From Chrysaora quinquecirrha (lineage: Eukaryota > Cnidaria > Scyphozoa > Semaeostomeae > Pelagiidae): a stretch of 64,000 nucleotides of DNA. The position numbers and the translations under genes are program-made. The stretch's first letter is position 1; each line of letters starts with the position of its first letter. The stretch lies in contig JACTAT010000037.1 in NCBI GenBank assembly GCA_014526335.1, positions 5,260,026-5,324,025 of the forward strand, written 5' to 3'. Below, one piece after another: positions 1-64,000 of this stretch. The notes below the pieces were generated by a model, which worked only from the letters and a program-made list of their open reading frames with translations, had not been told where the DNA came from and did not search any database.

Positions 1-648
1 CTCTGAAACGTAAAAACTGGACTGAGCAACAACCCGCTCTAACAAACTATCCCCTTTTCAAAGCCGTTGATAACTGGCTCTAGAAAAATTACCTAATTCT
101 GGTACCAGGCACCAGAAAAGAGGGGTGAAAACGATACCCTGAAAAACGACGCATCCCCATCCGACAAATATACTAAGCACCCCCATCCCGAAGGGTACAG
201 GGAGAAACCGCAAGCCTAAGAAGTGGCTTTTTGCAGCCCTGATTTTGAAAATGTGGGAAAGGATAACAAATCTAGGGAACCTACTCGCTATATATCTAAA
301 ATGCTCAAAATACTCGTCTTTTGCCCTAAAATGGTCTGCAAACATGGACGTCAGGCAAAGCACGATTTCAGTTGTCAAAACCAACCGATTCAGGAAAAAT
401 CAAAAGGGAGATAAAGAATTTAGGCCAGTTTCGAGGGGGTGATTTGCTTTGAAGAAATTCAGGTGAAATTGCGGTCTCAAATCTTTATTTAATTTTCTCA
501 ACAGAAATGCATTCCCAAGTCTTTCTGGTGGTGGGACCAGGCTAAACAGTACTAGCCATGAAAAGCCAAAAGATCAAAGAAAGAGAATAATTTTTTCTTT
601 GTGCCAAAAGATACATGGACACATGAATTCTGCCTGCTGGCCAGAACT
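1..648. other. No gene recognised
   Basis: I see no convincing coding exon, RNA gene or repeat here. Short open frames on both strands lack recognisable motifs. The right end may contain the intron that precedes the HECT-type exon. Confidence 0.4.
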
Positions 649-649
649 G

Positions 650-1793
650 ACCAGCAGACAACTCCGTCAGTGAAACTGGCATCCAGCCTAAGAGATGCAG
701 GACTGGGAAAGAAAAGATCGTTTTCCTAACAAAAGGCTGGCCACGACAATTTCGAAAAGAACTCGAAAAGGCCTTTCCAAAATTGGCATCACAGAATGGC
801 GCTTTTGAGCTTTCTCGTTCTGGAAGCGGGGGTAGTTGCCGTCCACTTAATATTATACCCCCCAGCAAAGATGGCTATGCTATTCCTTTTCTGAAAGATA
901 TTGTAAGCAATGCAACCGTGATCTACATCAGGCCAACACAAACAGATCTATCAATGGAGGCAGAGTTCAATTGTAATGAAGCAGCAAGTCCTCTAGCTGA
1001 ATGTACCAATTGTCATTTTAAAGTGCCGTTTCTTACTATGCGTGAACACAGAAAAGCTTGCTTAACTGATATCAACGAAGAGAAAGCAGCTACATCCAAA
1101 CCTGATATAGAAGGCAAGAGTGAGTATCCACTAGACTGTCTTTTCGATGATGTGATGCCTTGCAGTTCGTCAACGAATGACGATTCATGGTTCGAAGAAC
1201 TGCAGTCGATATTTCCGAATGTAGATGATGACAAGATTTCAGCAACACTCGCTTCAGCAACTTCGAAAGAGGAAGCTGCAAACTCCATCATAGATGAGAC
1301 AAATCAGGCTCCAATTGAGGGTACGCCAACTTTGACAGAGTTGCTTGTAGATTTCAGAAACAAAAACATCAAGGCTCAAGAGAAAGAATTAGTTATTGAT
1401 CCAGAATCATTGTGGCTTTGCATTTTGAGATTTTACAAGAGAGCTCTTTACGATCCAGATGAATTAAAGAAAGAGCTCGTTGTGCGCTTTGATGGTGAAG
1501 ATGGTGTAGATGGTGGGGCGATCAAACGGGAGTTTTTTACCATGGCGTTCAACGAAATCAAACGGAGACTGTTTGAAGGGCAAGATGCAAAGATGCTCCC
1601 GGTCAAAGACTCAAGCAAAGGTGTCCTCTTCAGAATAGCAGGTGCCTTGTGTGTTCATTCTGTGTTACAGGGATGTGCCATTAGCTTGGCCTTTTTAGCC
1701 CCATGTGCATACTACTACATTGCTGAATTGGATGAAGATGGAGGACCAACAGGAGGTCCGCCAAAAAATTCAAATTTAACTGAAATAAGATAA
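650..1793 (+). CDS. G2E3-like HECT ubiquitin ligase, partial (N-terminal part and HECT N-lobe)
   Basis: One open frame runs from about 650, just after an in-frame stop, to the stop at 1793. No start ATG is needed: in-frame coding continues upstream of the internal TTG at 783, so this is probably an internal or terminal exon. A possible acceptor AG lies near 650-657. Order seen: an N-terminal region with a KRCR basic patch; a Cys/His segment (ECTNCHF...REHRKAC, UBZ-like); a CUE-like stretch (SIFPNVDDDKI, about 130-170 residues after 783); then the start of a HECT domain (VVRFDGEDGVDGGAIKREFF, later AGALCVHSVLQG). HECT ligases form a ubiquitin thioester on a C-lobe cysteine. That C-lobe is absent here: the frame ends soon after LDEDGG. 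Either later exons are not visible or the copy is truncated. The family call is from recognition; the activity of this copy is doubtful. Confidence 0.65.
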
Positions 1794-2335
1794 CGTCTTG
1801 CCAGTTCAGTTCAAATTGAAAATGAAACTTACTAGGCAGCTGGTACACTACAGTGTATAGCAAATTTCGCTTTGTTTTTGACGCTAAAGCTTAATACATT
1901 TCGCTCCTCGTTAACACATTTACCTTCTGTCTCTATTGTTTGAATTTGCTTTCGCAACAAATGTTGGTCGAATCTTAGACAGTTCAAAACCCTTTGAATA
2001 ATTGTCCGACGAATAGTTGCATTGTTCGCCAAAGTTAGCAAATTGAAATAACGAAAAAGAATAGCGTCCAAAGAGATTTGGAAATAGAAAATAAAAATTT
2101 CGGCTCTCACGAACAGTGGTTACATTAAAGACTATTTTATTGTCTCATTTTCGTTTGTCTCCGTACAAAAGCGACCAGAGAAAAACTTTCCTTTCCTACC
2201 CCCCCATTTTCTCCACGGATTTCGAAAAATAATGAAGACCATTTTTGACAATCATTGGGGGGGGGAGGGGGCAGCCCCCCCATGCCCCCCCCTTGGCTAC
2301 GCCAGTGCAAAAGTTTTTTTTATTTTCAGGTTAAG
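1794..2335. other. Non-coding stretch with a G/C-tract inverted repeat
   Basis: No gene is seen. Around 2257-2295 a run of G is followed by a run of C, and together they can fold into a hairpin. This kind of G-tract/C-tract junction is common at the ends of non-autonomous DNA transposons, but I could not find a partner terminus. Confidence 0.35.
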
Positions 2336-2666
2336 ATGCCTGGTGACAACTGTGCAGTTTTTGGCTGTGTATGCAAGAAATCAAATTCCAATAGATATTT
2401 ATTTCTCTTCCTTTTATTTTTTAGTCAAAACTGAGAAAATGACCAAGAAGAAACCAGTTTTTGCTGCACTGCCTATTCTCAATATGCTGCAGAAGAGTGT
2501 TGAAACAGCCAAAAAAGCCCCCAGAAAACCAAGATCATGGTATCAGAAATTTCACGTACACCAAAGAATGTATTTGATTCTTTCCAAGAAGTGCTGCAAA
2601 GTATCAGAAGACTCAAAATATCAGATGGTTGGTCAACTGCTTTCAAGGAAGATAGATGCATTTTAA
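2336..2666 (+). CDS. Possible THAP-type first exon and downstream lysine-rich exon (weak)
   Basis: After a T-rich acceptor-like tract, an ATG at 2336 opens a frame reading MPGDNCAVFGC. This resembles the first residues of THAP zinc-finger proteins (Cys-x4-Cys start). The frame stops soon after. A second acceptor-like tract (ending about 2424) precedes a lysine-rich open stretch to 2666 (MTKKKPVF... KAPRKPRSWYQKF). Splicing both into one frame is not clean with the obvious GT sites. Either this is a decayed THAP gene or the match is accidental. I do not recognise the second part. Confidence 0.2.
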
Positions 2667-4149
2667 GTTTCCACCAAGAAGGGTTGTAATTCCAAGCTAT
2701 CAATTGACAATTGATGATAGTGTCACTGTTTATGGTTTGAATTTACCTGAAATTCACCCCATATACTTGTCTCATAAAAGGTCTGTAAGAAACATAAGAA
2801 TTTCAGACCTGTTACAAGAAGTAACAAGCTATTCAATATGCAGTGGTACAAAAAAAGAGAAATAACTGATGGCATAATTTTGCACATTATCCTAAAATTA
2901 TTCGACCCTCTAACTGAAGAACACAAGCCTTTCCCATGCATTAAAACGATCCGTGAATTGTGAGATGCTTACTAAGTTAAAACAACAGTGTGACAGTTGT
3001 TTAACTGGATGATAAGATGTTACTAGATACAAAGTCTACCAAAGCAAAGAGAAGAAGAATGCTAATACCTGCAAAACCGAAAGCACCAGTATCAAAAACT
3101 GATCCATGTCGGTTGAAGTTGACCCTACAAGCACAGCGCCTCAAATGTAATCAACTCCAAATGAAATAGGTAACATGAGAAGTGAGCTTTTGAAATCAAG
3201 CCTAAGAATTGATCATACTCTAAGTAAAGACCTAATAAACATTCTTGGTGAATCAAACGTCAACATGAGCTGTTTTGGGAAAAACTAACCTTCCTTAACT
3301 TACATTGAAGTTATTTTATAAATTTAACTTCTGATTGAAATAATTTGACGAAATATGATTTTAACATTGTCATAATTTTCAAATATTTGACAAACTAAGA
3401 TATTATTTCATGATAGATTTTAACAGAATCTTGAAAAATCATTCACTAGATTGTATATATTCCAATTCTAAAAATGTATAAATCTACTTGTTCACGATTA
3501 TTCGAAATCTATTCTTATATCACTATATATTGACTGTTATATATAGTATTAGATTTCTTTTTGACTTATTGTATAAAATTCCATTTCAACTTCAACTAAA
3601 CAAATTAGTTACAATTGAACTTCTTTATTTAATTATTTTCTGAATTTTATTTCTTCTTTACGTTTGTAACTATTTCTAAATTATCAGATTAGCAGCATTA
3701 TTCATTTATATTCGTTGTATTTTATTGTTTATTTCAAGTTTGTATTGATATTGTTTGTAGTATTATATTTGTATTTATGTTATTATTATGTTGTAAATTT
3801 ATATTTTTAATTCATACATGAGTTATAATATTCTTATAGTATGATTAATTTTAAAGTTGATTTAGTATTGATTTGTTAATAATTAAGTTATTGTAATTAC
3901 ATTGAATAACTAAATTAAAATGATTTTTAAATATAATTAATAGTATTCTACATGTTATTCATATTATCAACCTTAGTTATTTATTCAGTGTATTTTATGT
4001 ATTATTATTGCATACAGGATTACATGCTACTCTAAAAATTACTATAGATAACATTTGATAGACTCTTGCATACGCTACTTAATGAATTTATTCATGTACA
4101 TCGATTTGTGTAAAGAATGAAACCTGGTAAAGTGTCTACATAAATTGAG
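2667..4149. other. AT-rich DNA without recognisable gene
   Basis: From about 3290 to 4090 the sequence is extremely AT-rich with no long open frame. Positions 2667-2865 hold a short open frame that may be remnant coding sequence, but it has no motif I recognise. Confidence 0.45.
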
Positions 4150-6239
4150 TCAACATAGTCTTTCCTGGAAGTCATTTACTCATTCAGCATGGTTGCACCC
4201 TCATTCGATACGTGAACGTCGCCATAATTCACGTCAATCGACTTCTTCGTAGAACCTGCTTATGCAGTCCCATCTCTCCTAATGCATACCACATCGTTCA
4301 GCATTGCAAGCATTGCACTCACATTAATTAGGCATATCGCCATCATACGTTCACGTGTCAATTTCAGCTCATGTCTTGCACAACTTACCTCCAACAGTCA
4401 TGCAACTCCCTCGATGCATCTCGATAAGGCACTGCTCATTGAATACATCCTTCTTCCAGATCTCATAGCCCATGTTCGCCGTCTCCACATCTGCTACCAT
4501 CGGATCACTCTACAATTTCAGACACGTTCATGCCAATCACTTTACCATTTAGCATGCACTTACTGTCACGTTTGAAGCCATCTTCGCCCTGCCGTTATCA
4601 ACCGTACGACCGAGCAGCCATTACTTGCGTTCGCGTCAGTCCATCAACAGTTACGTCACAGGGACCACGTAGGCATACTGTCATGAGCCTGATTCGACTG
4701 CCCGTAGCCTTGGCAGCAATTGCTTGATGTACACATGATTTCACCTGGCTATCAAACGTTTGAATGCACTGGAACCTCGTCTTCACGCTGTGGACACAGG
4801 GACCTATGTCGACTGCACCCTGTCATCGCGATGCATTCACCTAATCTTCAATGTGCAAGCAACGATCAATCTGTATCACTTTCAGAATTCACGCATTGCC
4901 AATTAACTTGATCTACACTTGGCAACAGATTGCCTCTACAGACTCACATCGTTACAACGTTACCACTGTTTGCATCCTCTTCATTCACGCATCATCCTAT
5001 GTACAGGCAAGCACAATCTTGCATCCAATTATACACCTTTCTTGCGTCTCTAACGATTCTACACTGAACCTGCAACCATACTATGCATCGCCATCATGCA
5101 CATTGCAAGATGTACATTGCAAGACTCTCTCCGAACAGCTTTGCAGTGCCACATACATTCCTGCAGAGCTAAGTCCAACACTAAGCATCTACATCACGCA
5201 TAACAGTTCTGCAAAGGAATCAGATCAGGTAATATGCATGTCAACATCACTACTTGCAAGCCATACATATGGACATCAGGATTGCTATTTCAGCTCGACC
5301 TCGCACAACATCCCAATTGACAATGACATTACGAGAAACGTGACAAAGAAGCAGGCATACAGGTCAAACTTGCAGAGTACACTTACGAAATTCAGAAACG
5401 GACGCTCTAATAATGTAGTCCTGAATTCAGACAATTACCAACAATCCACAAGCAAATTCAAGACAATCCAAGAAACATACAACCATGTGAATCTAGCCAC
5501 ACATTCAAAACTAGGAAACTGATAATCAACACAGATCTCAGAAATGGCATTTGCAAATCACAAGCGACATCATTACAAACCATATCACATCCATACTGAT
5601 AAAACCATATCAAAAACTAAGCCAGATGACCACATGCTAACCCATTCTCAAGACCATCAATCCAACTACATTTATCGAAGCACTACCCTTGGCAGATCAA
5701 CATTGGATCAAATCTTAATTCAAACCATAGCTCAACAGACAACTCTATCACAATACTATCCAAACCCAAACTTGCAACACCTTCACATCTATCATCCAAC
5801 AGATCTAATAACTCATTTCAGCATCACAATTGCATATCAATTCATACCAATCAACCACTCTATCTAAGCTTAATCACCAACCACAACAGACATGTGAGTA
5901 CGATCAGACAACTCACCATCACCGACATACACAATCACTGCACAACATCTACAACAGATGAACAAGTATCACTACATGACGATACAAACATGATCAGACA
6001 TTGGTAAGCATAGAATGACCAACCATACATCAACCATCTCTAGGCCTAACTACACACAAAGAGCAAAGTGATAATCAATCACAGACACACAGGCAAGAAA
6101 ATCGCCTCCAAGATCAAACGAAAACCGACAAAACATCGAACACCTACATCTACAACGCAACAACCAATTTGAGATGAACTACAACGACCCACAATTGACA
6201 AACACACACAACCCAAACTATCATGACTAACAAGACATA
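4150..6239. other. C/A-rich, G-poor strand-skewed region, function unknown
   Basis: About 2 kb in which the + strand is visibly poor in G and rich in C, A and T. Motifs such as CATC, ACATC and CAAC recur. The longest open frames (4851-5522 and 5544-5867) have biased composition, no domain and no splice support, so I do not call them genes. The skew could reflect an old low-complexity element or a decayed Pro/Thr/Gln-rich coding region. Confidence 0.35.
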
Positions 6240-7275
6240 TCACAGACCATTGAGTAACTCACAACAACATTCAATGCACAATATATCAGCCTTCATCTTC
6301 CCTGCTTCAAGCAGGGCCATTGATATTTGCGTTGTGTTTGAGTGCCAATGTTTTGAATTTTTTAATTTCTTATGAAGTTTATGAAAAATGTAGCCCCCAA
6401 TATAGTGTAACCCATCCTTTTCATTTCCTGGCAGTGTTCTTGAAACTGAGGCAGCAGGTGTTGCACTTACTTTTTGTCTCTTAGTTTGCTCAACAGCAAA
6501 AAATGGCATCTGCCAATCTGCAACTAAGCAAAGTTGCACAACGTCTTCCAATGTTTGGAAAAAATTCTTGAGCCTTTGTTACAATCAAAGAATAAAGTGT
6601 TGAATAAAACTTTTCCTTGTTATGTGAAGTTGTGTATGTCCTGTTAAACCTTTCAACTTCTTCAAATAAAGCAGGACTAATTTGATAGGGACAATAATTT
6701 TTCAGTTCTGCTCTGATCACATGAGGATAACACCCATTTCCACATATTTTTGTCTTTGCACTTTCAAATAATTCTACCACTTTTTCCTTTGACAAAGCAG
6801 TAACTTCTGAATTTCCTGATGAATTAATTTTTCGCATATGCCGTGCTAAACCACCTTTCCTTTTGTATGTTTTCCTGCAAATTTGGCAAACAAATTTACC
6901 ATTTTCAACCTGAGAAAACGAATTTAAATATCATAAATGAGCAATAAAGCAATAGGTTTGTCTGGTTTGGTGAGAAAAAATGTTTATGTACTAACAATAA
7001 CTGTTCTTTCCTTCTAATGCCCTAAAATACAAAGCGAGTTTTGAAAGACAATATTTTTTAGTTAGTAGGCTTGTCTTGCGAGTTTTTGGCTCTCACAAAA
7101 GTAGATCAGGAAATAAGTTAAAAAGCATATAAAATAGCAAAAGTTATATTTAAAGACTTACTGAGTCAACCGCCTCTTCAAATTCATCTTGTACAGCTTC
7201 ATCAGACTCTACCAAATCTAAAACATCACTGAAATCCTCCCCAAACAAGAACATGATATCACTGAAAGTAGCCAT
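6240..7275 (-). pseudogene. C2H2 zinc-finger uncharacterised gene, two exons, one frameshift
   Basis: Exon 1 (7275 to 7162) starts at an ATG and encodes 38 residues (MATFSDIMFLFGED...), ending phase 0 at a GTAAGT donor. Exon 2 begins at 6909 after a TTTTCTCAG acceptor and stays in frame. It opens with a zinc-finger-like CQICRKTYKRKGGLARH and continues with an alpha-helical region. Near 6555 the frame shifts by one base in a homopolymer. It resumes with DWQMPFFAVEQTKRQK and a GLHYIGGYIFHKLHKK segment. That last motif resembles the YxxGYxxxKL stretch of many transposase-derived cnidarian proteins. The function is unknown. The frameshift may be real decay or an assembly error. Confidence 0.55.
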
Positions 7276-7435
7276 TTTGTAAGAATGTGTGCACGGCTAA
7301 GGTCACATGATTAGCTTTTGTGCACAGTTCAGCATTCTTGTCAGCCTCTTCCAATTCTTTTTGATCTTCACCGCGTTTCCCAACCATGGATTTGTCTATT
7401 AACTATGCTTTCACCTCCTGTTTCTTTCTGTACAG

Positions 7436-8021
7436 TAGAATTTATGAATTATTATTGCGTTTTATGAAATTGTTTCAAAATTAGAATTTTGCAGTTAATT
7501 TAGTATTAGATAATTTTAATTGAGATTGTTGTTTAATTTTTGCAAAGTTAATAGTATAGGGTTTCTTTAGGTTTAGTTTAACTAGGTATTTAATATTGTA
7601 GTTAAATATGTAATCAAATTTATTAGTTGTGGTTATTAGCCATTAGTTTATTTCATTAGTTATAAGATTAGAATCTTGTAGTTTTTGCGTAATTTGTTGT
7701 GTTTAATTTGCATAGTTAATAGTAAAGGGTTTCTTTAGGCTTAGTTTAATTAGGTACTTACAATTGTAGTTTAATAAATAATTAAATATAATAGTTGTAG
7801 TTAATAGTTTATTTATTAGTTGAATTCTAATTGGATACCAGTTAAAATATAGCATTATTAAATATGGCAAGAATATGAACTATTTGACAATCAAACATAA
7901 TGAACATTTAGAAGAATATTTTACAAAACCATATTAATATAAACTTATTTTTAACTTGTATATATGTTGAGTTCATTGATAAAATTGAACGGCATAGCCA
8001 TGTATCTAGCTCAAAAAAAAA
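7436..8021 (+). mobile_element. LINE family A copy A0, 3' UTR only
   Basis: From about 7436 the sequence matches the AT-rich 3' UTR of LINE A as seen at 33050-33585 and 26510-27037 (TTTATGAATTATTATTGCG near the start). It ends in a short A-run at 8012-8021, directly joined to U1 snRNA sequence. ORF2 is absent, so this is a strongly 5'-truncated or deleted copy. The terminal stem seen in other A copies (TAGGCA/TGCCTA) is mutated here. Confidence 0.75.
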
Positions 8022-8161
8022 TTGATCAACAAGGAGATTCTTCAAGGGCGAGGCCTTTCCATTGCAGTTCGGTTTGGCTGACCCCTGTGATTGCCAGAAA
8101 AGTTGGTAACTTAACCGTACAATTTCTGCTAGTGGGGACCTGTGTTCACGCTAGTCCCCTT
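8022..8161 (+). ncRNA. U1 snRNA, 3' part (5' part displaced by LINE A0)
   Basis: The segment starting TTGATCAACAAGG matches U1 from stem-loop I to the 3' end. It includes CAGGGCGAGG-like (here AAGGGCGAGG), GGCTGACCCCTG, the Sm-site region AATTTCTGG and the terminal stem ending GTCCCC. The first ~30 nt of U1, including the 5' splice-site pairing sequence, are not next to it because the LINE 3' end abuts. It cannot make a functional U1. A spacer of about 300 bp follows before 5S. Confidence 0.85.
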
Positions 8162-8468
8162 CCAATAGTACTAATGTCAAATTCTGCATGCATGTCATCA
8201 CACCACATTTCCCTCATTCGTACAGCCGAAACCGGAAGCCTATCACTTCTCTCACCATGAAAGAGCAAGCTGGGCTTCCACGAATGCCACGCCTGCTGCT
8301 CCAACTGCACAGAGTCCTCTCCTCTCCTCACCACACAACCTCAGCAGCACTGGACACCATAACCAACATCGACACCCATCCACTTCACATCGAGCAAACA
8401 GTATATGCGCATGTGCATGTGTACCTCTCGAGCCTGTAGTGTCATGCACATTTGGCGCCTTGGCTTTT

Positions 8469-8588
8469 GCCTACGACCATACCAGCATGAATATACTGGT
8501 TCTCGTCTGATCAACGCAGTCCAGCATGGTTGGGCAAGGTCAGTACCTTGATGGGTGACCGCCTGGGAACACCTGGTGTTGTAGGCTT
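8469..8588 (+). rRNA. 5S rRNA (copy 1)
   Basis: The 120-nt gene begins GCCTACGACCATACCA and ends GTTGTAGGCTT, with complementary ends forming helix I. Internal Pol III control elements are visible (CAGCATGGTTGGGC region and GATGGGTGACCGCCTGGG). There are several substitutions relative to copies 3 and 4 (for example ATACTGG and GTCTGATCAACGCAGTCC), so this copy may be diverging. Confidence 0.92.
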
Positions 8589-8591
8589 CAC

Positions 8592-8596
8592 TTTTT
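8592..8596 (+). terminator. Pol III T-run after 5S copy 1
   Basis: TTTTT lies a few bases after the 5S 3' end, as expected for RNA polymerase III termination. Confidence 0.75.
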
Positions 8597-8734
8597 GCAA
8601 TTACAGTCCTTCTTTTCAATCGATGTAGCCAGCCAGGTATTGCACACGGACTGGCAATTCTGTGTCGCTGTCCTGCACCCACCTGCGATCGCAGCATGCG
8701 TGGAGACATGGCCTGAAGCAAAGACTAGTTTGCT

Positions 8735-8921
8735 ATCGCTTCTCAACCATTTGGCTAAGATCAAGTGTAGTATCTCTTCTTATCAGCTTAATATCTGATA
8801 TGCACCCAAGGGTGCTCAAATATTAAACAGATTTTTGGAAGTGGTCCGTGGGTCTGAAGCTTGCTTCACCCCGGACATAGGTTGTCCTTGTATTGCAGTA
8901 CGGCCATGGATGGCCCAACCC
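8735..8921 (+). ncRNA. U2 snRNA, full length (copy 1, diverged)
   Basis: About 187 nt from ATCGCTTCTC to GATGGCCCAACCC. The branch-point recognition sequence GTAGTA is intact, as is the Sm-site region GATTTTTGGA. The 5' stem-loop carries changes (TCAACCATTTGG instead of TCGGCCTTTTGG), and TATCTCTTC replaces TATCTGTTC. These changes may weaken stem I, so this could be a variant or non-functional copy. A 3'-box-like GTGTAAAACAAGCA follows at about 8934. Confidence 0.85.
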
Positions 8922-9109
8922 CTCATCTTGAAGTGTAAAACAAGCAACACAGAAAAACCTTCTTCATCGCCACATCTCTTTCTGTCATCATCGTCTTGCG
9001 GATGTCCTTGCCATCCATCTCTCACCTTGCACTGCATCAACAATTATTATACAGGAATTAGCATGTGTTCTGCCTTATTTATTCTACCTTTCACCACCGC
9101 ATAGCATGA

Positions 9110-9273
9110 GTGCTGAAAGTTCCAACCGCAACGAGTCTTACAAAATCTGTTCTCATCCTTTGCCGATCTCAATTGAATGAATGTGCCACCCTTTCATGTG
9201 TGGTCTGTTGCCGATGTACCACATTTGAAATGAGAAGTTCCTGGAAGATGCTCCCTCTGCAAGAAAAATCTGC
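9110..9273 (+). promoter_or_regulatory. Conserved U1 upstream region (putative promoter, PSE-like)
   Basis: About 160 bp before U1 is conserved in three units (also near 34828-34989 and 62104-62267). It shares GCTGAAAGTTCCAACCGCAA and GTTGCCGATGTACCACATTT; the latter lies roughly 50-70 bp upstream of U1, where snRNA proximal sequence elements sit. Conservation is seen directly; promoter function is inferred. Confidence 0.5.
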
Positions 9274-9299
9274 ATACTTACCTGACGTGGAAGACATTT
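9274..9299 (+). ncRNA. U1 snRNA 5' end, interrupted by LINE A1
   Basis: ATACTTACCTGACGTGGAAG matches the U1 5' end, including the 5' splice-site pairing sequence ACTTACCT. It breaks off within about 26 nt and runs into LINE A1, six bases before the ORF1 ATG at 9306. Confidence 0.85.
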
Positions 9300-9305
9300 A
9301 TTAGC

Positions 9306-10978
9306 ATGGACCCGTCAGGTAATAGTACCATGGAAGTCAACAACATGGAGACTAATCAAGATTGGGCATCTTTGGTTCAAGAGTCAGCAAAAAAGGATGA
9401 AGAACATGCACAAAACAACACTGAAGTTGCGCATGCGCATCATTCAATACCACAAGCAGGAGAGAAAGGTGTTACATCAGGAATTTCAAACGTACAGGAT
9501 TTACAAGGTAAAAGTTTTGCAGATAAATTAAAGGGTACACCGCGCAGATCAACTGAATCACTAGGCCAACATGGCATCAAGTTCTTCACAAAATCCAGCA
9601 TTCAACATACAGAGATAATCACCACAATACACAAATCACTTAATGACCCAACAGCAATCACACATTTACAACACATGCCCTCAAAACCAGGATTTCAAAA
9701 TTGGAACGCCATCTTGTCACATTCAACATTGGTTGACGTCCTCTTGTCTAAGTCCATATTTCTACCATCACAGCCAGAACACCCCCTATCAATCACCCCC
9801 ATTAGTTCACGCCCAACCCTCATAACCATTCCATTTGCCTCATCAGAAATTTCCAATAATCAAATACACGAACAACTCAGTCCTCATGGTAAAATATTAA
9901 ACTTGTGGCATCAAAAATATCAAGAGTTCCCCACCATTTCAACAGGAAAACGTTTATGGACCATCTATCCAAACCCATAAAATCCACTTCCACCATTTAT
10001 TGTCATGTCAGGCCGCAAAATCTTAATTTAATTCCGAGGATATCAACCGATATGCATGCATTGCAATTCCACTCACCACCTCACCATCAATTGCAATCTG
10101 AGGGTTCTGAAGCTCTGCTTCCACTGTGGGTACGATAGCCACAACTTCCGTGACTGTGACACATGACTAAACTGTGACAGGCACACAACACACAATACAG
10201 AACAAAGACAAACCTCTGACAGTGACATGAACAGTGACAGTGACAATCACAGTGAAAACAACAGTGACACTGACAATTTTGACGGTGACCCAGTTATACT
10301 CTAACTATGACAGTGACTTAGACAGGCCTAAGAACAGACTTAGGGCCTTACCCACAGAACAGGAACAACATCAACATAGTGACAGTGAGACAGACCAACA
10401 GGACGGATTAGCAGGGTCTAAGTTTAGGCTTAGCCCCTTGCCAACAAAACAACAACAACAAAAGAATGACACAAACTCAGACACACAGGACGAGGACGAA
10501 ATACAGTTTGAACCAAACAGTGGTAGTCAGGCTGAGGACCCCAACTCCATCTCCCATACAACAGCTGCTCAAACAACTCCATCATTTGATTAATCCCAAT
10601 CCGACTTAACTATCCAACCTCACCAGTATCTCAAAAAGCCACCCAAAATAACAACTCCGAATCAATTCTTCCACAAGTAGTTCAAGCACTGCAACAACAT
10701 TCACCATCATCAACACCAGCCACTGCAACACCACCTACAATCACTGCATCTATTGCCTCTGCACTTTTCCATTACTCTGCTCCATCAACACAAACATCAA
10801 CTGCAGTTTTTTCACTTACCACTGCAACCTCAACACCTCAACTCACAGCAACGAACTCACACAAAATAGACCAATGGCATTGTCATCATCATCATCTTCT
10901 CAGAAGCCCTCTTTGGATATGCAAGAAAAAACAAAAGTCAAGAAGAAGAAACACAAAATATTACCTCAGGAAATATAA
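9306..10978 (+). pseudogene. LINE A1 ORF1 (CCHC RNA-binding protein), degenerate
   Basis: Starts MDPSGNSTMEV and aligns along its length with the intact ORF1 of A4 (62300-63985). It has a shared central region (GIKFFTKS..., PSKPGFQNWNAILSH), two CCHC knuckles (CMHCNSTHHLTINC and CFHCGYDSHNFRDC), a Ser/Asp/Gln-rich linker and a lysine-rich end. In-frame stops occur at 9978-9980, near 10030 and after the second knuckle. ORF1 proteins of this type bind the element RNA. This copy cannot make a complete one. Confidence 0.8.
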
Positions 10979-11076
10979 AAATTCACACTTTTTTGTTTCT
11001 TTTTTAATTTCATTTATTTTGTATAATTAAATTAATTGCTTATAAAACAAATTGTGCCCCAAAACTCTAAATTACA

Positions 11077-12891
11077 ATGCCCTCAATGCTTAGTATCAAT
11101 GTCAATGGGTTGAATGACCCATCCAAGGCAGAAGCAATCTTTCATAATATTAAGAATGATAAACCAGATATATTATTTCTACACAAAACCCATTGAAACC
11201 ATAACACTAAAACACCATTATATCTTATACAAGATGGAAAGGAATAAAAATCCATTCCCTTTCTCCAAATAATTTTGCAGGTGTTAGCACTCTCAATTCT
11301 GAAAATTTTAATGCAACTATACATTCTAATGACATTTGCCAAGAGGGAAACTATATTTTTACTGAGTTGACCTTTGACGATCACCGCTTTCTTTTGACAA
11401 ATGTATATGCTCCTGCAGGAGGTAATAAAACACAAAAAAGAAAGGATAAATTTTCTGAAATTCAGACTAAAATCCAAAATTATCCAGATGCTGAATTTAT
11501 TATTTATGGTGGTGATTTCAATACAGTTCTTGATACAAATTTAGACAGAAGTAGGGACATAACTTACATTGACAGATCAAAAAATCCCCTTATTGAAACC
11601 GTTAATGAACATGATTTGCAAGATATTTGGAGGACCTTTAACCCTGATGACAAACAATTTACCTACAAAAGTCCAGTCGGAACATACAGCAGACTCGATA
11701 GATTTTATACCTCAAAAGCTACAATGAACTACTTTACAAAATGTGAAATTGTTCCATTTCCTCACTCTGATCATCAAAAACTGTTACTGGTTTTTGATTT
11801 TGATAAAATAAAGAGGGGAAAGGGATCATGGAAAATGAATACGTGCATCTTACAACAAGAAGAATATCAGCTTGCAATGTCCGGATTTCTCCAGTTTTGG
11901 ATTTCCATATTTGACGATTTTCATAATCCACTTGATTGGTGGGATAAGGCTAAACAACAAATAGCAACAATTACTAAACAATATTGTATAAAACTATCAA
12001 TTGAACGCAAAAAGAAAAAGTCAAAACTTTATAAACAATTGCGCAATGCAACGAAAAAGCAGAACAGACAGACAAACAGTCATTCAAAGACTTAGTTGAA
12101 CGTATAACCAAAGAAATAAAAAGTCTTGAAACCAACGAAGCATTTAATTTAAAAGTCAAAGCAAAAGCACGCTGGACAGAAGAGGGTGAAAGGGTCACCA
12201 AATATTTTTGTATTTTAGAGAAAAAACGTCAAGCTGCACAAGTTATGAAGTCTGTTAAGACCAAAACAGGAACAACAGTAAACAATCCAAAAGATATGCT
12301 TGAAACTGTCAAAACATTTTACTTCCACTTGTTTGAAAACGAACCAACAGATACTACTAAACAAGATCAACTGCTCTCAAAAGTAGAAAACAAACTTTCT
12401 GATCTTGACAGAGACAATTGCGAAGGCCAACTAACAAAAGATGAACTATACACAGCCCTTTCTAGGATGAAAAATAATAAAACACCAGGCCTTGATGGTA
12501 TTCCAGTAAAGTTTTGTAAAACCTTCTGGAATATCATTGGTGAGCATTTTACAAGAGTTTCTAATGCCTGCTTTGAATTACAACAACTTTCCCACTCTAA
12601 ACGTATAAGCTTAATTTCAACACTTTACAAGAAAGGTGACAAAAATGATCTCAGGAATTGGAGACAATTAGTTTGCTCAATGTTGACTACAAGATAATTG
12701 CAAAAACTCTTGCCAATCGTATGCGAAAGGTATTATCAACCATTGTTTCTGAAGATCAAACATCCAGTGTCCCAAATAGATCAATTTTGTCAAATGGCCA
12801 TATATTAAGAGATCTTATTGCGGAAAATGAAAATCTCCCAGCAGCCCTTCTATCTTTAGACCAAATGAAAGCCTTTGACCGTGTTAACTCA
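11077..12891 (+). pseudogene. LINE A1 ORF2 (endonuclease/reverse transcriptase), degenerate and truncated
   Basis: Begins MPSMLSINVNGLNDP, the usual start of an apurinic-type endonuclease. The catalytic QETH motif reads HKTH and is followed at once by a stop. The frame is open again at 11367-12095 (GGDFNTVLD; SDHQ) and continues in pieces to 12891 with the first RT motifs (NNKTPGLDGIP, LDQMKAFDRVN). The YADD catalytic box and everything C-terminal are missing. Confidence 0.8.
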
Positions 12892-13461
12892 CCCGATTCT
12901 AATAGAGTTGTACATTAGATAGTGACATACTCTGTACGGAGTTGCACACTAATTAGCGTTCCATGTTACTAACACATAACATGTGTGATCGAGTTATGCG
13001 CTTGTTAGTGTGATACTGTCTACTGGTGTGGCATATCTTGGCGGGCTTTTCCAGTAGGCCTGCAAGCAAAGAAAAAATGGCAACTTCATCCAGACGACCA
13101 CCATCGGTAGGTAGAGTATGATATTTATTTTCGTTTATCCCCAGTAAGCACTTAGCAATACCCATATCCCTTAAACATTTTAATGTGTTGGAAGGCCAGT
13201 AAAAGCAAGGTTCTATGTAATTATAGCTGTATTTTAAAAAGGTTTATATGAAGTTTGAAGTGCAGCAGTGCAGTGGCCTAAATTGATATGGCTAGAAAAT
13301 GCTAGGATTGCATAGAGTAGGTAATGAAGGTAGCGTTTCCGGTACATTAAGCTCACTTAGTACATGGAATACGAGCTCGTTTTTAATAACCTGTTGTTTT
13401 TGGTACTAAATATCATATTTTGAAATATTATTCCTAGGAAGGCCTACTTTTTGGGGTCTTA
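12892..13461. other. Unassigned DNA after the LINE A1 break
   Basis: Unrelated to LINE A. It contains a possible short first exon at 13077-13106 (ATG after GCAAAGAAAAA, MATSSRRPPS, then a GTAGGT donor). This could be the start of the multi-exon gene ending at 18003, but the link is speculative. The rest shows nothing I recognise. Confidence 0.3.
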
Positions 13462-14216
13462 CTCTCTGGTCTCTAATAGACAGGGGGATTGGAATGGTTT
13501 CTAGTCAACTCGCCACACTACCAACTCGCCACACGACCAAGTCGCCACACATTTCAGGTCAAGTTGCCACTGTGTTTTGGTCAACTCGCCACACCTTCGT
13601 GGTCAACTCGCCTCAGTTCGAAATTCAAATTAAAAAAAAATATGTACGTGCTTCTCCATGCAAATCTCGCAAAAGCTTTCTAGAACGCTTTTCCGCCATT
13701 TATTCACGAATATTGGGGGCGCTGCCCCCAAACCCCCATTCATCACGCTGATAGAGCCGACCTGTCAAGTTAAGTGTGGCGAGTCGTCTTTTGAAGAGGG
13801 GAGTTGACCAGATGTGCGGCGACTTGACTGTGGCGAGTTGGCAGTGTGACGAGTTGACCTGTTACCGTTGGAATAGTAGGGGGGTTGGAAAAATCTCAAA
13901 AAATTAACAAGCGGGGGGCTGGTATAAGAATGTCCTGGGTGGAAAATTTTCTGAAAATTACTCAAAAGGAGACCTCTGTGAGAGACAGAATGTAGTGACA
14001 GTGAGACGTTAAAAATACAGTGCAATAACTTTACTTGATTTCACTCAAAATTCTCAATCTCATAAATGTTTGTAGTGTAACTCTTAAGTTTTGCTTGCAA
14101 CTTGTTACCAGAATTAAGAATTATTAAGCGAGGGGGGAGGCTGGAATAAAAATTTCCTGGGTGGAAAATGTTCTAACAATTAATAAGCGGGGAGACGTCT
14201 ATTAGAGACCAGAGAG
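13462..14216. mobile_element. Tc1/mariner-type MITE (M1), with a nested insertion
   Basis: Terminal inverted repeats CTCTCTGGTCTCTAATAGAC and GTCTATTAGAGACCAGAGAG are flanked by TA on both sides, the signature of a Tc1/mariner-like insertion. The inside is rich in G-runs (GCGGGGGGCTGG) and holds two related subrepeats. A second copy, M2, lies at 15937-16299. M1 is longer because another element is nested at 13496-13866. Confidence 0.8.
13496..13866. mobile_element. Fold-back non-autonomous DNA element nested in MITE M1
   Basis: About 371 bp with ends GGTTTCTAGTCAACTCGCC and, inverted, CGGTAACAGGTCAACTCG. Several subterminal copies of CAACTCGCCACAC occur in both orientations. It is flanked by ATTGGAAT/GTTGGAAT, a 7-8 bp target duplication compatible with hAT-like insertion. 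The M2 copy has an uninterrupted TTAGAAT at this place, which supports nested insertion. Confidence 0.7.
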
Positions 14217-15180
14217 TACACTCTTTTCTTTTTCTAAGAACCAGTAAAATTAGTTTGAAGCTGGCAGGACTTAAATATTCTTCTATTTTCAGCTTGAAAC
14301 ATTCTTAAATTGTACTTACTATTATAAATATTGTGAAGCCTGTCTTTGCTATCAGTTGTGTTTTGACTCAGTTGACCATCTGACATATCAGTGTGCTGCC
14401 AATTTCCTTTTTTGTAATTATTTCTTAGTCTTATAGACCACTTTCAATGTTTACATTTTTGGAGAGGCAAATCAGATTCTTTTGAAATGCAAAATAGGAC
14501 CACAATAAAAGGTTACACCTTTTGACAATAAGTTCAATGCCAATTGTTCAGTAAACAAAGAAACTAAGAGGCGTTAAATGTAAACATTGAAAGTGGTCTA
14601 TTGTTCTCTCTTCAAATTCCTATATTGGGCTGAAAATGGCCAGCTTCAGTTTCTTCTTAGCTTTATTTAAGATAATGCCAAAATTTGAGGCCTGTGTTCT
14701 AATAAAATTGTTCTTATAAAAAAAGGGTGTACGCTGTCATTTTATTGAACTACCTAATATATGCGGCAGGGCATTTACTTAATGTTTTTGAATATTACTT
14801 CAAGAAAAATATCTACAAAAGCTTGAGCCCTGGAATAGGGTCCGCGTCTGTGCCTGTGAGGCCCGACGGGACGGGGACAGGCAGTCATTGCTGCCCCTTT
14901 AAAAGCAGTGCACCCTTCATAATCAAACTAAATTTACCAGTGATTTCTGTATCTGTATCCTTTCGAAATGTTTGTTAGCTTGTTGCTACCTTGCTCCCAG
15001 GAAATTTTCCCTTTTGTCAAATGTCAAATTCTTCAAAATGTTTGTAAAAATAGAAGATACATCTTCATTTTAGTGTTACTCAGATAAGATTGAGAAAGCT
15101 GGTCAAAAAATCCTGGAGAGCAATCCTGCAGAGTCAAAACATGTAAATCGTATGGAAAGAAATTCCTTTATATATATAGG
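14217..15180. other. Non-coding stretch with one small MITE
   Basis: Apart from the inverted-repeat element at 14433-14601, I see no gene or RNA. It probably belongs to an intron or the 5' flank of the gene at 15181-18003. Confidence 0.35.
14433..14601. mobile_element. Short MITE with 26-bp perfect terminal inverted repeats
   Basis: 169 bp bounded by ATAGACCACTTTCAATGTTT... and its exact inverse complement ending GTGGTCTAT. The centre has no coding capacity. The target duplication is not clear (TA or TTA possible), so the superfamily is not assigned. Confidence 0.75.
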
Positions 15181-18003
15181 CATCTACGCATTCAACATCC
15201 TCATATAAGATGGAGAGACCATATGAAGCTTCCTGCACCAAGTGCTGAAACTATTCTTGCAGCTAATAATAGGCCATACATGAAGTACAGAAAGGAAGAG
15301 TTTTGCAGAATTCACGAATGCCACAAAAGAAAGCTGTGTTTAAGGATCTCACAAGGCACCTGAAAACAGTGCATAAGTTAAGCAGAGAAGACTATGAAAG
15401 GTATGTGATGCTTTGATTAGTATAATTATCTATGTTAGACTGAGTGCTGAGATTACTGTAGCTACTAATTTTTTTCTTTTCTGAAAGTGGTTATTTCATA
15501 GGACGTTGCTTGACTAACGAGTAGTGCAGTTATGTAAGCAATTATAGTATGTAAGCAATTACAGACAAACCCTGTTTGTAAATATGCAGAAAGAAAAATA
15601 GATTTCATTTCCTAAATAAATGTATACAATTCAAGACTATTTGCACTGATTTTATGGTGGAAAATGTTTCAATTCTAGCAAATATCCCAAGAGTACTGAG
15701 AAATTCATCAAAGGAAGGTAAGTTGCTGATCACCTGTCTAATGACATAACAAGAAACTCTCTGCTACAATCTTGATTTGTAAATATGATGAGAAAACAAA
15801 TTGATCTCTGTTTTTATCAAAATATATACAAAAGCATATGAATTTGAGCAATGTGCTCTCCTGTCTATCACCATAGTTGTTCTATTGCAACCTATGCACT
15901 TTGGACATATGGTGTACAGTGAACGGTATTCGCTTACTCTCTGGTCGCTAATAGACAGGGGGGTTAGAATAGCAGGGGGGTTGGAAAAGTCTCAAAAAAT
16001 TAATAAGCGGGGGGGGCTGGAATGAGAATGTCCTGGGTGGAAACTTAATCTGAGAATTCCTTAAAAGGGGAAATCTGTGAGAGACAGAATGTGGTGACAG
16101 TGAGATGTTGAAAATATAGTGCAATAACTTCAGTGATTTCACTAAAAATTCTCAATCTCATAGATTTTTGTAGTGTAACTCTTGTTTTGCTTGCAACTTG
16201 TTACCAGAATGAATTAGCGGGGTTGCAATAAAAATGTCTTGGCTGGAAAATTTTCTAAAACTTAATAAGTGGGGGGGACGTCTATTAGAGACCAGAGAGT
16301 ATATTATGCTCGTTTTCCATTTGTTGACTTTAGCACTCTGCATATGCTTGCACCAATTTCTTCTGTTATACATTTAATTCAAGGCTATTTCCACAGATTT
16401 TATGTTGGTAAATTTTCATTCCTAGCGATTATACCAACATTAAAATAACTGGGACATTTATCAATGGAAGGTATGATGCTGATCATTTGTCTGTCACTCT
16501 ACCTGGGGATAAAGATGTACTTGACAAACTAGAAATAAATGGAGAATTCCCAGGTAATAATTATCTCTAGATCTAAAATTATAGAATTATAAATTTTTCA
16601 CTATCTTATATTCAATAGTTTTTGCTTTAAGGGTTATTGAGGCTATATAGAGCTATTTCAAAGTTTGCAACTCCTGTAGCTATAACCGATACATTCCATG
16701 AAATTGCCCTTTTTCACTGAGTGTTAAGATTACTAGTGCATGCTTGCTTCAAAGTTAATGGATTACACTCCATAGCTTCTAGAATTCTTCCTTGAATGCT
16801 AATTCTTTTTGTTCTAGAAATGCCTGTTAGATGTCCCATCAGTGTAGAAAATTTTGGTGACATAACTGTGCAAGATGAGAGGAAAGGTAATTTAAAGATC
16901 AACTTGATTGTAGAGTCAATGAGACAAATTCATAATTTATTATCAAATTATGAATTTGAGAGGATAATTTAGAATTATTTCAAAGCTGCAATTTGTTAAG
17001 ATACTGACATTACTGAAGACATAGGGCATGAATTATTTCTAGTGAAACTGTTACAGTATGTATACAACAGAGCAGAAACTGCATTCAGCGATATTACCAT
17101 TCATTTTGACTATAGGTGCTTGATCAAAATAAGCTTTTTTAAATGGTTACCAAGATTTTAAGAGGTAAGGCAAAAATAGCAAGGATTGCCTTACTTCTCG
17201 ATCTGTTCAAGGGAGCCCCATAGTGGGGCTCAAAGTAACACAGTTTTGCCCATGCACCCACAGTTTTTGCTTAGTCTGTGTATATACATAAAATATCTGC
17301 CATGCAAAAAACATTGCTGTAAGCGAAAAAGAAACTTTCTGCAATTTATACCTACAATCCCCGCCAAAAGTAGTTGGAACACCCTTGTTTTACTTGACAA
17401 ATAACTACTTTTTAAGCTTTCCTTGCATTTGATTTCCAATTAAACCCCCTCCCCCCTCAAAACAATGTTGTTTACAAAAGGGACTTTATGAGACTACACC
17501 AAACACTAGCTGAATGCTATTGGGCTAGCTTTTGTTATCAGAAACAACATTGTAAAGGGGGAGGGGAGGGGGCAAGATGTAGGAAACTGTAAAAGTCATG
17601 CAGGTGTTCCGAGACTTTTGGCTGGGGTTGTAGATGAAATATATGGTTGTTGCTATTGCAAACAGCCTGTTATCGACAAATCAAATAAAGCGAAGAGGGG
17701 TATCAAAGTTAGAGCTCTTTTTTTATTGCAGATTGGTATATAAATAAGTGGCTTGATGGTGACGAAAAATTCATTGAGGACAATGAGAAAGAAAAAGATC
17801 AAATTTGCCTAAAGAAAAGGTTTCAGATCATGAAGACGCTCGTTTCTGCTGAAGAAGAATTTTATTTCCAAAGAGCAATCAGTCTTTGTGAGGTTTTTTT
17901 TTGTAGAACAAAGCCTGGCATCTTTGAATTTAACTGCAAGTTTTGTGATAAGTTTCATGAAGCACTGTTCTTGCACGAGTTTCTCTATGAAGATGATCTG
18001 TAG
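15181..18003 (+). CDS. Unrecognised multi-exon gene (zinc-finger-like N-part), probably 3' end of gene
   Basis: Four exons fit one reading frame: 15181-15400, 16426-16553, 16818-16886 and 17732-18003 (stop TAG). Junctions are canonical: GTATGT, GTAATA and GTAATT donors with CCTAG, TTCTAG and TTGCAG acceptors. Phases agree across all three introns (AG|C, G|AA, G|AT), and the last exon is open for 90 codons in AT-rich DNA. Exon 1 has C2H2-like patterns (EEFCRIHECHK... LTRHLKTVHKLS) but needs a one-base frame change near 15345. Later parts read DYTNIKITGTFINGR and DWYINKWLDGDEKF. A decayed duplicate of exon 2 lies at 15679-15717. MITEs sit in the introns. No function can be given. Confidence 0.5.
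15679..15717 (+). pseudogene. Decayed tandem duplicate of the 16426 exon
   Basis: About 100 bp around this site resembles 16380-16500, including the preceding intron (ATTTTATGGTGGAAAATG-like), the acceptor and the GATCA stretch after it. The frame reads KYPKSTEKFIKGR then stop, against DYTNIKITGTFINGRYDAD in the intact exon. Confidence 0.5.
15937..16299. mobile_element. Tc1/mariner-type MITE (M2)
   Basis: 363 bp with the same terminal repeats as M1 (CTCTCTGGTCGCTAATAGAC to GTCTATTAGAGACCAGAGAG) and flanking TA. It lies in an intron of the unrecognised gene. Confidence 0.8.
17355..17630. mobile_element. Tc1-like MITE with CCCCGCCAAAAGT ends
   Basis: About 276 bp between TA dinucleotides. The left end is CAATCCCCGCCAAAAGT...GGAACACC; the right end is its inverse with a few changes. 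Inner arms (CCCCTCCCCCCTC/GGGGGAGGGGAGGGGG and ACAATGTTGTTT/AAACAACATTGT) extend the palindrome. The ends resemble Tc1-family termini. Confidence 0.75.
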
Positions 18004-21000
18004 TTAGCTTGAGTAAGAAAGAAGTCAAATGGCAAACTACTTGAATTTTATGAATTTGTTGCTGTCGTACAGTTTTGTATCAGGAAGATCTGTTTTTTAT
18101 CTTTCTCCAAATCTTAAAAATTGAGTTTTCTTTGCGATGCTATTTCTGACACTAAGGGTAAAATGGACCGTATTTCTCCACCATTGAACTATCTTGACTG
18201 TAAAACGATTTTCGAAATGGCAGACGGGTGCATTTTCAAAGCTCTGACGCTGTTAGCATTCTTCTATGTCTATAAAGCCAAGTTTGATAATCATCTGGCA
18301 AGAGTTAAGTTCACTGATGAGATCTTTAACAGTTGTGGCTTGTTCTGTAGTGGAGGTAGCATTCTAAATGGGTCAGAGACCGTTATAGCCATCAACCGAG
18401 GGGAAAGGCCTAGGCCCTATGGGCCTAAAGGGCCTAAACAGGCAAGGTCAGCAGAGATGGTGGTAGACAAGCCTACATTCAACTTATTTATGAAACTCAT
18501 GATTCTTAGGGGAGACATTCAGCAAAACAGGCCCACATAATAGATATCCATGCGGAGTATGTTCAAAGGAAGTGAAAAATAACGGAATACAGTGTGACTC
18601 ATGCGACAAGTGGTATCACGCCAAATGCTGTTCTGTGAGTAAAAATATGTTTAACATTCTGGCAAACTCTTCCTGTGTCTGGATTTGCTGCAACTGCGGC
18701 CTCACTAACTTTTCAAGCTCGTTGTTTACTGAGACTGGTCCGCTTATGAGCACTTATAACTCATTTGAGCTACTTGCAAATGTTGAGGAAAGCAGAAACT
18801 CTTCTTTTGTGTCCGAAGAGCCATTATGTGCTTCCTCTCCAAAAACAGGCAAAGTAGGAATAATGCACAAAAGCTCGGAACACTGAAGGTTTTATCTGCA
18901 AATTTTAATTCAATTGAGTGTCATAAGACAGAGTTTTGGAACCTCCTGGATCGCACCAACCCGGATATTATCATCGGTGTAGAAACTAAGCTGGACAGTT
19001 CAATTACAAACTCAGAAATATTTCCACCACAATATACTGCTAATGTTTTTCGAGAAGATCGTAATAGGCATGGGGTGGAGTGTTAGTGGCTTTTAAAATG
19101 ATTATATTGGTACCAAGGAGAGTTCAATGAAAACAGACTGTGAAATTGTTTGGGCAAAATGGAGGTAGCAGGATGCAGAACGTTACACGATGTTCGTATT
19201 ATAAACCTTCTGAAGGGATGAGCACAGTGTACAGCAATTGGAGGAATCATTGCAAAACTAAGGCAAAATTCCAATTCTTTTGTCATAATTGGTGGGGATA
19301 TGAACTTCCCTGGGTATGACTGGCACCTAAAAGCACTGAAACCAAACTGCAAATACCCAACAGTCACTTACAAATTTGTTGAACTACTTGATGACCACTC
19401 CCTTAGCCAACATGTTATTGAACCAACAACACTTGAAAATACCTTGGACCTGTTTATAACTAACAATGAATTCATGGTCAAGTCAATCCAGATAATTCCA
19501 GGCCTAAGTGATCATGACATTGTCCAAGCAGAAATAGATATCAAACCCATAATTAACCAGCAAAATCCAAGGAAAGTGCCATTATACAAAAGAGCAGATT
19601 GGGATTCACTAAAAGAACACATGCAGGCATTCTCACTAAATTTTGTAAATAATTCAGAAATAACAGATGATGTGGACAGGCTTTGGATAAATTTCTCAAC
19701 TGAGCTAGAAAGAAGCATTATGAAATACATTCCACACAGAACAGCAAGTGCTAAAAATCGCCCACCCTGGATTAGCAGAGAGATAAAAAGACTTTTCAGG
19801 AAAAGGGAAAAAGCTGCATAGAGAATCAAAGAAATCTGCAAATCCAATGAATGAAAAAGAGAAGATGAAAAAATTGAAGCAAACCATACAGTCAGCATGT
19901 AGAAAATCATATTGGTCATACGTAGAAAATCTCATATCAGAAAATAAGGAAGAGCCGAAGTCCAACACATTTGAGGTGTCTAAACGATTCTGGAGCTTTA
20001 TTAAGCACAAGAAGACTGACAGCAGTGCTGTCCAAAGTCTAAATGTTAATGGCAATATGGTGACTGACCCAAAAGCAAAAGCAAATGCCCTTAACGATCA
20101 ATTCCAAGCAGCATTCTCCAACCAAACACCTATGTCCTTGAAAATGATATATGATGATTATCTTGCAAAGAGCTCGAGAGATGATGATAACTTGATTATG
20201 CCTGACTTTGACGTTTCCATCATAGGAGTAAAGCACTTATTAGATAAATTAAAACCTCACAAGGCAGGAGGTCCAGATCAGCTGAGACCAAGGGTATTAA
20301 AGGAACTTTCTTGTCAGATATCCCCAGCTCTAGCACACATTTTTAATGCTTCGTTAGAGCAAGGAAAGCTCCCAAAATATGGAAAAGTGCCAATATAGTA
20401 CCTATTTTTAAAAAAGGAGACAGAGCTGAGGCAGTAAACTACAGGCCAATCTCCCTCACTTGTGTTTGCTGTAAGTTATTAGAGCATGTGATCTGTTCTC
20501 AACTTATGCAACATCTTAACAGTCATGGAATTTTGTATAACTTACAACATGGTTTCAGGGAGAAACGCAGTTGTGAAACGCAGCTTCTTGAATTTTCACA
20601 TGAAATGCTACTATCAATGCAGAATGGTAATCAAAATGATCTAATTGTAATGGATTTCTCCAAGGCTTTTGATAAAGTTGCTCACAATAGTCTATTGTAC
20701 AAGTTAAACAAATGTGGTGTAAAGGGGAAGACCTTGAGGTGGATACGGGCATTTCTTAGTGAAAGATCTCAAAGTGTGGTTTTAGATAACAGCAAGTCAA
20801 AGTCGATTCCTGTGTTATCTGGGGTACCTCAAGGCTCAATATTGGGTCCAGCTCTTTTTCTGGTTTACATAAATGACCTGCCACAGTATGTCAAGCATAG
20901 CACAGTGAGATTATTTGCTGATGACACCTTATTGTACGTAACCATTGCTAATGAAAGAGACTGCCAGAAAATGCAAGAGGACCTACACAACTTGGAGCAA

Positions 21001-21799
21001 TGGGAGAATGAGTGGCAAATGTGTTTTCATCCTGAAAATGTCAAGTAGTATCAATATCAAGGAAGATAAATCCCATAAAGTTTGTATATAGGTTGCATGG
21101 ACAGGCGCTGAAAGCAGTGCCATCTGTTAAGTACCTTGGCCTTACTGTTACACATGATATGAAATGGAATAATCACGTAAATAATATTACTGCAGCTGCC
21201 AATAGAACACTTGGCTTTGTAAAGAGAAATTTGAGAGTAAATTCGGCGAAAGTTAAAGAGCAAGCATATAAAGCTTTAGTGAGGCCTAAGCTGGAATACT
21301 GTGCGACGGTTTGGGATCCTAAAGCAACATCAGATGAATTCACGGGATCAATGAGAAATCATCGTCTTGTTAATCAAATTGAAATGGTTCAACGCAGAGC
21401 TGTGAGATGGGTGACAGGACGTTATAATAATACATCTAGTGTGTCTGATATGCTCCAATCACTTGGATGGCGCAGTTTAGAACAGCGTAGAGTAGACGCC
21501 AGGCTGACAATGTTATATAAGATCACACATGGACTTGTCTCTACTCAACTTAAAGATCACCTGAAGTACTCTGGTAGAAATGGGAAATTGTTACAGCCTC
21601 AAACGAAGACCGATTATTTTAAATTCTCATTTCTGCCACGCACTATCAAACAATGGAGAAGCCTAGATGCAAATGTGATTGACTGTCAATCTGTAAATAT
21701 TTTCAAGAAGAGAGTGCAGGATATAACACACGAAAGACTCTTATAATAACAAAATTTTTGATAAGAAAGTCAACTAATTTTACTATATATTATAGCCTT

Positions 21800-21922
21800 A
21801 AAGGGAATCTAAGCATATAATATATTCCAATTTCATTTCCAATTTCAATTTTATTTCCAATTCCTTTCCAGATGCGATTGGTTCTTTTCACGGAATGGAT
21901 TACATATGCTTGGATTCCCTTT
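21800..21922. mobile_element. Small MITE in the CR1 3' UTR
   Basis: 123 bp bounded by AAAGGGAATCTAAGCATAT and the near-perfect inverse ATATGCTTGGATTCCCTTT. It has no coding capacity. The target duplication is unclear. Confidence 0.65.
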
Positions 21923-22039
21923 CACTTAAAAAAAAAAAATAAATTTTTTGTTTACTAAGCTAATATTTTTCCTGTTAATAATTTTTATTTTTATGACACT
22001 GATGTTAAGCTTCTTTTTAGAAGGCAATCAGTATACTGG

Positions 22040-22040
<1 letters not shown>

Positions 22041-22074
<34 letters not shown>

Positions 22075-22075
22075 A
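22041..22075. repeat. (AAAT)n microsatellite, CR1 3' tail
   Basis: About nine AAAT units, placed where a CR1-type element would have its short-repeat 3' end. Confidence 0.85.
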
Positions 22076-22313
22076 AATCACTGCGTGGAATACTTATATA
22101 CTCTCAAAAGGGATACCATAATTTCAAAGTTTTTTCACAAAAGTGATGCCAAGTAGACAATTACATTTTGGATTCTAATATGTGGATCTCATGTCTTTAT
22201 CTAAAGTGTAACAGTATTTGGAAGAATAATAGGACACCAAGATATATAGGTATTAAAACAGAACACTAAAATAAATCTTACAAAATCTGTTGAAACTCAA
22301 CCTGAGGGATTTC

Positions 22314-22642
22314 TCATTGCTTCTTCTCTTTGTTAAAGTCTCGCCTCATGTGAAATGGAATGTTGTTGTGTGGCTGCCATGTTGGATCCAAAATCCTCTC
22401 CATTTCACCAGGTAATATCTCTTTTTTTGAATCAATTTTGAACTCAACAGTTTCTCAACAATATAAGTTGAGGCTTCAACTTCTCCTTCAACTTCTGTGT
22501 CTTCAACTCCAACTGAACTGAGAATGCTCCTCTCAATCTCTTCACTCTCAAGTTCCATTCCAGCTGATGCACCGATGCTGATAGAGCTCTCTTCCTCAAT
22601 CTGTTCCTCATTTGGTTCAGATGCTGCGAGAACCCTGGCCAT
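22314..22642 (-). pseudogene. Chromodomain-containing ORF with one frameshift
   Basis: From the ATG at 22642 an acidic N-terminal segment (EEESSISIG..., ELESEEIERS) leads into a chromodomain: STYIVEKLLSSKL then RYYLVKWRG. Shifting one base at about 22390 restores DPTWQPHNNI, the expected end of the chromodomain (aromatic and Trp/Pro residues), followed by a basic tail and a stop at 22314. Chromodomains bind methylated histone H3 and also occur at the end of some retroelement integrases. Without neighbours of either type I cannot tell which this is. It lies just upstream of LINE A2. Confidence 0.5.
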
Positions 22643-22765
22643 GTCGGCTGGATCGCTGTGGTTGATGGAGCTAGCAGAGTTGTCAGTAACAAGGAATAAA
22701 TTGAGTTTATCATAGTTGGATCTTGGAGAAGAGGTGAATAAAAGATAGAAATATCATTTTACATT

Positions 22766-25700
22766 ATCTGCTATTGTTTTTCTGCAGGAAACCCATTTAA
22801 ATGTAAATACTAAAATTTAATCATTTCTGACAATAGATGGAAAGGCACCAAAATTCACTCAATTTCCCTAAATAATTTTGCAGGTGTTAGCACTCTCATT
22901 TCTGAAAATTTCAATGCAACTATACATTCTAATGACGTTTGCCAAGAAGGAAACTATATTTTCACTGACTTGACCTATGACGATCACCGGTTTCTCTTAA
23001 TAAATCTATATGCTCCTACAGGAGGTAATAAAACACAAAAAAGAAAAGATAAATTTTCTGAAATTCATACTAAAATCCAAAATTATCCAGATGTTGAATT
23101 TATCATTTATGGTGGTGATTTCAATACAGTTCTAGATACTAACCTAGACAGAAGCAGGGACATAACATACATAGACAGATCGAAAAATCCTCTAATAGAG
23201 ACAATTAATGAAAATGATTTACAAGATATTTGGAGAACCTTTCACCCTGATGAAAAACAATTCACATACAAAAGTCCAATTGGAACATACAGCAGACTTG
23301 ACAGATTTTATATCTCAAAAGCTACAATGCATTACTTTACAAAATGTGAAATTGTTCCTTTTCTTCACTCTGATCATCAAAAATTGGTGCTGGTTTTTGA
23401 TTTTGATAAAATAAAGAGAGGAAAGGGATCATGGAAAATGAATACGTCCATCTTACAACAAGAAGAATATACACTTGCAATGTCAGGATTTCTTCAGTTC
23501 TGGATTTCAAAAATCACTAAACAGTATTGCATAAAACTATCAATTGAACGCAAAAAGAAAAAGTCAAAACTTTATAAACAATTGCGCAATGCAACCAAAA
23601 AAGCAGAACAGACAGACAGACAGTCATTCAAAGACTTAGTTGAACGTATAACCAAAGAAATAAAAAGTCTTGAAACCAACGAAGCATTTAAATTAAAGGT
23701 CAAAGCAAATGCACGCTGGACAGAAGAGGGTGAAAGGGTCACCAAATATTTTTGTAATTTAGAGAAAAAACGTCAAGCTGCACAAGTTATGAAACCTGTT
23801 AAGACCAAAACAGGAACAATAGTTCACAATCCAAAAGATATGCTTGAAACTGTCAAAATATTCTACTCTGACTTATTTACAAACGAACCGACAGATGCCT
23901 CTAAACAAGATGAACTACTCTCAAAAGTAGAAAACAAACTTTCAGACATTGACAGAGACTCTTGTGAAGGCCAACTAACAAAAGACGAGTTATACACCGC
24001 ACTTTCTAAGATGAAAAATAATAAAACACCAGGCCTCGATGGTATTCCAGTAGAGTTTTATAAGACCTTCTGGAATATCATTGGGGAACATTTTACAAGA
24101 GTTGCTAATGCCTGCTTTGAATTACAAAAACTTTCCCACTCTCAACGCGTAAGCTTAATTTCAACGCTTTACAAGAAAGGTGACAAAAACGATCTCGGAA
24201 ATTGGAGACCAATAAGTTTGCTCAATGTTGACTATAAGATTATTGCAAAAACTCTTGCCAATCATTTACGAGATGTATTATCAACCATTGTTTCTGAAGA
24301 TCAAACATGTAGTGTTCCAAATAGATCAATTTTGTCAAATGGACATATATTAAGAGATCTTATTTACTATGCGGAAAATGAAAATCTCCCAGCAGCCCTT
24401 TTATCCTTAGATCAAATGAAAGCCTTTGACCGTGTGAACTGGAATTTCCTTTTCAAAACCCTAGAAAGCTTTGGTTTTGGGCCACAATTCATTTCATATA
24501 TTAAAACATTGTATTCTAATATTAGTAGTCGTGTTAAAGTAAATGGGTACATCTCTGCCCCATTCACCCTTGGTAGGGGAGTGAGACAGGGATGTCCCCT
24601 ATCCCCCTTATTATATGTCCTAGTTTCCGAAATTTTTGCCATCTCTATCAGAAAAAACCAAGACATTACTGGTATTACAATTAAAAGTGTTGAATTTAAA
24701 ATTACCCAGTATGCTGATGACACCACAATAATCCTGCAAGGTGAACAGTCCATCAAATCAATTTTCGATTGTGTCCAAGATTTTGAAATGGCATCAGGAG
24801 CTAAAATAAACAATGGAAAAAGTAATGGAATTTGGCTTGGAAGATACAAAAACAGATCAGATAATCCATATAATTTAAAATGGGGCAGGGAAGCATTGAA
24901 AATCCTTGGTGTTTTTCACGGCCCTATTTTGAAAGAAAAAGAAACTTGGGATCCTCGCATAAATAAATTCTGTAAAACTTTAGACCTTTGGACTTCTTGT
25001 GATCTTTCCTTGAGGGGAGGGCCGTGGTTGCAAACCAGCTGGCCAGCTCGGTTTTCTGGTACACTGCAGCCATATATCCCTTCCCCAGTGGGCTCTCAAA
25101 AAATCAATGATAAACTGTGGAAGTTCATTTATCAGAATAAAAAAGATCCTATTAAACGTACACAAGCAAGACTTCCATACGAATTAGGAGGGTTGAATAT
25201 TATTGATATTGAAAAGAAAGCTGATGCCATTAAATTATCTTGGCTTTCAAAATATCTTCAAAATGACAATCAGTCTAAATGGAAAGCACTGTTCGCCTTG
25301 AACTTTGATAAGTATAAGAACTTTAACATTGGTGCCAAAATATTCAAATGTTACTTACATCCAATCGAAATGAAACATGTCCCACAGTTTTATCGAGATG
25401 TTATAAAATGTTTTGCGGCAAATTTTTCAGACCTTAGACTAAAACCCACAGATATTGAAGGAATTTACAATGAACCTTTATTCGACAACTATTTCACACA
25501 TGTTGATACCAGTAATGCTTGGATACAAGCTAACATTACCACAATACGAGACATTTGTTATGAATTTACAACTAGATTCTTACCTTCCAATGCCCTGAAT
25601 GAATTAATCCCTTCTGGTTTCTCAGACAGTTTCTACTCCAAATTGAAATCACGCTTACCCCCTGAATGGAAAGAAAAAATAACAACTGGGTGCAGCAATG

Positions 25701-27037
25701 AAAGAAGTTTATCTGATGACTTTTATATTAAAAATACCAAAGATGAATATGTTTTATTTTCATCTCTGACTTGCAAAACAATCTACAATATGCTCATCTT
25801 GAAAGATCAAAATGTTATTGCTCAGAAATTTAGAGTTTTTTGGGAACAAAAAATAGGTTCTGTCAATTGGCCAAGACTCTTCAAAACTTTATTTAAAAGA
25901 AATCATGACAGAAAATCTGCCAACATTCAGTGGAAGTTTCTTCAACTTTGTCTCCCTACCTAAGAAAGATTATATAGACATAGGATTGTCCAAACCCCTG
26001 CATGTCAAAGATGCAATTCGTATGATGAAACTTCACTTGATGCCTTTTTCAATTGTACCCCTGTCAGTAAATTGTGGAAATTTGTATTCAAACTTGTTAA
26101 GAAAATCAACCCTTCCCTCAATCTAAATAACATTTGTAAGTTTGTTATATTTGGCTTTTACGAATATAAACCCGACTTACCTGTAGAAAACTTTTTACGA
26201 GATGCAGCTTTTTCAGTCATTTGGAAAACAAGAAATGAAATAATTTTTGACAACAAAAGAGATGACTTGAGAAACAGATTCATCTTCAAGGTTATTTCCA
26301 AACTCAAAGAAGAACATTTCATTGCTTCACAAGATGTTGAAACTCTCAATCTTTTGAACAAAATGGTGTCAAAATGGCGTCCTTGCATCCCTTGAGAATC
26401 GAAAACTCAAAATCAACATCCCATGAGACTTGCCTTGTTTTCATTTACCCGATTTCTGTTTTTTTCTCTCCATTTTTCCTGCTTCACTTTCCTGTCTTTC
26501 CTTTTCTTTTATGAATTATTATTGCGTTTATTAAATTGTTTATTTATTTGTTTCAACGTTTGAATTTTTAAACTTAGAATTAGAGAATTTCAATTGTAGT
26601 TTAATAAGTATTTAATTAGTTGTAGTTTATTCATTCGGTTTTACCATTAGAATTTTATAATATTGGGTTTGCTTAGATTAGTTTAATTAGGTAATTTAAA
26701 TTGTTGTTAAGTATTTTATTAATTTCATTAATTTTAGTTTTATCATTAGTTAAGTAAGTAATATATTAAGATTAGTTGTAGTTATAGCTGTTGTTGTAGT
26801 ATTAAGTTCATTAGAATAGTTAGTTGTAGTTTAAAGTAATTTAGTTAAGTTTGCATTTGAGATTAAAAATAGACCCTTCAACAATATTTATATACCATGA
26901 ACACTTACCAATGACCAATATATTGCAAGTGAACAATTTCAAAACTTATTTAATTAAATTATTTTAACCTGTAAATATGTTGAGTTTTGAGATAAAATTA
27001 AACGAGCGTAGGCATGTGCCTAGGTCAAAAAAAAAAA
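22766..27037 (+). mobile_element. LINE family A copy A2, 5'-truncated, 3' end in U1
   Basis: Homology to LINE A begins near the endonuclease QETHLN motif (about 22770). It runs through RT and the 3' UTR to an A-run joined to U1 sequence (TTAATCAACAAGG). ORF1 and the first part of ORF2 are missing. From about 25341 onward it is duplicated as A3 (31871-33585). Next to the A-run is the stem TAGGCA/TGCCTA. Confidence 0.85.
22970..26395 (+). pseudogene. LINE A2 ORF2 (endonuclease/reverse transcriptase), nearly continuous
   Basis: Open for 997 codons from 22970, then a single TAA at 25961-25963 where A3 has TAT. The frame then continues to a frameshift near 26350. Endonuclease motifs GGDFNTVLD and HSDHQ are present. 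RT motifs are present (NNKTPGLDGIPVEFY, LDQMKAFDRVNW, GVRQGCPLSPLL, QYADDTTIIL with YADD at about residue 581 of this frame). Compared with A1, about 27 residues are deleted between endonuclease and RT (near 23508). A C-terminal Cys motif reads CQRCNSYDETSLDAFFNC, with Asp in the usual His position. Even without the nonsense codon the 5' truncation makes it inactive. Confidence 0.85.
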
Positions 27038-27139
27038 TTAATCAACAAGGAGATTCTTCCAGGGCGAGGCCTTTCCATTGCAGTTCGGTTTGGCTGACCC
27101 CTGCGATTACTGCAAACGTTGGTAACTCGACCGTACAAT

Positions 27140-27175
<36 letters not shown>

Positions 27176-27177
27176 TT
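27038..27177 (+). ncRNA. U1 snRNA, 3' part (after LINE A2)
   Basis: Begins TTAATCAACAAGGAGATTC and runs to the terminal stem GCGTTCGCGCTAGTCCCC. It contains CCAGGGCGAGG, GGCTGACCCCTGCGATT and the Sm region AATTTCTGG. The 5' third is absent because the LINE lies directly upstream. Confidence 0.88.
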
Positions 27178-27560
27178 CCAATAGTACTAATGTCAAATTC
27201 TGCATACATGTCAGCACACCACCACGACTTGCCAGATACCAGGCATCTCTCGGCACGAAAATTCCCTACTCTACAAAGAGTGTGCAAGTTACCGACCGTT
27301 TGCCGTTTTCCATATCTTTCGCTCCAGATGCCGGAAGATGCACCAACCTTTACCACATTCAGACAGCCGCAACCGGATGCCCATCCTTCGCAACACTTTT
27401 AAGAGCAAGCTGGGCTTCCTTCTCAGCAGCACTGCACTCCAACGAAGATCTACCTCCATCAACCCACTTCAGACGCATCCAGTCAGATACGTACATGTGC
27501 ATGTGCACACTTCTGCCTCTCTAGCCTGTAATGTCATGCACATTCGGCCCTCTAGCTTTC

Positions 27561-27679
27561 GCCTACGACCATACCACCATGAATATACCGGTTCTCGTCC
27601 GATCACCGCAGTCAAGCATGGTCGGGCCAGGTCAGTACTGGATGGGTGACCGCCTGGGAACACCTGGTGTTGTAGGCTT
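27561..27679 (+). rRNA. 5S rRNA (copy 2)
   Basis: 119 nt, GCCTACGACC to GTAGGCTT. Identical in most positions to copy 3 but one base shorter in loop E/helix IV (CAGTACTGGATGGG). The internal promoter boxes are intact. Confidence 0.93.
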
Positions 27680-27682
27680 CAC

Positions 27683-27687
27683 TTTTT
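27683..27687 (+). terminator. Pol III T-run after 5S copy 2
   Basis: TTTTT directly follows the gene. Confidence 0.75.
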
Positions 27688-27753
27688 GCAATTGCAGTCC
27701 TTCTTTTCAACCGACATAGCGTAGCCAGCCAGGTATTGCACACGGACTGGCTT

Positions 27754-27898
27754 CTCGCTTCTCGGCCTTTTGGCTAAGATCAAGTGTAGTATCTGTTCTT
27801 ATCAGCTTAATATCTGATATGCACCCACGGGTGCTCAAATATTAAACTGATTTTTGGGTCCGTGGGTCTGAATTGGTCCGTGGGTCTGAAGCTTGCTT
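27754..27898 (+). ncRNA. U2 snRNA, 3'-truncated with an internal duplication
   Basis: The 5' half is normal (CTTCTCGGCCTTTTGGCTAA, GTAGTA). After the Sm region GATTTTTGG, the segment GGTCCGTGGGTCTGAA is present twice. The gene then stops at GCTTGCTTC and continues into LINE B ORF1 sequence. The missing 3' end coincides with the deletion in duplication unit 1, so this copy is non-functional. Confidence 0.85.
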
Positions 27899-28009
27899 CG
27901 GAATATCATTTTCTCGAAACCAAATATGGTGGATTCTGTGCTTGATAACTTGGTCAAGTTCCCATCAATGACAAAAGAGGAAACAGGTATCATCTTTACT
28001 CCCGTTAAA
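27899..28009 (+). mobile_element. LINE family B ORF1 fragment
   Basis: Encodes NIIFSKPNMVDSVLDN...GIIFTPV, identical to the same part of the copy at 35454-35560. It is the stump left between the deletion in unit 1 and element E1. Confidence 0.85.
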
Positions 28010-29131
28010 TTTCCCTAGGACAATCGAAAGCTAAAGCACCATGTTAACTATACTTCCTTCTTTATTTTTAAACACCTTAATGAGTCCCCTTCTTGCCGCC
28101 CTCTTTGCTCTGAGGATAGTTTCTCTATTCTTGACAGCGCTAATAGCAGCTTTTGTCTCAAGATCAAGGAAGCGCTACATATCTCTTGGGTCAAACCTAC
28201 GCTTCACAAACAACTTTATCATTACAAATTGAATCTTTCTTTTTAATTACTTTTATTTTATTTCATTCGTTATTATTTACTTATTCCCATTTGTACGTTT
28301 TATTTACCTTTAATGTTACCGATTTGATTATTTACCCCACGTGTGTTATTAAGTGATGTAATATTTTATAGCTCTATTTAACCCTTGTAATATCTTGATT
28401 AGCTTATAACAATTTTTGCAACTGAAGATGAACATAGAATGTTCGAAACATGTTTTGCCGATTAAAAATTGTCGTTTTTCTCTTGAAATTTCTTACTTAT
28501 TTATTGAATACTCGAAAATTTGGAAACAACGACTAGATACTAAATGTAACTACGACTACTTCTAATTACTTAATGCAGGAAACTGGGCGTGCGATGCACC
28601 GGCCCTTTGTTGCTCAAGTGAACTAAATCTTGTACAGTCGGTGATTGAAACCGAAATTGCCAAATTTCCGGGCCAATGCACCTGTCCAGCAGAAAGACTG
28701 CCAGAGAACTGAAATACAAAACAAATCATAAAATCAATAAATAAAAAGAAGGGACAGGGAGGAGGAGAAGGTCGTAAAACCTAACTTGCTTGTACGCTGC
28801 GCTAACAAGAATGAATGTGAACAGACAAAAACACACGATAGGTAGTTACCAGAATACCTAGACGACACCTCATTAGTAATATCACCCAAAGAAAGCCCGA
28901 TTGTCAGTCCATCCGTCAACAGCCAATATCCAATATCAAATATGACTTAACTATGACCCAGTGCATAACAGAACGTGCACACAAACATGGCAATTCAATG
29001 CATGTACTGTATGACGGAACGAATGGAATGGACCATAGAGCATGGAACCTAACTGGACCCTAGAAACCCGATGACTGCCAGCAAACGTCCTAGGCAATTT
29101 AACTGTGCTTAAATTCTAATTTAACCAATAT
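28010..29131. mobile_element. Element E1 (unit 1 copy), short non-autonomous form
   Basis: Starts TTTCCCTAGGACAATCG, ends TTTAACCAATAT, and has TTAAA on both sides (28005-28009 and 29132-29136). About 170 bp of its left end and about 360 bp of its right end are shared with the large element E2. It holds a Penelope-like fragment at 28065-28513. The twin copy is 35564-36685. Confidence 0.7.
28065..28513 (+). mobile_element. Penelope-like/GIY-YIG element 3' fragment inside E1
   Basis: About 450 bp present in E1 but absent at the matching place in E2. It encodes the last 59 residues of a GIY-YIG-type protein (28067-28246): LCSEDSFSILDSA then LKIKEALHISWVKPTL, a C-terminal pattern I associate with Penelope-like and related retroelement ORFs. 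Downstream is CTGAAGATGAACATAGAATG, a 3' UTR motif typical of such elements. It is 5'-truncated. Confidence 0.5.
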
Positions 29132-29136
29132 TTAAA

Positions 29137-31866
29137 TTTCCCTAGGACAATCGAAAGCTAATGCACCATGTTAACTATACTTCCTTCTTTATTGGAAACA
29201 ACGACTAGATACTAAATGTAACTACGACTACTTCTAATTACTTAATGCAGGAAACTGGGCGTGCGATGCACCCGCCTTTGTTGCCTGCGGAACTAAATCT
29301 TGTACGGTCGGTGTGGAGCGTCAACTCTTAAGGAAACTAAAAAGGTAAAGGCTGATACCCCCGAAGACTTAGTGTCCTCGTTCAGCCAAGCCATACTGTA
29401 ATAATCAACCCATGAACTTTTAGTCCAAGGGCCGAGCCACCGCCGCTGTTGCACATTAATAAATCGATTACATGGACTATCTCGTCCAAGAATCGAGCCA
29501 CCGCCACATGTTGTTTGAACTGCCACATGCAGTTTGAGCCTTTAAACCCCACATGCAGTTTGGACATTAGTTGTAACTCAAAACTGCCACATGCAGTTTG
29601 AACCTTTAAACCGCCACATGCAGCTTGGACATTAGTTGTAACTCAAAACTGCCACATGCAGTTTGAACCTTTAAACCGCCACATGCAGTTTGAACCTTTA
29701 AAACTGCCAAATGCAGTTTGGACATTAGTTGTAACTTAAAACTGCCACATGCAGTTTGAACCTTTAAAACTGCCACATGCAGTTTGGACATTAGTTGTAA
29801 CTTAACACTGCCACATGCAGTTTGAACCTTTAAACTGCCACATGCAGTTTGATCCTTTAAAACTGCCACATGCAGTTTGGACATTAGTTGTAACTCAAAA
29901 CTGCCACATGCAGTTTGAACCTTTAAAACTGCCAAATGCAGTGTGGACATTAGTTGTAACTTAAGACTGCCACATGTAAATTGAACCTTTAAAACTGCCA
30001 CATGCAGTTTGAACCTTTCAACTGCCACATGCCGTTTGAACCTTTCAAACTGCCACATGCAGTTTGACCCTTTAAAACTGGCACATGCAGTTTGGGCCTT
30101 AAAATTGCCACATGCAGTTTGAGCCTTTAAAACTGCCAAATGCAGTTTGGGCATTAGTTGTAACTTAAAACTGCCAAACTGCCACATGCAGTTTGAGCCT
30201 TACTGACTTTTGCGGTTCCACCTTAGAGCTGCTACCTGCGGTTGAAACCATTAAAGCTGCCACATGCAGTTTGAGCCGTACTGCCTTTTGCCGTTCCACC
30301 TTAGAGCTGCTACCTGCGGTTGAAACCATTAAAGCTGCCACATGCAGTTTGAGCCGTACTGCCTTTTGCCGTTGCACCTTAGAGCTGCTACCTGCAGTTG
30401 ACACTGTTAAGGCTGCCACATGCAGTTTGAACCTTACAGCCTTTTGCCGTTCCACCTTAGAGCTGCTACCTGCGGTTGAAACCATTAAAGCTGCCACAGG
30501 CAGTTTGAGCCGTACTGCCTTTTGCCGCTCCACCTTAGAGCTGCTACCTGCATTTGACACTGTTAAGGCTGCCACATGCAGTTTGAACCTTACTGCCTTT
30601 TGCCGTTCCACCTAAGAGCTACTACCTGCAGTTGAAACTGTTGAAGCTGCCACATGCAGTTTGGACCTTACAGCCTTTTGCCGTTCCACCTTAGAGCCGC
30701 TACCTGCAGTTGAGACCGTTAAAGCTGCCACATGCAGTTTGAACCTTACCGCCTTTTGCCGTTCCACTTTAGAGCTGCTACATGCAGTGGACACCATTAA
30801 AGCTGCCACATGCAGTTTGAACCTTACAGCCATTTGCCGTTCCACCCTAGAGCTGCTACCTGCAGTTGAAACCGTTAAAGCTGTCACATGCAGTTTGAAC
30901 CTTACCGCCTTTTGCTGCTCCACTTTAGAGCTGCTAAATGCAGTGGACACCGTTAAAGCTGCCACATGCAGTTTGAACCTTACAGCCATTTGCCTTTCAC
31001 CCTAGAGCTGCTACCTGCAGTTGAAACCGTTAAAGCTGCCACATGCAGTTTGCACCTTACCGCCTTTGCCGTTCCACCTTAGAGCGGCCACCTGCAGTTT
31101 GAATCGTTAAAGCTACCACATGCAATTTTACCTTACAGTCTTTGCAGTTGAACCTTAAGACTGCCACATACAGTCCGAACCGTTAAAACTTCCACATGCT
31201 GTTTGAGCCTTACACCCCTGTGCCGTTCCACTGTAGGGGCTGCCTCTTGCAGTTTGAACCTTTTTTCTGTTCCACCTTAGGGCTCCCGTCTGCTGTTTAA
31301 GCCTAGAGACTGCCGCATGCAGTTAAACAGTACAAACTACCATGCGTGCAGGTTGAACTCTAAGAGTCCGCATGAACTGTAAGACTGCAAAAAACGCGAG
31401 TGTGAAACTTTGAAAATTGCCACCTGCCCCTTTAACCTTAAAGCTACTACATGCCTTTTGAGCCTTAAATAAAAAGCAGCCGCATGCAGTTGAATTGTAG
31501 ACATATTGTATATAAGCCTGAGCTCCCAGCCAATGTGAGTTAAGCCCCCTAGAGTTGTTAAAGCCATTATATATTTATGGTCGATGAGCTTGGCCCTCCT
31601 TTGCTTAGAGCCTCGGCCAACAGCCATGCAAGTGCTGGGAAAGTACATGCTTGAGCTAGGGGTGAACTTGTAGAGTACCGAGCTGTGCCGGCTATTTGAA
31701 ACATCCAATAAGCAACCTAGGAAATTTAGCTTTACTGGAAAGGAGATAAGTGAGTTATTCTATGGCTACTGTAACCACCCAACTGCAAGTAATTTTACAC
31801 TCAGTGACAAGGTATATGGCTACACGTAAAGGGAAGGCAGCGCAATATTAAATCTTAATCACTGTT
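29137..31866. mobile_element. Element E2 left part (unit 1 copy, truncated)
   Basis: Same left terminus as E1 (TTTCCCTAGGACAATCG) next to TTAAA. It runs through the hairpin minisatellite and stops at ...CACTGTT, where the second duplication unit begins. The full element is at 36691-46549. Confidence 0.7.
29494..31330. repeat. Minisatellite with hairpin units (copy 1)
   Basis: The left part has units of roughly 27 bp with core AAACTGCCACATGCAGTTT, where AAACTGC and GCAGTTT are inverted around CACAT. Some units are extended by GGACATTAGTTGTAACT. From about 30200 a 78-bp higher-order unit takes over (CTGCCACATGCAGTTTGA with CCTTTTGCCGTTCCACCTTA). Since 78 is divisible by 3, long spurious ORFs appear on both strands. 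Confidence 0.9.
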
Positions 31867-31870
31867 CGCC

Positions 31871-32958
31871 TATTCAAATGTTACTTACATCCAATCGAAA
31901 TGAAACATGTCCCACAGTTTTATCGAGATGTTATAAAATGTTTTGCAGCAAATTTTTCAGACCTTAGACTAAAACCCACAGATATTGAAGGAATTTACAA
32001 TGAACCTTTATTCGACAACTATTTCACACATGTTGATACCAGTAATGCTTGGATACAAGCTAACATTACCACAATACGAGACATTTGTTATGAATTTACA
32101 ACTAGATTCTTACCTTCCAATGCCCTGAATGAATTAATCCCTTCTGGTTTCTCAGACAGTTTCTACTCCAAATTGAAATCACGCTTACCCCCTGAATGGA
32201 AAGAAAAAATAACAACTGGGTGCAGCAATGAAAGAAGTTTATCTGATGACTTTTATATTAAAAATACCAAAGATGAATATGTTTTATTTTCATCTCTGAC
32301 TTGCAAAACAATCTACAATATGCTCATCTTGAAAGATCAAAATGTTATTGCTCAGAAATTTAGAGTTTTTTGGGAACAAAAAATAGGTTCTGTCAATTGG
32401 CCAAGACTCTTCAAAACTTTATTTAAAAGAAATCATGACAGAAAATCTGCCAACATTCAGTGGAAGTTTCTTCAACTTTGTCTCCCTACCTATGAAAGAT
32501 TATATAGACATAGGATTGTCCAAACCCCTGCATGTCAAAGATGCAATTCGTATGATGAAACTTCACTTGATGCCTTTTTCAATTGTACCCCTGTCAGTAA
32601 ATTGTGGAAATTTGTATTCAAACTTGTTAAGAAAATCAACCCTTCCCTCAATCTAAATAACATTTGTAAGTTTGTTATATTTGGCTTTTACGAATATAAA
32701 CCCGACTTACCTGTAGAAAACTTTTTACGAGATGCAGCTTTTTCAGTCATTTGGAAAACAAGAAATGAAATAATTTTTGACAACAAAAGAGATGACTTGA
32801 GAAACAGATTCATCTTCAAGGTTATTTCCAAACTCAAAGAAGAACATTTCATTGCTTCACAAGATGTTGAAACTCTCAATCTTTTTGAACAAAAATGGTG
32901 TCAAAATGGCGTCCTTGCATCCCTTGAGAATCGAAAACTCAAAATCAACATCCCATGA
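31871..32958 (+). pseudogene. LINE A3 ORF2 C-terminal part (open)
   Basis: Open in frame to TGA at 32956-32958, giving the natural C-terminus (ENRKLKINIP). The A2 copy has a nonsense codon and a frameshift in this part; A3 has neither, so A3 preserves the family sequence. The endonuclease and RT catalytic core are missing. The Cys motif near the end (CQRC...FFNC) has Asp where families B and C have His. Confidence 0.85.
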
Positions 32959-33585
32959 GACTTGCCTCGTTTCCATTTCCCCGATTTCTGTTTTTCTCTC
33001 TCCTTTTTTTCTTGCTTTAATTTTCTGTCTTTCCTTTTATTTCCGTAGATTTTATGAATTATTATTGCGTTTATCAAATTGTTTATTTATTTGTTTCAAC
33101 GTTTGAATTTTTTAAACTTAGAATTAGAGAATTTCGATTGTAGTTTTATAAGTATTTAATTAGTTGTAGTTTATTCATTTGGTTTTAACATTAGAATTTT
33201 ATAGTATTAGGTTTGTTTTGGTTTAGTTTAACAAGGTAATTTCAATTGTAGTTAAGTATGTTATTAATTTCATTAGTTGTAGTTTCTTTAATTAGTATGT
33301 AATGTATTAAATTAGTTGTAGTTATAGTTTGTTGTTGTTGTAGTGTTAAGTTAATTAGAATAGTTAGTTCTAGATTAAAATAATTTAGTTAAGTTTGCAT
33401 TTGAGATTAAAAATGGACAATTTAACAATAATTATCTACCATGAACACTTTTCAATGAACAATATATTTCAAATGAACCATTTCATAACTTATTTAATTA
33501 AATTATTTTAACCTGTAAATATGTTGAGTTAAATTGAAAAATTAAACGAGCGTAGGCATGTGCCTAGCTCAAAAAGAAAAAAAAA
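31871..33585 (+). mobile_element. LINE family A copy A3, 3' part, 3' end in U1
   Basis: Duplicate of the 3' half of A2. It carries the ORF2 C-terminal end to the stop at 32956-32958, the AT-rich 3' UTR, the stem TAGGCA/TGCCTA and an A-rich tail joined to TTGATCAACAAAG of U1. Confidence 0.88.
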
Positions 33586-33687
33586 TTGATCAACAAAGAG
33601 ATTCTTCCAGGGCGAGGCCTTTCCATTGCAGTTCGGTTTGGCTGACCCCTGTGATTACCGCAAACGTTGGTAACTCGACCGTACAAT

Positions 33688-33723
<36 letters not shown>

Positions 33724-33725
33724 TT
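33586..33725 (+). ncRNA. U1 snRNA, 3' part (after LINE A3)
   Basis: TTGATCAACAAAGAGATTC to GTCCCCTT. It has the same landmarks as the other 3' parts. It is followed by a 434-bp spacer before 5S copy 3. Confidence 0.88.
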
Positions 33726-34158
33726 CCAATAGTACTAATGTCAAATTCTGCATACATGTCAGCACACCACCACGACTTGCCAGATACCAGGCATCTCTTG
33801 ACACGAAAATTCCCCTACTCTACAAAGAGTGTGCAAGTTACCGACCGTTTGCCGTTTTCCACATCTTTCACCCCAGATGCCGGAAGATGCACCAACCTTT
33901 ACCACATTCGTACAGCCGCAACCGGAAGCCCATCCTTTGCAACACTATTAACGAGCAAGCTGGGCTTCCACGAATGCCACGCCCGCTGTTCCAACTGGCC
34001 AGAGTGCTCACCACACTATCTCAGCAGCACTGCACACCAACCAAGATCTACCTCCATGAACCCACTTCGTATGCATCAAACCGTATACGTGCATGTGCAT
34101 GTGCACACTTCTGCGTCTCTCGCCTGTAGTGTCATGCACATCCAGCCCTCTAGCTTTC

Positions 34159-34278
34159 GCCTACGACCATACCACCATGAATATACCGGTTCTCGTCCGA
34201 TCACCGCAGTCAAGCATGGTCGGGCCAGGTCAGTACATGGATGGGTGACCGCCTGGGAACACCTGGTGTTGTAGGCTT
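34159..34278 (+). rRNA. 5S rRNA (copy 3)
   Basis: 120 nt with complementary ends and intact internal promoter (AAGCATGGTCGGGCC; ATGGATGGGTGACCGCC). It appears fully functional by sequence. Confidence 0.95.
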
Positions 34279-34281
34279 CAC

Positions 34282-34286
34282 TTTTT
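34282..34286 (+). terminator. Pol III T-run after 5S copy 3
   Basis: TTTTT directly follows the gene. Confidence 0.75.
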
Positions 34287-34379
34287 GCAATTGCAGTCCT
34301 TCTTTTCAACCGACGTAGCGTAGCCAGCCAGCCAGGTATTGCACACGGACTGACTGGCAATTCCATGTCGCTGTCCTGC

Positions 34380-34437
34380 ACCCACGTGTGATTGCAACAC
34401 GTGTGGAGTTGCGGCCTGAAGCGAAGACTAGTTCGTT
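34380..34437 (+). promoter_or_regulatory. Putative U2 promoter-proximal region
   Basis: The stretch CACGTGTGATTGCAACACGTG and the following GCGGCCTGAAGCGAAGACTAG are shared upstream of U2 at 8680-8734 and 58980-59035. The distance to U2 fits a proximal sequence element. This is conservation only, without functional proof. Confidence 0.4.
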
Positions 34438-34624
34438 ATCGCTTCTCGGCCTTTTGGCTAAGATCAAGTGTAGTATCTGTTCTTATCAGCTTAATATCTG
34501 ATATGCACCCAAGGGTGCTCAAATATTAAACTGATTTTTGGAATTGGTCCGTGGGTCTGAAGCTTGCTTCACCCCGGACACGGGTTGTCCTGGTATTGCA
34601 GTGCCGCCATGGATGGCCCACCCC
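34438..34624 (+). ncRNA. U2 snRNA, full length (copy 3, best copy)
   Basis: 187 nt from ATCGCTTCTCGGCC to GATGGCCCACCCC. Stem I, the branch-point recognition sequence GTAGTA, the TTAATATCTGATATG region, the Sm site GATTTTTGGA and stem-loops III-IV are all readable. A 3'-box-like GTGTAAAACAAGCA follows at about 34637. It is the only U2 in the window that looks normal throughout. Confidence 0.93.
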
Positions 34625-34827
34625 CTCATCTTGAAGTGTAAAACAAGCAACACAGGAGAACCTTCTTCATTGTCACATCTCTTTCTATCGTCATCGTCTT
34701 GCAGATGTCTTAGCCATCCTTCTCTCACATTGCACTGCATCAACAATTATTATACAGGACATTCGGCATTTGTTTTGCCTTATTTATTCGACCTTTCACC
34801 ATCGCATAGCATCGCATAGCATTAGTG

Positions 34828-34989
34828 CTGAAAGTTCCAACCGCAACGAGTCATACCAAATCTGTTCTCATCCTTTGCCGATCTCAACGGAATGGAAGTA
34901 CCAGCCTTTCAATTTTGGTCTGTTGCCGATGTACCACATTTGAAGCGAGAAGTTCCTGAACGACGCTCCCTCTGCAAGAAAATTCCTGT
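34828..34989 (+). promoter_or_regulatory. Conserved U1 upstream region (putative promoter)
   Basis: Matches 9110-9273 and 62104-62267. The PSE-like GTTGCCGATGTACCACATTT is at about 34921-34940. Confidence 0.5.
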
Positions 34990-35021
34990 ATACTTACCTG
35001 ACGGGGAAGACATCTTGATCA
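34990..35021 (+). ncRNA. U1 snRNA 5' end, interrupted by LINE B
   Basis: ATACTTACCTGACGGGGAAG followed by ACATCTTGATCA: the longest U1 5' part in the window. TTGATCA (35015-35021) recurs at the 3' side of the B insertions (51522 and 58189), suggesting a target duplication of about 7 bp. Confidence 0.88.
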
Positions 35022-35182
35022 CGCGATCTTTTTGCTCTTCCCTATTTCGCTGTTTCTTAGCTAATAATTGTCAGAATTTGCTCGAATTTCGTTTAGAAAT
35101 ATTGATAAATATCTACTAAAGTCTTTTGAAGACTTTATTTGTGTTTTACAATCTTTTATCCTGCGGAATTTTCGAAAATATC

Positions 35183-35563
35183 ATGGCCTCGAACACGGAA
35201 ACAACAACAATTTGGGGTGATGTTATGGAGACCGCAACTTGAATGGAACCGAAAAGATTATCGTTTGCTGATAAATTGAAAAACTCAGACGGGAGAATGC
35301 TGCCTGGACATATCGCTGCAAGAGGTGCTAAATTTGAAACACAGGATGGCATCAACTTTAAAGAAATCATAAGTTTCTTTCAAGAAAAATTCAAAGATCA
35401 TGGAGCGGTTCAGCAACTCATGCCTCTGTCGTCCCTTCCGGGTCGTCAGAAATGGAATATCATTTTCTCGAAACCAAATATGGTGGATTCTGTGCTTGAT
35501 AACTTGGTCAAGTTCCCATCAATGACAAAAGAGGAAACAGGTATCATCTTTACTCCCGTTAAA
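35183..35563 (+). pseudogene. LINE B1 ORF1, N-terminal part
   Basis: ATG at 35183 opens MASNTETTTIWGDVMETAT, then TGA at 35240-35242, then the frame resumes at 35243. It aligns with B2 ORF1 residues 1 to about 125 (SFADKLK, GRMLPG, PLSSLPGRQKWNIIFSKPN). It is cut by E1 at TTAAA (35559-35563). Confidence 0.85.
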
Positions 35564-36685
35564 TTTCCCTAGGACAATCGAAAGCTAAAGCACCATGTTA
35601 ACTATACTTCCTTCTTTATTTTTAAACACCTTAATGAGTCCCCTTCTTGCCGCCCTCTTTGCTCTGAGGATAGTTTCTCTATTCTTGACAGCGCTAATAG
35701 CAGCTTTTGTCTCAAGATCAAGGAAGCGCTACATATCTCTTGGGTCAAACCTACGCTTCACAAACAACTTTATCATTACAAATTGAATCTTTCTTTTTAA
35801 TTACTTTTATTTTATTTCATTCGTTATTATTTACTTATTCCCATTTGTACGTTTTATTTACCTTTAATGTTACCGATTTGATTATTTACCCCACGTGTGT
35901 TATTAAGTGATGTAATATTTTATAGCTCTATTTAACCCTTGTAATATCTTGATTAGCTTATAACAATTTTTGCAACTGAAGATGAACATAGAATGTTCAA
36001 ACATGTTTTGCCGATTAAAATTGTCGTTTTCTCTTGAAATTTCTTACTTATTTATTGAATACTCGAAAATTTGGAAACAACGACTAGATACTAAATGTAA
36101 CTACGACTACTTCTAATTACTTAATGCAGGAAACTGGGCGTGCGATGCACCGGCCCTTTGTTGCCTGCGGAACTAAATCTTGTACAGTCGGTGATTGAAA
36201 CCGAAATTGCCAAATTTCCGGGCCAATGCACCTGTCCAGCAGAAAGACTGCCAGAGAACTGAAATACAAAACAAATCATAAAATCAATAAATAAAAAGAA
36301 GGGGACAGGGAGGGAGGGAGAAGGTCGTAAAAACCTAACTTGCTTGTACGCTGCGCTAACAAGAATGAATGTGAACAGACAAAAACACACGATAGGTAGT
36401 TACCAGAATACCTAGACGACACCTCATTAGTAATATCACCCAAAGAAAGCCCGATTGTCAGTCCATCCGTCAACAGCCAATATCCAATATCAAATATGAC
36501 TTAACTATGACCCAGTGCATAACAGAACGTGCACACAAACATGGCAATTCAATGCATGTACTGTATGACGGAACGAATGGAATGGACCATAGAGCATGGA
36601 ACCTAACTGGACCCTAGAAACCCGATGACTGCCAGCAAACGTCCTAGGCAATTTAACTGTGCTTAAATTCTAATTTAACCAATAT
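35564..36685. mobile_element. Element E1 (unit 2 copy), short non-autonomous form
   Basis: 1122 bp from TTTCCCTAGGACAATCG to TTTAACCAATAT with TTAAA at 35559-35563 and 36686-36690. It has no long ORF. The left end (about 170 bp, once the Penelope-like fragment at 35619-36067 is discounted) and the right ~360 bp are shared with E2, so E1 looks like an internal-deletion derivative. There are no clear terminal inverted repeats. A subterminal inverted pair (CCTAGGAC near the left end, GTCCTAGG about 50 bp from the right end) is visible. Confidence 0.75.
35619..36067 (+). mobile_element. Penelope-like/GIY-YIG 3' fragment inside E1 (unit 2 copy)
   Basis: Duplicate of 28065-28513, encoding the same GIY-YIG-type C-terminus (LKIKEALHISWVKP). 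Confidence 0.5.
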
Positions 36686-37044
36686 TTAAATTTCCCTAGG
36701 ACAATCGAAAGCTAATGCACCATGTTAACTATACTTCCTTCTTTATTGGAAACAACGACTAGATACTAAATGTAACTACGACTACTTCTAATTACTTAAT
36801 GCAGGAAACTGGGCGTGCGATGCACCCGCCTTTGTTGCCTCATGGAACTAAATCTTGTACGGTCGGTGTGGAGCGTCAACTCTTAAGGAAACTAAAAAGG
36901 TAAAGGCTGATACCCCCGAAGACTTAGTGTCCTCGTTCAGCCAAGCCATACTGTAATAATCAACCCATGAACTTTTAGTCCAAGGGCCGAGCCACCGCCG
37001 CTGTTGCACATTAATAAATCGATTACATGGACTATCTCGTCCAA

Positions 37045-38890
37045 GAATCGAGCCACCGCCACATGTTGTTTGAACTGCCACATGCAGTTTGAGCCTTTAA
37101 ACCCCACATGCAGTTTGGACATTAGTTGTAACTCAAAACTGCCACATGCAGTTTGAACCTTTAAACCGCCACATGCAGCTTGGACATTAGTTGTAACTCA
37201 AAACTGCCACATGCAGTTTGAACCTTTAAACCGCCACATGCAGTTTGAACCTTTAAAACTGCCAAATGCAGTTTGGACATTAGTTGTAACTTAAAACTGC
37301 CACATGCAGTTTGAACCTTTAAAACTGCCACATGCAGTTTGGACATTAGTTGTAACTTAACACTGCCACATGCAGTTTGAACCTTTAAACTGCCACATGC
37401 AGTTTGATCCTTTAAAACTGCCACATGCAGTTTGGACATTAGTTGTAACTCAAAACTGCCACATGCAGTTTGAACCTTTAAAACTGCCAAATGCAGTGTG
37501 GACATTAGTTGTAACTTAAGACTGCCACATGTAAATTGAACCTTTAAAACTGCCACATGCAGTTTGAACCTTTCAACTGCCACATGCCGTTTGAACCTTT
37601 CAAACTGCCACATGCAGTTTGACCCTTTAAAACTGGCACATGCAGTTTGGGCCTTAAAATTGCCACATGCAGTTTGAGCCTTTAAAACTGCCAAATGCAG
37701 TTTGGGCATTAGTTGTAACTTAAAACTGCCAAACTGCCACATGCAGTTTGAGCCTTACTGACTTTTGCGGTTCCACCTTAGAGCTGCTACCTGCGGTTGA
37801 AACCATTAAAGCTGCCACATGCAGTTTGAGCCGTACTGCCTTTGCCGTTCCACCTTAGAGCTGCTACCTGCGGTTGAAACCATTAAAGCTGCCACATGCA
37901 GTTTGAGCCGTACTGCCTTTTGCCGTTGCACCTTAGAGCTGCTACCTGCAGTTGACACTGTTAAGGCTGCCACATGCAGTTTGAACCTTACAGCCTTTTG
38001 CCGTTCCACCTTAGAGCTGCTACCTGCGGTTGAAACCATTAAAGCTGCCACAGGCAGTTTGAGCCGTACTGCCTTTTGCCGTTCCACCTTAGAGCTGCTA
38101 CCTGCATTTGACACTGTTAAGGCTGCCACATGCAGTTTGAACCTTACTGCCTTTTGCCGTTCCACCTAAGAGCTACTACCTGCAGTTGAAACTGTTGAAG
38201 CTGCCACATGCAGTTTGGACCTTACAGCCTTTTGCCGTTCCACCTTAGAGCCGCTACCTGCAGTTGAGACCGTTAAAGCTGCCACATGCAGTTTGAACCT
38301 TACCGCCTTTTGCCGTTCCACTTTAGAGCTGCTACATGCAGTGGACACCATTAAAGCTGCCACATGCAGTTTGAACCTTACAGCCATTTGCCGTTCCACC
38401 CTAGAGCTGCTACCTGCAGTTGAAACCGTTAAAGCTGTCACATGCAGTTTGAACCTTACCGCCTTTTGCCGTTCCACTTTAGAGCTGCTAAATGCAGTGG
38501 ACACCGTTAAAGCTGCCACATGCAGTTTGAACCTTACAGCCATTTGCCTTTCACCCTAGAGCTGCTACCTGCAGTTGAAACCGTTAAAGCTGCCACATGC
38601 AGTTTGCACCTTACCGCCTTTGCCGTTCCACCTTAGAGCGGCCACCTGCAGTTTGAATCGTTAAAGCTACCACATGCAATTTTACCTTACAGTCTTTGCA
38701 GTTGAACCTTAAGACTGCCACATACAGTCCGAACCGTTAAAACTTCCACATGCTGTTTGAGCCTTACACCCCTGTGCCGTTCCACTGTAGGGGCTGCCTC
38801 TTGCAGTTTGAACCTTTTTTCTGTTCCACCTTAGGGCTCCCGTCTGCTGTTTAAGCCTAGAGACTGCCGCATGCAGTTAAACAGTACAAA
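37045..38890. repeat. Minisatellite with hairpin units (copy 2, inside E2)
   Basis: Nearly identical to 29494-31330. The short unit core is AAACTGCCACATGCAGTTT; the 78-bp higher-order unit starts near 37755. Array length differs little between the two duplicates, so it has been stable since the duplication. Confidence 0.9.
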
Positions 38891-39423
38891 CTACCATGCG
38901 TGCAGGTTGAACTCTAAGAGTCCGCATGAACTGTAAGACTGCAAAAAAAACGCGAGTGTGAAACTTTGAAAATTGCCACCTGCCCCTTTAACCTTAAAGC
39001 TACTACATGCCTTTTGAGCCTTAAATAAAAAGCAGCCGCATGCAGTTGAATTGTAGACATATTGTATATAAGCCTGAGCTCCCAGCCAATGTGAGTTAAG
39101 CCCCCCTAGAGTTGTTAAAGCCATTATATATTTATGGTCGATGAGCTTGGCCCTCCTTTGCTTAGAGCCTCGGCCAACAGCCATGCAAGTGCTGGGAAAG
39201 TACATGCTTGAGCTAGGGGTGAACTTGTAGAGTACCGAGCTGTGCCGGCTATTTGAAACATCCAATAAGCAACCTAGGAAATTTAGCTTTACTGGAAAGG
39301 AGATAAGTGAGTTATTCTATGGCTACTGTAACCACCCAACTGCAAGTAATTTTACACTCAGTGACAAGGTATATGGCTACACGTAAAGGGAAGGCAGCGC
39401 AATATTAAATCTTAATCACTGTT

Positions 39424-41112
39424 TGTATTCCTATTACGCTTAAACCCCGTCTCGCGGGCTGACGAGACATCCAAGCACCCTTGAAATAGCTACAACCGAT
39501 TGAGAGCCAGAGTACAAATCACGGAATTATACCAGAGCAAGTGGACGTAATTAAGAGAGAGCAATGCATTCTCTCTTATTTGATAGTTTACCAACAGCTT
39601 TAAATTTAATGCAGTTAACCTACCTAACGGGTGTGCCAACATTTTCGCTTTCCTTTGACCTTGTGGCAAGGGGCCGAAACCACGCTGTAGCATGCCCTGT
39701 CACACCTTATCAAGATTTCGGCCAAGGCCAATAATCTGACTCTGCTGATTTGCGTATAACTGTTGTTATCACACTAATTTCGTGCAGCAGAAACTTTCTG
39801 CCAAAAGCAACACAGAAACAAGTTTTCTAAGAGACGTTCACTACTTCCGAACAATTACCCTTTATTTGCCAAATGCCACCAAAGATTCTGTTAGTCTTTT
39901 GTCTCCTTCGCATGAGACGAATACCTGCAAATAATCGTGGCAGCGCCACCGCAGGTGTCTCACCTTTTTTCGTAACCTGCCGGGCTTGTGCCTACTCCTC
40001 TCCAGGCTTGGGGTCACCCCGTGACAAAGGTTGTTAGCGTGTTTGACAGCTTTATCACTTCAAGGGTTGGCAACATTTTAACAAAATACCTGTTAGATAC
40101 TAGAGTGCACAGATGTCGATTTTATGACTAAACAGAGAGTGAGACTTCTCAAAAAAAAAAAAAAATCGCTACCCTTTGGCTATTAAAATGTTGTCAGCAG
40201 ACAGACAAAATTTCCAACAAATTGTTTTAAACACGGTTATAAACATTCTATTGAACACGGCTCTAGATTTACATGACTGCTGTTTAGCTCCACGCCGCAA
40301 AATTCATAGAGAAAATGCTTGCTCCCTACCCCATTATTCTTGAGGGCGAGAAGCGGCGACACAACACCAGCGCACACCCCACGCATCCAACTGAGGTAAA
40401 CTTAGACTCACGGCGTCAGCGAAATTCAAAATAAACGTTTACTAGAATAGAATAGGACTAGAGGCAATATGTTTTACTTTGCAACTGGTAGAATTTTTGA
40501 CGGAAAGTCAAGAAAAAAACTGCACGTAGAATACAAGAAACCCTTAACCCCCGATATAAACACTATCTCTTCTGAGACTTGCATGGGTTAGGCAGGGAAT
40601 TCCATGTAAGTGACTGAATTTTTGCCTAACCTCAACTTTTATTACTGATTCCTACTAAATCGACCCTGTAGATTTCAAATCCAAGATGGGTCACTTTCAA
40701 TTTTGACCGGAAGTGTCTTAATTTGATGACGTCATAAAGCAACGAATTTCTCCATTCTACCTGCGATTTTTGGTTTACTTACACCCATTTTCAAAAATAC
40801 TTGCATATTTAGATTCAGTACAACGTGGGCTCTCGACTGATATACATTTTATCAATATTTACCGATCTTGCTATTTTTAGAAATGACGTCATCATGGCCT
40901 AAAACGATGTTTTGCTTTGATTTTACTTACTTTTTGCTACCAACATGGTTTTTTCTGATACAGAAATGTATTCCTTTATGTGAAGGCATTGTTAAAACTT
41001 GTTTTTAAGTGACTGGGTCTATCCTGATATCAAACACGTGGTCGTAGCAATAAAATTCTAATTAAATTTTTCTAAATCTACCATACCAATTCTTATATAC
41101 AAGTATTGTGGT
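39424..41112. other. E2 interior without recognised gene
   Basis: No coding exon or RNA is seen. Two TGACGTCA palindromes (about 40727 and 40882) match the CREB/ATF consensus. A 14-A run lies at about 40151. The right end may hold the 3' UTR of the minus-strand gene. Confidence 0.4.
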
Positions 41113-44100
41113 TTAAGACATCCAGTCAAACTCATCGCTTTCCAAATCGCTATCACTGCTCGAGGAGTCACCAAAAAATATATAATCCAGCTCCTTGCTC
41201 TCTGCAGATATCTCAAAATCGGGTTCTTCTTCACTTACTGAATATTCTGAAATACGCACACGGGTGCTTGTTGCTGCTCTTGTTTTCCGCGTTCGTCGCC
41301 GTTTCGGAGCGGGAGGGGCTGGTTGTCCCGTTCTTCATTTTCAGATGATAGGGCTGAAGACACTGCAATTGTTGATGGAATTTGTTCACCTAAAATATAA
41401 TGTCTCTGTAAGGTACGATACAAATGAATTTTTAAAAAATGTCGAATAGGAGTGATCAATTGACACAGAGATGCATTAATTAAAAAACCAACAACTCACC
41501 CGTGAACCAAACAGGCTCTACCAAACTTTTTTCGACGTCAATAGTCCAACCGTTGTCCTCAAGAGATATGGATTGAACAGACTTTTCTGCAATTCTCAAC
41601 CAATGATAGACTTGATAATGGACACATCTGACTGCTTGCTGCATTGAGTCGGGGTCTGGAGACAGTGATTGCGATGATTTCGTTTTCATAGCTTTGTACA
41701 AGCGAACTCTTGTGCCAACATACGACTCATCTTTTCTCCCAGAATACATGACAGTTTGGACGAACACCATCACATCCTTGATACTCTGCATACTCAACTC
41801 TTTGGACTCTCCCAATGAACTTAATAGATCTAGTGAATCTTGATGTTTCATTATCTTCTTTAGAATCTTGACCTTCCCAACACCATAGAAGAAGGAGGTG
41901 GTGTCACACCCCGAGATTGCGTGAATATGAGGTAAATGCTTTGAAACATTTTCAACTAAGAAGTCGTACACTTTTCCAACGTCGACATATTTCTCGTGAT
42001 CTATTTTCATAAACCACTTTGACGATGGTTTGACAATGGCATAAGCATGCACAAGTATAACCAGGACATCTGTGTCCTTGGCAACTACCACTACGACTGT
42101 ATCTCTTTCACATCCCTGTAAAACAAGTCTAGAGTCGGCTTCTTCATGGTTGCATTCAATGGACTCTGAAACACCATCACCAGTTATTTCCCATAGTTTT
42201 TCCTGCTCCGTGAAAACCAATGGCAATTTCAATTGTTGCCTACCTTCTTCACTTCTGAAAAATTTGCTAGCTAATCGTATCAAGTCCTTCTTATTCTCGA
42301 TATGATTGAAGAAGCTTGACCATGAATTGCCTTGGAGCATTTTTTGGTCGATCGCCTGTATGTAGGTACGCTGTGGTGTATTACCTCTTTTCAGCCTTTT
42401 CCCGTTTTTCGCACTTATACTACGGTAGGTATCATTGATGAGCTCAATCGACAAGGGGCTGGCATCTGAAGTTGGCGTAACAAAGTTTACTAGTGCAATA
42501 AGTCATTCACGGTAGGTCTCCTTTGCCTTAATAGAACGTATTGCGGCCATCCCATCAATTAGCCATCGTGCATTTTTTGGACATTAATTTGTTACTGACT
42601 TTGATTCCTCCACCATAAAGTTTCTGAAAACATTTTTAGGAGACTGGCGGAGTTCGCCTTCTGGTGTTGCAATGCTAAGTGGAACAGCAGTTAGCAGGTA
42701 CTTGAAGGCGATGTGAAGATCAACTGAATTGCTAAGCATTGTCCCAAACGCTTGCCTATCTTGCTTTAATACATTCATTACTTTGGGAACTTTCTTTTCC
42801 TTCTTTAAACCTGTCGGTAGCATTACTTTCTTGATTGGCTGAAAAAAATCTACAGTTCCTTTTACAAGTCTTTCATCTACGAACTGCAAATACTTGTCAT
42901 TTCCTATTGAAGGTGCATTTAGCAAACCTGCAACAACTTTTTTGTCAATTTCTGACCCAGTCGTTAGGTGCCTGGCTGGACCATCTGCAAATGGATCTAT
43001 TTCATAGCTTGCGAGTTTATCTTTGAGCGCGTTAACATGGGCAACATGCATCTTCTTTCCAGATGGTGTTTGTTCCTTGTGAACGGAGGATGTGGACATA
43101 TTGATCTTCTCTCTCAATGCTAACTGCAATTTGGCGTGTATGTGCGTCGTAAGTAACTGCAATTCGTAAATATATGTCCGTCGTTTTAATCCAAGTATTG
43201 GTGTTGCTCGGATCGGTGCTAAATCCAGCTCTAAAAGGACCAGCGTTTCTTTTTGTTTCTCCGTTAAATACTTCTGTTATCATATCCCCGTGAATGTTTG
43301 AATCCTCCGAATCCTCTGATCTTTAAATCTGAAAAAGTTGGCTCACTTCTTTTCTCCAAATCTCGTAAATATATGTGCTGGAAAGACATGTATCGTGCAT
43401 AATTGATATGATCAAATGCGAAGCATTGATTCACCATTTCCCGTTCTGCTTGTAAATGTCGTTCCAAATCGCTCTCACGGACAGCAGAAACTAGAGCGAA
43501 CAAAGAGGAAACATCTTTTAGATATGCCACCGTCATTTGGCACTCTGTACCTTCCCCACAACGAATAATCTTTCTGTACAACAGATTGAACTCTTTATCT
43601 TCAAGGACCATGTTGACTGTCTCGGGATTGGGTTCCGACCTCAGTTTCTGTAGCAGCTGAATCAAGGTGTGATCCATCTCTTCGTAATTTGCAGTTATAA
43701 TTTGAGCACGAAATTGAACTAAGGCATTGAAGGTCTCCTTGTGAAGTCGCATGTTGCGGTAGTAATGCCCTCCTTCCGCTGCCTTATCTGCAGATCCTGC
43801 AGCAATCGTTCCAGCTCCACCCACCAAGATTGCCATAAAAATAGAAATTGCAAAGTGATGCGTTAGGGGTAGGGATTTGGTTTTATATACACAGCTCTGA
43901 TGAATCTTGCAATACTGTTTGCAAAGGAGGGATTATTGAGAATTCTTTTGTAGGTTCAAAAAGGGCTACGAAACTTTAGTCTTCCTTTTTGAACACCCTC
44001 CGACAGCATTTACTTTCTGACTGTTCACTTAAATAAAGCATTTGTTGATTCCTAGTCTGTTCTGTATCAACATTCAAAATATAAGTTGGGAATTTAACAG

Positions 44101-45600
44101 AGTGAGATAAAAAAAACTAAAGTGTACAAGTTGTTACTCCAAGTTTCAGGCTTAAATCGCAGTCATCAGACACTTAAGTTAGGCCAGGATATGAAAAAGA
44201 ATAAAATATAAATGTAATTCACACCAACCTGCAAGCACTGGCTGAAACAAAGTGCAATTAGTGTCATGAGTCGTTCCTGCACCAGTAACAGTATCTTGGC
44301 ATCCGTCATTATTATCGATGGTAGCGTGTGTTGCTATTCCTTTGGCCATATTATGAGATATCTGACTGTTGGCTGAAACCATTCTCGCCCATGCTTGGTT
44401 TTGCATTCTAATATCGTTGTATGATATGCAGTTGCCCATTTTGTGTAGCATTACCAATGATTGTTTGCTGCTTGTAAACCTGTGCAAAGTTAACCCAGAC
44501 ACAACTTGCTTTGCGTTTTTATGTTGCAGGAGAACTAATGATTCCCAGTCTGAAGCTATCGACCATACTTTCGTTGCACGAGGCATTGAACTTGTTATGG
44601 CGTAACCATAGTCATTTACTTTGTAACTTGGATCAATCGTTGCATACACCAAGTTATAGAGATCTTGTGTTGGTCCACTATCCAGTTTCTTTATTACTTC
44701 ATCCGGTGTGTACGGCCAGGAAATGTCTATTTCTTGGCGCTTTTTATCTAATTTTCGTCTGATCATCTTTGCGCATGCTCGTATTAAGTCTTCGTCGCGC
44801 AATCCGTGTCCCTTGATCGTTGCAGCTGTGTAATCTAATGGATTCATGTCGTTTGAGTAGACAATGACTTGATGAACAGTGCTGTAGAATCCAATCCTTT
44901 CTGGAAATTCATTCGCGATTTTCTTTTTCAATGCACTGGTGTGCTTTACCGGGGGACAAATGCCTCGTTCTTCGCTCATATTCAGAATGTCACGCATAAG
45001 GTCACTGAGCAGATATGCGTTCTTTTCACGTAACACCTTCATTCGAACATGTCCATAGAATTCATTCATTAAATCCACTCCCATGTCTCGATCGTCGTTA
45101 TCCAATTGCTCTCGTTCATATTTGGTGTTAACAGCGAACTTTAAGTAACATGACTGGTGGTAATAGATGTCTGCTGCAAACACGTCATGTGACTCACAAC
45201 TGGTTAACAGTTGTAAGCGGTTTGCAGCTGAGAAAAATCGATGCTCAGGAAACTTCAAAAACTCATCTTTTCTTTCAAGTATTCGCTTTGCAGCTCTGCC
45301 TTCTGTACACCGGCCTAGTCCACCTTCATTGTAAGCATTTTCGTCAACTTCTCTTCGGTTGTTACAAACAAAACACAAGCGTTTGTTCTTCAAATGTTGG
45401 CTCACAGATCTACGTGAAACCCCTCCACTGCCAAATTCGTCAGCAGTATCTTCGCTACCAGCATTAATACCTTCCTGAATAAAACCATGCTTTGCTTCAC
45501 TCCGATCTATCTTGGTTCGAAAAGATGTTCTGCAGCTCATGTTGGCTTGTGTTCCAGAGTCCTTGGAGCCACAGCCATTCACAACAGCCTTCCATGTCAC
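41113..45600 (-). pseudogene. Large uncharacterised protein with C-terminal PIN-like nuclease domain, decayed
   Basis: Exon 1 (45600 to 44229, GTTGGT donor) holds a Cys pair (CFVCNN), YNEGGLGRC and FAADIYYHQSCYLKFA, then a long region with YGYAITSSMPRATKVWSIASDWE and TIDNNDG. A second long exon (43836 to 41496) continues to a nuclease-like part: CNHEEADSRLVLQG, VAKDTDVLVILVH and ISGCDTTSFF. These acidic clusters are typical of PIN/FEN-type metal sites. Exon 4 (about 41390 to 41113) encodes a KRRRTRK basic patch and an acidic tail ending FDWMS. Defects: frameshifts near 43265, 43165 and 41320, and in-frame stops at about 42583 and 42506. I recall similar full-length proteins in cnidarians without known function. 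It lies inside E2, so it may be that element's own gene. Confidence 0.65.
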
Positions 45601-45748
45601 CGATGATGCTTGAGTTGACTAGATTATGACCAGTCATTGCTTATGACACAGGTAAGAAATAAGCGAATTTGAAGGAAACCAGGATAAACCAGAAGATCGT
45701 AAAAACCTAACTTGCTTGTACGCTGCGCTAACAAGAACGAATGTGAAC

Positions 45749-46233
45749 CCCGGGGGGGGGGGGGGGGGTACTTCAATATGTAGACATACCAGACGTGCCG
45801 CTCATATGGATGGGTTTTTTCGACTGAATTTCTCTACACATGGGTCTGATATTCTGCTCGATTCTGGTTGATGGGTTGGTATTTTAGGATTTTCTTACCA
45901 AAAGGTCCCATTATGATTTACCGCAAAGTGGCTGACAACCTTTCTACTTTGTTTTTTGCTTTCCAAACGATGAATTAGCAGCAACAACAGAGCTCAGTCA
46001 CATTGATTGCAAAGAATCGCCGTCAGATTCGATTTTGCGAGACCTTTCGTGAATTCTAGCACTGTAAAAGGGTTTTAAAATCAACCAAATTCATACACAA
46101 GGGCTTGAAATTTCCCGATTTTCATGCAAATGGGTCAGAAATCCTTGAAAATCCTATCATACAAATGGGTCCTTTTGTCAAAGTCCAGATTCACGTCTAA
46201 TCATGGACACATTGAAGTACCCCCCCCCCCGGG
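45749..46233. mobile_element. hAT-type MITE with CCCGGGGGGG ends
   Basis: 485 bp. The left end CCCGGGGG...GTACTTCAAT is inverted at the right end (ATTGAAGTACCCCCCCCCCGGG region). An 8-bp duplication ATGTGAAC (45741-45748 and 46234-46241) flanks it, as expected for hAT. The E1 copy has a single ATGTGAAC here, which confirms the insertion. Confidence 0.9.
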
Positions 46234-46554
46234 ATGTGAACAGACAAAACACACGATAGGTAGTTACCAAAATACCTAGACGACACCTCATTAGTAATAT
46301 CACCCAAAGAAAGCCCGATTGTCAGTCCATCCGTCAACAGCCAATATCCAATATCAAATATGACTTAACTATGACCCAGTGCATAACAGAACGTGCACAC
46401 AAACACGGCAATTCAATGCATGTACTGTATGACGGAACGAATGGAATGGACCATAGAGCATGGAACCTTACTGGACCCTAGAAACCCGATGACTGCCAGC
46501 AAACGTCCTAGGCAATTTAACTGTACTTAAATTCTAATTTAACCAATATTTAAA

Positions 46555-47367
46555 CGTCGTGCCTTACTCATAACAATCCCTGACGCAACTCCGGATATCT
46601 CGGACAACCAAATCTGTTCAGAACTTGAGAAGTTTGGGACAGTCCTAAGGATTTGGAAGCAAACCTGGGAGGGCTTCCCTAACGTCTTCAATGGAAAATG
46701 GCTAGTAACTATGTTTCCATCATTATCGAACAAACTCCCACCATATATTTTAATTCGCAACCAAAAGATTTCCTTGTCCTTCAAGGGCAAACCTGTTTTC
46801 TGCAAAATCTGTATGAAGGATACGCATAGAACAAGTGATTGCCCTTGGAAGGACCTAAAACACTGCTACCTTTGTGGGTCAACAGAACACAAGAAAAACC
46901 AATGCGAAAGGTTTCAAATAATTCGTAAAACCAAGAGGTAGAGCTCCCCCGAAGAGGTCCTTGCCTATTATGATAACATTGAAGAGCAACAAAGCACAGA
47001 GCAACAACCAACTGGCTTTACACAGACCGCCAATGACTCAGACAATGAAAATGAACACAATCAGGACGAAGTCATCGACGAGCATACACCAGAAACAAAC
47101 AATACTACCCAAACCAACGCCGATAAAAAGCCCGAATGTAAAGATTCCCATGACGATAGCCAACCTGAGTGCACCCAAAACAACAGCACAAAACCAAAAC
47201 GCCCAAAACCCGTTTTACCATCAACCACAGATAAACGCCTAGTTAAAGAAAACAAAGATACCCCAGCCCCACAACAAGACCCAGCAATCGCCATCAATGC
47301 TTACCAACCATACAAAAAAGGAACCAAACGAAGTATCCCGTCTACACCAGAAAAAAAAGAACACTAA
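46555..47367 (+). pseudogene. LINE B1 ORF1, C-terminal part
   Basis: Resumes at RRALLITIPDATPDIS and includes both CCHC knuckles (CKICMKDTHRTSDC and CYLCGSTEHKKNQC). A frameshift at about 46935 gives an early stop (IIRKTKR). The downstream Pro/Thr/Lys-rich tail can be followed in another frame to about 47367. Confidence 0.8.
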
Positions 47368-47447
47368 AACAAAGAAAGCCCCAGATAAATCTAATGAACA
47401 CCACAATTAAATCTACATATCTTATCCCCTTTTTCCTACATTTAACT

Positions 47448-50400
47448 ATGGCTTGTATTGCAAGTATAAATGTAAATGGGTTGCGAGACCCCCGTCGTCG
47501 TGACACGATTTTACAGCACTTATTCTCTAAGAACTTTGACATAATCCTTTTGCAAGAAACGCACTTGAATTTCTCAGAACTTGACAAAACCTTCGTAAAT
47601 TGGAAAGGAAAATCCTTTCATTCCGTGTCAACAGACAACAGAAAGGGTGTCTCGATTTTAATCTCTGATAAAATCAACACCACAATCCATTCGCATTATG
47701 CCAGCAATACAGGTCATTATGTAATCTTAGACCTTTCAATCGATGAAAACCGGCTTCTTTTAGTCAATATTTACGCTCCTGCCGGAGGCAAAGACGGCAT
47801 TGTCCGTCGCAAACAATTCCTCCAAAACCTTCAAAAAGATCTTGATAAGTACTCGCGTACTGTTCCTTTTATTGTCGGCGGTGATTTTAACTGCGTTTTG
47901 AATAATGACCTTGATAGATCAAATAATGTCGTCTACGTAGACAGAACAACTCTTAATCTCAAATCTTTCTTAACCCATTTTAATTTAGAGGATATCTGGC
48001 GTACTCAGAACCCTACTAAAAAAGAATTCACCTATCTCAGTCCTCACGGGTCTTTTAGCAGACACGATAGGTTTTATACTTCCCGCGAAATTTCGTGATA
48101 AATTTACTAATTGTTTTATTAAGCCTTTCCCCCACTCGGATCATGATAAAGTTATATTAAAACTAGATTTCTCTAAAATTAAACGCAGTCCGGGCTCCTG
48201 GATGCTAAACACCTCTATCTTAAAAGAACAAGCCTTCGTTGACCTCATCAATGACTACATAGACTCCTGGAAGGGCAGAAAAAGGGATTTTGACTCTCTA
48301 GCTGACTGGTGGGAATATGGAAAGTTGCGAATCCGTGAAATAGCAAAGGTTTTCTCAGCAAAACGCAGAAAAGAAGCCTTAAAAAGGAAATCCCAATTAT
48401 ATAAAAAACTACGTAATTCTAAACGCAAAGCGGAAAGAAGCGGAGACCCTAGGTTTGTTACCCTGACCAAAACTTTATTTAACGAAATTAAACGCATAGA
48501 GACCAAAGAGGCCGAGGCTCCTAAATTCGTGCTAAGGCAGAACAAGGTGAAAAGGTCACCTCCTATTTTTGTTCACTGGAAAAGAAACGGCAGGGTGATA
48601 GAACCATGAGAGCGATTAGGGATAAACAGGGCAATGTTGTAACTGCACCAAATCAAATACTGGATTCTGTGAAAACCTTTTACGAAGACTTGTACACTGA
48701 AGAGCCTGTAGATGAAACCGCGCAAAACGAACTCTTAACAAATCTCTCTAGGACCCTTTCTACAAACCAGAAACTCCTCTGCGAGGGCATTATTACTATG
48801 AAGGAACTCTCTCTAGCCTTAAGCCAAATGCTAAATAACAAATCACCCGGTACTGATGGCTTACCCTATGAATTTTACAAAGTCTTTTGGAAAAAGCTAT
48901 CAGACTGCCTGTTAGAAGTCATCAATGAATGCTTTGCGAACAAGAATCTAACCCCCTCGCAGAAAGTTGCTCTAGTTTCTTGTTTATTTAAGAAAGGTGA
49001 ACGAGAAAGGATTGAAAACTGGAGACCAATTAGTCTACTGAATTGTGATTATAAACTCATTGCTAAGGTTATTTCTAATCGCCTTTCATCGGTTCTATCG
49101 TCAATTGTCTCTGAGGACCAAACCTGTTCTGTTCCAGGACGCACAATTTTATCAAATTGCCATGTTTTACGCGATCTAGTGCAAATTTGTGAGGATCAAA
49201 ACCTACCCGTGGGCTTACTCGCAATTGATCAAATGAAGGCTTTTGACCGGGTAAACTGGGGTTTCCTTTTCAAAACTCTTGAAAAACTGAACTTCAGTCC
49301 AGTTTTTATAAGCTGGGTCAAACTCTTATACACAGACATCAAAAGCTCTGTTAAAGTAAATGGTTACATTTCGGATACTTTTTCTCGCACTCGAGGGGTC
49401 AGACAGGGTTGCCCTCTTTCGGCCCTTCTCTATGTCGTCATTGCCTAGGTTTTCGCAGAAAACATCAGAAAAGATCCAAAAATTAAAGGTATTACTGTCA
49501 ACAAAACAGAATTCAAAATCGTACAGTATGCTGATGACACAACTTTAATCCTACAAGGAAATCCTTCAATCTTAGCCTGTCAGCAACATCTTTCAAATTT
49601 CGAAAAAGCCACAGGTGCTAAAATAAACACTGACAAAAGTGAAGGCGTCTGGCTGGGTAGTTTTAAAAGTAGATCAGACTCTCCTTTCGGCTTTGACTGG
49701 TCTAACAAATCTCTGAAAATCCTGGGAATCTTTTTCGGTATTGGAAATATCTCAAAATTAAATTGGGATTCTAAGATTTTAAAGTTCCAGAAAACCCTCA
49801 ATCTTTGGAAAAACCGTGATCTAACTTTTCGCGGGAAAGCTATTGTTGCAAATCAACTCGCTAGCTCTGCCCTCCTTTACACGGCCACTTTTTTTCCTAT
49901 ACCACCATGGACTCTTAAGAAACTGAATGAATTTCTCTGGGCCTTTCTCTTCAACGGCAAGAAGCCGCCAATCAAACGTATTCAACCTAAGCATTCCATA
50001 CGCTGATGGCGGCCTCAATTTTGTCGACATAGAAAAGAAAGCCCAAAGCCTACAATTGTCTTGGCTCGCCAAGCTCTTTGATTCCAAACTGTAGACTTCA
50101 AACTTCCCCTCAATAACTTGGATAAACCTCTTTCGAAACTAGCCTCGAAAGACTTTTTTATCAACATCTGATTGCTTCTACTCTTGATTTGGCTTCTCAA
50201 AAATTTAGATTATTTTGGGACAGTAAATTCGGTTATTTAGACTGGAAAATTATTTTCAAGTCGATTTTCTCTCGCGATAACGATCGTAAATCTTGTGACT
50301 TACAATGGAAGTTGATCCAGCTTGCCCTACCGACCGCTGATAAACTCTCCAGACACAACATTATTGATAACCCAAATTGTTTACGTTGCCAAAGAGACAG

Positions 50401-50812
50401 GGAGACCTCTGTTCATCTCTTTGTTCGCTGTTCCCTGGTTAACGACCTTTGGCAACAAGTAATTCAACTGATTAAAGATCTCGATCTAAACCTAAACATC
50501 GACTTTGATAACTTAGAATTCTTTGTTGTTATTGGTTTTGCTTTAAATAAAACTACGCAAGCCATAATTCCAGCTATAACTATTCGCGATATTGCACTCC
50601 GCTCTATCTGGTCAACAAGAAATTAAATTGTTTTCGATAACGAAGTAAATAACCCCACAGATACTTTTAAATCCAAACTAAAACGTAAAATCAAAAATCA
50701 ATTTAACCTCTCTAAAGATTTAAATGCCACCCTTTCCTTATTTACAACCAACTGGTGTCGAAACAATGTTTTGGCTTCAGTTGTAAATAACAACTTACAC
50801 TTGAACATCTAA
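47448..50812 (+). pseudogene. LINE B1 ORF2 (endonuclease/reverse transcriptase), decayed
   Basis: ATG at 47448 (MACIASINVNGLRDP). Endonuclease motifs QETHLN and GGDFNC are intact. A one-base insertion near 48090 ends the first frame at 48098. Further shifts occur near 48530, and a TAG at 49446-49448 replaces Glu after the GVRQGCPLSALL motif; YADD is in the next segment. About 0.6 kb is deleted near 50093 relative to B2. The C-terminal part (CLRCQRDRETSVHLFVRC, a Cys-Cys-His-Cys motif) is present. The natural stop is at 50810-50812. Inactive. Confidence 0.85.
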
Positions 50813-51521
50813 AGCCTCTATTACTTTGAACAACAACAACAATGTTAAAATCACTGCATTTCGCACGGGAAAACACTACCGCTCACCAAAGGAATCCGTT
50901 GGTTCCATTTTGCTTTCGATCCCCTCGCCTGTGAGAATCAGAAGATTTCTCACTAGGAAATGTCTTATGAGGAAAACTCCGTACTTTAGTACCCTGTGAT
51001 ACATACTTGATGCTCCTTCTGGACATCTTGTTGAAATGTATCGTTGTATATATTTGCTAACTAACATACCTCTATTTTATAACTGTATTCCTTTGCATCA
51101 ATAACTAATGTCTTTATTGCCATTTCGTAATGTTTAGTACTTAGATTTGTAGTATTTCGAGCTTGAATATACATGAAGTATCACATCGCTAGCAAGTTTG
51201 ACTAATTTTAGCCCCAGCATTTTGGGAGCAAAAACATCAGCCTTTTACTCAATTTCACTCAATGAACCATGTCCATTCAAGTTCAGCCTAACTTTATGCA
51301 ATTATAGACTTTATGTATCATAATTAAAAATCAAACAAGTAAGTATCCACTTCCAATGAACACTTACAGTAATCAGCAATTCAAATATATATTCATTTTA
51401 AAATAATTTCTATTTTTGTAATTACTTAATTAGTTAATTTTTTGTTTAAATTTTTGTATATATTTTTGATTTAGTAAATTAAACGGTTGCTGGCATTCGC
51501 AAGACTCAAACGAAAAAAAAA

Positions 51522-51536
51522 TTGATCAACAAGGAG
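51522..51536 (+). ncRNA. 15-nt U1 remnant between two LINE B copies
   Basis: TTGATCAACAAGGAG is exactly the U1 sequence that follows the other LINE ends. Here it is sandwiched between the tail of B1 and the 5' end of B2. Confidence 0.85.
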
Positions 51537-51696
51537 TGTTTTTCTACACTCTTCCCCTTTTCGCTTTTTCGACATTAAGATCGCTTAAAAGTGCTCAAAT
51601 TTAGTTTCAAATTATTGATATAATCATTACAAAGTCTTTTAGAGACTTTTGCTTGATTAAACCGCTGTTATTCCACTGGAAATTTCAAAATATCTC

Positions 51697-52890
51697 ATGG
51701 CCTCAAACGCGGAAACAACAATTTGGGGTGATGTCATGGAAAACCACACTGTCGAAGCTGAACCCAAAAGACCATCTTTTGCAGATAAACTCAAAACGTC
51801 CAATGGTAGAATGCTACCTGGAGATCTGGCAGCAAGAGGGGCTAAATTTGAAACTCAAGACGGTATTGATTTCAAAGAAATAATCACGTTTTTTCAAGGT
51901 AAATTTAAAGACGCCGGTGCAATTCAACAGCTTATGCCTCTGTCATCCCTCCCGAGTCGACAAAAATGGAATATTATTTTTTCGAAGCCCAACATGGTTG
52001 ATGATGTTATTGATAATATTGTTAAATTTCCTTCAATGACAAAAGAACAAGTTGGTATTGTTTTCACACCAGTTCGACGCCGTGCCCTTTTAATAACCAT
52101 CCCTGATGCCACCCCCGACATCTCAGATAATGAAATCCGAGGTGAACTGGAAAAATTCGGGACCGTTCTCAGGATTTGGAAACAAACCTGGGAAGGGTTC
52201 CCAAATGTTTTTAATGGAAAAAGGCTTGTCACGATGTTTCCATCCTTATCAAAAGAAATGCCTCCGTATCTCCTCATCAAAAATAAAAAGATATCCCTGT
52301 CTTTCAAGGGAAAACCCGTCTTCTGCAAAATATGCATGAAAGACACTCATCGTACAAATGATTGTCCGTCAAAAGATATGCAGCACTGTTATATATGTGG
52401 CTCTACTGAGCATAAAAAAAATAAGTGTGAGAGATTCCAGATCATACGGCGCCCAAGGGGTAGAGGAGAAAAGATCTTCGACTCTGATGATGAAATAGAC
52501 GAAAACATTCCACAACCACCAGGATTTCAACCAACAAATTACCCACAACATGACGAACAAGATGACACATCTGCCGAGGATTTTCCCGAGACAAATGAGG
52601 ACATTCCAGAGTCTCAAAATGAAACCCCTGTTGACCCCCCACCCTCCACAAAACCTAAGAACACAAAAGCAAAGAAACCAACTCCACCACCGAAATCTAG
52701 CGCTGCAATCCAGAAAGCAAACAACAATCAACCTGCACCCAATACGGAAATCCAAACCAAAGATCCTGCTACTAAATCTGCCTCTGACTACCCACCCTTC
52801 AAAAAAGGAGCAAAAAGACCCACCACTGCAACTCCAGAAAAGAAACCACGAAAGAAACCTGCGGGTAAGGACACTCAGACTCCAACATAA
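51697..52890 (+). CDS. LINE B2 ORF1, CCHC RNA-binding protein, intact
   Basis: 397 residues, ATG at 51697 in context ATCTCATGG, stop at 52888-52890. The N-terminal third has a conserved block (SFADKLKTSNGRMLPGDLAA) shared with B1. The middle has an RRM-like region (LLITIPDATPDISDNEIRGE ... VLRIWKQTWEGFPN). Then come two zinc knuckles of C-x2-C-x4-H-x4-C type: C210/C213/H218/C223 and C231/C234/H239/C244. The C-terminal 140 residues are Pro/Asn/Lys-rich and probably disordered, ending basic. The expected role is to coat the element RNA in a ribonucleoprotein. LINE A ORF1 has the same order with little sequence identity outside the middle and the knuckles. Confidence 0.9.
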   Translation: MASNAETTIWGDVMENHTVEAEPKRPSFADKLKTSNGRMLPGDLAARGAKFETQDGIDFKEIITFFQGKFKDAGAIQQLMPLSSLPSRQKWNIIFSKPNMVDDVIDNIVKFPSMTKEQVGIVFTPVRRRALLITIPDATPDISDNEIRGELEKFGTVLRIWKQTWEGFPNVFNGKRLVTMFPSLSKEMPPYLLIKNKKISLSFKGKPVFCKICMKDTHRTNDCPSKDMQHCYICGSTEHKKNKCERFQIIRRPRGRGEKIFDSDDEIDENIPQPPGFQPTNYPQHDEQDDTSAEDFPETNEDIPESQNETPVDPPPSTKPKNTKAKKPTPPPKSSAAIQKANNNQPAPNTEIQTKDPATKSASDYPPFKKGAKRPTTATPEKKPRKKPAGKDTQTPT

Positions 52891-52938
52891 ATCATCTTTT
52901 TATATTATTTCCCCTATTTTCTTATATTTACAACTACT

Positions 52939-55900
52939 ATGGCTTGTATTTCTAGCATAAATGTGAATGGGTTGAGAGACCCCCGTCGTCGTGACACGAT
53001 TTTTCACCATTTATTTGCTAAAAATTTTGACATAATTATGTTGCAAGAAACGCATTTAAACTCCACTGAACTTGACAAAACCTTCGCAAATTGGAAAGGA
53101 AAAACCTTTCATTCCGTGTCAACAGACAACAGAAAAGGTGTCTCGATTTTAATCTCTGATAAAATCAACACTACAATCCATTCACATTATGCCTGCAATA
53201 CAGGTCATTATGTAATTATAGACCTCTCTGTTGACGAAAATCGATTTATTCTTGCTAATATTTATGCCCCGACTGGAGGACAAGACGCCATTGTTCGTCG
53301 TAAAGATTTTCTTAGAAACCTTCAAAATGATTTGAACAAGTACCCACGTACTTTTCCTTTCATCGTTGGTGGTGATTTTAATTGCATTTTAAATAATAAT
53401 CTTGACAGATCGAATAACGTTACCTATGTAGATAGAAGTACCCCGAATCTTAAACACCTATCAAACGTCTTTAACTTAGAGGATATCTGGCGTACCCAGA
53501 ATCCTACTAAAAAAGAATTTACTTATTGCAGCCCCCTAGGATCTTTTAGCAGACTTGATAAATTCTATACTTCTCGCGAATTTCGCGATAAATTTTCTAC
53601 ATGCTTTATCGAACCCTTTCCCCACTCTGATCATGATAAAATCATTCTAAAAGTCGACTTCTCTTGCATAAAACGCGGACCTGGATCTTGGATGTTAAAT
53701 ACCTCTACCTTGAAAGAACAATCCTTTCTCAACCTCATCAATGGTTTCATAGACACTTGGAAGGGCAAGAAGGGGGACTTTAACTCATTGTCTGACTGGT
53801 GGGAGTATGGAAAATCTCGTATCCAATCAATTGCTAAAGAATACTCAGCTAAGCGTAAGAAAGAACACATGAAAAGAAAGACCCAATTATACAAAAAACT
53901 GCGCAAACAAAGCCAAAACAACGAGGACCCCAGGTTTGTTGCCCTCACAAAAACTATATCGGATGAGATAAAACATATAGAAACGAAAGAAGTTGAAGCC
54001 GTGAAATTTCGCGCTAAAGCAAAATGGACGGAACAAGCAGAACGAGTCACCAACTACTTCTGTTCGCTCGAAAAGAAACGGCAAGGTGATAGGACTATGA
54101 AAGCAATTAGAAATAGCCAAGGTACTATAGTTTCTAAACCCCACGAAATCTTAGATTCTGTTAAGACCTTCTATGAAGAGCTCTACACAGCGGAACCTAC
54201 TGATGATACCTGCCAACAGGAACTTTTAGGTAAAGTATCTCGAACCCTCCCAAACGACAAGAAACAAGCCTCTGAGGGCAAAATTACCCTTAAGGAAATG
54301 TCGTTAGCGCTAAGCCAAATGGTGAACAATAAATCACCAGGCACAGATGGCCTACCGTATGGGTTTTACAAAATTTTCTGGAATAAAATCTCCGAAGATT
54401 TCTTAGCTGTTGTTAATGAATGCTTTGAAAATAGAAATCTCACCCCTTCGCAGCAAATAGCCTTGATTTCTTGCCTGTTCAAAAAAGGCGAGAGAGAGAA
54501 AATTGAAAATTGGCGCCCTATTAGCCTGTTAAACTGTGACTAGAGGAACATTGCCAAAGTTATTTCCAATCGCCTCTCACATGTTCTACCTTGCATAGTG
54601 GCTGAAGATCAGACCTGTTCCGTTCCGGGAAGAACTATTCTCTCTAACTGTCATGTTTTACGCGATTTAATCCAAATAAGTGAGGATGACAACCTCCCTG
54701 TGGGCTTACTTGCAATTGATCAAATGAAGGCATTCGATAGAGTTAACTGGAATTTTCTCTTCAACACCCTTGAAAAGTTGAACTTCGGTCCGGTTTTTAT
54801 TAGCTGGGTTAAATTGCTTTACACAGATATAAAAAGCTCTGTTAAAGTTAATGGCTACATTTCAGACACCTTTAACCCTACCCGAGGAGTCAGACAGGGT
54901 TGTCCTCTTTCTGCCCTTCTCTATGTGATCATTGCTGAGGTTTTCACAGAAAACATCAGACAAGATCGAAAGATCAAAGGTATTACTGTTAACAAAACCG
55001 AATTTAAAATTGTACAATATGCCGATGACACGACTTTAATCCTTCAAGGAAATCCCTCAATCCTTGCTTGTCAACAACACCTCACTGACTTTAAAAAAGC
55101 CACAGGTGCAAAAATAAATACAGACAAAAGTGAAGGCCTCTGGCTGGGAAGCTTTAAAAATAGAAATGACTCTCCGTTTGGTTTTGACTGGTCGAAAAAG
55201 TTGTTGAAAATCCTTGGAATCTTCTTTGGACTACACAATGTTTCTAAGCTAAATTGGGACTCTAAAATCTCGAAATTTCAAAAGACACTAAATCTTTGGA
55301 AAAATCGCGACCTCACATTTCGCGGTAAAGCTATTGTAGCTAATCAACTTGCTTGTTCTGTTTTACTTTACACTGCCACTATCTTTCCCATCCCTCAATG
55401 GGCTATGAAAACCTTAAATGAGAGTCTGTGGGCCTTTCTTTTCAACGGCAAAAAGCCGCCAATCAAACGTATTCAAGCAAAGCTTCCATACACTGATGGC
55501 GGCCTCAATTTTGTTGATATTGAAAAGAAAGCCCAAAGCCTCCATTTGTCCTGGCTAGCCAAACTGTTTGACAAAGAACAAACAGGAAAATGGAAAGTCC
55601 TATTCACTCACTTTCTTGGGAAATATAATGACCTCAATATTGGGCCTAATGTTTTAAAATGCTTTCTTAGTTCAAGGCAAATCAATAAACTGCCTTGTTT
55701 TTATAAATCGCTTTTGAACTCTTATCTGAATCTCTGCAACAACAAAAGATCTAATCCAAATCCTGCTATTGAAATCTTCAATGAACCACTGTTTGATAAT
55801 TCTCTTAAGGCCCGGTTACACTATTAGATATTCCATTAAATATTCCATATATAGAGCATCTAAAACGAGAAATAATATCTAATGGAATATCTAACAGTGT

Positions 55901-57426
55901 AACAAGTCCCTTAGATATTCCATTCATTTTGGCGCTGCCTGAATTCAGTAAATCGTAGTCTGAGCAGAGAAAAGATGTTTTTCGTTGAATTTGATATATT
56001 TAAGCATGTTTCTCTCCACTATCGAAAATTGAACCAGAAACAAGTGGAAAAACATCTTGCAAGTCTACTTTTCGAAGTTTGGCTTTCTCAGAGCTTCCAA
56101 CACACTGTTCCATACAGTTTTTCTATTGATTTGGTAAAACATTGATAATATTCGCGATGGAAATTGGTAAACTGCAGTTTTTGCATAGAAAATACAAGAA
56201 ATGGCCTGAAAAGTCCACTGTTGCTTCAAAACTTGCACGTCATTACGTCATCAGACAGTCGGCATCTTTACGTCTGCATTCTTTTACATTAGATATTCGG
56301 AATAAAATCAAAACGATTTGATTTTATTCCCAGCTTGATTAGATATGTTTTTCCTCCTTTTTAATCCCTCATCGAATATCTAATGGCACGTTACACTGTT
56401 ATATATCTAATCGACACACTATTTTTGGTATGTCTGGTGAATATCTTATGGAATATCTAATAGTGTAACCGGGCCTTTATAGCTAACGAAAAGCTCCCTT
56501 TCGTACAGTCATGGGTCGATGCAGGGGTTACTCTTGTTCGAGACGTGACTTACGAACTCTCCCCCGGATTTCTCCCAAGTCTTGCCCTTCAAGAACTTGT
56601 AGGAGAATGCTTTAGGAAAAAGAATCATGATATTATGCTTTCCCTTATACCTCCCGAGTATCGAGAAATTGTTAGGAAAAACGCTGCACCCCCCGAACAC
56701 TTCTCTGTAGACTTTAAGCTTCCCCTCACTGGATTGAACAAACCTATTTCGAAACTAACATCGAAAGACTTTTATCACTATCTTGTTGCTTCTACTCTCG
56801 ATTTACCTTCTCAGAAATTCAGACTGTTTTGGAATAACAAATTCGGCAATTTAGATTGGAAATTTATTCTCAAGTCAATTTTCTCTCGCGATAATGATCG
56901 AAAATCTTGTGACTTACAATGGAAGTTAATCCAGCTTGCCCTCCCGACAGCTGATAAACTTTCAAGACACAACATCATTGATAATCCGAATTGTTTACGT
57001 TGTCAAAGGAACATAGAGACTTCTGTGCATCTCTTTGTTCGCTGCCCTTTAGTCCATGACCTTTGGCAAACAGTAATCCAATTGACTAAAGACCTGGATC
57101 TAAATGTAAACATTGATCTTAACAACCTAGAATACTTTGTTGTTATTGGTTTTGCCTTAAATAAAACTACGCAAGCTTTAATTCCTGCTCTAACTGTCCG
57201 CAATATCGCACTGCGCTCTGTTTGGTCAACCCGAAATAAAATTGTCTTTGATAATGAAGTTAAAAACCCCCTAGATAATTTTAAATCTAAACTTAGACGC
57301 AAAATTAAAGAACAATTTCATCTCTCTAAAGATTCAAATGCTAACCTTTCGTTATTTAAAACCAACTGGTGCCGAAACAATGTTTTAGCCTCAGTTGTAA
57401 ATAATAACTTACACGTAAACATCTAA
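52939..57426 (+). pseudogene. LINE B2 ORF2 (endonuclease/RT), one nonsense codon and a MITE insertion
   Basis: Start MACISSINVNGLRDP at 52939; natural stop 57424-57426. Without the MITE and its target duplication (672 bp) the frame has 1272 codons. Endonuclease: QETHLN, GGDFNCILN, HSDHDK. RT: NNKSPGTDGLPYGFY, IDQMKAFDRVNW, GVRQGCPLSALL and QYADDTTLIL (YADD from about residue 694). The C-terminal Cys motif CLRCQRNIETSVHLFVRC has C-x2-C-x8-H-x4-C spacing. Defects: TAG at 54541-54543 (codon 535, where B1 has Tyr), with GGAAC following, and the MITE at 55808-56476. The endonuclease would nick U1 DNA and the RT would prime there. This copy cannot make the full protein. Confidence 0.9.
55808..56476. 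mobile_element. PIF/Harbinger-type non-autonomous DNA transposon in LINE B2 ORF2
   Basis: 669 bp with inverted ends AGGCCCGGTTACACTATTAG and CTAATAGTGTAACCGGGCCT, flanked by TTA on both sides (55805-55807 and 56477-56479). The 3-bp TTA duplication and the ends fit PIF/Harbinger-like elements. Internal copies of ATTAGATATTCC occur in both orientations. Removing it restores the ORF2 frame (FDNSL then IANEKLPF). Confidence 0.88.
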
Positions 57427-58151
57427 AACATGCTTACTATTGCTTAAAACAACAACAACAATGTTAAAATCACTACATTTTGCGCGGGAAAACACTACTG
57501 CTGACCAACAAAACCTCTTGGTTCCAGTTAAAAAAAAACAATACAAACAGCCCCTTACGATCCTGTTATAACCCCATGTACCGCACACTGATGAAAATCT
57601 TTCCAAACCCCCGTAATTGATTCATGATGCCCCTAATAGGCATAATTTGAAATGTACTTAGTACCCTGTAATACATACTTGGTGATCCTAATGGACATCT
57701 TGTTCAAATGTATTGTTGTATATATTTGCATATTATAATATCGCTATGTTATTTTATCAATAATTAATAATTTTATCGTTACGTCCTAATATTTAGTATT
57801 ACTATTAGTATTTAACTTCTTTACATTCCGAGCTTGAATACACATAAAGCAGCAGACCCCTACTAAGTCTAGCACAGCTTGACTCCAGAAAACAAGGGAA
57901 GCAACAACAATGACAATGTCCACTCAGGTTTCCAAATAATCCATGTGTTTTCAAACTCGTTGTGGATTAATTCAAGTTAATGTAATGTGACTGGCACAAG
58001 TCATGCCAATAAAGTCTAATGAACACTGAAATCAACATATCGAGAATTTGAAACAGTATTCACTTTAGAATAATTTTTATCTTTGTAATTATTTTAGTTT
58101 ATTTTTTAGTTTAAATTTTTGTAAATATTTTTGATTTGGTAAATCAAACGC

Positions 58152-58180
58152 GTGCTGGCATTCGCCAGACTCAAACGAAA
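58152..58180 (+). promoter_or_regulatory. LINE B2 3'-terminal stem-loop
   Basis: CTGGC-ATTC-GCCAG immediately before ACTCAAACG and the A-run. It is at the same position as TAGGCA-TG-TGCCTA in LINE A. Such 3' stems can be recognised by the element's own reverse transcriptase. Confidence 0.6.
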
Positions 58181-58188
58181 AAAAAAAA

Positions 58189-58290
58189 TTGATCAACAAG
58201 GAGATTCTTCCAGGGCGAGGCCTTTCCATTGCAGTTCGGTTTGGCTGACCCCTGCGATTACCTCAAACGTTGGTAACTTGACCGTACAAT

Positions 58291-58326
<36 letters not shown>

Positions 58327-58328
58327 TT
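58189..58328 (+). ncRNA. U1 snRNA, 3' part (after LINE B2)
   Basis: TTGATCAACAAGGAGATTC to GTCCCCTT with the usual landmarks. It is separated from 5S copy 4 by 433 bp of array spacer. Confidence 0.88.
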
Positions 58329-58761
58329 CCAATAGTACTAATGTCAAATTCTGCATACATGTCAGCACACCACCACGACTTGCCAGATACCAGGCATCTC
58401 TCGACACGAAAATTCCCCTACTCTACAAAGAGTGTGCAAGTTACCGACCGTTTGCCGTTTTCCACATCTTTCGCCCCAGATGCCGGAAGATGCACCAACC
58501 TTTACCACATTCGTACAGCCGCAACCGGAAGCCCATCCTTTGCAACACTATTAACGAGCAAGCTGGGCTTCCACGAATGCCACACCCGCTGTTCCAACTG
58601 GCCAGAGTGCTCACCACACCTGCTCAGCAGCACTGCACACCCACCAAGATCTACCTCCATGAACCCACTTCGTATGCATCAAACCGTATACCTGCATGTG
58701 CATGTGCACACTTCTGCGTCTCTAGCCTGCAGTGTCATGCACATTCGGCCCTCTAGCTTTC

Positions 58762-58881
58762 GCTTAGGACCATACCACCATGAATATACCGGTTCTCGTC
58801 CGATCACAGCAGTCAAGCATGGTCGGGCCAGGTCAGTACCTGGATGGGTGACCGCCTGGGAACACCTGGTGTTGCAGGCTT
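58762..58881 (+). rRNA. 5S rRNA (copy 4)
   Basis: 120 nt. It differs from copy 3 at the 5' end (GCTTAGGACC for GCCTACGACC) and at GTTGCAGGCTT. These changes weaken helix I. The internal promoter boxes are intact. Confidence 0.92.
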
Positions 58882-58884
58882 TAC

Positions 58885-58889
58885 TTTTT
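58885..58889 (+). terminator. Pol III T-run after 5S copy 4
   Basis: TTTTT follows the gene. Confidence 0.7.
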
Positions 58890-59035
58890 GCAATTGCAGT
58901 CCTTCTTTTCAACCGACGTAGCCAGCCAGCCAGGTATTGCACACGGACTGACTGGCAATTCCGTGGCGCTGTCCTGCACCCACGTGTGATTGCAACACGT
59001 GTGGAGACGCGGCCTGAAGCGAAGACTAGTTCGTT

Positions 59036-59059
59036 ATCACTTCTCGGCCTTTTGTCTAA
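59036..59059 (+). ncRNA. U2 snRNA 5' end, interrupted by LINE C
   Basis: ATCACTTCTCGGCCTTTTGT then CTAA, matching the first 24 nt of U2 with two substitutions. It is then joined to LINE C. The next U2 bases (about 12, GATCAAGTGTA region) are missing on both sides of the element. Confidence 0.85.
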
Positions 59060-59237
59060 CGGGGAAGCTCTATCCGTCGACATCAAATTTAGGCAGGTTA
59101 GTTCCTGCAATACCACTGCAGGTAGATCTAATCTATTGTGGTTATTTTTTTGAAATTTCTGGTTTTTTTATTATTATGGCTCAACTAAGAAGACCAACAA
59201 CTGTATGGCTCAACTAAGAAGACCAACAACTGTTTGA

Positions 59238-61619
59238 GAAGCCAAGTAACTATTTCTTTACTCTCGAGTCTTCTAGACAGGAGAGAAAGGTTATTAATGC
59301 AATGAAATCCTCTGATGATATAATTGTTAAAGATACAACTGGAATTCTGAATGTTTTAGCATCTTTTTACAGTGACCTTTTTTCTTCAAAGCCTTTGGAT
59401 CTGTCAGAGCAGGAGAAATTGCTCGATTCTATTGATAAACAACTCTCTGAGTGTGAACATCTTTCTTTAGAAACTCCTTTATCCAAAGACGAGTTCTTTG
59501 AAGCTTTATCATCAATGAAGCGTCTCAAATCTCCAGGTTGTGATGGTCTGCCAATGGAGTTTTATCTTCAATTTTGGAAAATTTTAGGTGATGATTTCAC
59601 AGATTTGATGAATTTTTTCCTTCAAGAAGGAAGATTTTCTGATTCTATGCGTACTGCAGTAGTAAGTCTAATTTTTAAATCCGGTGATAAACTCCTTTGT
59701 AAAAACTGGCGTCCCATTTCTTTACTTAATGTCAACTACAAGATTGTAACAAAAGCTATGACAAATCGTCTTAAGAATGTTCTCTCCAGAGAACATTCTT
59801 AAGATCTATTGTCTTGTCAGATCAGACTTGTAGTGTTCCGGGAAGAAGTATATTTGATTCTTTGTTTCTTGTACTTGATGTTTTTGAGTATGTAAACCAG
59901 GAAGATCTTTCCTGTGCAGTTTTAAAGTTAGACCAAGAGAAAGCTTTTGATCGAGTGGATCATGAGTTTTTATTCAAGGTTATGCGAAAAATGAACTTTG
60001 GTCCAATATTCGTTAGCTATGTCCAGGCTCTTTATAATGATGTGTCTTCGAAGGTTCTTAATAATGGACATTTTTCTAAATCTTTTTCTGTAACAAGAGG
60101 TGTAAGAAAGGGTTGTCCACTGTCTCCCCTTCTGTTCGTTCTTGTAGCTGAGACCCTTGGTAACTCTCTTCGTAAAAAGGGGCTTCAAATTCCTGAATCT
60201 GTTGTCAAAGTTTGTCAATATGCGGATGACACAACAGTTTTTGCAACGGATTGTCAGTCAATACATGAAATTAAAAGAATCACTCAAAGTTATGAGCTAG
60301 GCTCTGGAGCAAAGCTAAAATTGAATCCTGGTAAGTCTGCTGGATTGTGGGTAGGTGACTATAATGGTCCTTCTAACTTGTTTGGATTTGATTTCTCTTC
60401 AAAATCATTGAAGATTCTTGGTATTGAATTCGGTCGTGAATGTTCAGTTCTTGAATCTTGGAACTCTCGTGTTAACTCCCTAGAAAATAAATTGGAATGT
60501 TGGAAAAACCGCTGTCTTTCTTTACGTGGAAAAGTGCTCATAATTAATTCGCTTGCACTTTCAGGTTTAATTTTTCTTGGTTCTGTCTTTCCTATCCCAA
60601 AAAGTGTTGTAACCCACATCAGGAAGTCAATTTTCAATTTTCTTTGGTCAGGAAAGAATGAATTAGTGAAACGTGACTTTATATACCAGCCTTTCGATAG
60701 AGGTGGATTAGGTTTGATAGATATTGCATTGAAAGTCGATTCTTTGCAATTTAAAATGATAAATTACATAGTTGATTGCAATTGTTCTCTTAGTTGGGTA
60801 AATCTAGCACGGTACTGGGTTGGAAGGAGTCTTTCAAAATACTCTGTTCAATGGGTATTTCTAAGATCTAACTCTAAGCTTAATTCTTTATTTCGTCCCC
60901 ATGTCTATGATATGCTTATTGGTAAATTTGACAAGTTCTCTGATATTTATTTAAACATTAAAGCTGTTGATCATACTGTGAGAATGTTTTACAAGCATCT
61001 TTTGGAAATAAATTTTGAAGTCCCTCGTTGTCAACGAGAATGGTTTCATCTAGGTAATATTTCTTGGAAGCCTGTATGGTTAGCATGTTCGAAAGGTATT
61101 TCTAGTGGTCATGAAAATGATGTTAATTGGAAAATTGTTCATCGTGTTATTCCCTCTTTAGTTTATTTAAATTCTTGGGGTATTCCTAACGTTAATATTT
61201 ATTGTAGGAAGTGCAGTAATGTCCCTGAAACTATTTAACATATCTTTCTTCAATGTCCCGTAGCTGTAGACGTTTGGACGTATTACCTCTCTTTCATAAG
61301 TAAGTTGGCTTTAAGCAAGGACGTTATAAATGAGAAATTTTTATTATTGCATATTTATCCGAAAAATATTTGCAACAAAAGGAAAATTATTTGTAACTAT
61401 CTGGTTAAGCTTATTCTTTTTGTTATTTGGAAAAAGCGTTGTTGTAGAGTTTACGAGGCAAAAAATTATTGCAAAGATGATATCATAAGAATAGTTAACC
61501 AGAACATTGTTGAAAGAATATTTGTATATTTTTCTGTCAACAATCCACAGCTGTCCTTGTTTACAATTGATGATGTCTTTTGTAGTAAAGTAGATGATGA
61601 GATTGTTTTGCACATTTGA
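59238..61619 (+). pseudogene. LINE C ORF2 remnant (reverse transcriptase and C-terminal part)
   Basis: Reads SNYFFTLESSRQERKVINAM, then RT motifs (LKSPGCDGLPMEFY, LDQEKAFDRVDH, GVRKGCPLSPLL with Lys for the usual Gln, QYADDTTVF). A 17-base inverted insertion at about 59788 causes a frameshift; the frame resumes at 59814. A TAA at 61236-61238 interrupts the Cys motif (CRKCSNVPETI, stop, HIFLQC). The frame then runs to the natural end at 61617-61619. It is not functional. Confidence 0.85.
59770..59803. repeat. Perfect 34-bp palindrome in LINE C
   Basis: CTTAAGAATGTTCTCT, CC, AGAGAACATTCTTAAG: 16-bp arms with a 2-bp centre. The right arm is an inverted copy of the left coding sequence. It looks like a templated fold-back insertion of about 17 bp that broke the RT frame. 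Confidence 0.85.
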
Positions 61620-61762
61620 TTTTACTAATAATCGAGATAACCATGATTGTATTACACTTGCTGTAAGATGCTTTCTTTCTTAAAAGTTTGATTGTATTAA
61701 GGGAGTGTACCTACAGCTTAACTGGGGGCACTCCCGTTCGAATTCATATTAAAAAAAAAAAA

Positions 61763-61914
61763 GTATCTGTTCTTATCAGCTTAATATCTGATATGCGCCC
61801 AAGGGTGCTCAAATATTAAACTGATTTTTGGAATTGGTCCGTGGGTCTGAAGCTTGCTTCACCCCGGACACGGGTTGTCCTGGTATTGCAGTGCCGCCAT
61901 GGATGGCCCACCCC
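61763..61914 (+). ncRNA. U2 snRNA, 3' part (after LINE C)
   Basis: Starts GTATCTGTTCTTATCAGC and runs to GGCCCACCCC. The Sm region and 3' stem-loops are normal. With 59036-59059 it accounts for one U2 gene except about 12 bases lost at the insertion point. Confidence 0.88.
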
Positions 61915-62103
61915 CTCATCTTGAAGTGTAAAACAAGCAACACAGAAAAACCTTCTTCATCGTCACATCTCTTTCTGTCGTCATCGTCTTGCAGATGTCT
62001 AAGCCATCCTTCTCTCACATTGCACCGCATCAACAATTATTATACAGGAAACAGCATTTGTTTTGCCTTATTAATTCGACCTTTCACCATCGCATTGCAT
62101 TAG

Positions 62104-62267
62104 TGCTGAAAGTTCCAACCGCAACGAGTCTTACCAAATCTGTTCTCATCCTTTGCCGATCTCAATGGAATGGAAGTGCCAGCCTTTCACTTGTGGTCTG
62201 TTGCCAATGTACCACATTTGAAACGAGAAGTTCCTGAACGACGCTCCCTCTGCTAGAAAAATCCTGC
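62104..62267 (+). promoter_or_regulatory. Conserved U1 upstream region (putative promoter)
   Basis: Third copy of the block seen at 9110 and 34828, again directly upstream of a U1 5' end. Here it lies only about 30 bp before the LINE A4 ORF1 start codon, so it may drive the element. Confidence 0.5.
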
Positions 62268-62288
62268 ATACTTACCTGACGGGGAAGA
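62268..62288 (+). ncRNA. U1 snRNA 5' end, interrupted by LINE A4
   Basis: ATACTTACCTGACGGGGAAG, about 21 nt of U1, then AGTGTGTAAAC and the ORF1 ATG. About 4-6 U1 bases before TTGATCA are missing, compared with the B insertion at 35011-35021. Confidence 0.85.
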
Positions 62289-64000
62289 AGTGTGTAAACA
62301 TGGACCTGTTAGGTAATAGTGCTCCTGCAAAAGACACCATGGATCCTGGAGAAGATTGGGCTACTCTTGCAGGAATATCAGACAATTCTATTGGTCAAAA
62401 CGACGATTCTCCCACGCATGCGCAACAACTGAGACCACAACAAGATGAAAAAGACATTGATGTCAACTCAGAAGATTCAAGAAACACAACTTTTGCTGAT
62501 AGACTTCGAACAAACGTAAGACCCCAAAATGATACTAATGTAGCTCATCATGGCATAAAATTCTTTACAAAATCAACAACAACGCATAATGAAATTATAA
62601 CCACCATCCACAAAGCTTGTAATTACCCTACTGCAATCACTCATCTTAAACGCATGCCATCAAAACCAGGATACCAAAACTGGAATGCAATTTTATCACA
62701 TCTATCATTGGTTGACGTCCTCTTGTCCAAATCCATATTTTTACCATCCCAACCGGAGCATCCATTACCAATCACACCAATTCGCTCAAGACCAACCCTC
62801 ATCACCATTCCATTTGCAACACCAGATATCTCCAACTCACAAATCTACGAGCAACTCCACCATCACGGTAAAATCATCAACATTTGGCATCAAAAGTACC
62901 CAGAATTTCCATCCATCTCCACTGGCAAACGTTTCTGTACCATTTATCCAAACCCAGAAAATCCACTTCCCCCATTCATTATCATCTCAGGCCACAAAAT
63001 CTTGATTTCTTACCGAGGACGTCAACCAATCTGCATGCATTGCAATTCAACATTCCATCTAACCATCAATTGCAATCTCAGGGGTCTGAAGCTCTGCTTC
63101 TACTGTGGGGACAACGGACACAACTACGTTGACTGTGACATACGACTAAACGGTGACAGCTACACTACACACAATACAGCACGACAACAATTCTCTGACA
63201 GTGACATGAACAGTGACAACAACAGTGACAACAACAGTGACAATGGTGACGAGGACACAGTTATACTCTCCAACTATGACAGTGACTTGGACAGGCCACT
63301 GCCTAAGAGGCTTAGGCCCTTACGAAGAGAACAGCAACAACAACAACACAGTGACAGCGAGACAGACACAGACCAACAGAACAGACCAGCAGGGCCTAAG
63401 TATAGGCTTAGTCCCTTGCCAACGCAACCACAACAACAACAACAGGATGACAATGACTCTGACGCACAGGACATAACACAGTTTGACGCTCACAGTGGAA
63501 GTCAGACTGATGATCCCTGCTCCATTTCCCACACCACACCTTCAAAGCCACATCAATCATCAGAATCATCCCAATCAGACACCACCATTCCAACTTCACC
63601 AGCATCTCAAACCGTCACCGAACAATCCCAATCAATTCTGCCACAATCATCTCACATTCCATTGCCCCGACCACGACAACGTACTTCCATTGCAAACTCT
63701 AATAAGCCCCAACAACGTTCACCACCATTATCTCGACTCGCACCAACCCAACAAACAATCACTCCCGCTATTGCCTCCACGCTTTTCCATTATTCCGCTC
63801 CATCGACACAAACATCATCGCCAGTCATAACATCTGTTTCACTCACTCAACCCACCCCAACACCAGCAGCACAACCACCACCGCATTCCCAGAAGAAAAG
63901 ACCCATGGCATCATCATCATCTCATCAGACCTCTCAAGATTCACATGCAAAATTAAAGATGAAGAAGAAGAAACAAAAGAAATAATCCTTACATTATTAA
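62289..64000 (+). mobile_element. LINE family A copy A4, 5' end to window edge
   Basis: The 5' end lies in U1. ORF1 is complete; ORF2 would start beyond the window (in A1 the gap between ORFs is about 100 bp). It is the best-preserved family A 5' end here and may belong to a young copy. Confidence 0.88.
62300..63985 (+). CDS. LINE A4 ORF1, CCHC RNA-binding protein, intact
   Basis: 561 residues from ATG at 62300 to TAA at 63983-63985. Order: an acidic N-terminus; a short block TTFADRLRTN resembling SFADKLK of family B; a central region (GIKFFTKSTTTHNEIITTIH ... PLPITPIRSRPTLITIPFA) that fits an RRM-like fold; two zinc knuckles C245/C248/H253/C258 and C266/C269/H274/C279; a low-complexity stretch with Ser-Asp-Asn repeats and Gln runs; a Pro/Ser/Thr-rich tail; and a strongly basic end (KLKMKKKKQKK). 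The role is expected to be RNA binding in the element's ribonucleoprotein. The start lies only 11 bases after U1 sequence, so the mRNA leader may be mostly U1. Confidence 0.9.
   Translation: MDLLGNSAPAKDTMDPGEDWATLAGISDNSIGQNDDSPTHAQQLRPQQDEKDIDVNSEDSRNTTFADRLRTNVRPQNDTNVAHHGIKFFTKSTTTHNEIITTIHKACNYPTAITHLKRMPSKPGYQNWNAILSHLSLVDVLLSKSIFLPSQPEHPLPITPIRSRPTLITIPFATPDISNSQIYEQLHHHGKIINIWHQKYPEFPSISTGKRFCTIYPNPENPLPPFIIISGHKILISYRGRQPICMHCNSTFHLTINCNLRGLKLCFYCGDNGHNYVDCDIRLNGDSYTTHNTARQQFSDSDMNSDNNSDNNSDNGDEDTVILSNYDSDLDRPLPKRLRPLRREQQQQQHSDSETDTDQQNRPAGPKYRLSPLPTQPQQQQQDDNDSDAQDITQFDAHSGSQTDDPCSISHTTPSKPHQSSESSQSDTTIPTSPASQTVTEQSQSILPQSSHIPLPRPRQRTSIANSNKPQQRSPPLSRLAPTQQTITPAIASTLFHYSAPSTQTSSPVITSVSLTQPTPTPAAQPPPHSQKKRPMASSSSHQTSQDSHAKLKMKKKKQKK

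Follow-up and report, generated by a model that had tools for sequence, protein, structure and literature searches.

LINEs tied to U2, 5S, 28S and tRNA genes and to repeats are known, and the endonuclease of R2 is restriction-like. For U1, a 2015 paper names only Dada-U1, a DNA transposon (PMC4640811). An earlier note on this DNA had suggested that a U1 target may be new and, in line with this, no U1-specific LINE was found in the papers searched, which covered snRNA and site-specific targets and R2. Here we describe two LINE families, A and B, whose ends join U1 in a window of 64,000 nucleotides (the whole stretch of DNA that was analysed).

Keno (PMC4640811) resembles A and B in being an APE-type LINE at one site of a multicopy snRNA gene, but its target is U2, whereas the A and B ends examined join U1; closer to Keno is a third LINE of another RT lineage (59060-61762), found in U2 of the same arrays at U2 nt 35/36. 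Mutsu (PMC3706591) is a LINE that likewise has a small RNA gene in many copies as its specific target, but that gene is 5S rRNA instead of U1, and the four 5S genes of the window match the 5S model end to end. Utopia is U2-specific, with occasional tandem insertions reported (PMC4640811), and shares with A and B an snRNA gene target, but carries a restriction-like endonuclease where A and B are of the APE type. Dada-U1 inserts at one site of U1 genes, as A and B do, but it is a DNA transposon with a DDE transposase and 6-7-bp duplications (PMC3706591, PMC8869645), unlike A and B, which encode RT proteins and leave either a loss of 4 nt (A) or duplications mostly of 13-15 nt (B; 7 nt at 35015). 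The 28S co-transcript of R2 (PMC3774820), whose element RNA pairs with target sequence lying upstream (P1), resembles the U1-A transcript predicted here, and R2 5′ junctions, like those of A, are uniform if upstream target sequence is retained in the RNA; the target itself differs, 28S instead of U1. Intact U1 genes recur about every 1.41 kb in a tandem U1-5S-U2 array. Two families share a single U1 nucleotide, with the U2 genes housing the third LINE only a few hundred bases away, so that the choice of related elements between adjacent targets can be seen within one repeat unit of about 1.4 kb.

Both families are APE-endonuclease LINEs: ORF2 carries an Exo_endo_phos endonuclease (EN), RVT_1 (RT) and zf-RVT in an L1-like order, the closest relatives of solved structure are human L1 ORF2p chains, and marks of target-primed insertion are seen (A-tail, 5′ truncation, target duplication or short deletion). 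The domain order would fit possible membership of the Tx1 group. In an RT tree, A and B, whose RTs are about 58% alike, fall in one group of 16 rows (support 100/99), with P0121 and P0002 nearest to B and P0006 and P0004 nearest to A, all of them proteins without genome context; P0179, a distant homologue named Transposon TX1 (Stylophora), lies elsewhere. The U1 specificity of A and B may have a single origin or may have arisen by convergence. A copies are 86-92% alike among themselves (long alignments, five pairs), and some copies are near-identical (E2/E3/E15, 96-98%). The features of the window are given in Table 1; the window also contains a duplicated block (27900-31866 and 35454-39423, 99.4%).

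Table 1. Coordinates of LINE and U1 features in the window.
Feature	Position	Strand	Remarks
3′-terminal piece of family A, with 3′ UTR and A-tail	7436..8021	+	7435-7634 similar to 33045-33284, 7934-8206 to 33494-33770; sequence
3′ side of the target: U1 gene starting at nt 26	8022..8160	+	U1 match
U1 nt 1-21 (target, 5′ side)	9274..9294	+	U1 match
5′ portion of family A with its 11-nt leader, a broken ORF1 and the beginning of ORF2	9295..12889	+	
Family A 3′ UTR, preceded by the greater part of ORF2 (open over 22814-25963)	22779..27037	+	
U1 gene from nt 26 on	27038..27176	+	
Family A 3′ part: ORF2 end and 3′ UTR	31871..33585	+	
Family A 3′-terminal hairpin	33548..33570	+	4 bp, bulged G, 5 bp, tetraloop
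U1 gene from nt 26 on	33586..33724	+	
U1 nt 1-32, made up of 25 nt and the 7-nt duplication TTGATCA	34990..35021	+	
Family B 5′ end and ORF1 start	35022..35572	+	
Family B copy 1, 5′ end broken	46543..51521	+	
Regenerated target: only 15 nt of U1 (nt 26-40), separating two B copies	51522..51536	+	
Family B copy 2, both ends present, reading frames broken	51537..58188	+	
B ORF1, 397 aa	51697..52890	+	
B ORF2 in pieces	52939..57426	+	52939-54543 EN, 54544-55827 RT, 56464-57426 zf-RVT
Family B 3′-terminal hairpin, one pair broken in this copy	58150..58172	+	
U1 gene from nt 26 on	58189..58327	+	
U1 nt 1-21	62268..62288	+	
Family A 5′ part; ORF1 62300-63985 (561 aa) open	62289..64000	+	
A segment complementary to U1 nt 5-16	62305..62316	+	12/12 paired, 2 of them G-U

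The earlier note had claimed that both families use one exact U1 site, with five 3′ ends in the window. All five are present (8022, 27038, 33586, 51522 and 58189, with one mismatch at 27038 and one at 33586) and at each of them U1 resumes at TTGATCAACAAGG, that is at U1 nt 26, where 0.02 matches were expected in shuffles. The empty target, read from an intact U1 gene (L001), is GGAAGACATC/TTGATCAACAAGGAGATTC. When the window was taken together with five fetched stretches (200 kb, picked around intact U1 genes), 20 of 21 3′ junctions were found between U1 nt 25 and 26, the exception (c3440k 11013) lying 6-8 nt upstream. The A-tail is absent at three of the 21; because these junctions are at the same site, microhomology of the A-tail is unsupported as the cause of site choice. 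We then read the flanks of genomic copies of the 3′ UTRs with U1-free queries, as had been proposed as a check, each genome search covering the best-scoring candidates only. U1 came next in 24/24 flanks read for A (among the best 40 of 167 candidates; 4 of these flanks lie in the window or the five fetched stretches) and in 37 of the 38 resolved copies for B (among the best 40 of 62), A ORF1 being next in the remaining one (L061, C290:2996060), and all 40 scored 3′ UTRs of each family are on contigs bearing U1. The copies examined do not lie in unrelated DNA, the outcome that had been named as contrary to the claim, and the use of one U1 site by two LINE families is supported genome-wide among the best-scoring copies.

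The 5′ ends proposed at 9300, 35022 and 62289 are likewise all present, except that the first A copy starts at 9295 rather than at 9300; an additional B 5′ end at 51537, the start of the second B copy, was absent from that list. U1 nt 1-21 are found at 9274-9294 (1 mismatch), 34990-35010 and 62268-62288; family A follows at 9295 and 62289, and at 34990 U1 continues to nt 32, with the B start at about 35022 (some letters are ambiguous). At its 5′ end A uniformly follows U1 nt 21, in 14/14 cases in the window and fetched stretches and in 40/40 scored genome-wide (best 40 of 236 candidates), and four nucleotides of U1 (nt 22-25) are lost. The B duplications of 13-15 nt re-create the target; as they leave it whole, further copies can enter the same U1 gene, and B has inserted again there, being found behind B in 7 of the best 40 scored B copies and behind A once (L071). 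Six 5′-truncated ends (two A, four B) are each cut at a different point and, with the divergence among A copies, represent separate insertion events; some near-identical copies may be array duplications.

It is highly probable, in our view, that A and B are two LINE families that insert at U1 nt 25/26, likely through a nick by their own endonuclease and primed reverse transcription, with RNA likely derived from the U1 promoter. On the strand complementary to U1, the endonuclease would make a nick immediately 5′ of nt 26, from which reverse transcription of A or B RNA would be primed; the A/B endonuclease is thereby a candidate new cutter of a sequence within U1. The U1 promoter would make a U1(nt 1-21)-A RNA, and cDNA of this U1 head could anneal to the target, giving an identical A 5′ junction, and with it the loss of nt 22-25, at every insertion; for B, the longer duplications would permit repeat entry into the same gene. 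A 3′-terminal hairpin is common to A and B, with three pairs changed on both sides between the families, and we infer that the RT would pick the element RNA by this hairpin; the A copy ending at 8021 is without it and two other copies have a changed last letter.

Since ORF1 of A starts only 11 nt from the junction, which leaves no room for a promoter, the U1 promoter likely drives a chimeric RNA in which U1 nt 1-21 precede A; alternatively, A ORF1 may contain a promoter. B has about 160 nt ahead of ORF1, which was counted against the U1-promoter reading. Codons 3-6 of A are complementary to U1 nt 5-16, so that a 12-bp helix is predicted in the U1-A transcript, and the pairing is kept 12/12 in all eight distinct A leaders, twice through G-U. 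The 12-nt perfect match of two A copies to U1 was reached by 0/2000 shuffles, the perfect run of only 6 nt in a third A copy by 448/2000, and the 8-nt match of B to U1 nt 14-21 by 9 and 19 of 2000. Together with the 11-nt leader, the complementarity of A gives a handle on the expression and 5′ joining of a LINE without room for its own promoter. We propose, tentatively and with somewhat less than even confidence, that U1 is also a working part of the element, its first 21 nt giving one strand of a 5′ RNA structure in a U1-LINE chimeric transcript. In A, codons 3-6 of ORF1 would pair with U1 nt 5-16, enclosing a small hairpin; in B, the leader would pair with U1 nt 14-21 to re-form stem-loop I, with a loop that the duplication keeps whole. 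If this is true, the 5′ arm of a host RNA would be masked or reused to process, protect or translate element RNA. No HDV-like or other known ribozyme was found in Rfam at E up to 5 in 62150-62700 (A) and 34940-35400 (B), models that an R2-type ribozyme may escape, and the U1 5′ end gave no match in viral contigs.

The complementarity could also mean that nascent U1 RNA, by base pairing over 12 nt with A RNA and over 8 nt with B RNA, guides the element RNA to U1 genes, and both the shuffle counts for these matches and the conservation in the eight leaders would agree with such guidance. We consider it unlikely, as the third A copy retains just its 6-nt run and a hairpin within the U1-A transcript accounts for the complementarity equally well; moreover, 5′-truncated copies and three without a canonical tail are at the same site, so the protein may suffice for targeting.

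Still less probable is that a few chance insertions in U1 were multiplied with the tandem U1-5S-U2 array and that the specificity is only apparent. The 1.41-kb periodicity of U1 genes, the similarity of E2/E3/E15 and the 99.4% duplicated block would be expected from such multiplication, but A and B share the exact nucleotide in spite of their distance in RT, and B is repeatedly found behind B and once behind A. In addition, the 49 A ORF2 matches found in the genome (best 37 of 3379 candidates scored) are all on C290, C380 or C83, contigs of these arrays, and this confinement, the six different truncations and the divergence of the five A pairs led us to reject array duplication as the sole cause. 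That chromatin of the U1 arrays guides insertion, or that selection removes copies elsewhere, the sequence itself being unrecognised, is just as improbable. The third LINE, which belongs to a separate RT lineage and lies in the U2 genes of these arrays, would suit it, but the junction is fixed to the nucleotide, and each of the 13 3′ UTR ends of A or B found in the fetched stretches (200 kb) leads into U1, never into U2, 5S or spacer.

The window maps to 5.26 Mb of contig C290 in a 328 Mb genome. All four of its U1 genes are split by LINE DNA between nt 25 and 26, and U2 is broken in some of the four U1-5S-U2 units to which they belong. Intact U1 genes, the 5' sequence of which is ATACTTACCTGACGGGGAAGACATCTTGATCAACAAGGAGATTC (locus L001), are spaced by about 1.41 kb elsewhere on C290 and on contig C656. 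As no U1-specific LINE was found in the open-access literature searched, U1 would be a new LINE target for a known way of life, reached by two families, A and B, and its letters are used unusually at the 5' end. Dada-U1 is a DNA transposon (PMC3706591, PMC8869645).

Coordinates of the array units and additional elements
Feature	Position	Remarks
Linked U1 / 5S rRNA / U2 units	8022-8923, 27038-27890, 33586-34626, 58189-61916
Third LINE, in U2	59060-61762	RVT_1; RT lineage different from A/B
ORF1-only A-like elements E2, E3, E15	Loci L031-L034, L039	C290 2.72-2.74 Mb, 3.44 Mb

The earlier note had named five 3' ends joined to U1, and at all five U1 indeed resumes at nt 26 (0.02 expected). When the window is taken together with five blocks of C290 (200 kb; because intact U1 genes guided their choice, they are biased to U1), 20 of 21 split 3' junctions begin at U1 nt 26, the single exception starting 6-8 nt upstream of it, and the element's own A-tail is absent at three of the 21; within the blocks, U1 follows every one of the 13 3' UTR ends that belong to A or B. 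The genome was also searched using the 3' UTRs of A and B as queries containing no U1 letters. For A, the best 40 of 167 candidates were scored, all on C290 or C380, and the 24 flanks read among these 40 (the window copies at 27038 and 33586, the copies E4 and E17, and 20 others) all meet U1 nt 26, with one letter changed or lost at the meeting point in L075. After the A copy L071 stand 15 nt of U1, beyond which a B element starts with its 5' end. For B there were 62 candidates, and the best 40, located on C290, C380 and C656, were cross-compared with a second search whose query added 42 nt of U1: 36 of 40 extend into U1, 30 of them to the U1 end and six over only 13-15 nt, and the window's copy at 51522 (15 nt of U1) brings the number of U1-joined copies to 37. 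Among these best-scoring copies, the expectation that most would read into U1 was borne out for both families, 37 of 38 resolved B copies (of 40 scored) joining it. In the one B copy without U1 after it (L061, C290:2996060), the 3' end and A-tail run straight into an internal part of A ORF1. Seven short U1 pieces after B are each followed by another B 5' end, B having inserted into the target behind an older B. The A ORF2 protein, for which the best 37 among 3379 candidates were scored, gave 49 matches, none of them outside C290, C380 and C83.

The 24 split 5' junctions of the window and blocks comprise 14 A ends, four B ends and six 5'-truncated ends. All 14 A ends directly follow U1 nt 21 and are followed by 11 nt and the ORF1 ATG, so that U1 nt 22-25 are lost; the most altered leader, in the copy at 9295, was read as the same junction. 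Among the best 40 of 236 genome candidates for a query spanning this junction, all 40 begin just upstream of U1 and extend at least 32 nt into A, with small gaps in a few; 39 are on C290, C380 or C83 and one is on C324. The four B ends follow a duplicated U1 piece of 13-15 nt, or of 7 nt at 35015. The truncated ends (two A, four B) are each cut at another point, which argues for separate insertion events. Copies of A are 86-92% alike across long alignments (five pairs).

When A is joined to U1 nt 1-21, a 12-bp helix between U1 nt 5-16 and ORF1 codons 3-6 is predicted in 14 of 14 copies, enclosing the same small hairpin in 13. The pairing with U1 nt 5-16 is complete (12 of 12) in all eight distinct leaders, two of them through G-U, and seven of the eight keep all four pairs of the hairpin, with one U-A to C-G change. 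The 12-nt U1 match of two A copies was reached by none of 2000 shuffles; in a third copy, which contains G-U pairs, the perfect run is just 6 nt long, a length reached by 448 of 2000, and the 8-nt match of B was reached by 9 and 19 of 2000. Since the complementary letters of A double as codons and include CAGGTAAT, which resembles the 5' splice site consensus, constraint on the protein or on splicing may contribute to this complementarity.

Both families carry the same predicted hairpin just before the A-tail, consisting of 4 bp, a bulged G, 5 bp and a tetraloop. It is exact in 28 of 38 folded tails, partial or with the bulge shifted in nine, and missing from one, the 8021 copy. Over 16 distinct rows, the 8021 copy included, 91.7% of cells are paired versus 82.9% in shuffles (0/500 as high), and cells with both sides changed number 15 versus 5.1 (0/500). 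Three pairs have both partners changed when A is compared with B, a number also reached by 386 of 500 shuffles; because this covariation is a single contrast between two families, it lends modest support to a structure common to both.

A fetched A copy has an open ORF1 (565 aa) and a single open ORF2 (1270 aa) containing a PF03372 endonuclease, RVT_1 and zf-RVT; the same three domains were detected in B, in pieces. ORF1 gave no Pfam family above the cut-off, and the closest solved proteins to A/B are human L1 ORF2p. An RT tree built from 44 rows places A and B in one 16-row group (support 100/99) and the U2 element outside it; within the group, B joins the related proteins P0121 and P0002 (99/97), whereas A joins P0006 and P0004 (100/100). 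This placement suggests either that the whole group would be U1-specific or that A and B arrived at U1 independently. P0004 and P0006, which are RT pieces 88-96% like A, lie on contigs 1.6 and 2.3 kb long; P0004 carries a Desulfobacterales MAG label and is probably host DNA that was binned with bacteria.

The following mechanism is likely, judging from the sequence. The endonuclease would nick immediately 5' of nt 26, in the strand complementary to U1, and the RT would grip the RNA by its 3' hairpin, copying from the A-tail. The template of A would probably be a U1-A co-transcript, the 11-nt leader being too short for a promoter ahead of ORF1; cDNA of U1 nt 1-21 could then anneal to the target, giving an identical 5' junction in which the 4-nt loss is inherited. 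In B, the 13-15-nt duplication would preserve the target behind the new copy. For R2, one report (PMC3774820) proposes that upstream target letters in the RNA give uniform 5' junctions, and backs this link by an injection experiment.

C290 also carries other features. The LINE in U2, which is like Keno in its target region, is followed by U2 from nt 35/36 on (61763); the 3' UTR of this LINE has 16 genome matches, all on C290 or C380. E2, E3 and E15 (2.5-2.6 kb) lack ORF2 and have A-type ends in U1, and they are 96-98% alike mutually and 73-80% like A. Such elements resemble a trans-mobilised, HAL1-like derivative. A 4-kb duplication (27900-31866 and 35454-39423, 99.4% alike) starts inside a B ORF1 fragment, its left side joining broken U2. 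Repeat arrays of 28, 66, 78 and 159 bp around CTGCCACATGCAGTTTGAACC occupy 29514-31231 and 37069-38785, and open frames at 18118-21746, with a FADDTLLY motif, resemble by eye another LINE, of a different type.
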